Positions 1 to 64,000 of a DNA stretch of 64,000 nucleotides are shown here, piece after piece (position 1 is the first letter of the stretch; each line of letters starts with the position of its first letter). Below the pieces are notes generated by a model. That model made no database searches. It was not told the DNA's origin and worked only from the letters and a program-made list of their open reading frames with translations. Position numbers and translations under genes: made by a program. The DNA lies in NCBI GenBank assembly GCA_026874595.1, contig CM049310.1, positions 39,623,558-39,687,557 of the forward strand. The letters run 5' to 3'. Origin of the DNA: Sipunculus nudus (taxonomy: Eukaryota; Annelida; Sipuncula; Golfingiida; Sipunculidae).

Positions 1-1345
1 AGTCCCTGCTACAGTATTGTAGCTTATTAATTGTCTCACATTGTCACTGTGACATTATTATAGCTTATTAATTGTCACATATAGTGACTGCGATAGTATT
101 GTGGCTTATTAATTTGAGCAAAAAGTCAATGCGACAGTATTGTAGCTTATTAATTGTCTCACATTGTCACTGCGACAGTATTATAGCTTATTAATTGTCG
201 CATATAGTTGCGACACTATTGAGGCTTATTAATTGTCGGATAAAGTCACTGTGACAGTATTGTAGCTTATCACTGGTCCCATAGTCACTGCGACATTATT
301 ATAGCCTATTAATTGTCACATTGGGTCACTAGTGTAACAGTATTGTAGCTCATTAATTTTCGCACATTAATTGTCACACATTATGGCAAAAGTAGAATAT
401 TCACTAGGAAATGTGTCACAAACTGTCTCACGTGTCACTGAAACAATATTGTACCTTATTAAATGTTGCACATGATCACTGCCACAGTATTTTAGCTTAT
501 TAATTGTCTCACACTGTCACTGCAACAGTATTATAGCTTATAAATTGATGCATAAAGTCACTGCCACAGTATTGTAGCTTATTAATTGTCACACATTGTT
601 CCTGTGACAGGATAAAAGCTTATCAATATGTTGCATATAGTAACTGCAACAGTATTGTAACTAATTAATTGTCGCACATTGTCACTGAGAGAGTTTTTTA
701 ACATATTAATTGTCGCACATTGTCACTGAGACAGTGTTGTAGCTTATTAATTGTCTCACATTGTCACTGAGACAGTATGATAGCTTATTATTTGTCACAT
801 ATAGTGACTGCGACAGTATTATAGCTGATTAATTGTCGCCTATAGTCGCTGCGACAATATTGTAACTTATTACTTGTCTCGTTTTGTCACTGACAGTATT
901 GTTGCTTGTTACTTGTTGCACATAGTCCCTGTGACAGTATTATAGCTTATTCATTGTCACATATAGCCACTGTGCCAGTATTGTAGCTTATTAATTCTTG
1001 CAAATTAATTGTCACACATTATGGCAGAAGTAGGATATTCACTATAGGCAATGTGTCACAAACTGTCTCTCATGTCACTGAGACAGTATTGTAGCTTATT
1101 AATTGTCGCACATAGTCACTGCCACAGTATTGTAGCTAATATTAGTTGTCATACATTGTCACTGAGACAGTATTGTAGCTATTTAATTGTAGCATTTAGT
1201 CACGGCAACAGTATTGTTGCTTATTAATTGTTGCGCATTGTCACTGAAACAGAATTGTAGCTTATTAATTGTCACACTGGCATATAGTTACTGTGACAGT
1301 ATTGTAGCTTATTTATTGTGCACATTGCAACTGAGACAGCATTAC
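1..1345. repeat. Tandem satellite A, ~42-bp monomer
   Basis: About 30 diverged copies of a ~42-bp unit run from the window edge to about 1345. Each unit carries GTCACTGYGACAGTATTGTA followed by GCTTATTAATTGTCGCACAT. The unit contains a short dyad, GTCACTGTGAC, and unit length varies by deletions of a few bases. A variant segment beginning ATTATGGCAAAAGTAG recurs at 361-430 and 1001-1070, 638 bp apart, which suggests a higher-order repeat. No coding content is seen. The array probably extends left of the window. Confidence 0.93.
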
Positions 1346-3084
1346 AGCTTATATACATAGAAACTTGAAGGAAAATGAAAATAAAAGATCCTCCCTTGTT
1401 ATTGGTCATAATTTCCATAGTGCGTGTGTAGATCCAAATACATTATTAAACTCCAATCATTTTCACTGATACTTATATCTGATCATGTTGTTTCAGTAAC
1501 TGTGGATTAACTGTGATATCCATTCATTAGCTCAGCTGACTATAAGTCATCTGAGCTATAGTCGTGGTCCTTTGTCCGTCATCCGTTCATCCGTCCTGCC
1601 GTAACCAGGGCACATTTTAAAACCGTTGGACCTACGAATCCAAAATTCTGCATACCATTACCCCAAAATCTCCTACTATCCAAAACATTTGGTCATTAGG
1701 CTTTCATTCCTTCGAGATAATAAGGAAAAACCTTTGTTTTTCATTAAAAAAAGCCATTGTTACACTTCAAGGCTGCCTAATATCAAAACCACTGATTTGT
1801 TTTTTATTATATTTAGTATTCCTATATTTCCATACATTTCCTATGCACATACCAAAATTTTGGTCAGTATTTGGTATTATTTTTAAGTTATGGGCCTAAA
1901 TATAATACAATTTTTGAAAATTCAGAAAATATATTTGCTCACATAACATGAGATATGCTGAAGCAGGAGACTTTTTTTTTAGCAATATAACTTTATTTAA
2001 TCAAGATTCAATTGTTTACCCAAAATTAGATCTGAATTTTGCCAATTTTTAAAGTTATTAGCATACATAAAAAATAGCTTAAATTTTGTCCAACTTTGGC
2101 ATTGGCATGTTTTTTCCCCTGTAAACACTGTTGATTTAATTTTCACTATACATATACATAAGGATTTAATCTTTTAAAATCTGAAATTTCAAAGTAATTG
2201 ATTGAAAAGAGTAGCTTTTATTCAAGTTTTCATACACCATGTCAAGTATTGTTTACATCTAGCCCACCTAGCTGTACAGCCTTCACTTGCATTATGTAAC
2301 CCACCCCAGGCAGCTTGCCTTTGCTCAGCTTGGCCCCTAGTAGCAGGCTTCCCCTATGCCCTGCACTCAAAAAAAAAATGGTGCATTAACTAGATGAATG
2401 TTATACTTTTCTGTATTTTATTTTATTCTGCCATTTTACCTGCTACCGTTGCATTAGATGACAGCCTACTTCGCCATAAAAGATGAGCCCATTTCATTAA
2501 TCCCAATGCACAGTCAACTTGAAACTACTGAACACCCTGTAACTGTGATGTTTATTCCACTCTGTCACAGGAACATGCTTTAATTTCATTAGAACCTGTT
2601 CAGACATCGCTCCCTAACACATGGACAGCCCTGATTGATATATACTGTATATTTTCAGTAACATCTTCAACTACAGGTACAGGCACCAATTCATCAAACA
2701 CTACATTCCATGCAATTTGTCCAGACCTTGTATGTAATATAAAATGTTTACATGTTTATATGATATCCTGAGTAATAATATAGTTGTAATGCAACAGCAG
2801 TTTCTGAAGCCTGTCACACAGAGTTTAGGGTCATTTAATCATTTATTGGAAGAGCTGTTAAAATTTGAACTCATGCCTTCACATGAATCTTAATAAGGAT
2901 TGGCTTTCTCAAGAACAAGAGTAATATGTGCAACACATCACAGTGTTTGATGCTGCCTGGCCTTAAGCCAGTCTCCCAAACTGGTAAAAGTTATATATTG
3001 GTGACAAGATTTATATCAACCAAGTTCTCATAATGAAAAATGACTTGAATGTCCTAGAGATAGTGCATGCTCAAACAGGGCTAA
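1346..3084. other. AT-rich non-genic stretch
   Basis: No supported gene. Around 1528-1625 lies a piece (GAGCTATAGTCGTGGTCC, then repeated GTCCGTC/ATCCGTTC) that resembles a dispersed repeat common in bivalve genomes; that match is from memory. Short open frames here lack any recognisable domain. Confidence 0.6.
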
Positions 3085-5490
3085 GGGTTGTACCATCAGG
3101 GAGGCAGCTTTGCTGTGAGTGTCGTCGTCGGCAGTGCTGCCGCCACAAACTACTCCAAGAGGCCAGCACTGTCGTCGTCGTCGTCGTTATTGGCAGAACC
3201 GAGAGGGAGGCAGCTTTGCTGTGACTGTCGTCGTCGGCAGTGCTGCCGCCACAAACTACTCCAAGAGGCCAGCACTGTCGTCGTCGTCGTCGTCATTGGC
3301 AGAACCGAGAGGGAGGCAGCTTTGCTATGACTGTCGTCGTCGGCGGTTCCGCCGCCACAAACTCTTCCAAGAGGCCAGCACTGTCGTCGTCGTCGTCGTC
3401 ATTGGCAGAACCATCAGGGAGGCAGCTTTGCTGTGACTGTCGTCGTCGGCAGTGCTGCCGCCACAAACTACCCCAAGAGGCCAGCACTGTGTTCGTCGTC
3501 GTCGTCATTGGCAGAACCATCAGGGAGCTGGTAAGCTTTGCTGTGACTGTCGTCGTCGGCAGTGCTGCCGCCACAAACTACTCCAAGAGGCCAGCACTGT
3601 CGTCGTCGTCGTCATTGGCAGAACCATCAGGGAGTAAGTTTTGCTGTGAGTGTCGTCGTCGGCAGTGCTGCCGCCACAAACTACTCCAAGAGGCCAGCAC
3701 TGTCGTCGTCGTCGTCGTCATTGGCAGAACCAAGAGGGAGGCAGTTTTGCTGTGACTGTCGTCGTCGGCAGTGCTGCCGCCACAAACTACTCCAAGAGGC
3801 CAGCACTGTCGTCGTCGTCGTCGTCATTGGCAGAACCGAGAGGGAGGCAGCTTTGCTGTGACTGTCGTCGTCTGCAGTACTGCCGCCACAAACTACTCCA
3901 ATAGGCCAGCACTGTCGTCGTCGTCGTCGTCATTGGCAGAACCATCAGGTAGGCAGCTTTGCTATGACTGTCGTCGTCGGCGGTTCCGCCGCCACAAACT
4001 ACTCCAAGAGGCCAGCACTGTCGTCGTCGTCGTCATTGGCAGAACCATCAGGGAGTAAGCTTTGCTGTGACTGTCGTTGTCGGCAGTGCTGCCGCCACCA
4101 ACTACTCCATGAGGCCAGCACTGTCGTCGTCGTCGTCATTGGCAGAACCATCAGGGAGTAAACTTTGCTGTGACTGTCGTCGTCGGCAGTGCTGCCGCCA
4201 CAAACTACTCCAAGAAGCCAGCACTGTCGTCGTCGTCGTCGTCATTGGCAGAACCATCAGGGAGGCAGCTTTGCTGTGACTGTCGTCGTCGGCAGTGCTG
4301 CCGCCACAAACTACCCCAAGAGGCCAGCACTGTCGTCGTCGTCGTCGTCGTCGTCATTGGCAGAACCATCAGGGAGTTAGCTTTGCTGTGACTGTCGTCG
4401 TCGGCAGTGCTGCCGCCACAAACTACTCCAAGAGGCCAGCACTGTCGTCGTCGTCGTCGTCATTGGCAGAACCGGGAGGGAGGCAGCTTTGCTGTGACTG
4501 TCGTCGTCGGCAGTTCCGCCGCCACAAACTACTCCAAGAGGCCAGCACTGTCGTCGTCGTCGTCGTCATTGGCAGAACCATCAGGGAGCTGGTAAGCTTT
4601 GCTGTGACTGTCGTCGTCGGCAGTGCTGCCGCCACAAACTACTCCAAGAGGCCAGCACTGTCGTCGTCGTCGTCATTGGCAGAACCATCAGGGAGTAAGT
4701 TTTGCTGTGAGTGTCGTCGTCGGCAGTGCTGCCGCCACAAACTACTCCAAGAGGCCAGCACTGTCGTCGTCGTCGTCGTCATTGGCAGAACCAAGAGGGA
4801 GGCAGTTTTGCTGTGACTGTCATCGTTGGCAGTGCTGCCGCCACAAACTACTCCAAGAGGCCAGCACTGTCGTCGTCGTCGTCGTCATTGGCAGAACCGA
4901 GAGGGAGGCAGCTTTGCTGTGACTGTCGTCGTCTGCAGTACTGCCGCCACAAACTACTCCAATAGGCCAGCACTGTCGTCGTCGTCGTCGTCATTGGCAG
5001 AACCATCAGGTAGGCAGCTTTGCTGTGACTGTCGTCGTCGGCGGTTCCGCCGCCACAAACTACTCCAAGAAGCCAGCACTGTCGTCGTCGTCGTCATTGG
5101 CAGAACCATCAGGGAGTAAGCTTTGCTGTGACTGTCGTCGTCGGCAGTGCTGCCGCCACCAACTACTCCATGAGGCCAGCACTGTCGTCGTCGTCGTCGT
5201 CATTGGCAGAACCATCAGGGAGTAAGTTTTGCTGTGAGTGTCGTCGTCGGCAGTGCTGCCGCCACAAACTACTCCAAGAGGCCAGCACTGTCGTCGTCGT
5301 CGTCATTGGCAGAACCATCAGGGAGGCAGCTTTGCTGTGACTGTCGTCGTCGGCAGTGCTGCCGCCACAAACTGCTCCAAGAAGCCAGCACTGTCGTCGT
5401 CGTCGTCGTCATTGGCAGAACCATCAGGGAGTAAGCTTTGCTGTGACTGTCGTCGTCGGCAGTGCTGCCGCCACAAACTACTACGTCGGC
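3085..5490. repeat. Tandem satellite B, ~106-bp GTC-rich monomer
   Basis: About 23 monomers average ~106 bp, marked by TTTGCTGTGA at roughly 3108, 3216, 3322 and onward to 5437. Each holds two GTCGTC tracts, a small palindrome (GGCAGTGCTGCC or variants) and the string CCACAAACTACTCCAAGAGG. The number of GTC triplets varies between units. Monomers from about 3530 onward are repeated 1,061 bp downstream with the same private variants, so about ten monomers form a higher-order unit. The array is GC- and CpG-rich in an AT-rich window. Open frames in several phases arise because most length changes are multiples of three; I do not call a protein. Confidence 0.95.
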
Positions 5491-5701
5491 AGTGCATATG
5501 CATCCTTAGCATGTAGATGCATCCAGGGTAGGCAGATGCATCTGAATGAATGTGCACCCTGTGAGTCCTGGATGCATTTGGGGAGTGTGTCTTCAGTTGG
5601 TGATCCTCCGTGCCCCTTGCATCCACAGTGTTAGAAAGGTTTATGGGGAATCAACACATATAAGCTACATATAAGGTTGATAGGGACATGGAGGATTCCC
5701 C
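5491..5701. other. Junction between satellite B and gene fragment N1
   Basis: Non-satellite sequence rich in GATGCATC words. An 11-bp inverted repeat, ATGCATCCAGG / CCTGGATGCAT, lies at 5517-5527 and 5567-5577. The boundary with satellite B is abrupt near 5485-5490. No gene seen. Confidence 0.6.
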
Positions 5702-5875
5702 CATCTTTAGGTTCACCATGGGTCCGTATTGGCTGTAACAGTAGTAGTCCATGCTTTCCGTATAATCGTCATAACTGTAGCATAGCGAATAACCCTGAGG
5801 TAAAAAATCTGTTGAGAAAGATGTCCTCTACTGTACTGGATTGCACCAACTAGACATGAGTAGAGCTGCCATCAT
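5702..5875 (-). pseudogene. Copy N1: 5' fragment of the SWCY-family gene
   Basis: From the ATG at 5875 the minus strand reads a start like MMAALLMSSWC, so it is the 5' end of the multicopy family. Codon 16 is TAG (5828-5830). The frame then continues with recognisable family sequence (TSFS, then Tyr/Ser-rich, YCYSQYGPMVNLKM) and diverges at about 5702. The central and C-terminal two thirds are missing, and satellite B begins about 200 bp beyond the break. The upstream flank matches the N-type copies. It cannot encode a family protein. The unknown function is discussed under copy N2 (21341-21919). Confidence 0.85.
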
Positions 5876-6660
5876 TAGCTCTCGATATGTATGCCTGTAG
5901 TGAGATGACTGTAGAAGTTCAGGCTTTGGTAATGTACCCAACATGTTCACTATTTGTGGTAAGCCTCTTGCGTGTGTGTCTTTCTCGGAATCTTGTGATC
6001 AACTGTGGAGGGAAGGGAACCTACGTAATTTATATTGAAAATAGAGGTTCAGTAATGAACAGTGTATCAAAGAGCTTTCACCAAACAACGTAGGTAACCC
6101 ATTAACTGGCTTTAAAAGAACAAACCACCACGCCTTGTTCACTGTTGGATCGTCGCCCATTCCTTTTTAATTACCCAACATTGGTTGAAGATAATTAATT
6201 ACACGCCCCCGGCCTCCCAGTTTGACACAAATACAGCGTGACCAATCAAGCGCCACATGCATCATGCACTTACTTTTGTTTGCTCACCAACCACGCTTTT
6301 ACTAAATATACTTCAAAGATGAGTCAGGTTTACCGCATTACATAAATAGGATAGAATTAGCGCTAATAATCAAACACAGTTGTTAGGATATGGAGTAAGG
6401 TTATTATCACGATTACTGAATTAAGCACCGTTTGGTTAAGATTTGATTACAAGTTGAAATAGTTTAGTTCTAAGAAATTCAAACACTCTCCACAACGATA
6501 TACCTGGTTCCGCTTGCAATTGGTCCCAATATTTGTTACATTTATAGTTGGTGCTCTCAGCATGCATGCCACGCGGAACATCTGCGAGATACCATGGTTG
6601 ATGTGGGTGAGTGGATCAGTGTTCATTTAGTTACTCTTAATGATTCAAGTATATATAATG
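5876..6660 (-). promoter_or_regulatory. N-type upstream region of copy N1
   Basis: Homologous to the regions upstream of N2, N3 and N4. A TATA-like ATATAAATTA lies on the minus strand at 6027-6036, about 155 bp before the start codon. Further out come a decayed form of the CAAACAWTGTTTG dyad (6177-6188), a CCAAT-type word GACCAATCAAGCGCC (about 6240-6254) and a block at 6480-6600 (CCGCTTGCAATTGG, GGTGCTCTCAGCATGCATGC) that recurs at 32.9, 33.1 and 49.2 kb. Promoter activity is inferred from conservation across copies. Confidence 0.55.
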
Positions 6661-6668
6661 GTGTGTGT

Positions 6669-6670
<2 letters not shown>

Positions 6671-6720
<50 letters not shown>
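6671..6720. repeat. (TA)n(TG)n microsatellite
   Basis: A run of TA dinucleotides about 38 bp long passes into TGTGTGTGTG. No other content. Confidence 0.95.
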
Positions 6721-6745
6721 ATGGATACATGAGTTGTATGTATGT

Positions 6746-7563
6746 ATTATTATTATTATTTTGATTATACCATATTTATACATATTTATAAAGCACTCTT
6801 TTCACCCAAAGATTTCCAAAGTGCTTTACAATGTAAATTTCATATAAAATAATAAACATGAAACATATATAGCCAATTTTGAAAATACAGATTATACAAC
6901 GACTAAATCTAATGCAGTATAAACTAATTATAAATTAAAAGTACTAAAAAACTTTAGGCTAGACAAGGGTGAATAATAGAATTAAGAACACTTGAAGAGG
7001 TAAAAAGTTCAAAAACGTTTAAAAATATATAGAGAGATTCACATGCGTGCAGCTATGAGTCATTGCATATAATGTGTAAGTTCAAAGTGGAGCTAAAAAA
7101 AATAGGTTTAAAGTAGCTTCCTGAAACTAGAAAGTTTTTTACCTGTGTGATGCTCCTTGGAAGTTTGTTCCACAGCTCTGGTGCGGCATAACTGAAACAC
7201 ATTTCTCCATAGTTTTGGTCCGTATTTTTCGTTTTGTTAATGTTAAAAATTTTCTGGCCGAAGTCATCTAGCTTGCCTATATATACATGTATCTTACATG
7301 TGTCTGATATATAATGATGTCTGACCATTCAGGGCATTTTAAGTATGTACCAATAGTTTGTATTGTAATATGTAATGTTTAGGGAGCCAGTGTAATTCTG
7401 CTAAAACAGGGGTCATGTGACAGTAACGGGCTATTCTTGTGATTGTACGTGCGGCTGTGCTTTGAACTCTTTGCAATTTATCAATCTGAAAACTAGGCAA
7501 CCCATATAGAAGCGCATTGCAATAGTCCATTCGAGATGTAACTAGTTCATAAACAAGCGACAT
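6746..7563 (-). mobile_element. 5'-truncated non-LTR retrotransposon, 3' end
   Basis: The minus strand encodes two pieces of the C-terminal domain that follows reverse transcriptase in CR1/L2-type non-LTR elements. The first (7563-7339) has SRMDYCNALLYGLP, KLQRVQSTAAR and ELHWLP. The second (7328-7053) has CFSYAAPELWNKLPRSI. They are separated by a frame break. Downstream, at about 6785-6830, lies a hairpin (AAAGCACTTTGG / AAAAGAGTGCTTT) followed by a (TAA)n tail at 6746-6761. That hairpin-plus-triplet tail is typical of L2-like elements. Dead copy; no RT core or endonuclease is present. Confidence 0.85.
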
Positions 7564-8164
7564 TGTTATTCAGGTGGTGCCTAATAGGTCCAACCCTACG
7601 TAATTATGTGTAGCCTGCTCTGCAAATTGAATTAACTCGTTTTTTCTATATTAAGAGTATTATCAAACACCAAGATTTCTTACTTGTCACTGCACCTTTG
7701 TGCAAGTTCTCTGGGTGGACCATTAGTTAGGGGTAAATTACTGCTATACATTTCAGTACATCCTGAGTCTTTCATATCCATTCAGTTTTATAATTTAAAA
7801 GGGGCTCATATGGTCATACCCATACACTACAGGCGGTATGCCATATGATGACATTGCAGTTAATTTCTTAACCGTAACGACACTACACAGTGATTCTGAT
7901 GGTCCATCCAAGGGAATTATAAAACATTGTATATTGCTAAACAAAAAATAAATAAATTGTGTGTACACTCTCCAGGTGCATACAACCAAATATGTCATTG
8001 CCCAATAAATAAAATGTAAATATTTTTTTTAAGAGTTATGGTATGTATTTCAATGTAAAACAAATTTCATTGTAGAGAATTTGTTATATATTAAATTCAA
8101 AATTTAATCCTGCAACCTGTTATTTTCCATTTAGCCATTTTACCTTAGCCGTTTTTACCTCAGC
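7564..8164. other. AT-rich non-genic stretch
   Basis: No supported gene, repeat or motif is seen between the retrotransposon end and the SINE-like piece. Confidence 0.5.
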
Positions 8165-8262
8165 CATTATAACATAGAATTTCTCATAGACACGCCGGGG
8201 ATATTGAACCCAGGTCACATGCGGGAAAGATCCGAGGGTTTTGCCCTACCAATGTTCAGGAC
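8165..8262 (-). mobile_element. tRNA-derived SINE head (fragment)
   Basis: On the minus strand the sequence reads AAACCCTCGGATC, then CATGTGACCTGGGTTCAATA and TCCCCGGCG. The GGGTTCAAT string resembles the B box of an RNA polymerase III promoter in a tRNA-headed SINE. The SINE pieces at 35128-35375 and 50565-50675 have a similar head. The body and 3' tail are not recognisable, so this is a fragment or a coincidence. Confidence 0.4.
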
Positions 8263-8369
8263 CCAAATATTTTTTGGTTAAAAAGTCAAGCTATGCAGTA
8301 AAGTCTATAAAATATTTTTGTATGGTCAATACATATGTGCCGAAATTAATATTTCACTATATTTGTGGC

Positions 8370-8370
<1 letters not shown>

Positions 8371-8427
<57 letters not shown>

Positions 8428-8550
8428 CTCTCATACTTTTTCACCACGTTTCTCTCTCACTCTTATTATACATTCTAGTATGTATCGCTTTCTCACCCTC
8501 ATTTTCTCTTGATCTCGATCTCTTTCCCACACACACACACACAGACGCAC
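8371..8550. repeat. Compound (TA)n / pyrimidine / (CA)n microsatellite
   Basis: About 55 bp of TA repeats, then a TCTC-rich stretch, then CACACACACA. It sits in the 3' flank of copy V1, the place where other family copies also carry a (TC)n(CA)n microsatellite. Confidence 0.9.
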
Positions 8551-8629
8551 CCAAGCACAAACAATTGTGACTCATAGGGTAATATAAGGCTGATCCAAAA
8601 TAACGTGTTAACGTGTCAGGAATATATAA

Positions 8630-8635
8630 TTTATT
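8630..8635 (-). terminator. Polyadenylation signal of V1
   Basis: AATAAA on the minus strand, about 115 bp past the ancestral stop position, in the same context (AATAAATTATATATTCCTG) as V5 and close to the context in V6. Confidence 0.45.
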
Positions 8636-8749
8636 ACGCCATAACAAATATATTAGAGTATTTATAGACATAAAGAATTAACAGTCTGTATATATCACAG
8701 GCAATAATCACAATTGTGCTGTCCTTACGTGCAAATTATCCATAGTAAT

Positions 8750-8888
8750 TTATAAATCCCTATAGTTCTGTCCTAAATCCAGGTCACAAGTCCACACTGA
8801 TATCAGGTAAATAGTCCTCGCAGGATCTGAGTGAGATAATTTCCTCCAAAGACAACGGACTATCGTGTCTCCTTTTATTTTCACTGAA
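8750..8888 (-). pseudogene. Copy V1: 3' remnant of the SWCY-family gene
   Basis: Only the last ~45 codons of a V-type copy remain: the stretch encoding SLEEIISLRS, then a diverged WEDYLPDIS. A small deletion shifts the frame just after PDISVDL, giving a premature TGA. The ancestral stop aligns at 8750-8752. On its 5' side the remnant is joined directly to the promoter block (at about 8888), so one deletion removed nearly the whole coding region and the proximal promoter. It is non-functional. Confidence 0.85.
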
Positions 8889-9060
8889 CGCGTTGTATCA
8901 AAGAACACTGGTCAATCAACAGAGTGTGCTGGTAACTAATTAACAGCTCCTAAAAGAACAAAGAGAGCGGGTGTTGCCGTCGGCATTTAGGCGTGAACAT
9001 AGCTTGTCCACTGTGAGGACCGGGAGTTTCTTAAAGTGCCAAACAATGTTTGATGTTATT
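8889..9060 (-). promoter_or_regulatory. V-type upstream block of V1 (no gene left)
   Basis: Matches the distal promoter of the other V copies: GAACACTGG, AACAGAGTGTGCTGGTAACT, AAAGAACAAAGAGAGCGGGTG, GAGGACCGGGAGTTTCTT and the dyad CAAACAATGTTTG at 9040-9052. The TATA part was lost in the deletion that made V1. No activity can be read from sequence. Confidence 0.6.
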
Positions 9061-9825
9061 TATTAAAATAACCAGAGACTTATGGTTAGACAGAACTGAA
9101 GCGTGACCCGGGAAGCTGTCTGCCTTCCTCTTATGCTGTTTACGAACTACCTTTCATCTAAATTTACCTCAAAGATTAATGCAATAAACTTTGATATAAC
9201 TACAGAAGGACTGATTAAATGTTTACAAACACATTCATATGTATGTTTATTGTTTCTTACTTCCTGGTTATCATTATGTTGATAAATCTAGAACATTGTA
9301 ATTAACTGACAGAACTTATATAACTTTTTGAAACAAGGACAATGAGTTAATCTTATTTACAAAAAAATATGATAATGTAACAGTCATGTGGACCTGATTC
9401 TTTAGGTTTTTGCCAAATTGATGATTAAAATTGGATGAATATATTGTTTAATAGTAAACGGTTCTTGGTCTTATTTCGAATTTTAATTCTAATGGAAAAT
9501 GTATTAAAAAACTGAAATCCTCGCTAAATTTAATTATTATATTAAATTAGTTTAATGTATTGGGACAGACTAAGGGAGCAGATAAAATTTGCGGACATTG
9601 ATTTCTAAGGCACCGCGCGCGTCAATTTGACCCCCTGTATCAAAATATTTTTTTTTCAGTTTTAACTGACATATTTGAGTGTCAGTCGCTCGATCATTTC
9701 TTTCAAGAAAGTAATATAATTTCGATTAAATTTTCCTTTTTTTTATATTGTCCTTTTCCTCGTTTAGCAAAACAAGTCTGCTTTTTTCCCCATGTTGTCC
9801 CCTGATCATATGAAATTTATATCGA
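9061..9825. other. Non-genic stretch with part of a MITE family
   Basis: No gene. The part at about 9595-9830 (AAGGCACCGCGCGCGTCAAT, then CCTGATCATATGAAATTTAT) aligns with the interior of the 310-bp inverted-repeat element at 42782-43091 (AGGCACCGCCC, CCTGATCAAATGACATTTTTA), so it is probably a diverged or half copy of that element. Confidence 0.5.
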
Positions 9826-10450
9826 TATTCTGTGCTTCTCACTCGCCCCCTCCCTCCTTTATTCGCGGCTTCAGTCTTCCTTCCCGCTCCCTTCTTCATT
9901 CACATTTCCTTTCACCCTGCCTCACTCTTTCCTCATTCTCATTTATTCGCTCCTCCTCAATCGCCCCCCTCACCTGACTCCCATCTCACTATCTCCCTCA
10001 CGATCTTTCCCCACCTTCTCTGCTCTCCTCATTCCTTCACTTCTCTTTCTCGTTCAATTCATTCGCTCCTCACCCCTAATTTACCTTCTCACTCCCTCCC
10101 TCTTTCACTCTCCTTCATTCCTTCACTCACTCATATATCTAATCGTTTTACCAATAACTTCTCTGCTCGCTCCTTCACAGGCTCCTTCAGTCACCTGCCT
10201 CTGTTCCTCATGGGTTCTCATTCGCTAACCGAGTCACCAAATTACTCACTCACCGGACTGCTCCATGTCCCCATAACAATGTTCCTCCTTATCTCGTTCC
10301 CTCACTCTTCCACTCCCGTACTCCCCCTTCACTCACTCTGACCTGCTCCTGTACTTAGCAAGTCACCTCACTCCGTCACTCCTTCATACACTCATTCCGT
10401 CACTCACTCCAGGACTCCGTCACTCACTCACTCACTCCGTCACTCACTCC
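9826..10450. repeat. Pyrimidine-rich TCACTCCYT low-complexity tract
   Basis: About 600 bp of loosely repeated CTCACTCC / TTCACTC / CCTCCTT words, ending in near-regular (TCACTCCG)n. Long open frames here are compositional artefacts. Similar tracts occur at 14862-15000 and 23955-24275, so the tract belongs to the duplicated gene environment. Confidence 0.8.
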
Positions 10451-11235
10451 CTCGTAATGCAATTTTTGTTACTACACACAAGTTTAAAACTTATACAAGT
10501 ATTAATACAAAAGTAATACTAAAGCATTACAAATAACAAATCCACAATCGTGAAAGATAAATCGGAATAACATCTTTTTACATACAGGTAAGAAGTGCGT
10601 TATTAGATAATAATCAAGATAGTTCATGAAGAATCTTCTGCTACTGCATGAAGAAAAAAGGGACCTCATTAAGTCAAGCGGCTGAATAGTGTACGTTCCC
10701 GGAAGATTCATTTAATCCATATTCAGTGTCCGCTTTTATCAAGGCTCTTACGAGTTCAATGTCCGACAGGACAACCAGTTGTTCCTCAACCTGAACACAT
10801 ATGTGCTCTGGTAAATGTTAGCAGTATAATATTTATTTATAAGAACTATCGCATGAAAGTAGATTTTTCCACAACGGTGACATATCACCTCATGTTGCAA
10901 ATTAAAATAATCCAGATTGACAAATATCTCCGGTACCTACTTGAATCTAGGCAATGAACCAGGTATCTGACTTAATGATATGTACAGAGAACGAGAAGCG
11001 ATCACAATGAACCTAAAACAATCTGCTTACAGTCGAGTTTCGGGAAACGCTAAATTCATGCACCATGTACTCATAATTCACAACACTTTCAATGTCGCTG
11101 CATCTCCATTCATCCCAGTCTGGAGAAGGTTCACAACCGATGAAGCATTTAAAAATTATATCAAGCAGGTAATATTTTTAAATAGTCTATGTTCGTTATG
11201 TCGTGATCATTGTAAATCTGTACTCTAAAATTTGA
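10451..11235. other. AT-rich non-genic stretch
   Basis: No supported gene. Short open frames on both strands show no domain that I recognise. Confidence 0.5.
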
Positions 11236-11239
11236 CATT

Positions 11240-11500
11240 ATGTTTGTGCTTCTACACTTTGTGGTCGATTAATGTTCGATGGCGGCTCTCGCCTGCGTCA
11301 TAAGTATCAGATTACCTTTACGTATTGGTTGATTCATCATAGTTATCATATTGACGTCTTCAAGAAAATGTTGAAATATCCTCGTTCGGCATTTGCTGCA
11401 ACATGGTACACATAAATTACAATTTAGATCACCCATGGCCATGAATATCTCATGATCAATAGAACAGTATTTCATCTTTCACAATATATGAACCAAAATC
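11240..11500 (-). mobile_element. Non-LTR retrotransposon endonuclease fragment
   Basis: The minus-strand frame 11475-11269 reads HEIFMAMGDLNCNL, then a spacer, CRTRIFQHFLEDVNMI and MMNQPIRKGN. This matches the C-terminal half of the APE-type endonuclease of non-LTR elements, where a GDLN motif is followed by an LI-PTR-like motif. The PTR is degraded and the usual T-IDH ending is replaced by AAIEH. No RT follows in phase, so it is an isolated dead fragment. Confidence 0.6.
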
Positions 11501-12836
11501 ATCCTTGGTGAATAAACCTGAAATATCTATCAGGGCTTTCTTAAAGAACAAGAGGAATCAACAAGAGATCCTGAGTAAAGTTATATATATAATAGAAAAA
11601 TAGCAATATTGATATAAAATTTCTAGAAATCTGCATTCTATGGAATGCAAGCCTCTGCCATGTAGGTATCCCTACTGGGGAAAAAACCGTGCTCTTAAAC
11701 CATGTTTTCGTATTCTTATTCAGCCCATATTCCAAGGTTTATTCGTGTATAAGTGACTGTACATTGGTGAATATTCCATGATGACGTTCCTTGTTCCTGA
11801 TCTCGGCCTTTTCCTTCTGCCTAGTATATCATAATTTTCTTTGCCCCAACGTACAAAATAAAGTGTATATTTTGCTTCAACAAAGGCGTTTTTTATATAT
11901 TTTTAGCACTTTCTTTTTCATTTTTTTAATTTGATTTAAATCACCCCATTACAAATCATTACAAGTTGATTCAACAAAGTTATAGGATAATATTTGTAAT
12001 AATTAACTGACACAATAAGCAATAATCCAGAATTTTTCAAAATGAGATGCAAAACTGAATGTTCATGGAGATAAACATGAATAAGGGATTATAAACTAGA
12101 TATTTGGAAATTATCTTTATATTTAAAATATGATTTGGGTGTCAATATTATGTTTGTCGGATGAGAAAAATGTCCAGATTTTAGCCGTGACAACAGGACA
12201 GTGGCAATTATATTAGGCTGTGAGCCAATACGCTGGTCGTACACTCTATAATGCCTGGGGGCCGAAATGGCGCTACCCCAGATAGCGCCCTACCGTGGGT
12301 GTCCACATAAGGAGTGAAAAATATGTGACAACAGTGCATGCTCAGGTAATACGACGTACAACTGTATGAGAAGCACTGCAAATACTTAGATATGTCCCTC
12401 AGCAGGAAGGATTAATGTAGTGGAACAAAGAGGAAGTATAGCAAAATGATGGGGACACGAATATATTACACATATTTCCCCAATATTTCTTGTTGTCTAA
12501 AATAAGGGTAACCGTTGAAAGTTGTGAATGGTACCAGTAGAGGATGGAAAATCTAGGGTATAAAAAGGTACACAAAACGATCATCATTCCTGGTTTCGTA
12601 TAGTCAATTGTCAATGTAAGCAGTCTGTCAAATGAAAAAGCTAAATATTGTAAAATATGCTTGTATTTATAATATCCATTTCCTGAAAAGTGAAAGCACT
12701 GTTTCCAATTATTATTTTTTTTTTCATTTTAAATTTTATCATTTATAGACCATTTTTATTCTTTTGTACTTCAGTGCGAGTTCGATGAGCTTGAAAATAT
12801 TAATTTTTGCTTGTACAATTCTTTTACAGCCTCCTG

Positions 12837-12837
<1 letters not shown>
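11501..12837. other. Non-genic stretch with one short hairpin
   Basis: No supported gene. A perfect 7-bp inverted repeat, GGCGCTA / TAGCGCC (12269-12275 and 12283-12289), with a 7-nt loop, stands out as GC-rich in AT-rich surroundings. Confidence 0.5.
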
Positions 12838-12894
<57 letters not shown>

Positions 12895-12908
12895 ACAAAC
12901 ACACACAG
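12838..12908. repeat. (CT)n(CA)n microsatellite downstream of V2
   Basis: About 52 bp of pure CT followed by ACACAAACACACAC. It lies about 300 bp past the stop of gene V2, the position typical for the family. Confidence 0.95.
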
Positions 12909-13055
12909 ATTCCCACAGGCATAGTCATAACTGCAAACCCGATATGCAGGTTAAGGTGATTTAAAAACAGAGGCAAAGTATCAGGAATATATAATTTGTA
13001 TTTACTATGGCACGTTTCGAATTTCATAACATATATTATGTGGTTTATATTACAG

Positions 13056-13187
13056 ATATATACAAACATAAAGAATTCACATATATATCACAGACTTATT
13101 CACAGTTTTTGTAATATTGCATATATATACAAACATAAAGAATTCACATATATATCACAGACTTAATCACAGTTGTTGTAATATTGC
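13056..13187. repeat. 67-bp direct duplication in the 3' flank of V2
   Basis: Two near-identical units, each with TACAAACATAAAGAATTCAC then ATATATATCACAGACTTA and CAGTTKTTGTAATATTGC, start at about 13056 and 13123. Only V2 shows the duplication. Confidence 0.85.
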
Positions 13188-13208
13188 TCATAAATTATCA
13201 ATAACAAT

Positions 13209-13796
13209 CTAAATATCACTCCGGCTCTGGTCGAGGTCCAGGCCACGGATCAAGTCCACACTAATATCAGGTAAACAGTCCTCCCAGGATCTGAGAGAGA
13301 TAATTTCCTCCAAAGACAACGAACTCTCGTGGCCGCTCTCATTCTCACTGGACGCTGGATTCTGCCGTAACAAACAGCAAGTTGATTGTGTGGTGTCACA
13401 ATCTACCGGTAGAGAGCAACCTCTGTCTGTCGCCTGCTCTGTCTCTGCCGTTGCCATCTTCACAAGAAGTGCTGGTTGTGGCGCCCTCTGTCCTCGCTCC
13501 TCTTCAAGAAGTCCAGGGAATTTACTGTAATCTATGTGATACGCTGATCCGACCTGGATTGAGAGCGGTTGGTCTACCGGCACGGAGGGTTCTGTCGTCT
13601 GCTCTGTATGTGACGTCATCTTGAGGTTCACCATGGGTTCGTACTGGCTGTAACAGTAATGTCCCATGCCGCCTCCGTAATCTTCATAACTGTATGAATT
13701 GTAACAATGCGAGTCACCCTGAAGGTAATAATCCCTTGAGAAAGATGTCGTCTGCTGTACTGGATAGCACCAACTTGACATGAGTAGAACTGCCAT
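13209..13796 (-). CDS. Copy V2: intact SWCY-family protein, 195 aa, function unknown
   Basis: An uninterrupted 195-codon frame from ATG 13796 to TAG 13209. I do not recognise the protein. The N-terminus is MAVLLMSSWCYPVQQTTSFS, followed by a Tyr/Ser/Gly-rich block with Cys residues (HCYNSYSYEDYGGGMGHYCY). Next comes the centre shared by nearly all copies (MVNLKMTSHTEQTTEPSVPV, HIDYSKFPGLLEEE, PQPALLVKMAT), a Ser/Glu spacer (SENESGHESS) and the acidic-hydrophobic tail motif SLEEIISLRSWEDCLPDI. There is no signal peptide, membrane segment or basic nuclear signal. The tail could be an activation-type or docking motif; this is inference. The start is supported by the same MAALLM-like start in all copies and by a TATA-like box about 150 bp upstream. 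The C-terminus (GLDLDQSRSDI) differs from other V copies. A canonical AATAAA seen in V1, V5 and V6 is changed here. Confidence 0.7.
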   Translation of the reverse strand: MAVLLMSSWCYPVQQTTSFSRDYYLQGDSHCYNSYSYEDYGGGMGHYCYSQYEPMVNLKMTSHTEQTTEPSVPVDQPLSIQVGSAYHIDYSKFPGLLEEERGQRAPQPALLVKMATAETEQATDRGCSLPVDCDTTQSTCCLLRQNPASSENESGHESSLSLEEIISLRSWEDCLPDISVDLIRGLDLDQSRSDI

Positions 13797-14110
13797 GGTT
13801 TTACCTGTACCACTCGATCCTTCAGTGAAATGAGTGTGAAATGTAGTAGGCGCCTAATTGTTGTTCTATTCTATCAGTAAAATTATCGACGCGTTTGTCT
13901 TGAAGTTCTGAGATCTTCTGATAAGGAATGACTGGGGATTATCCTTATATGATGGCTGCCGTCTTGTGAAGTGCTCAGAGTTTGTCACATCCAGCCACTG
14001 AGGGCGCGTTGTTTCAAAGAACACTGGACAAACAACAGAGAGTGTTGATAACTCATTAACGGCTCTTAAAAGAACAAAGAGAGCGGGTGTTGTCGTCGCC
14101 ATTCAAGCGT
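13797..14110 (-). promoter_or_regulatory. V-type promoter of V2
   Basis: On the minus strand a TATA-like ATATAAGG lies at about 13944-13951, roughly 150 bp upstream of the ATG. It is preceded by a block conserved in all V copies: ACAAGACGGCAGCC, GTGACAAACTCTGAGCA, TTGTTTGTCCAGTGTTC, CGTTAATGAGTTATCAACAC, TCTTTGTTCTTTTAAGAGC and GGCGACGACAACACCCGCTC. The dyad (AAAACAATGTTTG) follows at 14201-14213. Function is inferred from conservation. Confidence 0.6.
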
Positions 14111-14194
14111 GAACCATGGTTTGACTACTGTGAGGACTGGGTGTTTCTTTAGTGAAGTATGGTTTGACCATTTTGAGGACTGGGGGTTTCTCGG
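14109..14194. repeat. 43-bp duplication in the V2 upstream block
   Basis: GTGAACCATGGTTTGACTAC...GGACTGGGTGTTTCTTT is followed by GTGAAGTATGGTTTGACCAT...GGACTGGGGGTTTCTC. The repeated unit is the segment that contains the GGGGGTTTCT word. Only V2 has the doubling. Confidence 0.8.
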
Positions 14195-14229
14195 AAGTCC
14201 AAAACAATGTTTGATGTTAATTATTGAAA

Positions 14230-14861
14230 TAACCAAGGACGTATGGTTTGAGAGAACTGAAGCGTGATCCGGGAAGCTGTCTGTCTTTCTCTTATGTTGT
14301 TTATAAACTACCTTTCATCTTAATTAACTTCAAAGAGTAATGCGATAAACTTAGGAATTACAATAGCGTGACTTATTCACAGTTCACAATCACATTCACA
14401 TGTAAAGATTTTTATGGATATCCTGAGTAAAGCACTGCATTAATTTTCCAAAATCAGATTTTATGATGCATGTTGAACAATGCAGAACTTTTGATTTAAC
14501 TGGCAAAAATTACATAACGTTTTGCTACAAAGACAGTTTCTAGCCAAGTGGTTTTTAATCTTGAATCAAATATAAATTATAATACAAAAGGTATTTTATT
14601 AAAAAGTTTGAAGTTATCTTCTATATCTATTTTTTTATATTAATTTGGTTTATAGTATTGATACAGACTAAAGGCATCCATTGTTTAATTGATTGTCATT
14701 AGAAATTTACCGAATTGTCCGGAGAGACGAGACAGCATCGTGTAACAATATGTTAGAGATATTGTGACATAATGCAGTCTTTCAGTCACAAAGTGTGTCT
14801 CGGTACCATCTTTATAAAGATATTAATTTACACTTGGATATATATCGCAGTTCATTCATTC
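14230..14861. other. V2 distal upstream, non-genic
   Basis: AT-rich; no gene. It aligns with the region beyond V1 (GAACTGAAGCGTGAYCCGGG then GGAAGCTGTCTG). Confidence 0.5.
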
Positions 14862-15000
14862 TTCCTTCTGGCTTTTTTTATTCACTCCTCCTTCTTTCCC
14901 TCCTTCCATCACTCCTCTTTAACTCGCTCTCTCTCCCTCAATCGCTCCTTCCTCCCTCTTTCCTTCTTCATTTGCTTAATTTATCATCCCTCCCCACTGT
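14862..15000. repeat. Pyrimidine-rich low-complexity tract
   Basis: CTCCTTCTTTCCCTCC-type sequence, the counterpart of 9826-10450 and 23955-24275. Open frames over it are artefacts. Confidence 0.75.
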
Positions 15001-15951
15001 TACAATATGTCGGAGGACAACACCGTAATCCATTTAAGATGGGGAGCAGTTACAAGGTTGCATTTAATCATGAGAAATCGGACTACGCACAGGAAAGGAG
15101 AGGTTTATTAAATAAATATTAGAATCATTATAACAATAGGAAATTGTTTCTTCCACTTAAGTTTCTTCTATCTTGCAGTGTTGCGAAGGTGGCAACATCG
15201 TCTGCATTCATTGTGCACTCTTGTCTCAACCAAATACCAATAACTGGTTCTATTTTCAAACAATATCCCTTAAAGTATATATCATTTTAAACCTTTTTAA
15301 ATTTTCTTTCTGGCGTTTTTCTGTTCACTGACCTATCATGTACCTTTTATTTTTAAAATGCAATTATAAAATTTTGATCCTATAAGAAATATTTTTCAAC
15401 GTGAAAAAGCAATTAACTTTATTTGAAGTAAAATTTTGAAGGAAAGAAAACTTGTTATAATGCACATTTAACTATGTGGGTATGAAATTAGAAATATATT
15501 GTGATTGGTTATTACAGAGAAATAACTTTTTTAAAATTATGCCCTTCACTCAGATCTCGTTTTGAGAGCTGAAAAACCGTATACGTGTGTATTCCTGCTA
15601 AACTATGGACCTTGACAAGGGTTTATTGTGAATGACAACCTGTTGTTGTTATTAACTATACTATGATTTACCGAATACGCTTTCATCTTATTAATTTTGT
15701 TTTGCAAGTCAAAGGTTATTTAAATGCATAATTTTACATCTGACAGCTGTGAGGACCGGGTACCCGCGTGTGTGGGCGGAGCTCAAGCATGGCCAGGGAG
15801 GCATGCTGTGTGGTGTGCTCCTATCAGGTGCTAAATGATTAAAGAATTAACAACGGCCGCGCTGCCTTCCGCTCATCAATTCATCGAATCAAACATAATT
15901 AGCGATATAATACTCTCTCTTTCTCCTGAATTGTCCTTGATAGTTACTCCG

Positions 15952-15953
<2 letters not shown>
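15001..15953. other. AT-rich non-genic stretch
   Basis: Nothing supported. A GC-rich patch at about 15748-15830 (GTGAGGACCGGGTACCCGCG) shares only the GAGGACCGGG word with the family promoter. Confidence 0.5.
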
Positions 15954-16035
<82 letters not shown>

Positions 16036-16102
16036 AGTATGAGCAAATTATAATCCTTGATAATTATTCTGATGTACTTTACCCTCTCTCTCTCTCTCTC
16101 TT
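15954..16102. repeat. (CT)n(TA)n microsatellite cluster
   Basis: About 36 bp of CT followed directly by about 38 bp of TA, with a second CT run at 16086-16101. Confidence 0.95.
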
Positions 16103-16822
16103 TCTCATCGCAATGCAAGAAAACCCTGTTGGGAAGCAAGAAATCACCATCATATAACTGCAGGTGCGAAAAGGATTAACTCGTGAACGAATCAATAAAC
16201 GTAGTAAGTAAAATGAGTTAAAGAGTTCAAAAGAGACAAAATTCCTTCACCTTCCGTTTCTGTTCGAAGGAGTTTCGCCACCGGAGTGCAATAATTTGAT
16301 ATAGTTAAAATTATAGTTAGAACCTTCTGGATATTGATTATAAATTTTATTGAATTGTAATCAACTGTGACATATGTAGATATTTTAGTAGCAAGAAAAT
16401 TTTTAATTATGTCACTTGGTGCACAATATCATCAAAAATGTGAAACCATTCATTTTGACGACTAGTGTTTAAAAATCATCTTGAGGCTAGAGGACCACAG
16501 TGAAAAATAATCTATTGACTTTTTTGTTTCATACCCGGTAATCAGCATGGAATCTAGAGCATGGCTGGTAAATTGATAGTATCAAGTAATTATATAATAC
16601 ACTATGTTGTCATTATGATTTATGTACTATTGATCGATAAAATTCAGATGTATATTATTAATTTAAAATTCTGATCGTTAACATTAAATCAGCCATTTTA
16701 TTTTAATCACTCAGTGGATCAAATTACTCTTTGAAGTAAATTGAGATTAAGGGTAGTTTACTCACAACACAAATGAAGATACCACACCCGGTCACGCTTC
16801 ATAAGTACGACCATAATTACAT
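16103..16822. other. AT-rich non-genic stretch
   Basis: No gene, repeat or motif that I can support. Confidence 0.5.
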
Positions 16823-16961
16823 CCCCTGTTTTTACACTAACATCAAACACAGTTAGGTTCTCACAAGAACCACCCCCCCCCCCCCCCTCCCCTGTTCTTA
16901 CACTAACATCAAACATAGTTAGGTTTTCACAATGACCCCCCCCCCTCCCCCCCCCCCCCCA
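16823..16961. repeat. 66-bp duplication ending in poly-C runs
   Basis: Two units begin CCCCTGTTYTTACACTAACA at 16823 and 16889 and each ends in a long C run (16872-16887 and about 16936-16961). The minus strand is therefore G-rich with several G4-capable runs. It replaces the dyad part of the V3 upstream region; a relic ACATCAAACACAGTTAGG remains. Confidence 0.85.
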
Positions 16962-16989
16962 CACACAAAGGAAACAAGCCATGTCCATG

Positions 16990-17268
16990 CCTGAATGGCG
17001 ACGACAACACCCGCTCTCTATGTTCCTTTTGGAGCAGTTAATGAGTTATCAACAGATTCTGTTGTTTGTCAAGTATTCCTTGAAACAACTCATTCATTGG
17101 ATGTGACAAACTCTGAACATTTCACAAGACGGCAGCCAACATATAAGAAAGTCCCTAGTCATTAGTGGACAGATGATCTCAGTGCCTCAAATCAAACACA
17201 TTTATGATTCTGCAGAGTGGATATTACTAGACAATCAGCGCTGCACCTACATTTCAAATAGTGATAGT
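16990..17268 (+). promoter_or_regulatory. V-type promoter of V3
   Basis: The conserved block reads GGCGACGACAACACCCGCTC, GTTAATGAGTTATCAACAGA, TTGTTTGTCAAGTATTCC and ACAAGACGGCAGCC. The TATA-like ACATATAAGAAAG lies at 17139-17151, about 125 bp before the ATG. Confidence 0.6.
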
Positions 17269-17812
17269 ATGGCAGCTCTACTCATGTCAAGTTGGTGCCA
17301 TCCATTGCAGCAGACGTTGGCTCGAAATGTAATATGAAGATTACGGAGGCGGCACGGGACATTACTGTTACAGCCAATACGAACCCATGGTGACCCTCAA
17401 GATGACGTCACATACAGAGCAGACGACAGAACCCTCCGTGCCGGTAGACCAGCCGCTCTCTATCCAGGTCGGATTAGAGTATCACATAGATTATAGTAAA
17501 TTCCCTGGACACTTTGAAGAGGAGCAAGGACAGAGGGCGCCACAACCAGCTCTTCTTGTGAAGATGGCAACGCCAGAAGCACAGCAGACGACAAACAGAG
17601 GTTGTCCTCTACCGGCAGATGGTCTAATCACACATTCAACATGTTGTGTGTTACGGCGGAATCCTGCGGTCAGTGAGAATAAGAGCAGCCATGGGAGTTC
17701 GTTGTCCTTGGAAGAAATTATCTCACTCAGATCCTGGGATGACTGTTTACCTGATATCAGTGTGGACTTGATCTGTGACCTGGACATAGGTCAGAACTAT
17801 AGGGATTTTTAA
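17269..17812 (+). pseudogene. Copy V3: SWCY-family gene with a 5' deletion and frameshift
   Basis: The family ATG (17269) is kept, but the frame reads MAALLMSSWCHPLQQTLARN and stops at codon 23. A deletion removed the SRDYLxQGDSHC segment and shifted phase. Beyond it the original frame resumes (YEDYGGGTGHYCYSQYEP) and stays open to TAA 17812. An internal Met at 17387 would give 141 residues carrying the invariant centre and the motif SLEEIISLRSWDDCLPDI, ending QNYRDF. It could make an N-terminally shortened protein if initiation moved; more simply it is a pseudogene. It lies head-to-head with V2 and converges with N2. Confidence 0.8.
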
Positions 17813-18006
17813 ATTACTATGTATAATTTATACGCAATTTATAGATAATTTATTACTATGGATAATTTATACACAACTATGATGTTGCCTGTGATATAGC
17901 CTTAGCCTGTACTGTTGATCTTTTATGTACATGTGCATACATTTAATATATATCACATGATTTCGTTTAAATATCTGTTGATACTCTTTTATTATATATA
18001 TTGTAT

Positions 18007-18012
18007 AATAAA
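18007..18012 (+). terminator. Polyadenylation signal of V3
   Basis: AATAAA in ATATTGTATAATAAATATAT, about 195 bp past the stop. The same context recurs after V4 near 25855. Confidence 0.5.
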
Positions 18013-18089
18013 TATATACTATATATACCTCAGACCTTGTCTCCGATCATGTGTCACCTGAACTCTGGACCAGATTTGTCCCTGTGTAT

Positions 18090-18116
18090 GTGTGAGAGAG
18101 AGAGAGAGAGAGATAA
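18090..18116 (+). repeat. (GA)n microsatellite in the V3 3' flank
   Basis: GTGTGAGAGAGAGAGAGAG. In gene orientation this is the counterpart of the (TC)n(CA)n tracts beside the minus-strand copies. Confidence 0.9.
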
Positions 18117-18129
18117 AGGATCCTGGATT

Positions 18130-20960
18130 TACGTTGCTGCTGGCATCTGATCAATCAAAAGACTACTTAAAATACTTTAAAAGAAACCTTTCGAAGTCGA
18201 ACGCGATGGTTTCCAAAATTTCAAAGAGCCAATAAATTGGTTGCAGGGAGGGGGACAGGGTGCGCGTTTTTCTCCTCATCAACAACAGGAGAAATTATCA
18301 ATCAGACAATTGATAAACGCGCCAAGCTGTGCCGTCCGTCAGTCATTCCGTCCGTTTGTCATTCCGTCTGTCCTGCCTTCAGACAGACTATTATTATTTA
18401 TGAATCTGAAATTCGACAATCACTTGGATGTGAAGCGTTTTTGAAACCCTTTCGCGTTTCTTCCAGACGTCGAGGTAGAGTGTTAATTGCTAAATGTTTA
18501 ACCTTAACTTATGGGGTTATTTCAAAAGTACAGATATCTGCACTACTAGATAATTAACTGAATATAATATGAAATTGTGTGATATATTTTTGTACCTTGA
18601 AAGAGCGAGAGAGAAAGAGAGAGGAGGGAAGCGACTGTGATTAGACCGACATATGCTTGAGATACCTGATTTTTACCTTACCGGTTGCTTAGGATCAGAG
18701 AACTACTATAAAATTCATAATTAGATATGAAGTGGACAGAATTTAAATTCTGCTTAATTAGTGAGATAGGTTTTGAGTGAACGTAGAGCCGAAAAATAAA
18801 ACAAGTAAAGAAAGGGGGAGTGAAACTGGAACATAGCTTTCTGGGCTTTACTCAGTTAAAAAAAAAACACGCTTGTATGTACAACACGTTACAAAATGTG
18901 TACTTCTACCGTTATTATTATTTGATCTCCCTAGTTCCAATTACCCACATATAAGATATACACGAGAGAATAATGTGTAATTACTTGAATGATTTTTGAC
19001 CAGATTATTTTTTTATTTTTTTTTTACACAATTACCGTATTATTATTCCAAAACCTAAACACATCAAGAAGAAGCCAGTCTGATGAAAGATTAACTTATG
19101 ATAAACAGTAAAGGGTAATAGTAATACAATAACAGCTAGATATATGTAACCTCCGGACGATCACAGGAGGCCACTTCTTACGGGGGGGGGGGGTGGGGGG
19201 CTTAATTAATAAATACAGGAAAGGGGCATGCAATTACTGAATAATAAAAGTTTAGGAACTACGGTGCTCTGAATGTAATGAGACACCTATACTCCCTTAC
19301 ACAGTAACACAACTAATTCTGTGATCCCCAGCTAAACAAACACCTTTGGTACAGGTACAATGAACATTACATTGCCAACACGAACCACACCGTAATCCGT
19401 GTTAATTGTTTAAGAACAAGGGAAAAAGTAGGGAGCAGCCATAAGGATACATTTACATCTGAGAAAGTGGACTGAGCATCCGGGAGAACAAAGGAGACAC
19501 ACAGTTTACTTAATCAATTACATATAATTATGATTTTTAACATTGCATCAGTTCTTTTGTTGTAATAACTTAGTGTATGGCTTTTACTCTTTGAAGTATA
19601 CTAAGATGAAGGGTAGTTTGTTTACAACAATGAGTGAAGGTAGACAGATCTGTCAAACCGTAAATTCCCTGTATGGTTATTAATTAACAATGTTTGGTTC
19701 CTAAGTGAAACCACATTGTCTTCACATTAAACAAGCCATGGTAACGGCTAACCGGCTAATGAAACCACTGTAATTAGACGGAGGAGGAATTTGGGGTTAA
19801 AGAGGTTCCTTCTCAGAAAGAAAATTTTGTTATAATGATATTTTTTTTATTATGATTTATTGATTGATTGTACTCATCAAAGTGATGGAGAAATAAAGAA
19901 TATCAATCAATCGAATGTAAACACGCGCACATTTCCCTTAAACTTAATTGGACTGTATAAATATACCCACTTCTAAAAATTCTAAACTATCATGGTCTTT
20001 AAAACACCCAAAACAACCTAAAATCTTACTCGATGTGTCCTTAGCCTTTTTTATACTCCCTTGAATTCCCTGGGTAATTGATTTCGCATTTTTTTTTATT
20101 CACAAATACAACCTATTAATACGACCACCAGATCTGATAATTCAGGTAAAGATAATGATCCCATTCTGTCACTACACACACACACACACACACACATCTA
20201 CCTATATAATATACTTAACAATAGACCCGACAAGCTTTGTCATAATCGTCTACAAATGAACCATACTGGGAACAGCTACCTGAGGAACAGCTCCATTTAC
20301 ACCTGAGGAAGGGGCCGAGCACCCGAAAGCTTGTTTACAAGAACCTACACACAGCTAGTCTTTTTCAAAAGGTGTCAATCATTTACATTACTTTTGTAAG
20401 TAACAGACTAGCACGGCATTTTAAAACCTTACAGACAGAGAGAGAGGCAAGGAGAATGGGAGAGAGCGCCAGACAGACAGACAGATAGAGAGAGACACAG
20501 AGAGAGAGACAGACAGAGATAGAGACAGAGAGACAAAGAGAGAGACAGAGAGTGCAGCAGCAGCACGTTCATTTGAATTATGTTGGAGTTCAATCCACAC
20601 ATTACTCCCTGTATATTTAATATAAGATATAATAAGTAAATATACGATAATTTCGGGAAAACCTCCTCTGATGAATAATGTTCCGACTTTAATACCTCCT
20701 CACAAGGCGTGCACCGCTCTTTGTCTGTTTGAAAGCTGAATATCTTTGAAGGTCTCGGTGACCTTGAATGAGACTTTTACAGGAAGATTGGTTGTGAACA
20801 AAACATTCAGTATATCCATTTATATTCCCGTAATCAATACTTTTAAAATAGAGTGATTTTATACTCTGTAGCTTATAATGCCTAGTGTACCCACTTTCAC
20901 CCAAATTAAAAAAAGGAAATAAATTCGACCGGTAGGGTGTGTGTGGGTTTTATTTACTAA
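18130..20960 (+). repeat. V downstream module, copy 1 (segmental duplication)
   Basis: No gene. Aligns in order with 25980-28450 and, with interruptions, with 42140-45800. Landmarks are a CCGTCCGTTTGTCATTCCGT run (about 18330-18375), CACCTGAGRAAGKGG-type sequence, an orphan family upstream block (19637-19762), a retroelement-like (ATCAA)n tail near 19855-19912, a (CA)n at 20178-20206, a purine tract (about 20435-20560) ending GCAGCAGCAGCACGTTC, and ACGATAATTTCGGG near 20645. Poly-G runs at about 19183-19200 are further G4-capable sites. Confidence 0.75.
19637..19762 (+). promoter_or_regulatory. Orphan family upstream block, module copy 1
   Basis: CTGTCAAACCGTAAATTCC, GGTTATTAATTAACAATGTTTGG and AACAAGCCATGGTAACGGCT match the distal upstream block of V genes in plus orientation. 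After CATGGTWACG the match stops and no coding region follows. Equivalents lie at 26970-27110 and 45110-45215. Confidence 0.55.
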
Positions 20961-21089
20961 CTGTTATTCATTCATTTATGTACTAGTTGACTAAGATTGT
21001 TTCATCAAAATTATGGGTCATACAATACAGGTGACGGTCAGTGTAAGGACCCCAGTTTTGTTTCCATAAACTTAAAAACATGCACTCCT

Positions 21090-21130
21090 TTGCTCTCTCT
21101 CTTTCTCTCTCTCTCACACACACACACTAC
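21090..21130. repeat. (TC)n(CA)n microsatellite downstream of N2
   Basis: CTCTCTCTCTTTCTCTCTCTCTCACACACACACA, about 215-250 bp past the N2 stop. Confidence 0.9.
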
Positions 21131-21194
21131 ACAGGAGGACCATTTAACAGACAAACAGACAAACAGACAAATGTTCGAAGGCATAATACATTGG

Positions 21195-21200
21195 TTTATT
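21195..21200 (-). terminator. Polyadenylation signal of N2
   Basis: AATAAA on the minus strand about 140 bp beyond the stop codon. N3 has a mutated form in the homologous sequence (TTGATTTTTAATTATATTATG). Confidence 0.5.
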
Positions 21201-21340
21201 TATATTATATAATGCACAAAAATCAATAACAAATATCACATAAATTATAAATATAATAATAACACATGTTGTCATTGCAGAATAAAAGGTTTAAATATCA
21301 CAGATAGTATCACAGTTTAGCGGCTCGTGTATAAAAGTTA

Positions 21341-21919
21341 TCAACTGCACATGTCTCTCTGAGACAAACCAAAGTCCAGGTCACAGGTCAGGTTCCCACT
21401 GATATCAGGTAAACAGTCCTCCCAGGACCGGAGAGAGATAATTTCTTCCAAGGACAACGGACTATCACAGATGGCAGAGATTGGTTTAGACGAACAGCAG
21501 TTGAACTGTGTGGTATTATCATCTACCGGTAGATGGCAGAATCTGTTTGTCGTCTGATGCGCTGCTGTCGTTGCCATCTTCACAAGAAGAGCTGGTTGTG
21601 GTGCCTTCTGCCCTTGCTCCTCTTCAAGAAGTCCAGGGAATTTACTGTAATCTATGTGATACTCTGATCCGACCTGGATAGAGAGCGGCTGGTCTACCGG
21701 CACGGAGGGTTCTGTTGTCTGCTCTGTATGTGACGTCATCTTGAGGTTCACCATAGGTTCGTATTGGCTGTAACAGTAGTGGTCCATGCTTTCTGTATAA
21801 TCGTCATAACTGTATGAACTGTAACAATGCGAGTCACCCTGAGGCAAATAATCCCTTGAGAGATATGTCGTCTGCTGTAATGGATAGCACCAACTTGGCA
21901 TGAGTAGAGCTGCCATCAT
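21341..21919 (-). CDS. Copy N2: intact SWCY-family protein, 192 aa, function unknown
   Basis: An open frame of 192 codons from ATG 21919 (a second ATG follows at once) to TGA 21341. It is the N-subfamily reference copy. By residue: 1-20 is a conserved start with SWCYP at 9-13; 24-53 is Tyr-rich with eight Tyr and Cys at 32 and 49; 56-75 is MVNLKMTSHTEQTTEPSVPV; 87-100 is YHIDYSKFPGLLEE; 107-116 is APQPALLVKM; 118-155 is a variable Thr/Cys spacer; 156-173 is the acidic-hydrophobic motif SLEEIISLRSWEDCLPDI; the end is LSQRDMCS. No signal peptide, membrane helix, zinc finger or enzyme motif is visible. It looks largely disordered. A short transcriptional co-regulator, induced by an unknown cue through the TATA promoter, is one guess; no family is recognised. 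No intron is evident. Confidence 0.72.
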   Translation of the reverse strand: MMAALLMPSWCYPLQQTTYLSRDYLPQGDSHCYSSYSYDDYTESMDHYCYSQYEPMVNLKMTSHTEQTTEPSVPVDQPLSIQVGSEYHIDYSKFPGLLEEEQGQKAPQPALLVKMATTAAHQTTNRFCHLPVDDNTTQFNCCSSKPISAICDSPLSLEEIISLRSWEDCLPDISGNLTCDLDFGLSQRDMCS

Positions 21920-22420
21920 TATCTTTGCACACGTATTCCTGTGAATGTATATGTTCAGACCTGAACATTATATGTGGTATTCCTCTTGCGTGTGTATCTC
22001 TGTGTATCTCTCTCGGAGTCCTGAGATCAACTGTTGAGGGAAGGAAACCTACTTAATTTATACTGGAAACAGAGGTTCAGTAATGAGCTAGATGTTTGTA
22101 AAGTCAGCACCCTGGACACAAAAGACACTATCAAAGTGCAATGTATCAAAGAACATTGACCAAACAATGTAACCAATTGACTACGTTCAAAAGAACAACG
22201 GATGGCGGTGTCGTCACGGAGGCGTGACCACGTCTTGGCCCCTGTTGGTTAGACGGGGATATATTTTAATTACCCAAACATTGTTTGAAGATACTAATTC
22301 CCCACCCCTGTCCTCGTGGTTTGACACAAATATAGCGTGACCAATCAAGCGCCCAATGCATCACTTACTTTTGTTAGTTTACTAACTACGCTTATACTAA
22401 ATATACTTCAAAGAAGAGTC
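21920..22420 (-). promoter_or_regulatory. N-type promoter of N2
   Basis: On the minus strand CAGTATAAATTAAG (TATA at about 22053-22061) lies about 140 bp upstream of the ATG. Farther out are AACATCTAGCTCATTACTGA, the perfect odd-length dyad CAAACATTGTTTG (22275-22287) and GACCAATCAAGCGCC (about 22339-22353). The same order occurs at N3 and N4. N and V promoters share the dyad and the adjacent GCGTGACC/GCGTGATCC word, so they derive from one ancestor. Confidence 0.6.
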
Positions 22421-22659
22421 AGGTATACCCCATTACATTAATAGGATTGAGCCAGTGCCAATAATCAATCACAGGTGTTAGGATACGGAGTGAGGTTGTT
22501 ATCGAAATTACCGAGTAAAGCATCGTTTGGTTAAGTTTGATTGCAAGATGAAATAGTTTGGTTGTATAAACTTCAAAGCCTCCCGTCAACGATATAACAT
22601 ATAAGCGTCTATTTTTTTCAGTTGTATAAACGTATGGGGCAGGCATGTGTTTCGTACAT

Positions 22660-23043
22660 TAACAGCCTATCTTATATCCAAAAATGGCTGCGCGTATTGT
22701 TCTCGGCTCCTATAGAAATTAGTAAGGCCATGTTATGTGAACTGAAACGGCTGAATGTTGAAAATACAGTCCGATAACACACATGTACTGTAATGTTTAA
22801 GGTGTTTAACTCACTCCTTAATGTATGCTTAGCCTTTGTCCTTCTGAGCCAATAAACTCTCGGTGTTCCTTAGGATCTAATTCTCAGGAAAGACTGGCTC
22901 CTTTTGCTTGCACGGAGACGATGCTGCGATCATTCAGATTCACGGGTGCAAGTATGTGGAATAACCTTCCAGAATCAGTGAAAGCTTCATTGGGACAACA
23001 CTCTATTAAACGAGCACTAAAGCAATATTTACTTCAGATTTAG
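22660..23043 (+). mobile_element. Non-LTR retrotransposon C-terminal fragment
   Basis: The plus strand encodes KMAARIVLG-like sequence near 22683, then SEPINSRCSLGSNSQERLAP and SFRFTGASMWNNLPESVKAS. This is the post-RT C-terminal domain of CR1/L2-like non-LTR elements (compare FSY-GA-LWN-LP). The frame is broken near 22760-22825. It shares ancestry with 32060-32520 and was copied with the surrounding block. Confidence 0.8.
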
Positions 23044-23954
23044 ACTGATCACAGTTTTTCATCAAAGAATATTTTTTTAAGCCATTCATTCCATGCACCA
23101 TAATTATCTTGAACATTACTTATCATACACTGCAAAATCATAAATGTTATCATTCCATTTTTTAAGCAGTTGATGTGCATTATTTATTTATTATAGAATA
23201 GAAGGTGTATTTCTTTCCAAGACAGCGCCATAAAATATGGTCTAAATGTTTATCACCGCCAGGATAGCAAATGGCCATACCCAGTTTATAGACTACGAAG
23301 GAAGGAAACAATTGGATTTTACCAGATCAAACACATTAAAGACTGGATTATTCCAGGTACTTTCCCAATATCGGTTTGGTTCATATTCAACTATATTGTA
23401 GCGCCTGGCTTCCATAGACGTTTATGAAGAATATTCCGATTATCTAGTGATAAAAAATCCCACCCAGATTATACTCCAATTTTGCATATAAATCTGCTAC
23501 AACACCGATGCTTCTTATGCGTAATAAAAAACTATCTTGTCCGTTTTTGCTATGTGATAAGTTCGGGGTTCATGCACGCTGCAGATGTTATGAAAAAAAA
23601 ACAATTATTTATCCCTATCAATGAATGCACTTATCCAGGGAACCACTAAACAAAGTTTCCTCGAAAATGTTGCGAATATAAAATAAACTGGAAAATTTAC
23701 ACATGAAGTAACTTTTCATTTGTTGTAAGATCTATTTCCAACTATCACCTTTTATAATCGTTTGCCTACGAACTTCCTTGTGAGACAACACGTCCAACTG
23801 TGTCTGAATTTATCGATTGTTATGGTACTTGGACGGAAAGGCGAAATTGCATTGTGAAACAATATGAGAAAGATTGCAAAGTTATGCAGTCTTTCAGTTA
23901 TAGAGTATATGTTGCTCTATGACTATGTCGCCCTTATCATCGTTGTGTGTACTT
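23044..23954. other. Non-genic stretch
   Basis: AT-rich, no gene supported. ATGCAGTCTTTCAGTYAYA near 23885 also occurs at 14772, marking the duplicated setting of the pyrimidine tract. Confidence 0.5.
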
Positions 23955-24275
23955 ACATCGCTCATCCCCTACACCTCCTTGTTCCTTTACTCCCTGGCTC
24001 ACTTAGACTTCCCATTCACTCCCTCATTCACTCGGCCCTCTGTCACTTCCCTCATTTACTCCTCCTCTCCACCTTCTTCCTTAACTCCTCTTTCACTTAC
24101 TCACTTACTCCTAATCAACCGCTCGCTCACTCCTTCTTAACTCCCTCCTTTACTCATTCGCTCTTCCCTCAGTCGTTCCCCATTAATTTACCCGCCCGCT
24201 CCCTCGCACTCTCCATCTCCGTCATCCACCCCCCCTTCTTCTTCACTCCCTCCCCCTCCCCCTCACTTATTCAAT
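23955..24275. repeat. Pyrimidine-rich low-complexity tract
   Basis: CCTCATTCACTC / CTCCTCTCCACC type sequence, third instance after 9826-10450 and 14862-15000. Long open frames here are not genes. Confidence 0.75.
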
Positions 24276-24790
24276 ATTCTTCCTGTTCCTTCGATACAGT
24301 GCAGACTCCTAAGGGCCTTTGTCTTGACACAACATGCGGGCTAGTTTGTTGATGAGGGTCCTGGGTGGATGGATGAATACCCCTTTCCTATATGGATATA
24401 CTAGTATTCAAAATCTATATAATTATATAATTATTGTTTATGTGGCCCTCTATAAAATAAGACAGACTGGACAAACAAGCCCTAATAAAGCTTTATTAAC
24501 AAAAAAGTAAATAGCCAGAATAGCACAAGATATAGATAGAAAAGGAACATTCACATATTTATAAAGACTCGGGGACCACAAAGTTCAAGTATCTTCAGAC
24601 AAAGGCCTTCCTATATTATTTATTCTCTTATAAGTTTACACCTGGCACACAGTCCTTAAAACAGACATTACAATATTAGGGATAACAACACCAAAATGGG
24701 TGTCAACTGATCAGGAACAGGGATGGGGAGGGGGAATCACAGTTATGCATTTTCACCTGAGAAAGAGGGCGCAACCATTCTATTGTAAAA
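24276..24790. other. Non-genic stretch
   Basis: Nothing supported except CACCTGAGAAAGAGGGCG near 24760, a dispersed-repeat word also found at 20303, 26786 and 44926. Confidence 0.45.
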
Positions 24791-24799
24791 ATTCAGTGT

Positions 24800-25137
24800 A
24801 TCCCTTGTTATTTCGTTTTAATTAACATCACACATTGATTGGTTCACACATGAAAACCCGATCCTCACAGTGGACAAGCCATGGTCACGCCTGACTGGCG
24901 ACGACAACTCAAGCTCTCTTTCTTCTTTGAGGAACAGTTAATAAGTTATCAACAGACACCATTGTTTTTACAGTTCTTCCTCAGTGGCTTTGTGTAACAA
25001 ACTCTGAGCACTTCAAAAGACGGCAGTCATCATATAAGAATACTGCCCCGTCAGTCCTCAGCAAATGGTTCAGAACCCCAAGTCGATTTACCTATATTTA
25101 CCAAGTACCTATATTTATTGGTGTGATAAGTGATGAT
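24800..25137 (+). promoter_or_regulatory. V-type promoter of V4
   Basis: AACATCACACATTGATTGGT (decayed dyad), ATCCTCACAGTGGACAAGCC, GGCGACGACAACTCAAGCTC and AGTTAATAAGTTATCAACAG, then CATCATATAAGAAT (TATA at 25032-25038) about 105 bp before the ATG. Confidence 0.55.
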
Positions 25138-25720
25138 ATGGCAGCTCTACTCATGTCAAATTGGTGCTCTCCATTACAACTGACGACACCTTTCTCAAGG
25201 AATTATTTACTTAAGGCGATTCGCGGTGTAATAGTCCATACAGTTATACAGAATATACAGGCAGTATGGATCACCACTGTTACAGTAAACCCATGGTGAA
25301 CCTCAAGATGACGTCACATACAGAGCAGACGACAGAACCGTCCGTGCCCGTAGATCAGTTTCTCTCCATCCAGGTCGGATCAGAGTATCACATAGATTAC
25401 AGTACATTTCCTGGACTTCTTGAAGAGGAGCGAGGCCAGAGGGCGCCAAAAACCAGCTCTTATTGTGAAGATGGCACCGACAGAAGCGCAGCAGACGTTG
25501 GACAGAGGCTGCCCTCTACCGGCAGATGGTGACATCACACAGTCATACACGCTGTTTGCCTCTGCAGAATTCTGAGTTTAGTGAGAATGAGAGCGGCCGT
25601 GAGAGTTTGTGTCCTTGGAAGAAATTATCCCACTCAGGTCCTGGGAGGACTGTTTACCTGATATCAGTGTGGACTTTATCTGTGACCTGGACATTGGCCA
25701 AAACTGTTCAGCACATCTGA
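25138..25720 (+). pseudogene. Copy V4: SWCY-family gene with several frameshifts
   Basis: The ATG at 25138 gives MAALLMSNWCSPLQLTTPFS, then loses phase in the QGDS segment and ends after 53 codons. A second phase (from about 25266) carries the invariant centre up to ERGQRAP, where an extra A shifts it again. A third phase from about 25526 carries the remains of the SLEEII tail region. The normal stop context is lost. At least three lesions make this a clear pseudogene, although the central nucleotide sequence is still very close to the intact copies. Confidence 0.88.
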
Positions 25721-25745
25721 GATATTGCCTGTGATATATATATAT

Positions 25746-25751
25746 AATAAA
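25746..25751 (+). terminator. Polyadenylation signal in the V4 3' flank
   Basis: AATAAA in TATATAATAAAGACTG; a second one lies near 25855 in the context also seen after V3. Confidence 0.4.
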
Positions 25752-25919
25752 GACTGTTGATCTTTATACCTGTATGTGTATATACATTTAAATATGTCAT
25801 ATGAATTCTGTTACACATATCTGTTGATACTCTTTTATTCTATTTCTATATTATAATAAATATATACTATATATCCTCAGAAGTTGTCTCCGTTCCTGTG
25901 TCATCCGAACTCTATCACA

Positions 25920-25975
25920 TTTTCCTGTGTGTGTGTATGTGTGTGTGGGTGTGGGGGGGGGGGGCGGAGGGGAAA
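25920..25975 (+). repeat. (GT)n/poly-G microsatellite in the V4 3' flank
   Basis: GTGTGTGTATGTGTGTGTGG followed by a G run; positional counterpart of the (GA)n after V3. Confidence 0.85.
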
Positions 25976-26969
25976 GAAAGAGTAACCTTAATTTACTTAA
26001 AAGTTTGCTGTTGGAATCTGATCAAATAAAAGACTAATAAAAATACTTTTAAAGAAAATTGAAATCGAACTCCATTAATCCGAAATTTCTAGGGGCCAAT
26101 AATTTGATTAACTTGTTGCAAGATAGGGATGAAAGGGGGGCGCTCAGATTTTCCTTCTCACAAGCTTCTGGATAAATTATCAATCGATGTCAATTTTTGT
26201 CGTCAGTCTGTCATACCGTCCGTTTATAATTCCGTCCCACTGTCATTCCGTCTGTCATTTTACTTATGAATCTGAAATTTGACATACACTTAGGTGCTTA
26301 GTATTTTTGAAAGCCTTCAGGTTTCTTCCAGATGAAGTGCTACAGTGTTAAATGTTATCTTTAACTTAAAGGTACGGATATATTTGCACTGCTAGATTAT
26401 TATATGATTTTTATTATGAAATTGTGTGAAATGTTTTGTACCTTTGCAGTACATTTGCATATTTTGCATGGTAATAATAATACAATACTAGCTAGATATA
26501 TGCAACCGCCGAACGATCACAGGAAGCCACTTTATACGGGGGAGGGGGGCTTACAGGAAGGGTGCTATCACTGAATACTAAAATTTAAAGAACCACGGAG
26601 CTCTAATTGTAATTTGACACCTTTACTACCTTACATTGCTTATTCACTGATTCCCGACCAAACCAACACCTGTGGTACAGGTACAGTGAACCATTACATT
26701 GCCAACAGGAGCCACACCATAAGCCGTGTTAATTGTTTAAGGACAAGGAAAAGTGAGGGTAGCAGCCATAAGGATACATTTACACCTCAGAAAGTAGACC
26801 GAGCACCTGAGAGAATAAAGGAGACACACAGTTTACTATATTAATTACTATAATTATGATTGTAAACATTGAATCAGTCCTTCTGTTGTAATAACTTAGT
26901 TTATGGCTTTACTCTTTTAAGATGAAAGGTAGATTGTTAACAACAATGAGTAAAGGTACACTGCTTGAC

Positions 26970-27110
26970 GGGGCACGCTTCAGCTCTGTCCAACCGTTAT
27001 TACCTGTATGGTTATTAAGTAACATCAAACAATGTTTGGTTCCTAAGTGAAAGCACCAAGCATTCACATTGAACAAGCCATGGTTACGCCTGACTGGCCA
27101 ATAAAACCAC
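26970..27110 (+). promoter_or_regulatory. Orphan family upstream block, module copy 2
   Basis: GGCACGCTTCAGCTCTGTCC, ATCAAACAATGTTTGGTTCC with the dyad at 27026-27038, and AACAAGCCATGGTTACGCCT. The promoter-proximal half and any coding region are absent. Confidence 0.55.
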
Positions 27111-27477
27111 TGCAGTAAGATGGAGGAGGAATTTATGGGTACAGTGATTCCTTCTCAGAGAAAAATTAGTTTATTTATTATAATATTTTTATCATGATCG
27201 ATTGATTGATTGTACTCTGCGTGGTCTTTTAAACTCCCGAAACAACCTAAAATCATACTCCATGTTTCCTTAGCCTTATTTATACTCCCTTGCATTTCCT
27301 GAGTAACTGAATTCCTTTTCTTTCTTTACAAATAAGGCCTGTTAATAGGACCACCAGATCTGATAATTCATGTGAAGTTAATGATCCCATTCTGTCACTA
27401 CACACACACATCTATCTATCCATATTTGTCTGTCTGTCTTTAAATTTATCGGTCTGTCTGTCTATCTGTCTTTTTAT

Positions 27478-27480
<3 letters not shown>

Positions 27481-27519
<39 letters not shown>
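27481..27519. repeat. (TC)n microsatellite
   Basis: About 39 bp of pure TC, preceded by CTGT/CTAT tetranucleotide words. Confidence 0.95.
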
Positions 27520-27522
<3 letters not shown>

Positions 27523-27882
27523 GGTCCAATAGTTTCCCGTTAATCTATAATGTTATTATTTTATCAACTTTGTTCTGATCCACTCTAAATGCCAATAACT
27601 ACAGACAAAAGGTGTTCGGTTGGTCATACTATATATTATAAACAACCACAGCATGAATTGAAATTAAATCAAATTCTTTCATCAATACCAAACTATTGAT
27701 TCTGAAATTATACTACGAAAAGCACAGAAACATTTTCCTATAACGTTATAATTACTTTCCCTTTCCAACCTTTCCCTTCACCTTTTCGAAGCAATCTTTT
27801 TATTAACAAAAAATGTTTCCCTGGGTATCAAATGAACCACTCCAAGAGAGGTTGTTGCAACCCAAACAACGCATTGACCCGG

Positions 27883-27885
<3 letters not shown>

Positions 27886-27946
<61 letters not shown>
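27886..27946. repeat. (GA)n microsatellite
   Basis: About 60 bp of uninterrupted GA within the V downstream module. Confidence 0.95.
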
Positions 27947-27947
<1 letters not shown>

Positions 27948-28450
27948 CAGCAGCAGCACGTTCGTTCTTGACAGACAGGGATCCCGTTGGCACCTATTTG
28001 ACACTTCCAAAGTCCTAATGTTTAACACCTATTCATGAGTTAATAATTTTGATAATGTTAATAAGGTTTCCACATAATAGGAGAATTATTTTGAAGTTTA
28101 ATTTACAGATATCTCCCCGTATATTTAATATGAGATACAAAAAATTATTCACGATAATTTCGGAGAAACCTCCCCTGATGGATAATGTTTCACCGTGCAC
28201 CGCTCTTTTTCTGTTTCTGCGCAGAATACCTTTGAAGGTCTCAGTGACCTCGAATAAGACTTTCCCAGGAAAATTTTCTCGATCTGCATGTTGATACATT
28301 GACTGGCGAAGATTGTGCTTCCTAGCCTAGTGATAATTTGTGAACAATACATTTACAATACAATACAATCAGTATATCCTTTTTTATTCCCATAATCAAT
28401 ACTTTTAAAATATAGTTATTTTATACTCAGTAGCTTGTAACGCCGATTCT

Positions 28451-30285
28451 TCCCTGGCACAGGATCACTCTGGCCCGTGGCCAGGTTCATTTGAAACATT
28501 AAGAAAGGATGCCCAAGGAAAGCCAAGCACTCTCACACACACCCATGAAACAAACAACTAAGACAGTTGGTATATAACCCACTTTGGTACTACTATAGAA
28601 CGCGGGCTTCAGCCAAACAACCATAGGATACTGCTGCTTGCATCTCAATTTTGCCACTTATTTTTACCTGCCACTTACACTCTTTTCCATTACATAAATC
28701 CTAAACATCATAACGTCCGTCCGTATACACTCATAACCTCATCGAGACATGTGCATTGTTGATCCTACGGTTGCCTTGGTGCAAGGCTGAGAATTACACA
28801 CCAGGTGACCCGGGCTCCATACTCAGCCTTGAATATGTTCTTACGAAATATCGTAGCGGTCCTTCTGATATATCAGAAGGAAAGAATAAAGAGTAATTAA
28901 GAATAAGATGCAGCTTAAACTATGTTCACTCTACCTATATATCCTTTGTATATCAGTTTCCACACATGTGGAGTCTCCTGTTTATGTCATATATGATATA
29001 ACAGCATTTTATCATGAAGAGAAGAGCAGTAGACCATCACTGACACAGCCATGTTGCTGAGGCATGAACTCTGGTCACCCATGACCTGACCTGTGACCTG
29101 ACTTCTGGTGTACCAGAGTAATTTATTGCTAATAAATCTATTTAAAAAAATCTTATTTCATGAATAATACTTATGAGTAAATGATAATATATGGCTTCAA
29201 TAAGTCCTTTATAAGTTTATGGCTATATCTTTTACGGTTTTAACAAATTTGCCTATGGAAGTTATGGAAACAATATTTACTATAATTTATTTGGAACAAT
29301 AATCAGAGGACAACTTTTCTCATATCAATAAGGTCAAGGACAGGGTCATGTGACAAAAGATAAACATGACCGCATGGCAGGCTAAAAAAAACAACAGGAG
29401 TTGAAATCTTAACAATTTCCTTATAAGGGCACTTCTACATAATTTATTTTTACTCCAGAACAGTTTATTAGCCATTATTGGTAAGAAATTTGCTAAATTG
29501 CCTCCATTTTCTCTGTTTATTTTGCAAATATACCAATATACCCCTGCTACGCTTTTCCATAAGAGGATCCCCATAACTGAAATCTCATTTCAGTTATGAA
29601 CCCATAACAAATCCTACAGTCACTTTGAGGCCCGCGTTCTATAGTGGCTCCCAAACTTTTTGTATTGACTATATACACAGTGTAACAGGCTCACCAATAT
29701 TGCATCAGAATTTGAGGAATATCTGTTGTCACAGGTTGGTTGTGGCTGCGGCCGGTTGTCATGGTATCCTCCACTAACAGGGTTACTTCCGGTGCCTGGT
29801 TTTCCCGATGTTTTTGGTGGCTTCAGTACAGATATGCTTGGCCAAAGATTGTTTTCAACTTCTGTTGCATGCGTCTATAAATAAAAATTCTGTTAGAGAG
29901 TTGGTTACAGTTAAATGTTCGTTTGGCAAAATGTCCTCTGATTTTAACATGGTTCATGCTTTTCGAAGCAGTGGGTGTTCAGCTCAATGGTTCCAGGTTC
30001 ACAGACCAACTCTGACCTTCACACAAATTCCTTATGCACCAAGACACACACAAAAAAGAACAATCATTACACCCTCACTTTGAGTTGTATGATAACTGGG
30101 GCATTAGAAAGGACTTGTGATAGTGAGTAAGGGAATTCTTGTCCAGCAGAAAATAAAATGAAGGGGACAACAATACACAGGGCATTGAAAAGCTGGACCT
30201 TAATTATCACAGTAAAGTAATGCACTCATGTTTACCCTCGCATTTCCCCATTTTTCTGAATATAACATTACATTCTTGCTATTTA
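28451..30285. mobile_element. ~1.8-kb insertion relative to block 1, with inner inverted repeats
   Basis: This stretch is absent from the equivalent place in the first duplicated block (near 20890-20960). Inside it ACTATAGAACGCGGGC at 28592-28607 and its exact reverse complement at 29630-29645 are 1.05 kb apart. A perfect 12-bp hairpin (CATAACTGAAAT, 3-nt loop) lies at 29572-29598, close to the right-hand arm. No transposase frame is seen. It may be a non-autonomous DNA element or two nested insertions. The 91-codon plus frame at 29808-30083 has no recognisable domain. Confidence 0.5.
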
Positions 30286-30439
30286 CAAAAAGTTATTTAT
30301 TCATTTTTGTACTTGCTGACTATGATTGTTTCATCAGGATTATGGGTCATACATTACAGGTGACGGTTAGTGTTAGGATCCCAGTTTTGATACCATAAAC
30401 TTGGAAATTTGCGTTGCAGTTTTTGATTGTATTCGCACT

Positions 30440-30485
30440 CCTTTGCTCTCTCCCTCTCTCTCTCTCTCACACACACACACACCCA
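30440..30485. repeat. (TC)n(CA)n microsatellite downstream of N3
   Basis: CTCTCTCCCTCTCTCTCTCTC followed by ACACACACACAC, the same place as in N2. Confidence 0.9.
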
Positions 30486-30701
30486 CCATCACACACAACG
30501 CCCTACACAGGAGGACCATTTAACAGACAAAAGATTGAAGGCATAACACATTGATTTTTAATTATATTATGTAATGCACAACAACCAATAACAAATATCA
30601 CGTAAATTATAAATATCACATTCATTCATGTTGTCATTGCAGAATAAAAGGTTTAAATATCACAGAAAGTTTCACAGTTTAGAGGCCCATGTATAAAGTC
30701 A

Positions 30702-31318
30702 TCAACTGCACATGTCTCTCTGAGACGGACCAAAGTCCAGGTCACAGATAAGGTTCCCACTGATATCAGGTAAACAGTCCTCCCAGGACCTGAGAGAGAT
30801 AATTTCCTCCAAAGACAACGGACTATGGACCTGAGAGAGATAATTTCCTCCAAAGACAACGGACTACCACAGAGGGCAGGGTTTGGTTGAGACGAACAGC
30901 AGTTGAACCGTGTGGTATTCTCATCTACCGGTAGAGGGCAGCCTCTGTATGTCGTCTTATGCGCTTCTGTCATTGCTGTCTTCACAAGAAGAGCTGGTTG
31001 TGGCGTACTCTGTCCTCGCTCCTCTTCAAGAAGTCCAGGGAATTTACTGTAATCTACATGATACTCTGATCCGACCTGGATAGAGAGCGGCTGGTGTAGG
31101 GGCACGGCGGGTTCTGTCGTCTGCTCTGTATGTGACGTCATCTTGAGGTTCACCATGGGTTCTTATTGGCTGTAACAGTAATGTCCCATGCTTTCCGTAT
31201 AATCATCATAACTGTAAGAACTGTAACAATGCGAGTCACCCTGAGGCAAATAATCCCTTGGAAAAAATGTCGTCTGCTGTAATGGATAGCACCAACTTGA
31301 CATGAGTACAGTTGACAT
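30702..31318 (-). pseudogene. Copy N3: SWCY-family gene with nonsense codon and 41-bp duplication
   Basis: From the ancestral ATG (31318; it now reads MSTVLMSSWCYPLQQ) the frame is intact to codon 52, where TAC has become TAA (31163-31165) within YCYSQ-EP. Downstream the frame is open through the centre. A 41-bp tandem duplication (30787-30868) repeats the codons for SLEEIISLRS and shifts phase, so the C-terminus is scrambled. An internal Met at 31156 could start a 167-residue product, but with the wrong tail. The ancestral stop aligns at 30702-30704. Confidence 0.88.
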
Positions 31319-31850
31319 CTCTGCACCCATATGCCAATGATTAAATGACAGTGGATGTTCAGACTTTGGTATTGTATCCGACCTGCATATGCACTATATA
31401 TGGTATTCCTCTTGCGTATGTAATACTGTGTATCTCTCTCGGAGTCCTGAAATTAACTATGGAGGGAGGGAAAGCTTCTTAATTTATACTGGAAACAGAG
31501 GTTCAGTAATAAGCTAGATGTTTGTAACGTCAGGATCCTGGACACAAAAAACACTGAATCAAAGTACAATGTATCAAAGAACATTGCCCAAACAACGTAA
31601 CCCATTTACTGCGTTCAAAAGAACAACAGATGGCATTGTCGTCACGGAGGCGTGGCCACGGGTTGTCCTCTGTTGGTAAGTCGGGATAACGTATTAATTA
31701 CCCAAACAATGTTTGAAGATAACTAATTAACCACTTCTGGCCTCCTAGTTTGACAGAAATATAGCGTGACCAATCAAGCGCCCCATGCATCACTTACTTT
31801 TGTTAGTTAACTAACTAAGCTTGTACTAAATATACTCCAAAGAAGAATCA
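31319..31850 (-). promoter_or_regulatory. N-type promoter of N3
   Basis: Minus strand: TATA-like AGTATAAATTAAG (31481-31490), about 165 bp upstream of the ATG, then the dyad CAAACAATGTTTG at 31703-31715 and GACCAATCAAGCGCC near 31768. Very close to the N2 promoter although the gene is dead. Confidence 0.55.
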
Positions 31851-32059
31851 GGTAGACCGCATAACATCAATAGGATTGAACCAGTGCTTATAATCAATTA
31901 CAGTTGTAAGGATACGGAGTGAGGTTGTTACCGCAATTACCGACTTAAGCACCGTTTGGTTAAATTTGATTACAAGGCGATATAGTTTGGTTATACGATC
32001 TTTAAAGCCTCTCCACAACGATATAACATATTAGCGTCTATTTTTTATTGTATAAACGT

Positions 32060-32520
32060 ATGGGACAGGCATGTGTTCCGTACATAAACAGCCTATCTCC
32101 TATCCAAAAAGGGCTGCGCGTATTGTTCTCGGTTTTCCTACAGAGACTAATAGTAATGCCATGTTTTGTGAACTGAAACGGCTGAATTTTGAGAAAGCAG
32201 TCCGAAATCACAAATGTACTGTAATGTTTAAGGTGTTTAACACACTTATTCCTGGGTATATACTTAGTTCTTTCTCTACTGAGCCAGTGAACTCTCTGTA
32301 TTCCTTAAGATCTAACTCTCGAGAAAGACCGGCTCTGCCTTTTGCTCGCATGGAGACGATGGGGCGGTCATTCGGATTCACGGGTGCAAGTATGTTAAAT
32401 AACCTTCCAAAAACAGTGAAAGATTCAGTGGGACCACACTCTTTTAACGGACACTTCAGCAATATCTACTTCAGATTCAGACTGATCATAATGTATCATC
32501 ATAGAATATTTTGTTTTTAG
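32060..32520 (+). mobile_element. Non-LTR retrotransposon C-terminal fragment
   Basis: Open for 149 codons (32071-32520): PKRAARIVLGFPTETNS, CELKRLNFEKAVRNHKCTVM, KVFNTLIPGYI, YSLRSNSRERPALPFAR and SFGFTGASMLNNLPKTVKD. This is the conserved C-terminal region after RT in CR1/L2-like elements. It is the better preserved twin of 22660-23043 and lies beyond N3 as that one lies beyond N2. Confidence 0.85.
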
Positions 32521-32664
32521 CCATTCATTCCATGCATCATATAGTTATCTTGAACATAACGTAATTTTATCATACACTGTATAATCATAAATTTTATCAT
32601 TCCATATTTATAGACAGTTTATGTGCATTATTTATTCCATTTGAAGAAGCTTGTGATTTGCATA

Positions 32665-32666
<2 letters not shown>

Positions 32667-32722
<56 letters not shown>
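32667..32722. repeat. (TA)n microsatellite
   Basis: About 56 bp of TA. Confidence 0.95.
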
Positions 32723-32725
<3 letters not shown>

Positions 32726-32870
32726 CTTATGTATGTGCAAACATTTATGCTATTTGTAATCTTTCTCGAGGGCCCCAAGTGAGATTAGTGCTTCAGCACT
32801 AGTTAGGTTTGTATAACACCCTCGTAAAATAATGTATATATAAATAAATAAAAAATAATTAAAATATACT

Positions 32871-33230
32871 TGCTTCCGCTTGCAATTGGCCCCGAAATTT
32901 GTTACATTTGTATTTGGTGCTCTCAGCTTATCCTTTATATACTTCAAAGAAGAGTCAGGTATACCGCATTGCATTAAAAGGATTGAATCAGTGCTAATGG
33001 TCAATCATAAATGTTAGGACACGGAGTGAGGTTGTTATCGCAATAACCGAATTGAACACTGTGTGGTTAAGTTTGATTACAAGATGAAATATTTTAGTTT
33101 TACGAACTTCAAAGCCCCTCCACAAAGATATACCTGCTTCCGCTTGCAATTGGCCCCAAAATTTGTTACATTTATATTTGGTGCTCTCAGCATGCATGCA
33201 ATGCTTACCATCAGCGGGATAGCATGTTCG
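32871..33230. repeat. 264-bp tandem copies of an N-flank block
   Basis: CTTGCTTCCGCTTGCAATTG...TTTGGTGCTCTCAGC begins at 32869 and again at 33133, with TCAGGTATACCGCATTRCAT between. The block is the same as at 6480-6600 and 49140-49270, where it lies upstream of N1 and N4. Confidence 0.75.
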
Positions 33231-33424
33231 ATGTGGGATCTGGCAGTGCTGAGAAGATTAGTGGTTACTCTCAATGATACAAGTTCACATGGCGGTGTAT
33301 GAAAATTTAACTCAAAATTGTGAGTTGCATATGCACAACACGGTTCAGTTCAAACTCTTTATACAATAAATGTTAATTTTAAATGTAAATAAGTCTGTTT
33401 GTTTACGTGCTTGTATGTATAAAT

Positions 33425-33427
<3 letters not shown>

Positions 33428-33481
<54 letters not shown>

Positions 33482-33482
33482 T
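33428..33482. repeat. (TA)n(CA)n microsatellite
   Basis: About 40 bp TA then ACACACACACACACA. Confidence 0.95.
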
Positions 33483-33831
33483 AAAGTCAAACCTGAAAAC
33501 AGCCCATCAAGACAAATGCCGAGCACTAAAAGCGCAGACCCGGACAAAAGCCCACCCTTGACTAAAATAAATATTTAAATTATTTTTTAATGTTTTTCTT
33601 ATGTTTTTAAAATACTACTGCATCCACTTCCAAATGTATATAACATTCCTTTATACTGAAAGCATGTATTATATATATGTTTATGTGCATAAACATGTAT
33701 ATATATGTTGTATATCTGTCTGAAGCTTGAAATAATTGAATTAATTCAATTTAGTGCTCTCATTTAGGACAAGCTCGTTTCTGTTTGTGTGTTTTGTCAA
33801 TTGACAGCAAGAAAAATAATTATTCCCCGAT
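33483..33831. other. AT-rich non-genic stretch
   Basis: No supported gene. The end matches 49600-49890 in the second block. Confidence 0.5.
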
Positions 33832-34140
33832 CGTTCATGCAGAACAATGTTCGTCGTCCTTTCAACCGCCGAAACAAAAATGGTAATTGTTAAAGTTAGC
33901 TTGTCCGACCCACTCCCTTCCTGAATAACTTGCTAATTACAGCCATTCGATCAGTACTTGGTTCATGTCCTAAAATGTCACTCGCTTGAACTCGTACATT
34001 TCCTTTTCAATCATTCATCCGCCACTTTGTGACGTCACTAGTCCGCGGTCATTGACTCAGTCCACATCACTACCTCTGCCTGGAGCAGAAAACACTGCTT
34101 TCACTTGTCTATTAAAAAATATCAATTTCGTTTGTAATTG
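33832..34140. promoter_or_regulatory. CRE/AP-1-like conserved module, copy 1
   Basis: GCAGAACAATGTTCGTCGTC, CTTTCAACCGCCGAAAC, TTAGCTTGTCCGACCCACTC and GTGACGTCACTAGTCCGCGG are shared almost base for base with 49893-50135. It contains a perfect CRE palindrome (TGACGTCA, about 34030-34037) and, about 15 bp on, an AP-1 site (TGACTCA, about 34053-34059). A control region is a guess from these sites. It may equally be duplicated bystander sequence. Confidence 0.35.
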
Positions 34141-34365
34141 ATTTATTTAAAACATTAACATTTATATCTACACGTGCCAATTCATAACTGAACTTCAGTC
34201 TGGATTTTTGCGTTTAGTTGCTATCATCCCACGTGGTTGAAAGACTAACCATTGTTGATTAAATTGTTTTTGTTCAGCTGCCTCCTAGTTAGTTGTTCCA
34301 TTATTTTTCCATTTCCCGCTTTTTTATATCATTAATTAAATCAAAACGAATCTGTGGCCAATTGG

Positions 34366-35054
34366 TTATTCAATTGCGTTCAAGACGCATATGCACACTG
34401 GCGCCGTCTGGAGGGGATTCTTGAACTGCACCAACAAGAAGAAGTAAGTAAGAACCATAACAATAACCTGAAAGTAAAAATGTTGAGATTGAACAGAAAA
34501 CAGAATTTTGTGATACATTACATCAGATATATGTTTAATATACTAATCTATAAACTTAATGTCCAAATTGTAAAGATGTATAAATAATAACATGGAGCAA
34601 ATTTCAATAGCCACTGAATGTTTATAAAAATCGAATCCCTGTACCGCGAAAATATTATATTACGAATTACAGATTGAAGAATATATAAATAGCCTTTAAA
34701 CCGAACGTTTAGTCTTATAGTTATGCAGATGTATTTAGTTCCTCTTACTCAGTTTGAATGAAAGAACCATCAATGTCAGGACGCTTTAAATGTGATTGGG
34801 CGACCTATAATTTATTTTTAAATTGTATAAATATCACTTAAAAATGTGTCACTATTTCCAAAACATTGCCACACAAAGTATTCGCTGCATTACTTCGGTA
34901 AGCACATCAGGCTTTTGATGACAAACTTATGCCACACAGTGAGACCGATCTGGGTCCCTGTAATGCTGTTTAGGGACATAGCCTCCCCCAGATGACAATC
35001 ATTGCTGGGGCCGACCGCCCGTATGGTGTAGATGTCCCTCAGCAAATAATGTGC
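34366..35054 (-). pseudogene. Gustatory-receptor-like gene tail, copy GRL1 (decayed)
   Basis: Two minus-strand exons match the last two exons of the gustatory receptor / GRL chemoreceptor family (7tm_7). Exon A (35054-34896, 53 codons) follows TAATAG and reads AHYLLRDIYTIRAVG, then ITGTQIGLTVW. Exon B (34467-34366) follows TTTACTTTCAG and reads VIVMVLTYFFLLVQF, then KNPLQTAPVCICVLNAIE and a stop. TYFFLLVQF fits the family signature TYhhhhhQF in the last membrane helix. Both exons are open, but the donor after exon A (GGTAATA in the 61-kb copy) is changed to GAAGTAA, and several helix residues differ. No upstream exons are found. Confidence 0.7.
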
Positions 35055-35127
35055 CTATTATTTGGAAAAACTATTTATTTACATTTTTAGTCGAAACTAG
35101 TTTTTTCCCGAAATTTCTGAAACTCGG

Positions 35128-35375
35128 TTAACATTGAACTTTATTTTTTAGGTTGATAGTAAGAATTTCAATAGTATAATCAACGCACTCTCCATGGCAC
35201 AGGTTGTAGCGTTCAGTAATGTCTGGAGGTTGAGGACGCCGGAAAACCCGGCGAAAACCAGCGGCCTTGGACGGACAACTACAATCCACTCGTAGCCTAG
35301 CCACGCAGCAGAACGAACTCATGTCGCCAGCTGACAGATCCGAGCGTTTCACTCCTCGATTGTCCAGGCCCCCAA
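35128..35375 (-). mobile_element. tRNA-headed SINE (fragment)
   Basis: Minus strand: GAGGAGTGAAACGCTCGGAT, then GTAGTTGTCCGTCCAAGGCC and TGGTTTTCGCCGGGTTTTCC followed by GGCGTCCTCAACC. The head resembles a tRNA-derived promoter, and the TTTTCTCCGGGTTCTCCGG-type core is familiar from mollusc dispersed repeats. It has a twin at 50565-50675 in the second block. Confidence 0.5.
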
Positions 35376-35508
35376 TAAGTATTTGTTATTGTTAGTTAGT
35401 TATGAAGTTAAAGTCCATATTATTGTTTTTTTTATGGTGAATAAGTTTCTGTTGAAACTATTTGTGTGGCGTATATATGGATATTTCTCTCACACTTTTT
35501 CCATCTCG

Positions 35509-35516
35509 TCTCTCTC

Positions 35517-35595
<79 letters not shown>

Positions 35596-35600
35596 CACAC
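35509..35600. repeat. Long (TC)n(CA)n microsatellite downstream of V5
   Basis: About 80 bp of TC followed by GATACACACATGCACAG. The longest of the family-linked microsatellites. Confidence 0.95.
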
Positions 35601-35690
35601 ATGCACAGATGCATGCAAGCACAAAACAAATTTGACGCACAGGTTTGTTAGAATCACAAAAACCAGAGGCAACGTTTCAGGAATATGTAA

Positions 35691-35696
35691 TTTATT
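35691..35696 (-). terminator. Polyadenylation signal of V5
   Basis: AATAAA on the minus strand, about 160 bp past the stop, context shared with V1 and nearly with V6. Confidence 0.5.
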
Positions 35697-35855
35697 ATGC
35701 CATATATACAGAACAAAGTATCACCATATATTTATAACATCTTATGTGATGTATATTAACAGACGTATTTACAGACTATAAGCATTAAAAGTCTATACAT
35801 ATCACAGGCAATATCACAGTTGTGCTGTCCTCGTGCGCAAATTATCCATAGTAGT

Positions 35856-36428
35856 TTATAAATCCCTATAGTTCTGACTTATGTCAAGTTCACAGATCAA
35901 GTCCATCCTGATATCAGGCAAACAGTCCTCCCAGGATCTGAGTGCGATGGTTTCTTCCAAGGAAAAGGAACTCTCATGGCTGCTCTCATTCTCACTGACC
36001 GCAGAATTGTGCCAAGACAAACAACATGATGACTGTGTGAAGTTACCATCTGCCGGTAGAGGGCAGACTCTGTCTGTCGTCTGATGCGCTTCTGCCGTTG
36101 CCATCCTCACAAGCAGAGCTGGTTGTGGCGCCCTCTGTCCTCGCTCCTCTTCAAGAAGTCCAGAGAATTTACTGTAATCTATGTGGTACTCTTATCCGAC
36201 CTGGATAGAGAGAGGCTGGTCTACCGGCACGGAGGGTTCTGTCGTCTGCCCTGAATGTGACGTCATCTTTAGGTTAGCCATGGGTTCGTATTGGCTGTAA
36301 CAGTATTGTTCCTTGAAATAACTGTATGAATTGTAACAACGCGAGTCGCCCTGAGGTAAATATTCCCTTGAGAAAGATGTCGTCTGCTGCAATGGATAGC
36401 ACCAAGTTGTCATGAGTAGAGCTGCCAT
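35856..36428 (-). pseudogene. Copy V5: SWCY-family gene with a single nonsense codon
   Basis: Almost intact. From ATG 36428 it reads MAALLMTTWCYPLQQTTSFS to the invariant centre, where codon 79 is TAA (36192-36194), a change from TCA within QVGSEYH. The same frame is then open to the normal stop (35856): EYHIDYSKFSGLLEEE, a Ser-rich spacer with SENESSHESS, SLEETIALRSWEDCLPDI and the end QNYRDL. The Tyr block is shortened (YFKEQYCYSQ). An upstream in-frame ATG at 36455 is not family-like. A sequencing error or stop-codon readthrough would restore a full 190-residue frame; otherwise it is a young pseudogene. Confidence 0.8.
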
Positions 36429-36800
36429 GTATGCCAATGACACCTGGTCTTTCAATAAAATTGTCTATATAATGTCAAGAATTTGGCTGATTTGATACTT
36501 TTGATCAACCTGCAGTGTTGTCGTGGTGTATCTCTTGAGGTTCTCAGATCATCTGTTGAAGATTAACGGGGGGCATTATTTTTATATGATGTCTTCCGTC
36601 TTGTGGAGTGCTCAGAGTTTGTCACATCCAGCCATTGAGGACGCGTTGTTTCAAAGAACACTGGACAAACAACAGAGTGTGCTGATAACTCATTAACGGC
36701 TCTTAAAAGAAAAAAGAGAGCGGGTGTTGTCGTCGCCATTCAGGCGTAACCAATACATGTCCACTTTGAGGACGGGGATTTCTTGTGTGATCCAAACAAT
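36429..36800 (-). promoter_or_regulatory. V-type promoter of V5
   Basis: Minus strand: ATCATATAAAAA (TATA 36591-36598) about 165 bp upstream of the ATG, then the conserved V block including ACAAGACGGAAGACATC and TCTTTTTTCTTTTAAGAGC. GAGGACGGGGATTTCTTGTG contains GGGGATTTCT, one base from an NF-kappaB-type site. The dyad is CAAACAATATTTG at 36793-36805. Confidence 0.55.
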
Positions 36801-36984
36801 ATTTGATGTTAATTAATACGACATAACAAGGGACCTACGGTTTGACTGAACTGATGCGTGACCGACTATAGTATGTAACTTCACTTTCTGTTGTTAACAA
36901 ACTGTCTTTTAATTACATTTACTTAAAAGACTAAATTTATCACACTATGAAAATTACAAGAGAAGGACTGATTTAATATCAATA
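36801..36984. other. Distal V5 upstream
   Basis: AT-rich; collinear with 51850-52040 in the second block (GAACTGATGCGTGACCGACTA). No gene. Confidence 0.5.
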
Positions 36985-37490
36985 ATCATAATTGTAAGTA
37001 AATAACAAGAGTACCGCAAACGTGAATGATACGCCTGTCATGTATCTGGTGACCTCTGACCTCATTAAAAATGCGTGAAATTTGATGAGAAGGTAATTCG
37101 TGAGAAATATGTATAAAGAGTTTAATGAAACTCGATAGGATTTCTGGTAAGTCACCCAGGTGCCTCCAAAGCACGGTGACCTCCGACCTCATTAAATATG
37201 TATGGATTTTGCAGGAAATCGAACTTAGGCGAGATATTTTATTGATTAACATTTCTGATGAGTTTTATCAAAATCCTTCATATTCTTCATAAGTTATCGC
37301 GGCATAGTGTCCCGTGGCTTATTAAATATACGGTAATGTTGCCGATAATCGAACTCGGACAAGATAATCTTTTGATAAGTAGACATGGTAAGTAGAAGGT
37401 CAGCTTCGTGAAAATCTATCAAAGCCCCGGTTAGTTATCGCGGCGACACTAAAAGACGACGGATGGACAGACGGACGGACGGTGGGTTAC
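36985..37490. repeat. Dispersed repeat with internal ~170-bp near-repeats
   Basis: Phrases such as GGTGACCTCYGACCTCATTA, AATCGAACTYRG and AGTTATCGCGGC recur two or three times, and the end is a GACGGACGGACGG run near 37460-37480. It resembles a dispersed repeat of bivalve genomes (recollection). It is absent from the matching place at 52 kb, so it inserted into block 1 after the duplication. Confidence 0.55.
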
Positions 37491-37985
37491 GGTATACCAT
37501 ATATACATATAATACTCCCGTCGGCATGGATTACGGTGTTGCTCTCCATGATTAGGTAAGGCCTCTTATATCTATCTGTACCCAAAGTGTTGGCTTCATT
37601 AACAATATTGGTATACCAGGTGTCTGAATACATTTATATAATGCTGTGGTTCCTGAGTCTTTATCAGTCACTGAATATACTTTTCTTTGGTTGTATTATT
37701 ATTACTATTTATTGTTAACCATTATTTATTAACATTCATTTAGACTGGCTTGAGCTTGCTATGTCGTTAATCCCAGAAGGCCATGATATAACACAGTCAT
37801 AATATAGGGGATTATAATACAGTATAGCTATAGCCTAGTAGACGGATTAAAAATAAATCCAGTACATGGCCGTTAAAGTACTGAAACCGGAGTGTATTGA
37901 AATTGTAAAGATGAAATAACAAGTTTGGTATAAATACAAGATTATGTTGTATGTGCCAGTTAACGAAGATTGGTAAAGCACTTGG
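37491..37985. other. Duplicated non-genic flank
   Basis: No gene. Aligns with 52110-52600 (GATTAGGTAAGGCYTCTTATA, ATAATATAGGGGATTATAAT). Confidence 0.55.
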
Positions 37986-38185
37986 AGCAAATAATAATAA
38001 TAGTAATAGTAATAATAATAGAATAAAAATAATTTATAATAAAAATAATGATAATAATAATAATTATTATTATTACTGTTATTCTGTTATTTCTGTTTTT
38101 ATTGTTATAATTATCATTATTATTATTATAATTATTATAATTATTATTATAATATGTATTATTATTATTATCATTATTATTACAT
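37986..38185. repeat. (AAT)n / (ATT)n microsatellite, inverted halves
   Basis: AATAATAATAG-type repeats to about 38065 turn into ATTATTATT-type repeats to about 38185, so the tract can fold on itself. Matches 52610-52790. Confidence 0.9.
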
Positions 38186-38212
38186 TGAACAAATGATGAA
38201 CACTTAGCCCCA

Positions 38213-38420
38213 GACCACATATTGGACAAACATCAGAGTCGGTTGATAATTTACTAACCCCTCTTTATAGAACAAAGAGAGCGGTTGTTGGTGTTACCAG
38301 TAAGCCGTGACAAAAGCGATTCATTATCGCAAAGAAACATGGTTTGAAGTTAACTGATGACGTACCAGAGGCCTCATAGCTTGACAGAGCTGAAACGTGA
38401 AAGGGCAAACTCTAATGGTC
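38213..38420 (-). promoter_or_regulatory. Orphan V-type promoter block, copy 1
   Basis: CACATATTGGACAAACATCA, GGTTGATAATTTACTAACCC and AGAACAAAGAGAGCGGTTGT match the V promoter on the minus strand. They are followed by ATGGTTTGAAGTTAACTGAT and GAGCTGAAACGTGA as in the distal block. On the gene side the match ends in the (AAT)n tract; no coding region or TATA remains. Its duplicate is 52803-53010. Confidence 0.65.
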
Positions 38421-38539
38421 ACTTAATACAAGTAACAAACCACGTTTGATCTTATTTACTTGATCTTATAAATGTCTTGTATCAATATTTTAGTTCTCTG
38501 CTTGTAATAACAGCTACGTTACAAGTCGGAGAGAGCCTT

Positions 38540-38705
38540 ATGCCATATATAACTTGCATGTGGTGTATCCTTATGCAGGGGCGTCAATACGTCAATAATG
38601 TTTATAGAAAAAAAATTCCAAAAAATCCCCCTCCACCGCATGTGGTGTATCCTTATGCAGGGTCGTCAATACGTCAAAAATGTTTATAGAAAAAAATTCC
38701 AACGA
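38540..38705. repeat. 82-bp tandem duplication
   Basis: CATGTGGTGTATCCTTATGC followed by AGGGKCGTCAATACGTCAA begins at about 38557 and 38639. Block 2 has a single unit near 53150-53200, so the duplication is younger than the block duplication. Confidence 0.75.
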
Positions 38706-39100
38706 AGATAAATTGACGCCACTGTCCGTATGGGGAAAATTATGTAATATTTATGGTTTTAATGCATATATATTTTATTTTTAAAAGTTTTTTTAACGTT
38801 CAGTATTTACATTATTTTAATGTTTCATATTTAATCATAATTTTTAATTGCGATATTTTTTCCGTAATTATTTTATTTTGTTTAACTAAGTTTTTTTATT
38901 ATATCTATGTCCATTATTAAAATGTTTAATTGTGATGTGTGGTTATAGTAGGGTTTATATGTTATGATTTTTTTAAAATTATGTTCATTTTTTTAAATTA
39001 AAATTCCTATAATTTCATTTTTAATCATAATGCTAAAATGCTATATTTTTCTCAAATTAGTTTTCATTAAGTTTTTATAATTATTTTTAATATTATGATA

Positions 39101-39102
<2 letters not shown>
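38706..39102. other. Very AT-rich non-genic stretch
   Basis: Long T-rich runs, no gene. Similar sequence lies at 53300-53620. Confidence 0.5.

Positions 39103-39156
<54 letters not shown>
39103..39156. repeat. (TA)n microsatellite
   Basis: About 54 bp of TA at the edge of the dispersed repeat that follows. Confidence 0.95.
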
Positions 39157-39159
<3 letters not shown>

Positions 39160-39420
39160 TTCGTGAATGTTATTCTGTATTACTGACATATGAAGACTTC
39201 TTACTTCGTATTCAAAGGAGGGAATGAACCCGAAATATATGCCACTATGGGAATTTTGTGACACGAATGTTTGGTTGGCCTTTTTATGGATAAGTCCCCA
39301 GCAACCTTTCTTTAACTAAAATTTGAACCTACCCTGGCCCTACACCTGTTTCATAGTTATACACTGGACACGCTTTCTCAAAACATTAAATGTGCTAATT
39401 CTTAGTCATTGTCACATCCC
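39157..39420. repeat. Dispersed repeat shared with 57075-57320
   Basis: TATTCTGTATTACTG, then GGGAACGAACCCGRAATATA, ATGTTTGGTTRGCCTTTT and ACACGCTTTCTC occur in both copies in order. Both copies begin next to a (TA)n tract, so the (TA)n is probably one end of the element. No coding content. Confidence 0.75.
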
Positions 39421-39914
39421 CGAAGGAATGAACTTCCAGGTTCTTTTAAAGGGAAATTGAGATGGCTGAAGCTCACACATCCACTCAAGAAAGGCACGTG
39501 TAATGGGAACAATAATATATAATAAAATAAAATAACTTACAATCCACTGGAGACGACGTTTCACCAAATCTCGACAATATCCACTGAGTCCTATTTATGG
39601 ACACGACACAGAGTCCTGTTTATTCTTAACCCGGTATCACAACACAGAATGTTCTTTCATCACTGAAGCTGGTCCGCTGGTCATATGACCGTCGCTCACG
39701 TGACTGGCTAGAAGTGTAGCCCTGTGTCCCCGTACTCAGCAACATTGAACACTGGCGCTTCTCCCCCGGACAAATCACTGGTTTACCTCCGTCTCTCTCT
39801 CTCCTAGGAAATCATCTCACAAAAACACAGACTGGTAGGCTAATAGCCTCCACTGTCGTAGCACGATAACAATGCGGCAGAATTACAGGACGAGTATAAG
39901 AGAATGCCGTGATA
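39421..39914. other. Non-genic stretch
   Basis: Less AT-rich than its surroundings; no domain or repeat recognised. Confidence 0.45.
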
Positions 39915-40490
39915 ACAATGAAAGATCTCTATGAACCAATAGACCAATTTGGGGAGTTAGATGTCAGTAAATTTTTAAAGCGAGTAAAAGCTAGGCGGAA
40001 AAAATCGTAACCACATGCAGAGTGAAATGAAATATCCTGATCTTGGTGTTGTAAGTGATCCGTCAGATATTGCCAGTGGTTGCGGGACATACTTAAAAAA
40101 TTATACACCCTTCTTGAAAGATCTTATTTTGACGTAGATCGTAAAACTGATATCGAAAAAGTATTCTATGTGTATCTCAGTGAGACTTATGAAAACCACT
40201 GTCCAAGATAAAACAGACTGAAAACATTTTATTTGGTGAACAAAGAAATTCGAAAACTAAAGGAAAATTAAAGCCCCGAACGTAACGAAGATCTCCGATA
40301 TGGGGGCACTGAACTTGTGAGGCATATTACGAATCTCTTTAATCTTATCTTTAAAACTTAGAAAATCCCCCAAAGCAAAGAAGAAGCGGATAATTATTAT
40401 AATTCCCAAACCTGCACTCTGATCAGGTTCTGATCCAAAGAAATACGGGGATATCACCCTTCTTTCATCTTTGTATATCAGTTAAGCCCC
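39915..40490 (+). mobile_element. Non-LTR retrotransposon, RT N-terminal fragment
   Basis: In broken plus-strand phases I read LYEPIDQFGELDVSKFLKRV, KARRKKS, YPDLGVVSDPSDIASG, TYLKNYTPF, DRKTDIEKVFYVYLSETYEN, then RHITNLFNLIFKTRKSP, KKRIIIIIPKP and PKKYGDITLLSSLY. This follows the layout of non-LTR RTs: linker, then RT block 1 (W-K---I-PI-K) and block 2 (NYR-I-LLS). The catalytic core is absent. Many frame breaks; dead. Confidence 0.75.
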
Positions 40491-40920
40491 GTTCCCACTT
40501 TCAGGAATTTGACACCGAATCGCCACGAATTGACATCATTATAATTCGTTCGGACGCCGTGGTGGTGTCATGGATGATGTCTTGAACATTCGGCAATGTT
40601 CGTAGCGAGGTCTTGAGCCCTCAGAACTTGTGGCGCTATTTTTGAAATGTTCAAAAATTAAGCATTTTCGTCACAAGTCGTAGCTAAGTCGTAACAATTT
40701 CTTGATGAGTCGTATAAGAGTCTTCATAATTCGTGTTCATTCGTGATTTTAAACAATGTCACGAATGCTCACGAAGGACTACGACATTGACACGACTTCA
40801 ATGGGAATACATTACGACTACAACAAGAACCTCTCAAGAGAGAGCTCGTTCATAAAGCCCCCTTTTTACTTCCACGAATTTTGCGCCGAATCACCACGAA
40901 CTGCATTACATAATGTAATA
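40478..40920. repeat. Repeat with a ~370-bp spaced direct duplication
   Basis: CCCACTTTCAGGAATTTGAC followed by ACCGAATCGCCACGAATTG at about 40492 recurs in changed form (TTTACTTCCACGAATTTTGC, GCCGAATCACCACGAACTG) at about 40863. Between them TTCGT/ACGAA words are unusually dense in both orientations. It may be a foldback or non-autonomous element. No frame supported. Confidence 0.45.
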
Positions 40921-42139
40921 GAAAATTAGGTTTCTTAATGATTTTGAACTTCTAACAAACAAACGCGGATAAAGGTTAAGAAGAAAGAAAGAAATTTGAA
41001 CTAAACTAATTTGAAGAAGCTGAATCAAATTACGTTTACTTTGTTATTTGTAACTTCTTTGTAAACAAATGAGGACGTTTTTGCAGTAAGTTAACCATGT
41101 AGATTTGTAAATTAATTTTAAAGAAAAAAAAATATTTGTATTGTGGATATTGGTTGAAAAATAAATTTGAACCAAAAAAATTTTAAAAAGCTGAATATAT
41201 AATATACAGTTTCGTCATACTTAAACATACTGTCAGTATAATAAATTATGAATTTCCTATTTCATTATTGGAGAATAATTCTGAGCCTTACACAAAGTGA
41301 TATTAAAAGAATGATCTTATATCAAATTGAGAGCTGAATTAATTAGATATTTCAACCAATATTTTGAGAATACAGATATTTTACATCCGATAAAAGCGGT
41401 CGTCTGGACCTAAAGAAGTGGACGTCGCATATACCTATCTAACAATCCAGTATATTGTTAATCTGTTGGTCTATAGGACACATTTATATTTTTTTTATAT
41501 TCTGAACATTTTTCGAATATATCAGTCGTCATATACTATTCCCAAGGGTAACTTCGGGTACACATTCTTTGAAGAAATCTACATTTTATACTTAACTTTT
41601 TTTTATAAATTTAAGTAGAAACAGACACAAGAAAACCAAAGGTTTGTTTATTTTACCTGTTCAGTATGAAAACATGTTTAAGATATGTTAAATTACTATG
41701 TATATATTAAATCCATTGAAGCAATCAAACAAGTCTTTTTAAATATTTTGTGAATTTTGGTTTGAATGATTACTTACACTTATTAAAATTATTTTTTCAT
41801 TCCAAACATCAAACATTTCATATACATGTATATTAATAATAAGCATGGCTAAAATTTGTGCTTTTAAGTATTCTTAATATGTAAACCTTTGGGTCATAAA
41901 ACCTTTTACTATTATTTTCCTTGTACCACTACAGTTGCATTCATTACATGTTAAATGGATTTACTTAACAATATACGACCTCATTTTGTGGCCTTGGGCG
42001 GGGAAAAATGAAATGCATGGGCACCAAGCGCCCTGCATATACCTGGCGGGTTCATATCAATAAATGTATTAATTTTGGGCATTGGTGTAATGCACGTAAG
42101 GGATGTTTGCCGGCAAGGGACGAGTATTGTGTGTATGTG
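40921..42139. other. AT-rich non-genic stretch
   Basis: No supported gene, repeat or control site. Confidence 0.5.
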
Positions 42140-42781
42140 TTCATAAGATTCGTGGCTTAAAATCTTACAATCCGTTAAAAGACTAACAAAATTCTTTAAA
42201 GAAAAACTTTCGAAATCAAGCACGGTTATTTACAAAATGTCACGGGGCCAGTTCTTTGACAAAATGGTTGCGGGGTGGGGGGGGGGGGGGGTGATAAGGG
42301 GTCGCTCTGAATTTCCCTGCCTATCTTTCCTACACAAACTCCAGGACAAATAATCAATCAATCAATCGATCTTAGCAAGTCGTGTCGTCAGTTTGTTATT
42401 CTGCCCGTCTGTCCAGCCTTTATGCTCTTTTTACTTATTAATCTTAGATTAGACATACAGTAAGATGCAAATAAGGTCTATCTGAAAGCCTCCAAGTTTC
42501 TATCCTGGTTCCCGGCGTACAGGTACAGTGCTTGTTGGATATTTATCTTTAATGTAAGGGTATATTTCAGAAGTACTGATATATCTGCACTGCAAGATTA
42601 TTTAATAATTCTGAAAATGAAATTGTGTTATATAGTTTGTACCTTGCAGAGGATAAAGAGAGGTGGGCAGGGAGATTGTAATCACACAAATGACCGACTT
42701 TTACCAAATAGTTTCTTAGTGGATGCACAGCGTTAGACTCTGTTTCATCGTGAACTGCAGACTTGACAGAATTCAACTGTA

Positions 42782-43091
42782 AGGCCAAAATATAAAAATA
42801 AAAGGCATCGTTCTCAGGCACCGCCCACGAGAATTTCAACCCCTCGCACCAAAAATTTTTATTTTAATTTTCATCTTTCAAGAAGATAAAATAATACAAT
42901 TTTGATACAATTTCCTTTGTTATGTAGTGCTTTTACCTGTTTAGGAAAATATTTCTGTAATTTTCATGATTTTCCCTGATCAAATGACATTTTTATCGAA
43001 ACATGCAAAAAAGGGTAAAAATAAAATATCGCCCGCCCGCAATGATTTCTGCAAAAAAGTGCCTGAGAACCAAACCCTTTATTTTTGGCCT
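42782..43091. mobile_element. 310-bp MITE-like element
   Basis: Terminal inverted repeats: AGGCCAAAATATAAAAATAA on the left and, reversed from the right end, AGGCCAAAAATAAAGGG. Both are followed inward by GTTCTCAGGCAC, giving imperfect arms of about 35 bp. It interrupts the V downstream module. A diverged relative of its interior lies at about 9595-9830. No coding capacity, so it depends on another element. Confidence 0.7.
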
Positions 43092-43104
43092 AAAGGCTTA
43101 TAAG

Positions 43105-43215
43105 GGCTTGAATGAATGAATATTTTATTCAGGTATAAAGGCCTCCGGCCCATAGATCCAAGACAATAAAGAAAGAAGTGTAATCATTACATAAATCTGT
43201 GGTGCTCATCCAAGG
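43105..43215 (-). mobile_element. Non-LTR retrotransposon 3' terminus
   Basis: On the minus strand TTGTCTTGGATCTATGGGCC, GGAGGCCTTTATACCTGAAT and AAAATATTCATTCATTCA form the typical end of a non-LTR element. The end at 59213-59285 has the same phrasing (GGATCAAATGGTCTGAGGCC). Only the 3' untranslated end is present. Confidence 0.6.
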
Positions 43216-43255
43216 TAATGCATAAACGCAAAAGTATGAAAAAAGGTGCATGAGT

Positions 43256-43258
<3 letters not shown>

Positions 43259-43291
<33 letters not shown>
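43259..43291. repeat. (TAA)n microsatellite
   Basis: About ten TAA triplets. Confidence 0.9.
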
Positions 43292-43293
<2 letters not shown>

Positions 43294-43753
43294 TAATAAT
43301 TTAAATATGAAATCAGCCATTAGATATCTGAAATTTGAAACCCGGTGTAAAGACATTGTGTTCAAACTTTTGTCACACTATGGAGATCTCCAACAGATTT
43401 ACCAACGTCTCCAGTAAAAAATAATAGTACATGTATTAACAATACATTTGTACTTGGTTAAAAGTGTGCTGCCACCTATAGGCAGACATACGATTCATCC
43501 TTCCCTCTTGTGTTGCTCTAGAGTTAACCTGAAACATAAAACTTGAATGTTTTTACACATATTGACATGAAGATTTTATGATAATAATTTATAATAAACA
43601 GAAAGGTGTTACATAAATCTTTAAATGCAAACTGATAAGGAAGTATAATTATACAACACACATGAATTAATTATTGGTGTGAGCAATTATTATGCAGATG
43701 TTACACATAAAAATGATTAATGTAGATGTTCTTTTTTTCAAATGAGTTAAATA

Positions 43754-43807
<54 letters not shown>

Positions 43808-44450
43808 GATTTTTCACTGTATAAATATTTTTGCTTGACGTCAGCTGAATAATGCTATTCGTATTGTTTCGAAACCATATATTCACTTAGATATTTTCTT
43901 CTTAGTTCGTTATATAAATTGCATTTCTTAATAAAATGACTTTCATTCTCTATAACATTAACCCCTGATTGAAGCAGAAAGTGCATAACCGATTTGTTTT
44001 TGGAAAGTTATGTCATATTCCTGTTTCAATTTCTAGGACATGTTGAAAACAACTTAGTCTGGACAGACTTTGTCTGTGTCTCATATTTGGTATACAGGTC
44101 AAATATTTTTTTTCTGTTTCCAGCAAAGATTTGTACTTCATGTAACTTTGTAGTTTTTATTACTGACTATTTTAATGCCATTCTTGTTTTCAAACATGTC
44201 TTGCACTCTCTGCTGAAACATGCTTAAGAGAACATTCACACCCCCCAACATCCTGGATGGTTCAGGCAAAACCAAATTTGTTACTAGATATGATATTTTC
44301 CACCTTTGTTGTCAAGTTGGTGAGTCTAGCTGGTACAAACAAAAGAAATGCCTGTTTGACAAGCCTTATGTCAGGCATGTTCAATATATTGACCCAGTAT
44401 TTTATCAACTTTGTAATACAATATATTTTAATAGGTAATCTCCCACATTC
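43292..44450. other. AT-rich insertion inside module copy 3
   Basis: No recognised gene. A (TA)n tract of about 48 bp sits at 43757-43804. Open frames at 43994-44574 carry no domain that I can name. Confidence 0.5.
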
Positions 44451-45109
44451 ACCTAAAATGGCTAGAATAACCTTGGACCAGAATATTATATTTATTTATT
44501 TCGTACGCCTTTACCGTATATTTATCCCTCGTAGACCTACTGCTACTTTTGAAGACCAAACGCATAAAGAATAAGCCAGTCTAATTAAAGATTTCCTAAT
44601 CAGCAGTAAGTGGATATAATAAAACAATACTACCTAGGTGCATGCTGTAGCCGAGCGACCACTGAACGACAATTCTCACGGGGGAAGGCTTAAATAATAA
44701 ATACAGGAAGGGGACATTTACTGAATAGTAAATACTAAGGAAACATAGTGCTATAATTGTATTTACACACCTGAACAATCTTACTTAGTACTCTGATGCC
44801 CGATCAAGTCAACACCTGGGGTACAGGCACAATAGACCTTACATTATCAACCGGAACCACACCGTAATCCTTGTTAACTGGTCAAGAACATGTGGATGGG
44901 GAGCAGTCACAGAGATGCATTTACACCTGAGAAAGGGCGCCGAGCATCCAGGGGAATAAACGGGACACACAGTTTACATTATTAATTACCTATAATTATG
45001 GTTGTTAACATTGAATCAGACCTTCTGTTGTAATAACTCATGTATCACTTTTACTCTTTGAAGTATACTAACATGAAGGGTAGTTTGTTAACAACAATAA
45101 ATGAAGGTA

Positions 45110-45215
45110 GACTGCTCGACGGGTCACGCTTCAGTTCTGTCAAACACGGTGTGTTTCTTCAGTAAAACCACCAAGTCCCTACATTCAAGTAACGCCTGAA
45201 TAGCTATTGAAACCG
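45110..45215 (+). promoter_or_regulatory. Orphan family upstream block, module copy 3
   Basis: CTCGACGGGTCACGCTTCAG, TTCTGTCAAACACGG and TAACGCCTGAATAGCTATTG. It is more decayed than the other two copies, and the dyad is lost. Confidence 0.45.
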
Positions 45216-45859
45216 GTGGTGGTCGGGTGTTTTATTCTTGGAAAGAAAGTTTTCAGAATTAAAGACTAATAATTAATTTTCATGAACCGTTTAAAAGGCA
45301 AATGCTTTTATTGTCATTTCAAAAGTACACACGCGCACATTTGCTATAGCCACTGCTTAAGCACTTAACTATCACTATCACAACCTAAATAACCTAAAAT
45401 GCTTACCCCTTGTGTCCTTATCCTTATTAAAAAATAGTTTAAAGCAAAATTTTACACTCGTCTGAAGGTTCTAAGTAACTGTTTAATAATTTATTTTTAT
45501 CTCTTAAAAGTTTGAGGTTATACTCAACTAGTTTTCCGTTTCCAGTTATACAAGTTATTAGTTCATATGTGAAATATCACATAAAAAAACTGCCGTGTAT
45601 GTAAAAGGGTTTGTATGAAATATATATTTCTATTTACTGTTATCATTTTGTCAGTTTTGTTCTGATCGTCTCTCAATACAAACAACCACAGAAAATAAGA
45701 CAATTGTTATATTTCGAACCATAGTATATCATATAAACTGACACTTTTATTTGAAATTTAATTTAATCAAATTCTTCCATGAATACGAAATAACCACTGG
45801 TTTTAAAATGGCACTGCTAGAAGCACAAAAACCCCAAGCGAAACCACGATTAGATCGCT

Positions 45860-46040
45860 CTTTAAGGCTTTTGAACAAAACATTGATCGCACTTTAACGT
45901 TCGAGATCGAGTTCTGCACTCTGGATTGGCTGGTCTCTGCTGCTGGGGCCCTAGCCGGTGCGTGGCCCGCTCGAGGCTTTGTGGATGTGGGTGCTGTGGC
46001 TTTCCTCGGTCACCGGTGCTAGTAAAACTGTGGCGGCTGT
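45860..46040. other. Local GC-rich patch
   Basis: CTGCTGGGGCCCTAGCCGGT and GCGTGGCCCGCTCGAGGC stand out in AT-rich DNA. No frame on either strand gives a known domain. It could be an exon relic or a piece of unrelated sequence. Confidence 0.35.
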
Positions 46041-46690
46041 TACAACCCATAATGTATTAACCGGCCCATATTGTAATAACGGCCCATATTGTAATAAAAA
46101 ATGCCCCATATTGTAATAAACCATACCCTGCCCATGTTGTAATAAAAAGGGAAGTGGGAAAAACGGCCCATATTGTAATAACACATGTTTAAGCTCAAGA
46201 ATGAATCCCAAATCAAACAGGCGACATGTCGTTTGAGAATACCTTCTAACATGACATCCATTTTTGGTTCCTCATTAGTATAACAGATGCAGTCATAATG
46301 GAAATCCAGTGCTTTTCATATTTGTATGTTCACGTAAACATTCACGTCACAGGAAGTCAACATTTATGTTGTCTACGAAAATTTGACATAAATTTAATCA
46401 TAAATCTTCTGAACTTCATTTTTTACAATATTGGCCTTTTTGCCCCTTTTAACCCCCCCCCCCCCCCCCATGTTGATTACAGCAAAAGTGACGTACAGTT
46501 ATTACAATCGTACTCATTTATAATCAAAGTATTGGCCATTATTACAATATTGGCCGTTTTTACAACAAAATGGGCCATTTAAACTACAATATTAGCCATA
46601 TCGTAACAACGACCCATAATGTTATAACCGTCTCATATTGTAATAACGGCCTATATTGTAATAAAAATGACGCATACTGTTATAATTTCA
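46040..46690. repeat. Interspersed GGCCCATATTGTAATAA motif array
   Basis: The ~17-bp motif recurs about 12-14 times with spacers of 4-40 bp. Copies left of about 46200 are in plus orientation. At 46425-46560 several are reversed (TTACAATATTGGCC), and those at 46575-46670 are plus again. A C run (46449-46469) lies in the middle. Not a simple tandem repeat. Confidence 0.75.
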
Positions 46691-47630
46691 AAGTACCAAT
46701 ATTGTTATGAAACTGAAACATCTGACTTTGACTAAACGGTGGATTGCCCTTGAATTCGGTATGCCTAATTATCTTGAAGAACGTGAACTGCTCCATTTTC
46801 TTAATTTTTATACGTTTCTACTTTCATTTTTGAGGACAACAGTATATAATTTCTCCTAAACTTCATTTATTAAGCCTCCTCCCGTAGGGAGGGGACGCTT
46901 CTACTTGTTGATGTGTTTATTTCTTTATCATTATTTGGGGCAAAATACTTTGTTGGACTTTCTTAGGTCCTCCGAGTGCAAAACCACCGATTTTTTTCTT
47001 CTTTCTTTTGCCCTTGTGTGAGCTTTCAAAAACTAACCTTCGGCTGTAAAATCAGTCACGGGAGACAGAATTGCACCTGTTATTTATTGTTGACCTTGAC
47101 CTTATTTCCAAGCTCTTACACCACATGTATATCAAAATACCCATTATCGCTCGATTCTATCCCAGTTTGAGCTAGCTCTCAAACACGGCTGATCATCCAA
47201 AACTTTATTTGGGTCAGAGTAATATTGACAGGTAATATCTTTGCAACTGGTGTTTATTTCGGACCATAATCTAATTTTCGAGCCATCCATATATTTAGTC
47301 ATTTTCAAAATTATCCTGTTTACCCTGTTTAAATATTTTATCATCCCATCAAAACACTGATTCAACAAAAAAGTTAACATGACCCATGGCTATATTTCTT
47401 TCATATTAGCTTGGTCACCGGCATTTTGGTTCATCTAAACAGATAGTGATTATGTGAGTCCAGTGGTATTTCATACCTGTATGTTCACTTACACATTCGT
47501 GTCACGAAAAGTCAATAGCTGAATTGTCAAAGTTAATGTGCATGAAATCTGAATTATCAAATTAGTTTATTTTTTAATAAATATAAATTTGGAAACATGA
47601 GTTCAGTTCTCTGTCTGATTTTTATTCGTA
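46691..47630. other. Non-genic stretch
   Basis: No supported gene. Short frames near 46976-47170 and 47144-47380 have no recognisable domain. Confidence 0.45.
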
Positions 47631-47633
47631 CTC

Positions 47634-47635
47634 AT

Positions 47636-47698
<63 letters not shown>

Positions 47699-47706
47699 CA
47701 CACAGC
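47634..47706. repeat. Poly-C/(TC)n(CA)n microsatellite downstream of N4
   Basis: CCCCCCCCC, about 50 bp of CT, then TACACACACAGC, about 230 bp past the N4 stop. Confidence 0.95.
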
Positions 47707-47933
47707 TACACATTCATACAGAAGAGGATCCTTTAACAAACAAACGATCGAAGGCATAATACATATAACTTTGTGTTTATAATGTAAGGCACAATAATCA
47801 GTAATAAATATCACATAAATAATAAATATAGTAATATCACATTTGGTATCACTCCTTTATGTATTTATCCCAGAACAAACAGTGTAAATATCACAGATAG
47901 TATCACAGTTTAGCGGCTCGTGTATAAAAGTTA

Positions 47934-48512
47934 TCAACTGCACATGTCTCTCTGATACAGACCAAATTCCTGGTCACAGATCAGGTTCCCACTGATATCA
48001 GGTAAACAATCCTCCCATGACCTGAGTGAGATAATTTCTTCCAAAGACAACGGACTATCACAGATGGCAGGGTTAGGTAGAGACGAACAATAGTTGAACT
48101 GTGTGGTATTCTCATCTACCGGTAGATGGCTCCCTCTGTCTGTCGTCTGCTGCGCTTCTGTCGTTGCGATCTCCACAAGAAGAGCTGGTTGTGGCGCCCT
48201 CTGTCCTCGCTCCTCTTCAAGAAGTCCAGGGAATTTACTATAATCTATGTGATACTCTGATCCGACCTGGATAGAGAGTGGCTGGTCTACGGGCACGGAG
48301 GGTTCTGTCGTCTGCTCTGTATGTGACGTCATCTTGATGTTCACCATAGATACGTACTGGCTGTAACAGTAGTGGTCCATGCTGTCTGTATAATCATCAT
48401 AACTGTATGAATTGTAACAATGCGAGTCACTTTGAAGCAAATAATCCCTTGAGAAAGATGTCGTATGCTGTACTGGATAGCACCAACTTGTCATGAGTAG
48501 AGCTGCCATCAT
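47934..48512 (-). CDS. Copy N4: intact SWCY-family protein, 192 aa, function unknown
   Basis: An uninterrupted frame from ATG 48512 (double Met) to TGA 47934, the same length as N2 and collinear with it. Differences are spread along the protein: TSWCYPVQHTTSFS near the start, LLQSDSHCYNSYSYDDYTDS, YVSMVNIKM where other copies have YEPMVNLKM, LVEIATTEAQQ for LVKMATxEAx, and LICDQEFGLYQRDMCS at the end. The invariant centre and SLEEIISLRSWEDCLPDI are unchanged. Retention of a full frame with many amino-acid differences from N2 suggests selection on the protein, but I have not computed this. The promoter has a weakened TATA. Function unknown. Confidence 0.72.
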   Translation of the reverse strand: MMAALLMTSWCYPVQHTTSFSRDYLLQSDSHCYNSYSYDDYTDSMDHYCYSQYVSMVNIKMTSHTEQTTEPSVPVDQPLSIQVGSEYHIDYSKFPGLLEEERGQRAPQPALLVEIATTEAQQTTDRGSHLPVDENTTQFNYCSSLPNPAICDSPLSLEEIISLRSWEDCLPDISGNLICDQEFGLYQRDMCS

Positions 48513-48960
48513 TTTCTAATACACGTACGCCTAAGATTAGGTGACTGTATATGTTTAGAAGGTGGTAATGTGTCCAACTTGTATAGGCCTACTATATGTG
48601 GTATAACCCTTGCGTGTGTGCCTCTCGGGGTCCGGAGATCAACTGTGGAAGGAGGAAAAGCTACTTAATTAATATTGAAAATGGAGGTTCAGTAATGAGC
48701 TAGATATTTGTTACGTCAGGATCCTGAGCACAAAGGACTATATCAGAGGTATAGTGAATTAAAGAACATTGACCAAACAACGTGGCCTATTAACTGCGTT
48801 CTAAAGAACAAACCACTACTGTTGGATCATCTGGGATTCCTTTTTAATTACCCAAACATTGTTTGAAGATAGCTAATTACCCACTTCTGGCCTCAGATAT
48901 ATAGCGTGACCAATCAAGCGCCACATGCATCACTTACTTTTGTTTGCTAACCAACCACGC
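48513..48960 (-). promoter_or_regulatory. N-type promoter of N4
   Basis: Same order of elements as N2, but the TATA position reads CAATATTAATTAAG instead of CAGTATAAATTAAG (about 48664-48676). The dyad CAAACATTGTTTG is perfect (48853-48865) and GACCAATCAAGCGCC is kept near 48909. Expression may therefore be weaker than that of N2. Confidence 0.5.
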
Positions 48961-49395
48961 TTGTACTAAATATACTTCAAAGAAGAGTCAGGTATACCGC
49001 ATTACATTAATAGGATTGAACCAGTGCTAATAATCAATAACACTTGTTAGGACATGGAGTAAGATTGTAAGCGCAGTTACTGACTGAGTTAAGCAGCGTG
49101 ATCTAAGTTGGGTTACAAGGTGCAAAAGTTTGGTTTGACTACCTTCAAAGCTTCTCAATGATGATATACCTAATTCCGCTTGCAATTGTTCCGATATTTG
49201 TTACATTTATATTTGGTGCTCTCGGACCATCTGCGGGATACCACGTTTGATGTCGGATATGGCAGTGCTGAGTGGATTAGTGTTTATTAAGTTACACTCA
49301 AATATACCAGTTTACATAATGGTGTATGAAGTCTTACACAAAAATGTGAGCTACACTTGCACAAAAAGGTTAAGTTCAAACTCTTTATACATAAA
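48961..49395. other. Distal N4 upstream
   Basis: No gene. Contains the block CCGCTTGCAATTGTTCCGAT and TTTGGTGCTCTCGG shared with 6480-6600 and 32871-33230. Confidence 0.55.
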
Positions 49396-49515
49396 AAACA
49401 TGTGTATGTGTGTATGGATATATGTTATGTATATAAATATGTTTTTACGTACATGTATGTATAAATATTTATATAAATATATATATTTATATATGTGTGT
49501 GTGTCTGTGTGTGAA
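49396..49515. repeat. TATG/TATA/TG cryptic microsatellite
   Basis: Mixed GTGTATGTGTG, ATATTTATATAAATATATA and GTGTGTGTGTCTGTGTG. Open frames across it are artefacts. Confidence 0.85.
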
Positions 49516-49892
49516 GGTTAAAATGCATGGATTTATGTATATCTCTATGTTTAATGCTTTGTATTTGTACATATATATGGTGTTAAGGACCTTCTGATGA
49601 TTACATTTTTTTTTTCTTTCTGAATGCAAATATTAAATTGTTATTTTAAAGTTAATTTAAATGTAAAATTTTAATTTTCGAAACATTTTAAAACGTTGTA
49701 AAATTTATTATTTTTATTTTATCGTATATGCTTTTATGGAACTTTGGGTCTTAGGCCCTACATAACTGACTAAATACATGTATTTCTTTCTATTCAATTC
49801 AATTTGGTTCTCTCACTTAGGACAAGATTGGTATTGTTTGTGGGTTTTGTACATTAGAAGAATATTTTAACATTTTAATGATTGTCCCGCCT
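49516..49892. other. AT-rich non-genic stretch
   Basis: Pairs with 33560-33831 of block 1. Nothing else. Confidence 0.5.
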
Positions 49893-50135
49893 TTTATGCA
49901 GAACAATGTTCGTCGTCCTTTCAACCGCCGAAACACAAATGGTAATTGGTAAAGTTAGCTTGTCCGACCCACTCCCTTTCTGAATAACTTGCTGATTACA
50001 GCCATTCGATCACTTCTCGGCTCACGTCCTAAAATCACTCGCTTGAACTCATTTTCAATCATTCACGCTGCCACTTTGTGACGTCACTACTCCGCAGTCA
50101 ATCACTCAGTCCACACCACAACCTTTTTCTTTTGC
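49893..50135. promoter_or_regulatory. CRE-containing conserved module, copy 2
   Basis: Closely matches 33832-34140. The CRE palindrome (GTGACGTCAC, about 50087-50096) is kept, but the AP-1 word is changed (TCACTCA instead of TGACTCA). Confidence 0.35.
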
Positions 50136-50429
50136 AGAAAACACTTCTTCCATTTGTCTTCCACAAATACAATTAAAAATTTCGGTTGTGTTTGATTTAT
50201 TTGAACATTAAGATCTTTATTTACACCCGCCAGTTCATAAATGAACTTAAGTCTTGATTCATTGGGTTAATTTTAGATGTTATCATAGCATGTGATAGTA
50301 ACACTAACGATTGTTTAGTAAATTGTTTTGTTCGGCTGCTTCCTTATATTAGTTGCCTCCATTAATTTTCCTTTTCCACTTTATAAATTTATTAATTCAA
50401 TGAACGATTGAAAACGAATTCTGTGGCTA

Positions 50430-50546
50430 ATTGATTATTTAGCTGCATCAAAGACGCATTTGTGAAACCGATCTGGTCCTCGTCAGTCTGTGGAGAAACA
50501 TAGCCATGATGGTATAGATGTCCCATAGCAAGTAATGTGCCTCTAA
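50430..50546 (-). pseudogene. Gustatory-receptor-like gene tail, copy GRL2 (fused remnant)
   Basis: On the minus strand TTAGAG is followed by AHYLLWDIYTIMAMFLHRLT, the start of exon A of the receptor tail. The sequence then passes through a deletion straight into the end of exon B (CAAATGCGTCTTTGATGCAG). The intron and the TYFFLLVQF helix are gone and the frame ends early. Position relative to SINE and V6 is the same as GRL1 relative to its SINE and V5. Confidence 0.65.
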
Positions 50547-50564
50547 TATTAAGAAGAGAAATAT

Positions 50565-50675
50565 TAAGAGGAAACCGGAGAACCCGGAGAAAACCACCGG
50601 CCTTCGGCGGACAACTACGCCGGAGATTGAACCCGTGACGTCATCGGACAGAGCGTTTTACTCCTCGACTATCAC
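50565..50675 (-). mobile_element. tRNA-headed SINE (fragment)
   Basis: Minus strand: GAGGAGTAAAACGCTCTGTC, CGATGACGTCACGGGTTCAA (B-box-like GGTTCAA), GTAGTTGTCCGCCGAAGGCC and TGGTTTTCTCCGGGTTCTCC. Better kept than its twin at 35128-35375. Confidence 0.6.
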
Positions 50676-50714
50676 TATTTGTGTGGCGTATATATGAATA
50701 TTTCTCTCACACTT

Positions 50715-50758
50715 TCTCCACCTCGTCTCTCTCTTTCTCTCTCTCTCACACACACATA
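50715..50758. repeat. (TC)n(CA)n microsatellite downstream of V6
   Basis: TCTCTCTCTTTCTCTCTCTC then ACACACACA, about 260-300 bp past the V6 stop. Confidence 0.85.
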
Positions 50759-50854
50759 TAAGCACAGACGCATGCAAGAACAAAACAAATATGACAAACA
50801 GGGTTATTATACTATTTTTAGGATGAAACAAAACGTCGCCTCAAATATGTATAA

Positions 50855-50860
50855 TTTATT
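50855..50860 (-). terminator. Polyadenylation signal of V6
   Basis: AATAAA on the minus strand in AATAAATTATAC, about 160 bp past the ancestral stop. Confidence 0.5.
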
Positions 50861-51016
50861 TAGCCATATATACAGAACAAAGTATAAACAGATATTTACA
50901 ACACATTGTGTCATATATCTTAACAGATACATTTACAGACTTAATGCATTAACAGTGTATATATCACAAGCAATATCACAGTTGTGCAGTCTTTGATATA
51001 AATTATCCATAGGATT

Positions 51017-51474
51017 TTAAAAATCCCTATAGTTCTGACCTATGTCCAGGTCACAGATCAAGTCCACACTGATATCAGGTCTGACGGTAGAGGGCACCCT
51101 CTGTCTCTCGTCTGGTCTGTTTCTGTCGTTGCCATCTTCACAAGAAGAGTTGGTTGTGGCGCCCTCTGTCCTCGCTCCTCTTCAAGCAGACCAGGGAATT
51201 TACTGTAATCTATGTGATACTCTGATCCGACCTGGATAGAGAGCGGCTGGTCTAATGGCACGGAGGGTTCTGTCGTCTGCTCTGTGTGTGACGTCATCCT
51301 GAGGTTCACCAAGGGATCGCATTGGCTGTAACAGTAATTCCCCATGACGCTTCCGTAATCTTCATAACTATATGAGTTGTAACAACGCGAGTCGCCCTGA
51401 GGTAAATAATCCCTTGAAAAATATGTTGTCTGCTGCAATGAATAGCACCAACTTGGCATGAGTAGAGCTGCCAT
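51017..51474 (-). pseudogene. Copy V6: SWCY-family gene lacking the C-terminal motif
   Basis: From ATG 51474 the frame is intact through the start (MAALLMPSWCYSLQQTTYFS), the Tyr block (GSVMGNYCYSQ) and the invariant centre to RGCPLPS. A deletion of roughly 130 bp then removes the spacer and the whole SLEEIISLRSWEDCL segment and shifts phase. The frame reads DLISVWT and stops at 51058 after 138 residues. The ancestral stop would align at 51017-51019. A shortened protein without the tail motif could still be made and, if so, might act differently. Its promoter looks complete. I treat it as a pseudogene. Confidence 0.75.
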
Positions 51475-51900
51475 AGCATGCCAATGACACTTTATCTTTC
51501 AACAGAATCTTTATCTATCAGTCTCCAGACTTTCGCTGCTTGAAATTTTTTATCAATTTGCAGTATTGTCGTGTTGTATGTCTCGAGGTTCTGAGATTAC
51601 TGTTGAGCAATGGCGGGGGCAATATTCTTATATGTTTGCTGTCGGCTTGTGAAGTACTCAGAGTTTGTAAAATCCAGCCACTGAGGACGCGTTGTTTCAA
51701 AGAACACTGGACAAACAACAGAGTGTGCTGATAACTCATTAACTGCTCCTGAAAGAACAAAGAGAGCGGTGTTGTCGTCGTCATTCAGGCGTAACCATGG
51801 CTTGTCCACTTTGAGGACGGGGGTTTCTTGTGTGAACCAAACAATGTTTGATGTTAATTAATACGACATTACAATCGACTTACGGTTTGAATGAACTGAT
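51475..51900 (-). promoter_or_regulatory. V-type promoter of V6
   Basis: Minus strand: AACATATAAGAAT (TATA about 51628-51635) about 150 bp upstream of the ATG, then the full conserved V block, GAGGACGGGGGTTTCTTGTG and the perfect dyad CAAACAATGTTTG at 51837-51849. Confidence 0.6.
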
Positions 51901-52609
51901 GCGTGACCGACTATCGTATGTAGGCCTTCAATTTCTGTTGTCAACAAACTGTCTTTTTCTATTCATTCACTTCAAGACTTAATTTATACACATTAAAAAA
52001 TTACAAGAGAATGACTGATTTAATATAATAATCATCATTGTAAGTGAAAAAAAATTGTATCCAGACAAGCCTAATGTTGTGTTTCTTTATAAATACCGGC
52101 TTTCAGTGAGATCGTAACCCCCCATTCCCGACCACTTGGCATGTATTACGGTGTTGCTTTCCAAGATTAGGTAAGGCTTCTTATATCTGTACCCTTAGGT
52201 GTTTGCTTCATGTGCGTTTCAGAAGATTAACAATTTAGGTATTCCAGGTGCCTAAATACATTTAAATAATGCTGTGGTTCCTGAGCCTTTCACTGAATAT
52301 ATTTTTCTCTGGCTGTATAATTATTACTAATTATTGTTAACCATTATTTATTCATATTTATTCAGACTGGCTTTATATGTCGTTATGTTCCAGAAAGCCA
52401 TAATATAACACGGTCATATAATATAGGGGATTATAATACAATAAAGCTATAACCTAGTAAAAAGAATAATAATTAATCCAGTGCGTGGCGGTTTAAGCAC
52501 TAAAACCGGGGTACATTGAAATTTTAAAGATGAAATAATCAGTTTGGTGTAAATACAAAATTATGTTGTAGGAGGAAATTATCGAAGAGTAGTAAAGCAC
52601 TAGAAGAAA
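51901..52609. other. Duplicated non-genic flank
   Basis: Collinear with 36840-36980 and 37500-37985 of block 1, without the 36985-37490 dispersed repeat. No gene. Confidence 0.55.
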
Positions 52610-52795
52610 ATAGTAATAATAAAAGTAATATTAATAATAATCTAATAAAAAAAAATATAAAAAAAATAAAATAATAATAATTATTATTATAATTATTGTT
52701 GTTATTTCATTTTTTATTTTTATCATTATTATTATTATTGGTATAATGATAATGATTATGATTATGATTTTTATCATTATTATATTGAACAAATG
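52610..52795. repeat. (AAT)n / (ATT)n microsatellite, inverted halves
   Basis: AAT-type repeats followed by ATT/ATG-type repeats; twin of 37986-38185 but more interrupted. Confidence 0.85.
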
Positions 52796-52802
52796 ATGAA
52801 CA

Positions 52803-53010
52803 CATCGCCCAAGACCACATATTGGACAAACACCAGAGTTGGTTGATAACTTAATGACTCCTCATAATAGAACGAGCGGGAGTGTTTGTGTTACCACTCA
52901 GCCGTGTCAACAGCGATTAATTATCGCAAAGAAGCATGGTTTGATGTTAATTAATGACGCACCAGAGGCCTCATAGTTTTACAGAGCTCAAACATGAAAG
53001 GGCAAACTCA
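52803..53010 (-). promoter_or_regulatory. Orphan V-type promoter block, copy 2
   Basis: CACATATTGGACAAACACCA, GTTGGTTGATAACTTAATGA and ATGGTTTGATGTTAATTAAT; same structure as 38213-38420, with no gene attached. Confidence 0.6.
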
Positions 53011-53640
53011 AATGGTCACTTAAAACAAGTTACAAACTACGTTTGATCTTTTTTACTTGATCTTATGAATGTTTTTTAAAAACTAATGGTTCTATATGCT
53101 TGTAATAACAGCTACGTTAAAGTCGGAAAGCCTTAAGCCATATGTAACTTGCACGTGCCGTATTGTTATGCAGGGATGTCAATACGTCAATGTTTATAAA
53201 AAAGAATTTCAAACTTTGATTACCCTACAACCCCGAGTTAAGGCCCCCCCCCCCCCGCACCCCTTGAAGATAAATTGACGCTATACTGACTTCACTGTCC
53301 TTATCCTTAAATGTTTGTAATGTTAAATTAAATATTTAATATCTATGTCTTTTATTTTTTTCATGTTTTATTGTGATGTTTAATAAAAATAAGGTTTACA
53401 TGTTTTGATATTTTTTATTATGTTTATGTTTATTTAAACATTCCTATAATTTCATATTTAATCATAATGCTTAATTGCGATATTTTTTCTATCATTATGT
53501 TATACTATTTTCATTAAGTTTTTATAATTATTTCTATTATTATAATTTTCAATTGTGATTTTTTATTTAAATTATTGAAAATGTTGTAAGAACTGTTGTT
53601 AAAAATATATTTTTTAAACATATATTCCTACACCAGATGT
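53011..53640. other. AT-rich duplicated flank
   Basis: Pairs with 38440-39060. A C run sits at 53245-53256. No gene. Confidence 0.5.
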
Positions 53641-56467
53641 AGTGAGAGAGCTATAAATCACGGGCAAAATAGGTCGGCAATCTTATGCAACCACATTTGG
53701 ATCAGGCCAGCAAAAGCTTTTAAAACTCTATCTTGAATATTAGATCGGTCAGGCAGGGAGGAATACTTTCCCCCTGGTTTTACGTTGTGTTTATACATGA
53801 ATTGATTGTACAACTTAGAAATTGTTTGTATGGGGCAAAAATTGATAATTTATATATAGGGTGTCCAGTTATGGCTGATGATATATCACTGATTTCTCTC
53901 ACGCCATTTGGCCTTTAGCGTATGTTTAATATATTTAATTACATCTGTGGCGTCTGTGTTATTCTATAATCAAGCAAGTGCAAGAAAATTGTCACCTTGT
54001 TATTCTCCTTAATTCAAATTTCCATTCTGATCAGAGAACTAAACTATCTTGTCAAAGAGCGAGAGGATCTTTCCTATCCTTAGCGGGTGCTGGAGTAAGA
54101 CCAAGGGGACTTATTCCCCTCATGGCTGCTAAATTGTACAGAGTTATCGTAATTCCAACATTTTTGTATGGTTTCAGAATTATGGAACAATCTTTCCAAT
54201 ATGGAAGTCTTAAGACTGGGGCGAACGCACAGATTTTGTGCCCGCACCTGTCAAGCTTCTAACCAACGAGTTTGATCTGACCCCGCGTTGGCCATGTTAG
54301 TTCTCCATAGATTACAAGGTAATATATCTAAATATTTTAAAATATTCCCTTTTGTTTTCTATAAAGCTCCTAAAATAGTAAAATTTATCAATTTAAGTTA
54401 TACCATAAAATGATATGTCAAATACCTGTTATATACTGTTTTTTTAATACTTGTAAATAATGTTTTCCTTTTTAAAACGTGTATTGTTATCTTGGTACCT
54501 ATTGGCTGCCTCGAACTCAAAACAGACTCGGAATCATGCTAATAACAAAAAAAATGCCATAGTGCTCAGCACGTTTAAGCCCATGGAATTGTAGTGTGGT
54601 TGTCAGGAAGGCGTAATTATTGGGCCTTGTATGTATTGTCTATATATATTTATTGTTTACGAATTTTTCGTAAAAAATTAGAAATTATTACGATAAGTTC
54701 AAAAGGTGTGTGTTTGACGAAATAGACGAAACCATGAATGCCGATATAAAAAAAATTGGGTCCTTTTGCGGCGAAAAAAGAGCTAAAAAGGTAAAAAATG
54801 GTGCATTTCTCGACAGCTCCAAGGCTTTCGACATGGTCTGGCACGATGGTCTCTTTACTTACATTTTTGAACTTAATATTAATGGGAATTGTGGAGGTTG
54901 ATTAAATCTCTGTACAGTGATATTTTGTGTTGTGTGTAACATGACGGAGTTTACAGTCGATCGAGTGTCGATCGGTCAGGCAGGGAGGAATACTTTCCCC
55001 TTGGTTTTACGTTGTGTTTATACATGAATTGATTGTACAACTTAGAAATTGTTTGTATGGGGCAAAAATTGATAATTTATATATAGGGTGTCCAGTTATG
55101 GCTGATGATATATCACTGATTTCTCTCACGCCATTTGGCCTTTAGCGTATGTTTAATATATTTAAATACATCTGTGGCGTCTGGGTTATTCTATAATCAA
55201 GCAAGTGCAAGAAAATCGTCACCTTGTTATTCTCCTTAATTCAAATTTCCATTCTGATCAGAGAACTAAACTATCTTGTCAAAGAGCGAGAGGATCTTTC
55301 CTATCCTTAGCGGGTGCTGGAGTAAGACCAAGGGGACTTATTCCCCTCATGGCTGCTAAATTGTACAGAGTTATCGTACAATAACTGTTGTGGCACAGAA
55401 TCTTTAGTTATTATTCTGAAACTGTGCCAAATAAGAGATTCATAAATAATGTGAACACTTTATTGAAACTTTACAGCTTAGAAGACTATATGATTAATTA
55501 TATTACTTATGATGATGTCCCCAGTATAGGGTTATGGAAAACCATTTTAGATGACGTAAAACGTAATTATGAAATAGAATGAATTAAAGATAGGATAGCA
55601 AACCAGGACGATTTCTACATACTAAGGGAAGTTAATCTTGATTTAAAGCCGAGCGTACTGTGGCTAGCAGCGAGTTATTTTTCAGATTCATTTTCCATAT
55701 TTTAAAACTGGTTAAACTCGTTTCGTTTGCATCGTATAATTCGAAAATTCAGAGACTTTGTCATTTTTGATGTTACTTGTACTATAATTCAGTACTACAT
55801 GTTTTAACGGCAAGCCAGGCGTGTTACAATGAACGCGAAACACTACGGTTTTTCATTGTAGATTATTTACCGGTTAATGTATTTGTATACCGGTATCTGA
55901 ACTGACCTTGAACTTGCAGCTATCTTATTTGGCAAACACCTTGACAAAGATCCCCCTGTAGAATGTACAGACTACTGTTCAGATTACTGGTTAATACCGC
56001 ATTTTTTTCTTTCAAGTGTATGATGTTATTGAAGCACTCTCATAATGCTAAATTAGGATAATTACCCATAAAACATTTACTATTTTCATCGAGTTGGTTC
56101 TTGGTTCTTACAGACGGCAATCTGATTGAGATATTGTTTCAAATTTTTTTACTCATATTGTTTTCAACTGATATATTCACTATTCGAATACAGTTGATTT
56201 ATAAAACATAGTTGAATCACAAAAACTGTAGAACAGTAGACTCAGTTTGTAGATTAATTAAGAGCCTATACGGAGTTGTATAGTTAAGCTCTTCAACAGT
56301 ATTTCTGTGATTTAACCTTAATTATTATGTTGTGTTCATGTTGTATGACTCTTTGGCCATCATTGAGTTTGTCGTTCACATTTTCATATCGCCATAATAT
56401 GTAAAATGACATCCTTTCCGAATAGTTGGAAGAAATAAAGCTATCTATCGATCTATCTATCTATCTA
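53641..56467 (+). mobile_element. Non-LTR retrotransposon remnant with (ATCT)n tail
   Basis: Plus strand. RT core fragments occur twice: SVRQGGILSPWFYVVFIHEL (about 53739) and GCPVMADDISLISLTPFGL (about 53860), repeated at about 54970-55145. The family catalytic YADD is MADD in both. Between them SKAFDMVWHDGLFTY (54822-54868) is the RT block with F-KAFD. Further on, KRFINNVNTLLKLYSLEDY lies near 55430. The 3' end is GGAAGAAATAAAGC followed by (ATCT)n at 56440-56467. A segment of about 400 bp is present as direct copies (53742-54145 and 54969-55375). Frameshifts throughout; dead. Confidence 0.82.
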
Positions 56468-56494
56468 TTGGGCCATGTATGTATTGTCTATATA

Positions 56495-57027
56495 CAGACG
56501 ACGCCACTTATTTGCAAGTCGGTCAACAGAAAATGCCGCTTATTTGCAAGAAATTCTGAAAACCAAAACCATTTCCTATATGTTATCATTAAAAACGCGC
56601 CGCATAATCTGAAGCCTCATTATCGCAAACTCCCGATTAGAATCATGTCCCTATTCAATCATGAGTGGCAAGCGCAAACGCAACGATCTCTCCTTGGCTA
56701 ACAAGTATGAAGTTATCAAGATGAAAGACCAAAGGGTTTCAAAAGTCGACATTTCAAAGAATAATGCTGTGTCCTAGTCACAGATTTCTCAAATAATCTC
56801 TCAGAGGGAGACAAACATCGAAGAAAGTTATCTAATACTGGTGTTTTTATTCTTTATTACAATACGAATAGTGTTACAAAACATTAGATATTCGGCGGTC
56901 AAATCGATCATTCGGCCTACCCTTACACATGGCAGACGGTGAACTTCGCCTAAATGCAACTTCAGTTAATTGCAACAAATTTGCTTGACAAAAGCCTCGT
57001 GCAATTAAGCGGCTTCGTCTTCGTCTG
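56495..57027 (+). mobile_element. pogo/Tigger-like DNA transposon, internally deleted
   Basis: Termini CAGACGACGCCACTTATTTG (left) and CAGACGAAGACGAAGCCGCT (reversed from the right) share CAGACGA and GCC(A/G)CTTAWTTGCA-type sequence, and each end abuts TA, the expected target duplication. Inside, ATG 56661 begins MSGKRKRNDLSLANKYEVIK, then SKVDISKNNAVS, a TAG, and SQISQIISQRE. This is the CENP-B/pogo N-terminal helix-turn-helix. The rest of the transposase, including the DDE domain, is missing. It is non-autonomous and the in-frame stop kills the reading frame. Confidence 0.8.
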
Positions 57028-57040
57028 TATATATATATAT

Positions 57041-57073
<33 letters not shown>

Positions 57074-57074
57074 C
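57028..57074. repeat. (TA)n microsatellite
   Basis: About 45 bp of TA with one interruption; it may have supplied the TA target for the pogo-like element. Confidence 0.93.
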
Positions 57075-57320
57075 ATGTATATATAATAAGTGAATATTAT
57101 TCTGTATTACTGGATTACGAAACTTCTTCCATCGTATTCTAAGTAGGGAACGAACCCGGAATATATGTCGTATGTTGGGTTTTGTGACATGTTTGGTTAG
57201 CCTTTTCATAGATCAGTACCCGGCAACCCTTTTGAACCGGCTTTTTGAACCTTTTTATTTCATAATTACACACTAAACACGCTTTCTCTATACCTTTATT
57301 GTGCCCATTCTTAGGCATAT
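57075..57320. repeat. Dispersed repeat shared with 39157-39420
   Basis: TATTCTGTATTACTGGATTA, GGGAACGAACCCGGAATATA, ATGTTTGGTTAGCCTTTTCA and ACACGCTTTCTCTATACC; the second copy, again beside (TA)n. Confidence 0.75.
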
Positions 57321-57336
57321 AAGATTTAAATGAAAT

Positions 57337-57633
57337 TCAGTCTTCCCTATTGAAAACATAAGTGGAAGTATAAAAATAGCGTCCTGTGCTGCTATCATAA
57401 ATCAAGGTTTCAACATTCAGTAAATAATCCATTTGTGATTCATGACAAACATATCTTTCTTCTCCGATTACAGGTTTCTCGCAAGCGCAATATCGTACCT
57501 CCGGCCCCACACACAGTCTTGATACAGTAAACAGACACACATGGACTGAAATTATCAACAGGCAGAACCAAAGCACTAAGTAATACTGGTAAAAAAGACA
57601 CTGTATCGGGGGGGGGGGAGGAGTTGAAATCAC
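57337..57633 (-). CDS. Candidate orphan exon or small membrane/secreted protein
   Basis: Open for 98 codons on the minus strand. I do not recognise it. From the frame's first Met it begins MISTPPPPP inside a poly-C run, which is a poor start. More plausible is an exon starting after the acceptor-like TGTCTTTTTTACCAG at about 57591-57605. From there a strong hydrophobic segment (YYLVLWFCLLIISVHVCLF) is followed by VGPEVRYCACEKPVIGEERY, VCHESQMDYLL, YDSSTGRYFYTSTYVFNRED and a stop. The hydrophobic stretch could be a signal or anchor, with four Cys after it. It has more complex composition than neighbouring chance frames. It could still be a chance frame. Confidence 0.28.
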   Translation of the reverse strand: MISTPPPPPIQCLFYQYYLVLWFCLLIISVHVCLFTVSRLCVGPEVRYCACEKPVIGEERYVCHESQMDYLLNVETLIYDSSTGRYFYTSTYVFNRED

Positions 57634-58289
57634 AAGAGATGAGAACTTTTGTATGTAGGCAAGATGAACTGATGGCGAAATATGCTACACATGCGTTGTG
57701 ACAAATGACTGAATCACTTTAATATCCCCCCCCCCCCCTTTAATTTATACTAGCAGTATACTCTTAATTCCGACATTCGACTTGTAACATCCAGGTTTTA
57801 GTTTGTACGCAAAAATGGACACCCCATGACCAAGCAAACGTATTCCAAATCTCATTATATTATCATATAACATAATTGCCTATAAAAATAGCTTTTACAT
57901 AAAATGAGCCCAATTCCTGCAGGAGAAACAATTTTCTGTCTATTTTTCCACACAAAAAAAATTAGGTTGTGTGATTTGATCAAAAACTATTGGCACATCC
58001 ATGAGCACTATGAACTCGGCATTGACGTACCACTGGGAATCACCTGTGACAAAAAATTCTAGATCTCAGTGAAAGCACAGTATTTCTGCCACTGTCACAA
58101 TTTTCAGGAGAGAATAAAATCAATATTCATGACTAGATCTGTGTTGTTGATAATATTCAGTCAATGATGTCACATGTGTACCAGCCAATCAAATGAGGGC
58201 AAAGTCTGGGATCTGGATGAAATCCTCCGTTCACACAACAAATGCATGTGCAATATGTTTACTTAAACTTCAGTGTACAGAACTAACTT
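57634..58289. other. Non-genic stretch
   Basis: Poly-G/C runs at 57609-57620 and 57727-57739; otherwise AT-rich with nothing supported. Confidence 0.5.
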
Positions 58290-59170
58290 GAAGAGGGGGA
58301 AATACCAGGCATTAAATGAATATAGACAACCCCATAATAGGGTAGATCTTGAACACTTTAAACAGTTAAAATCAGAATTTAAAATCTTGGGTAACAAGTC
58401 AAAGAAAGAAAACTCTATTTCAAATATAACTGATTAAATAATCGATAGGCAAATCCACAAACGGTTTTTCAGAAAGATTAAACCTGTTAAAAGGACAAAA
58501 ATTGAAATAATATTATTGGGGAGGACAGGTTGACCTATTTGTGAAAAACTATTGAATAATGATATAAATGTAAATCCAAGATCTAAGAACCATATGAATA
58601 AGTACCAGTTAAATGCACATGTTTCTTATATAAATATGGAAGAATTTTTATATTAGCAAAGAAGAAAAACTAAAACAGTTAAAATCTATGCAAAATGTTG
58701 AGACTCCTGGACCATATGGAGTAACAATAGAACTTCTAATAGACGACATAGCAGTTTTAAGCTTGGTATTAGAAATAAAATATTTAATAAAGTATTTACT
58801 TCTGGTCACTTCGCAACTGAATGGGCCATGGCAATTTTGTTCTAATAACACAAGAAAAGCACCACAAAAGAAATAATTATAGAGGAATCTCGCTTTTAAA
58901 CACTACAAGTGAATTATTTACTAAAGTTGTTAACGAGAGATTAATTAATTGGCAGAAAAAAAAACCAAATTCATAGAAGAGCAAGGTGGATATAGAAGAA
59001 AATATATAGCACTATTGATAATATGTACACACTCATGGAACGTAACGAAATTTATTTATCAAAGAAAAAAGGACAATCTTTTTCAATATTTATAGACTTT
59101 TCCAAAGCGTTCGATAGTATTCAACAACAACATTCATAAATATGGTATTAGAGGGAAAATGTTTATTGTC
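58290..59170 (+). mobile_element. Non-LTR retrotransposon RT fragment
   Basis: In broken plus phases: ALNEYRQPHNRVDLEHFKQL, KSEFKILGNKSKKEN, then ETPGPYGVTIELLI (RT block with PGPDG), FTSGHFATEWAMAI, NNYRGISLLNTTSELFTKVV, NERLINW, GGYRRKY, IDNMYTLME and KKGQSFSIFIDFSKAFDSIQ. These are RT blocks 1-3, in order, up to the first catalytic Asp (FIDFSKAFD). The YADD block is absent, and the sequence is interrupted near 59200 by the minus-strand element that follows. Confidence 0.82.
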
Positions 59171-59212
59171 CTTTAATCAATGTACCTTAAATTACAGTCT
59201 GATGTCTTAGTT

Positions 59213-60300
59213 TTTGAATATTGAAATATCTTTATTCTGAAAATGAAGGCCTCAGACCATTTGATCCAACATATTTACATACACAATACATAATACATGG
59301 TCAAGTGAAAAATAATATTAAATAATAAAACTAAAAAATAAAAAGTAAAAAATAACATGCATACAGTTTTCATCAAAACACAGTTATTATTTACAAAATA
59401 TTAACAGAAATAACTTTTTTTTCAACTGAAAAAAAATATAGAGTGTAATTAGGTAACTAACGATATATAAATGCAATATACAAACTAACAAGGGTTTGAT
59501 ATATGTATTTAATGCAAAAATTAAATGTTTTCCTTGACATTTTTGTTGAACAGAATTAATATAACATGTTTTTGAATATACAAAAATGAAATTGAAAAAA
59601 AATATCAGAAATAATACTATTTCTTGCCAATAATAGTTATTTCACATACGGATGATATACTTTAAATATGTCATAAGAAATAGCTTTCATACATATATTT
59701 GGAAATTTTATAGGATTTTAAGTTGTGTAGACTCCAAAATATATGGATGTCAAATTGAACAAAAAGTCACTTGTGTTAACTAGTATCATGCAATATTTTA
59801 ATGTTATTGTAACAACATCAACTTAAGAACATAGATAATGCCTACTTTAACATTATTTGTGTTTCACAAAAATGATTAAGGTCAATGGTAATTACACAGA
59901 ATAAGTTTCATGACAAGATAAAAACAAGTGATACAAGTGATGAAAATATTCATCATTACTTGTTAATGGCATCATCTAGAAATGACTCTTTTTTAACAAA
60001 TGCAAGACGCACAAATGCTGCAAGCTTGTTGTATGTGACATAATTTGTAGTAGACATTAATGAGATAAAAGAAATATCGTTAACTTCAGACAGATATTTT
60101 CTTCTTAATTAAATATATAAAGGACATTTAATGACAAAATGGTTCTCATCTTCAATATAAGATTCTCCTTGTTTAAGACAGAATGTACAACATCTCTCTT
60201 CCCAGGCTATTTTCTTGTGACGACCAACTTCTACTTCTAAACCATGTGATGATGGTCTAAATCATGCTAAACTAATTCTGTATCTCTTATTAGGAACTGC
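59213..60300 (-). mobile_element. 5'-truncated non-LTR retrotransposon, C-terminus and 3' UTR
   Basis: Minus strand, from about 60290: SLA then a stop, FRPSSHGLEVEVGRHKKIAW, EERCCTFCLKQGESYIEDEN, HFVIKCPLYI, a stop, LRRKYLSEVNDISFISLM, LAAFVRLAFVKKESF and LDDAINK with a stop at about 59946. The CxxC...H...C pattern with the EDENHFVIKCPLY context is the zinc-knuckle domain downstream of RT in a subset of non-LTR elements. The 3' UTR ends GGATCAAATGGTCTGAGGCC...AATAAAGATATTTCAAT near 59213. Two in-frame stops; dead. Confidence 0.82.
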
Positions 60301-60900
60301 TGATAAATATAATTCAGTGTTTTATAAAACTTTTAAAGATAGCATATGTTTTTCAATCTTCCATTACTTTATATGTTAACTGTCCATTCTTGCCTTTCAT
60401 TATCATGTAACCTTTGTTTGAAACCTGACAAAAATATATTTATATCACCCACATCTTGAAGTATTCATGTATACACAAATCCGAAAGAAAATAATATAGT
60501 TTTACCCTAGTTGCACACGTACACTTTCCTACTTCGTCTAACCTATATAATTTAGAATATAAACGCTACGGGTACCTATAACTTAACCCAATAAGAAATA
60601 CATTTGAACATAAATATGATTTTCAGAGGTATATTCTTCCACACTCGCCAAGTGCGACAAGACAAGGTTGTAAGATTTACTTTTCATATTTTTCATAAAT
60701 AAACTTTATCTCGCAATACATTCTGAAAAAGACAATATATATATATATATATATATACATATATCCAGATTCATCTTTCAATGTTTATATATGTTTGCTG
60801 ATGATGTGGTATGCATTGCAGACACAGCAGGCAGATTATAATGCAACATTAATAAATAAGAAGTATATTCTGTAATAATTATGGAATGAAAGTTTATGTT
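60301..60900. other. AT-rich non-genic stretch
   Basis: A short (TA)n lies at 60737-60758. A plus-strand phrase near 60780 (MFADDVVCI-like, in TATATGTTTGCTGATGATGTGG) may be the YADD block of the 58-59 kb RT element. No other content. Confidence 0.5.
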
Positions 60901-61079
60901 AATAAAACCAATTCATAATTGAACTTCAGTCTGGATTCATTCGGTTCAGATGTAATCATCTGACGTGATTATCACACCAATTGTCTTTGTTCAGCTATCT
61001 CTCGTTATTGATCCCTTTTCCGCTCTCGTTTATGTCATTAATTCATAAATTTCATTTAAAAACAATTGTGGCGAATTGA
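60901..61079. other. Flank shared with 34180-34365
   Basis: AATTCATAACTGAACTTCAG and CTGGATTYTTCGGTT-like sequence match the 3' flank of GRL1, so the duplication includes flanking DNA. No gene. Confidence 0.55.
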
Positions 61080-61742
61080 TTATTCAGTAGCGTTAAAGAC
61101 GCATTTGCACACTGGCGCCGTCTGGAGGGGATTCTTGAACTGCACCAACAAGAAGAAGTAAGTCACAACCATTCCAATAACCTGAAAGTAAAATTGTTGA
61201 GATTGAAACCAGAAATTTGTGATACATCACATTTGATAAACATTTAATATATTAATCTTTAAACTAAATGTCCACACTATACAGATGTATAAATAATAAC
61301 TTGGAGCACCATATTCCATCGGCGGCTGAATCTTGATAAAAATCTAATCCCTGTACCGAAACATATTATATTACGAACTAATAGATTAAAGAAGATAAAA
61401 AAAAAGACTTCAAATAGAACCCTGAGTCTTATTGCCTTGCAGCTATTGTAGTTTTTATTTTCAGTTTAAATGACAGTACTTTCTGTGTCAGGACGAATGT
61501 AATTGGGCAACCAATTATAATTTTTTTTTATAAATGTCTGGTAACTGTCACACAAAATGCAAAAAATGTCCCTGCATTATTACCGTAAGAATAGCCGGCT
61601 TGTTGATGACGAACATATCCCACGCAGTGAGACCGATCTGGGTCCCTGTCAGTCTGTTTAGGAACATAGTAACTCCCAGGTGGCGCTCATTGCTGGAGCC
61701 GATCGCCCGTATGTTGTAGATGTCCCACAGCAAATCATGTGC
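61080..61742 (-). CDS. Gustatory-receptor-like (GRL) chemoreceptor, last two exons
   Basis: Two coding exons on the minus strand. Exon A (61742-61584, 53 codons) lies between acceptor ATTATAG and donor GTAATA and reads AHDLLWDIYNIRAIG, MFLNRLTGTQIGLTAWDMFV and INKPAILT. Exon B (61181-61080) follows TTTTACTTTCAG and reads VIGMVVTYFFLLVQF, KNPLQTAPVCKCVFNATE and TAA. Spliced, the tail gives the TYhhhhhQF signature of the seventh helix, and both introns flanking exon A are phase 0, as in the ancestral 3' gene structure of gustatory receptors. These are ligand-gated cation channels at the plasma membrane. Only the C-terminal ~86 residues are found. The region upstream (61743-62270) is retroelement, so this is a partial, possibly dead gene. 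Confidence 0.72.
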
Positions 61743-61924
61743 CTATAATATGGAAATTTGATATATTTAAATTTTCAGACGAAATTAGTTTTTTTCCGCA
61801 TTTTCAAAAAAGGGGATGTATGTAAAGGGTACACATGGAATGTAAAGAAAAAGAAGAAAGGGTCATATGGATGGTTGGATGTTATGATAAAACAGGTGTT
61901 GATTTTAATATTTTTCTTTACACA
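61743..61924. other. Intron or flank upstream of the GRL tail
   Basis: AT-rich; the first ~70 bp align with 35055-35125 of GRL1. No further receptor exon recognised. Confidence 0.5.
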
Positions 61925-62275
61925 GTCATGCTAAGATCAAACGAAACGTGTTGTATATCTTTGATATAATTTTGAAGGCACTGAAATCATTTCTTATTGA
62001 ATGAGTAATCTTTACTGGGCTTGCCATACAGAATAAATTGGGTGATATGTCCATATCTTGTTCGAGGTTGTGAAGGTGTATGCGTCTTTCATAATTGTAT
62101 ATAAACCACACTCAAGGAAAACATGAAAGGCGTTTTCTTTTATGAATCCACATCTACAGGAAGGATTGTCAATGATGTGACGTTGTGTTAAGTGGTAATT
62201 TAGATAATAATGGAAATGTTGTGCCCTTCACCATATATATGACAGAATAGGGGTGTTAAATTGTTAGAGTATATA
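61925..62275 (-). mobile_element. Non-LTR retrotransposon C-terminal fragment
   Basis: Minus strand: NYHLTQRHIIDNPSCRCGFI, KENAFHVFLECGLY, then after a frame shift YNYERRIHLHNLEQDMDISP and NLFCMASPVK. This is the CxCG...H...C zinc-knuckle tail of a non-LTR element, of a different type from the one at 59.2-60.3 kb. Its position suggests that it cut off the 5' part of the GRL gene. Confidence 0.72.
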
Positions 62276-63012
62276 AAATGGAGGGCAATTTTTCAAAAAG
62301 TAAAAAGTTCATGTATGGATCTAGATACAGAGAGGATTAACTCAACGGAAGAAATTTCTAGTTTTACTTTAGGTGAACTTGATAATGGTAAAGTATTAGA
62401 TCTAAATTTCTTTAATTAAAAAAAAAAGATTTATGAAATATTGGTCAGCTCAGTAGATTCTACATGTAAACACATTGTCCCAAGAATTTTTAGATTTTGT
62501 GATACATTTTATTTAGAAAATATTGACTGGAAAAAAGTCTTTCAGCTAGCATTCAAAGTTTGTATAGATACTAAAACCAGATGTTTTCAGTTTATTGCAC
62601 AATATTTCAGCTAATAATTATTGGTTAAACAAATGGGGAATAATAGAAAATAATCTCTGTACATTTTGTCAACTGGAGACTGAGACTGTTGAGCATCTAT
62701 ACTGGTCTTGTTCATGTGTTCAACACATTTGGCAGATATCAATAACTATCTATTCAGAATCTGAGCAAAATTATATTCTGGACAAAAATTGATGTAATCT
62801 TGGGGAATCTTAATTTTGGTGTTAGTATCAATTTATTCATTATCTTAACCAAGTGTTACATTTATCAGAGCAGGCAACAGAATCAAAATCTATCATTTGA
62901 CAGATTAAAAAAATACCTGAATAATATTCGAAATATTGAATTCAGTATATTTGTGCGAAAAGGAAACACAGATCTTTTCTATGACAGGTGGCACTCAATT
63001 AAGGTATAACAT
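62276..63012 (+). mobile_element. Non-LTR retrotransposon C-terminal fragment
   Basis: Plus strand: ISANNYWLNKWGIIENNLCT, FCQLETETVEHLYWSCSCVQ, HIWQISITIYSESEQ, a stop, then FGVSINLFIILTKCYIYQSR, QNLSFDRLKKYL and FYDRWHSIKV with a stop at about 63009. The CTFC...ET-EHL-W-C...W pattern is the zf-RVT domain after RT; the ILTK-YIY-SR block is the usual C-terminal end. One frame break. It may belong with the RT fragment at 58.3-59.2 kb, the same strand and style. Confidence 0.8.
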
Positions 63013-63425
63013 TTTGTTGAACTAATTAGAGAAGTATAACATATTATTTACACAAACAGTCATGTAAGTGTATAAAGCTTGTTTTTTTTTTTTTGTTGTT
63101 TTTTTTTAAACTGCTATGGTTATTTGTATATACATAGTAGTATACATCAGTATACTCATGTAAACCCATATATTTTGTCGATTTGTATTGTCTTGCTTAG
63201 TATGTAACGATGTATTTTGTAGTTTTGAACAAACAGGTGTACAGGACAACAAAGAGGAAGATTTTCCTAGTCTATGTATTGTTTTTGGAAATAAAAATTC
63301 ATTTAAAAAAAGTAGTAATTTAGATTGCTACATTTCAATCTTAATCTTGAATGAAATATTTAACATTTTCTTTTCCCAATGAAATAGTACATAGGTGGTT
63401 TCAAGTTTGTTTATTAACGTCTTTA
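63013..63425. other. Non-genic stretch, probable retroelement 3' flank
   Basis: T-rich runs near 63085-63110; no supported gene. The 64-codon plus frame at 63188-63382 has no domain. Confidence 0.45.
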
Positions 63426-63596
63426 AAGATTGATTGATTGATTGATATACGTTAATTCCTCCAATATATACATCACAATGTTTCATGTGGACAGAAGGTA
63501 AATTAATATTTCGAAACGCAAATTAATTTTAAAAATATATACATAAATATGCATAAACTAATGTGTACACATACACATATCTAATCTAGTGCATCT
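63426..63596. other. (ATTG)n tail and AT-rich sequence
   Basis: GATTGATTGATTGATTGATA at about 63428-63447 looks like the simple tail of a minus- or plus-strand retroelement; no coding part is visible. Confidence 0.4.
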
Positions 63597-63740
63597 AATA
63601 CACCCATACAACATATACACACATACATATAATGAAATACATAATAAAATACCTATATATACATTTACATATATACATACATACATACGTACATACATAC
63701 ACATAAACATAAACATACATATACATACATATAATGAATC
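63597..63740. repeat. (CATA)n cryptic microsatellite
   Basis: ACATACATACATACGTACATACATACACATAAACATA and similar words. Open frames here are artefacts. Confidence 0.9.
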
Positions 63741-64000
63741 GCGACACTATAACAACATGAGCTTCTGACACAGCTAAACTAGTACGCACATGAAATATCG
63801 CTTTACATTATACATTCACGGACCAGAGAATGAAAAATTAATAACAAAGCAAAGGTCTTACTTTAGTTAAGAAGTTAATTTCAGGTAGCATAGTTTTAAC
63901 CAATTGTCTTACGAGTTAAATATTCTAGATTCGATCAATTGAGAAGTAAATAAATTTCGTCCACATATAAAGGAAGATTTCATGAACTCCCTCATCCAGA
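63741..64000. other. Non-genic end of window
   Basis: AT-rich; nothing supported. Confidence 0.5.

Follow-up and report, generated by a model that had tools for sequence, protein, structure and literature searches.

A clustered family of small, mostly single-exon genes in Sipunculus nudus with a shared 3′ UTR K box, a candidate for miR-2-type control

Among the described systems that come closest to the locus reported here are two kinds of gene family. Bearded genes of arthropods carry CSL (Su(H)) sites upstream, and the proteins that they encode contain a Neuralized-binding NxxN-type motif. Lineage-restricted tandem single-exon families form arrays that mix intact and broken copies and show signs of gene conversion. 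One 3′ UTR element matters for the comparison, the K box, which PMC2760746 defines as TGTGAT in the 3′ UTR.

The stretch of Sipunculus nudus DNA analyzed here (64,000 nucleotides; the window) contains ten pieces of one gene family, related far beyond chance according to tblastn/blastn searches and a nucleotide profile. Three of the ten (c13, c21, and c48) are full length and open, and eight are near complete, these three included; the ten copies and three intact frames (13209-13796, 21341-21919, and 47934-48512) counted in a first-pass annotation were thus borne out. The same annotation had assigned common motifs to all ten copies, which proved too general, as c6 and c51 are devoid of the tail motif and c9 of the N-terminus. 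Copies c17 and c25 lie on the strand opposite to the other eight. The pieces, which belong to two classes, A and B, are as follows.

5702..5875, minus strand: c6, class A, fragment from the 5′ part of a copy
8753..8891, minus strand: c9, class B, fragment from the 3′ part of a copy
13209..13796, minus strand: c13, class B, single exon, full length and open, 195 codons
17269..17812, plus strand: c17, class B, with N-terminal deletions; open from 17333
21341..21919, minus strand: c21, class A, single exon, full length and open, 191/192 codons with an ATGATG start (192 aa when counted from the first of the two ATGs)
25138..25705, plus strand: c25, class B, broken by frameshifts
30702..31318, minus strand: c31, class A, one TAA; 41 nt are duplicated exactly in tandem (30786-30866)
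35856..36428, minus strand: c36, class B, one TAA; a 15-nt deletion leaves the frame intact
47934..48512, minus strand: c48, class A, single exon, full length and open, 191/192 codons
51020..51474, minus strand: c51, class B, an internal 3′ deletion takes out the tail motif

The window takes in a large part of the right half of an array of ~146 kb (C5 39.546-39.692 Mb) in a genome of 1.43 Gb. The tight cluster of ~46 kb initially described therefore stands as a cluster but not in its limits, as the array runs past the window. Matches grouped by hand amount to about 45 loci in five clusters of the same genome, which answers the call in the first-pass annotation for homologues beyond this locus. 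Outside the window, 12 further full-length open single-exon copies were found (six on C5, three on C10, and three on C4 at 58 Mb), bringing the total to 15 in three clusters. Their frames measure 191 to 210 codons, or 279 to 282 where the core is doubled. The core is repeated within one open frame twice in L034, L035, and L036 and three times in L037; all four of these copies are on C5, and L037 is broken further upstream. The two remaining clusters (C4 10.9 Mb and C4 65.8 Mb) hold two-exon genes that have GT-AG introns and are preceded by a TATA-like box; in these genes the family core forms exon 1. The description of the genes as intronless thus holds for the single-exon copies but not for the family as a whole.

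The abundance of copies, their distribution over several clusters, and the LINE pieces present in the window might suggest a mobile-element or viral gene spread by transposition. This is barely credible given that the copies sit in clusters and in duplicated blocks with common flanks (alignments up to 2.4 kb), that related genes contain introns, and that viral contigs yielded no relative, the best PHROG match of three proteins having an E value of 0.33. Nor do the copies resemble retrocopies or processed pseudogenes, i.e., dispersed copies without parental promoter or flanks: here, flanks are shared and promoters conserved.

A TATA-like box is located 120 to 165 nt 5′ of the ATG in all 15 open single-exon copies, if the degenerate box of c48 is included, in agreement with the boxes annotated at first. 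A poly(A) signal, where seen, lies 108 to 308 nt 3′ of the stop codon of open single-exon copies; AATAAA or ATTAAA within 330 nt is absent from three of the 15 (c13, L009, and L032). The elements mapped at the intact window copies are the following.

13945..13951, minus strand: TATA-like box of c13, CATATAA
21195..21200, minus strand: poly(A) signal AATAAA of c21, 141 nt past the stop codon
22054..22063, minus strand: TATA box of c21, GTATAAATTA, ~30 nt 5′ of the initiator-like CTCAACAG (by inspection)
48666..48675, minus strand: degenerate TATA-like box of c48, ATATTAATTA

Transcription would start ~30 nt past the TATA-like box, giving a predicted leader of roughly 90 to 135 nt. A splice acceptor at the ATG was considered and dropped, as no conserved AG is found there. 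The suggestion that the cluster is inducible was not supported by the nine upstream regions scanned, to which no heat-shock, NF-kB, ISRE, or SRF pattern is common.

Are these frames maintained as genes? Among the three intact window copies dN/dS is 0.39 to 0.46, with bootstrap intervals of 0.25 to 0.87 (c13/c21, 0.47 under another aligner setting), and the comparison proposed in the first-pass annotation hence gave values below 1. Ratios of 0.29 to 0.55 were obtained within the C5 (six copies) and C10 (three copies) groups. The alternative is a decaying tandem array, made mostly of pseudogenes, with open frames that are leftovers of recent origin and a similarity due to recent duplication and gene conversion rather than selection. 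It draws on the seven of ten window copies that are broken or fragments, on the private changes of the intact window copies c13, c21, and c48 (26 nonsynonymous and 11 synonymous, close to the neutral ratio of 2.9 to 1), on the homogenization of the front part of the coding sequence across classes A and B, and on dN/dS values of 0.66 to 0.83 within the C4-58 group. Intactness within the window can also be read in its favor: three open copies among eight near-complete ones exceed neutral decay, with a binomial P value of about 0.011 in a rough simulation. The case for coding genes goes beyond this moderate excess because 12 further open copies exist elsewhere, for 15 in three clusters. Moreover, dN/dS between c13 or c21 of C5 and the C4-58 copies is 0.33 to 0.47 at dS values of 0.84 to 1.14; in class B, the coding sequence and the stretch from -330 to -150 change less than the leader and the outer flanks; the core repeats are in frame; and the K box is kept in 15/15 copies. 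Altogether, we regard decay as unlikely.

The tail is conserved as protein sequence, in that codons 153 to 173 differ between classes A and B by 5.3% at codon positions 1 and 2 and by 21% at position 3. Support for the split into the two classes is 100/100 in both flanks and 50/69 in coding nt 1 to 390, where fourfold-site divergence is 0.112 (AA), 0.128 (AB), and 0.139 (BB). A run-length test for conversion tracts passed Bonferroni correction for two of 28 pairs, c17/c51, which are of the same class, and c25/c31. The pattern in the window is best explained by two old paralogue classes whose front two-thirds of the coding region would have been homogenized by gene conversion.

The octamer CTGTGATA, the Drosophila K box and an exact miR-2 seed match, occurs within 330 nt downstream of all 15 open single-exon copies, which do not represent 15 independent observations because the copies share ancestry. 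It is found in none of the 15 upstream regions (300 nt) and on the antisense strand of none of the 15 downstream regions, and its mean shuffle chance is 2.1% per gene. Apart from it and the version shifted by one base, TGTGATAT, no 8-mer is common to all 15 downstream regions, the next best being present in ten. Seventeen sites occur in the window (2.9 expected), of which 15 belong to copies and have the sense orientation. Column permutation of the nine window 3′ UTRs gave 79 of 10,000. The sites in the window copies are listed below.

8693..8700, minus strand: K box of c9
13086..13160, minus strand: K boxes of c13, CTGTGATA at 13153-13160 and 13086-13093; the latter site lies inside a 67-bp tandem repeat and duplicates the former
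17889..17896, plus strand: K box of c17
21296..21315, minus strand: double K box of c21, CTGTGATA twice, 12 nt apart
25729..25736, plus strand: K box of c25
30658..30665, minus strand: K box of c31
35800..35819, minus strand: double K box of c36
47889..47908, minus strand: double K box of c48, CTGTGATA twice, 12 nt apart
50974..50981, minus strand: K box of c51

Among the two-exon genes, the K box is present in 4/4 at C4 65.8 Mb, in fact three distinct genes because two have an identical exon 2, and in 0/5 at C4 10.9 Mb. Its occurrence in every intact single-exon copy examined suggests that the copies are real genes under control. The idea of a folded 3′ UTR element was dropped (z scores of 0.75, -0.23, and 0.58), and Rfam gave no match at gathering score, its 26 sub-threshold matches to miRNA precursors falling in simple or tandem repeats.

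Leaving the family itself unchanged, CTGTGATA might instead be a processing site or the site of an RNA-binding protein. Its 3′ UTR position would fit such a role, as would the modest pairing with miR-2a outside the seed (-11.4 to -13.0 kcal/mol in four UTRs). Paired K boxes stand 12 to 13 nt apart, too tight for two microRNA complexes at once. Against this, the octamer is an exact match to the seed of miR-2a, which begins with UAUCACAG in the snail and oyster sequences printed in PMC7328434 and PMC4941716, and it is missing from the C4 10.9 Mb cluster, which keeps AATAAA downstream. A site of this other kind is thus possible, if on balance improbable.

The K box also raises the question of a Bearded-like complex outside arthropods, i.e., of small clustered single-exon genes modulating Notch signaling. 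The genes described here are indeed small, clustered, and single-exon, and TGTGAT is present in the 3′ UTRs of 15/15 open single-exon genes. However, the Pfam model of the Bearded family, ESM4, was unmatched, and the ten A2 rows found no Pfam family at E values up to 10. No GY or Brd box occurs in the first 200 nt of nine window 3′ UTRs, and no NxxN, WRPW, or N.ANE[KR]L motif in the three intact window proteins. A CSL pattern is absent from the 700 nt upstream of seven of nine copies, with single distant ones in the broken c17 and c36. According to PMC4575448, Bearded genes are fast evolving and difficult to detect with BLAST, but the published complex is known from insects and crustaceans. 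We therefore consider membership in such a complex very unlikely.

Searches for protein relatives agree with the initial view that the family cannot be placed, as Pfam, NCBIfam, and PDB gave no accepted match. Pfam was queried with the three window proteins, the ten A2 rows, ten relatives, and four exon pieces of two-exon genes; nine of the ten relatives likewise had no family at E values up to 10. The tenth, L037, gave weak and unrelated matches under the cut-offs (DUF2529, E value of 0.001; HicB-like_2, 0.0021; and two weaker), and the exon pieces one to Vps4_C, also under the cut-off (E values of 0.14 to 0.17). NCBIfam had no accepted match for the A2 rows. Pattern matches in viral and prokaryote sequence collections included no relative, and a literature search returned no paper naming the family, with eight peptide strings unmatched. 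A single-sequence match to the designed propeller 8prj_A in PDB (E value of 4.7e-7) was rejected, as no stretch passes alone; by profile, a related chain at 0.063, with stretches at 31 and 41, was set aside as a chance match to a repeat protein. Likeness to BH3, CITED, and POU2AF-like proteins, seen by eye, was supported by neither Pfam nor PDB. The presumed disorder of the protein is borderline, charge-hydropathy placing two of the three intact proteins on the disordered side. The highest helical moments of the three window proteins fall in the tail; an amphipathic tail helix was rejected, as 5616 of 10,000 shuffles reach the moment of the 18-residue tail motif.

Our preferred reading, with a probability of roughly 0.72 judged from sequence, is a genuine, fast-evolving family of protein-coding genes in five clusters under miR-2-type control. 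The frames, selection, promoter boxes, K boxes, and two-exon relatives are its observed parts, and we infer the rest. Most copies would be compact single-exon genes with a TATA-like box, a short leader, one frame, and a 3′ UTR. Quite likely, miR-2-family microRNAs repress the transcripts through CTGTGATA, so that the protein would be made in a limited place or time. The single-exon genes probably arose from a relative with two exons, the first of which is the core VPVDQPLSIQV..EYHIDYSKFPGLLEE.RG..PQPALL. The protein may be a small adaptor with a regulatory role, in which the core would serve as docking module, and the acidic SWEDC(L/I)PDIS tail could provide a second contact.

By analogy, and as a doubtful extension, the locus may represent a so far undescribed family of small regulatory proteins outside arthropods with independently evolved Bearded-style control. 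Such a family would combine clustered TATA-driven single-exon genes, a dosage limit set by K boxes, a docking core multiplying in frame, and diversification by gene conversion among intact and broken copies. What draws attention is a family of about 45 loci with at least 15 open single-exon copies, yet unmatched by any model of the general family libraries that were searched. The common 3′ UTR element offers a ready and cheap experimental handle, putative miR-2 control, on genes with uninformative protein sequence. How such a family is built is hinted at by its two-exon relatives and by the core repeats kept in frame.

Set beside known systems, the family resembles the Bearded/E(spl) m4-m-alpha and Enhancer of split complexes of arthropods in its small proteins, clustering, fast evolution, and 3′ UTR K boxes. 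It differs from them in sequence, in the absence of Brd or GY boxes, common CSL sites, and the Bearded motifs tested, and in its two-exon relatives. Targets of the miR-2 family, such as oyster CgIkB2 with cgi-miR-2d (PMC4941716), likewise carry a seed site in the 3′ UTR; the protein here is a different one, and control by miR-2 is predicted from the seed match. With lineage-restricted tandem single-exon families, the likeness extends to intact and broken copies side by side, signs of gene conversion, and no relatives in the family libraries searched. Unlike such families, this one possesses a repeatable protein core and a 3′ UTR element common to three single-exon clusters and one two-exon cluster.

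Ten pieces of one gene are found in the window, as the first-pass annotation had it. Three are full-length and open (c13, 13209-13796; c21, 21341-21919; c48, 47934-48512; copies are named by kb position), five are near-complete but broken, and two are fragments. Flanks and 3′ ends sort them into two old paralogue classes, A (c6, c21, c31 and c48) and B (c9, c13, c17, c25, c36 and c51). The copies multiplied by segmental duplication: recurrent blocks in the window, aligning over as much as 2.4 kb, contain the family genes, and pairs of A and B neighbours recur as well. The window also holds the following repeats and element fragments.

Repeats and element fragments in the window
1-1352: AT-rich 41-bp unit, repeated in tandem arrays
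3092-5482: minisatellite in a GC-richer part, 106-bp unit, about 22.6 copies, ending ~200 bp from c6, a truncated copy
30786-30866: within c31, 41 bp duplicated exactly and in tandem, which disrupts the frame of this copy
53743-54151 and 54970-55378: a LINE fragment recently duplicated, as a pair of 409-bp stretches with 99% identity that code for a reverse-transcriptase-like piece (RVT_1 below cut-off)
62568-62789: zf-RVT domain (Pfam PF13966, E 1e-7), probably of LINE origin

Trees of eight window copies suggest gene conversion between the classes. In the trees of flanks and 3′ ends the two classes stood apart on long branches, supported at 100/100; coding nucleotides 1-390 still grouped class A, but on a branch below 0.01 with support of 50/69. 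Only one fixed A/B difference lies in coding nucleotides 1-397, versus 16 in nucleotides 398-555. At fourfold sites of nucleotides 1-390, copies of different classes diverge no more than copies of one class do (0.112 within A, 0.128 between A and B, 0.139 within B). Constraint alone fails to explain the absent class signal, because third positions of c21 and c31 in this stretch (14/113 differing) diverge about as much as most of their flanks (mostly 0.11-0.15; leader 0.30). A run-length test, which is weaker evidence, placed 2 of 28 pairs beyond the Bonferroni threshold, one of them A versus B. Tail codons 153-173, beyond this stretch, are conserved at the protein level.

Homologues beyond this locus are present on C10 and C4 of the same genome: a search of the 1.43-Gb assembly, where the window occupies C5:39623558-39687557, returned 59 matches, and loci were counted by grouping neighbouring match rows by hand, with an exon 2 search for the last two clusters.

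Clusters of family loci
C5, 39.546-39.692 Mb: about 23 loci, 24 with c9, which is absent from the match rows
C10, 57.64-57.69 Mb: 5-6 loci
C4, 58.02-58.08 Mb: 8 loci
C4, 65.77-65.80 Mb: 4 loci
C4, 10.90-11.00 Mb: 5 loci

We retrieved 33 stretches, covering some but not all of these loci. One open-frame script was applied to 28 single-exon-type loci: 25 of the retrieved ones together with c13, c21 and c48. This set excludes the seven broken copies of the window and, on C5, two or more other loci. Fifteen of the 28 are full-length and open, counting c13, which the script marked as partial solely through its MAV start; no frame was returned for L013.

Full-length open copies
C5, window: c13, c21, c48
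C5, outside the window: L030, L031, L032, L034, L035, L036
C10: L009, L010, L011
C4, 58 Mb: L016, L017, L018

The family's core occurs twice in one open frame in L034, L035 and L036, and three times in one open frame in L037, another C5 copy outside the window, which is broken further upstream.

Taken alone, the window is suggestive, not decisive, as to gene status. Pairwise dN/dS among c13, c21 and c48, a check proposed in the first-pass annotation, is 0.39-0.46 and not near 1 (0.41, 0.39 and 0.46; bootstrap intervals 0.27-0.65, 0.25-0.63 and 0.25-0.87, respectively). Against this, their private changes (26 nonsynonymous, 11 synonymous) come close to the ratio of 2.9:1 expected under neutrality, and under a rough model the chance of three of eight frames staying open in the window is ~1%. 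Class B copies differ from one another on average by 0.13-0.18 in coding sequence, 0.16 in the promoter stretch (-330 to -150), 0.43 in the 5′ leader and ~0.5 in the outer flanks; the corresponding class A values are 0.08-0.10, 0.18, 0.27 and 0.29-0.43. With two-core copies left out, dN/dS is 0.33-0.47 at dS 0.84-1.14 for c13 or c21 against the C4 58-Mb cluster, and 0.66-0.83 inside that cluster.

In the C4 65.8-Mb and 10.9-Mb clusters the match is limited to the core. In the four genes parsed (L042-L045), the core, starting at an ATG, forms exon 1. A GT-AG intron of 240-814 nt separates it from an exon 2 of ~150 codons, which in L042 contains a TAA. All nine matches to exon 2 fall in these two clusters, and by eye its SWASCIPGTPD stretch is similar to the tail motif SWEDCLPDIS. 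On the simplest reading, a tentative one as to direction, the single-exon genes would have arisen through loss of the intron and acquisition of a new N-terminus; the long branch makes the rooting of the tree uncertain. Two of them, L048 (C4 65769839-65770300) and L049 (C4 65780337-65780798), match each other exactly in exon 2 and in exon spacing; they represent either a duplication of very recent date or a duplicate made in assembly.

All 15 open single-exon genes have a TATA-like box 120-165 nt upstream of the ATG, with a pattern broadened so that the degenerate box of c48 counts. By inspection, it stands ~30 nt ahead of an initiator-like stretch, and a TATA-like stretch is also seen upstream of the five two-exon genes examined. 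No heat-shock, NF-kB, ISRE, SRF, octamer or CSL pattern was common to the nine upstream regions scanned; CTTTGWW, a common word, occurs in eight.

The 3′ UTRs share an element. Just four hexamers recur in every one of the nine window 3′ UTRs, those contained in CTGTGATAT. CTGTGATA occurs within 330 nt past the stop in 15/15 open single-exon genes, and in none of them in the 300 nt upstream or antisense downstream; apart from it and the same 8-mer shifted by one base, no 8-mer is found in more than 10 of the 15. It lies within 400 nt in 4/4 genes at C4 65.8 Mb (two sharing an identical exon 2) and in 0/5 two-exon genes at C4 10.9 Mb. The window holds 17 sites (2.9 expected), 13 in 3′ UTRs of the copies and two in the coding regions of c21 and c48, all 15 in sense orientation; among these, the second site of c13 derives from a 67-bp tandem repeat. 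The copies being related, none of these counts is made up of independent observations; a column-permutation test on the element in the window gave 79/10,000.

Their net charge of -17 to -20 and the lack of any long hydrophobic stretch indicate that the intact window proteins are probably intracellular and soluble. All three carry a YxxM motif, from which we draw no meaning. Our preferred reading, tentative for the adaptor role, is a small regulatory adaptor, its dose limited by putative miR-2-type control; the control element is the only part of this proposal supported by data. In E(spl) genes of Drosophila, TGTGAT is known as the K box (PMC2760746), and miR-2a is given as starting with UAUCACAG in a snail (PMC7328434) and in oyster (PMC4941716). 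The first eight bases of this snail and oyster sequence, as reported there and not from S. nudus, would pair exactly with CTGTGATA, and in oyster a miR-2 member is reported to target the 3′ UTR of an immune gene (PMC4941716).
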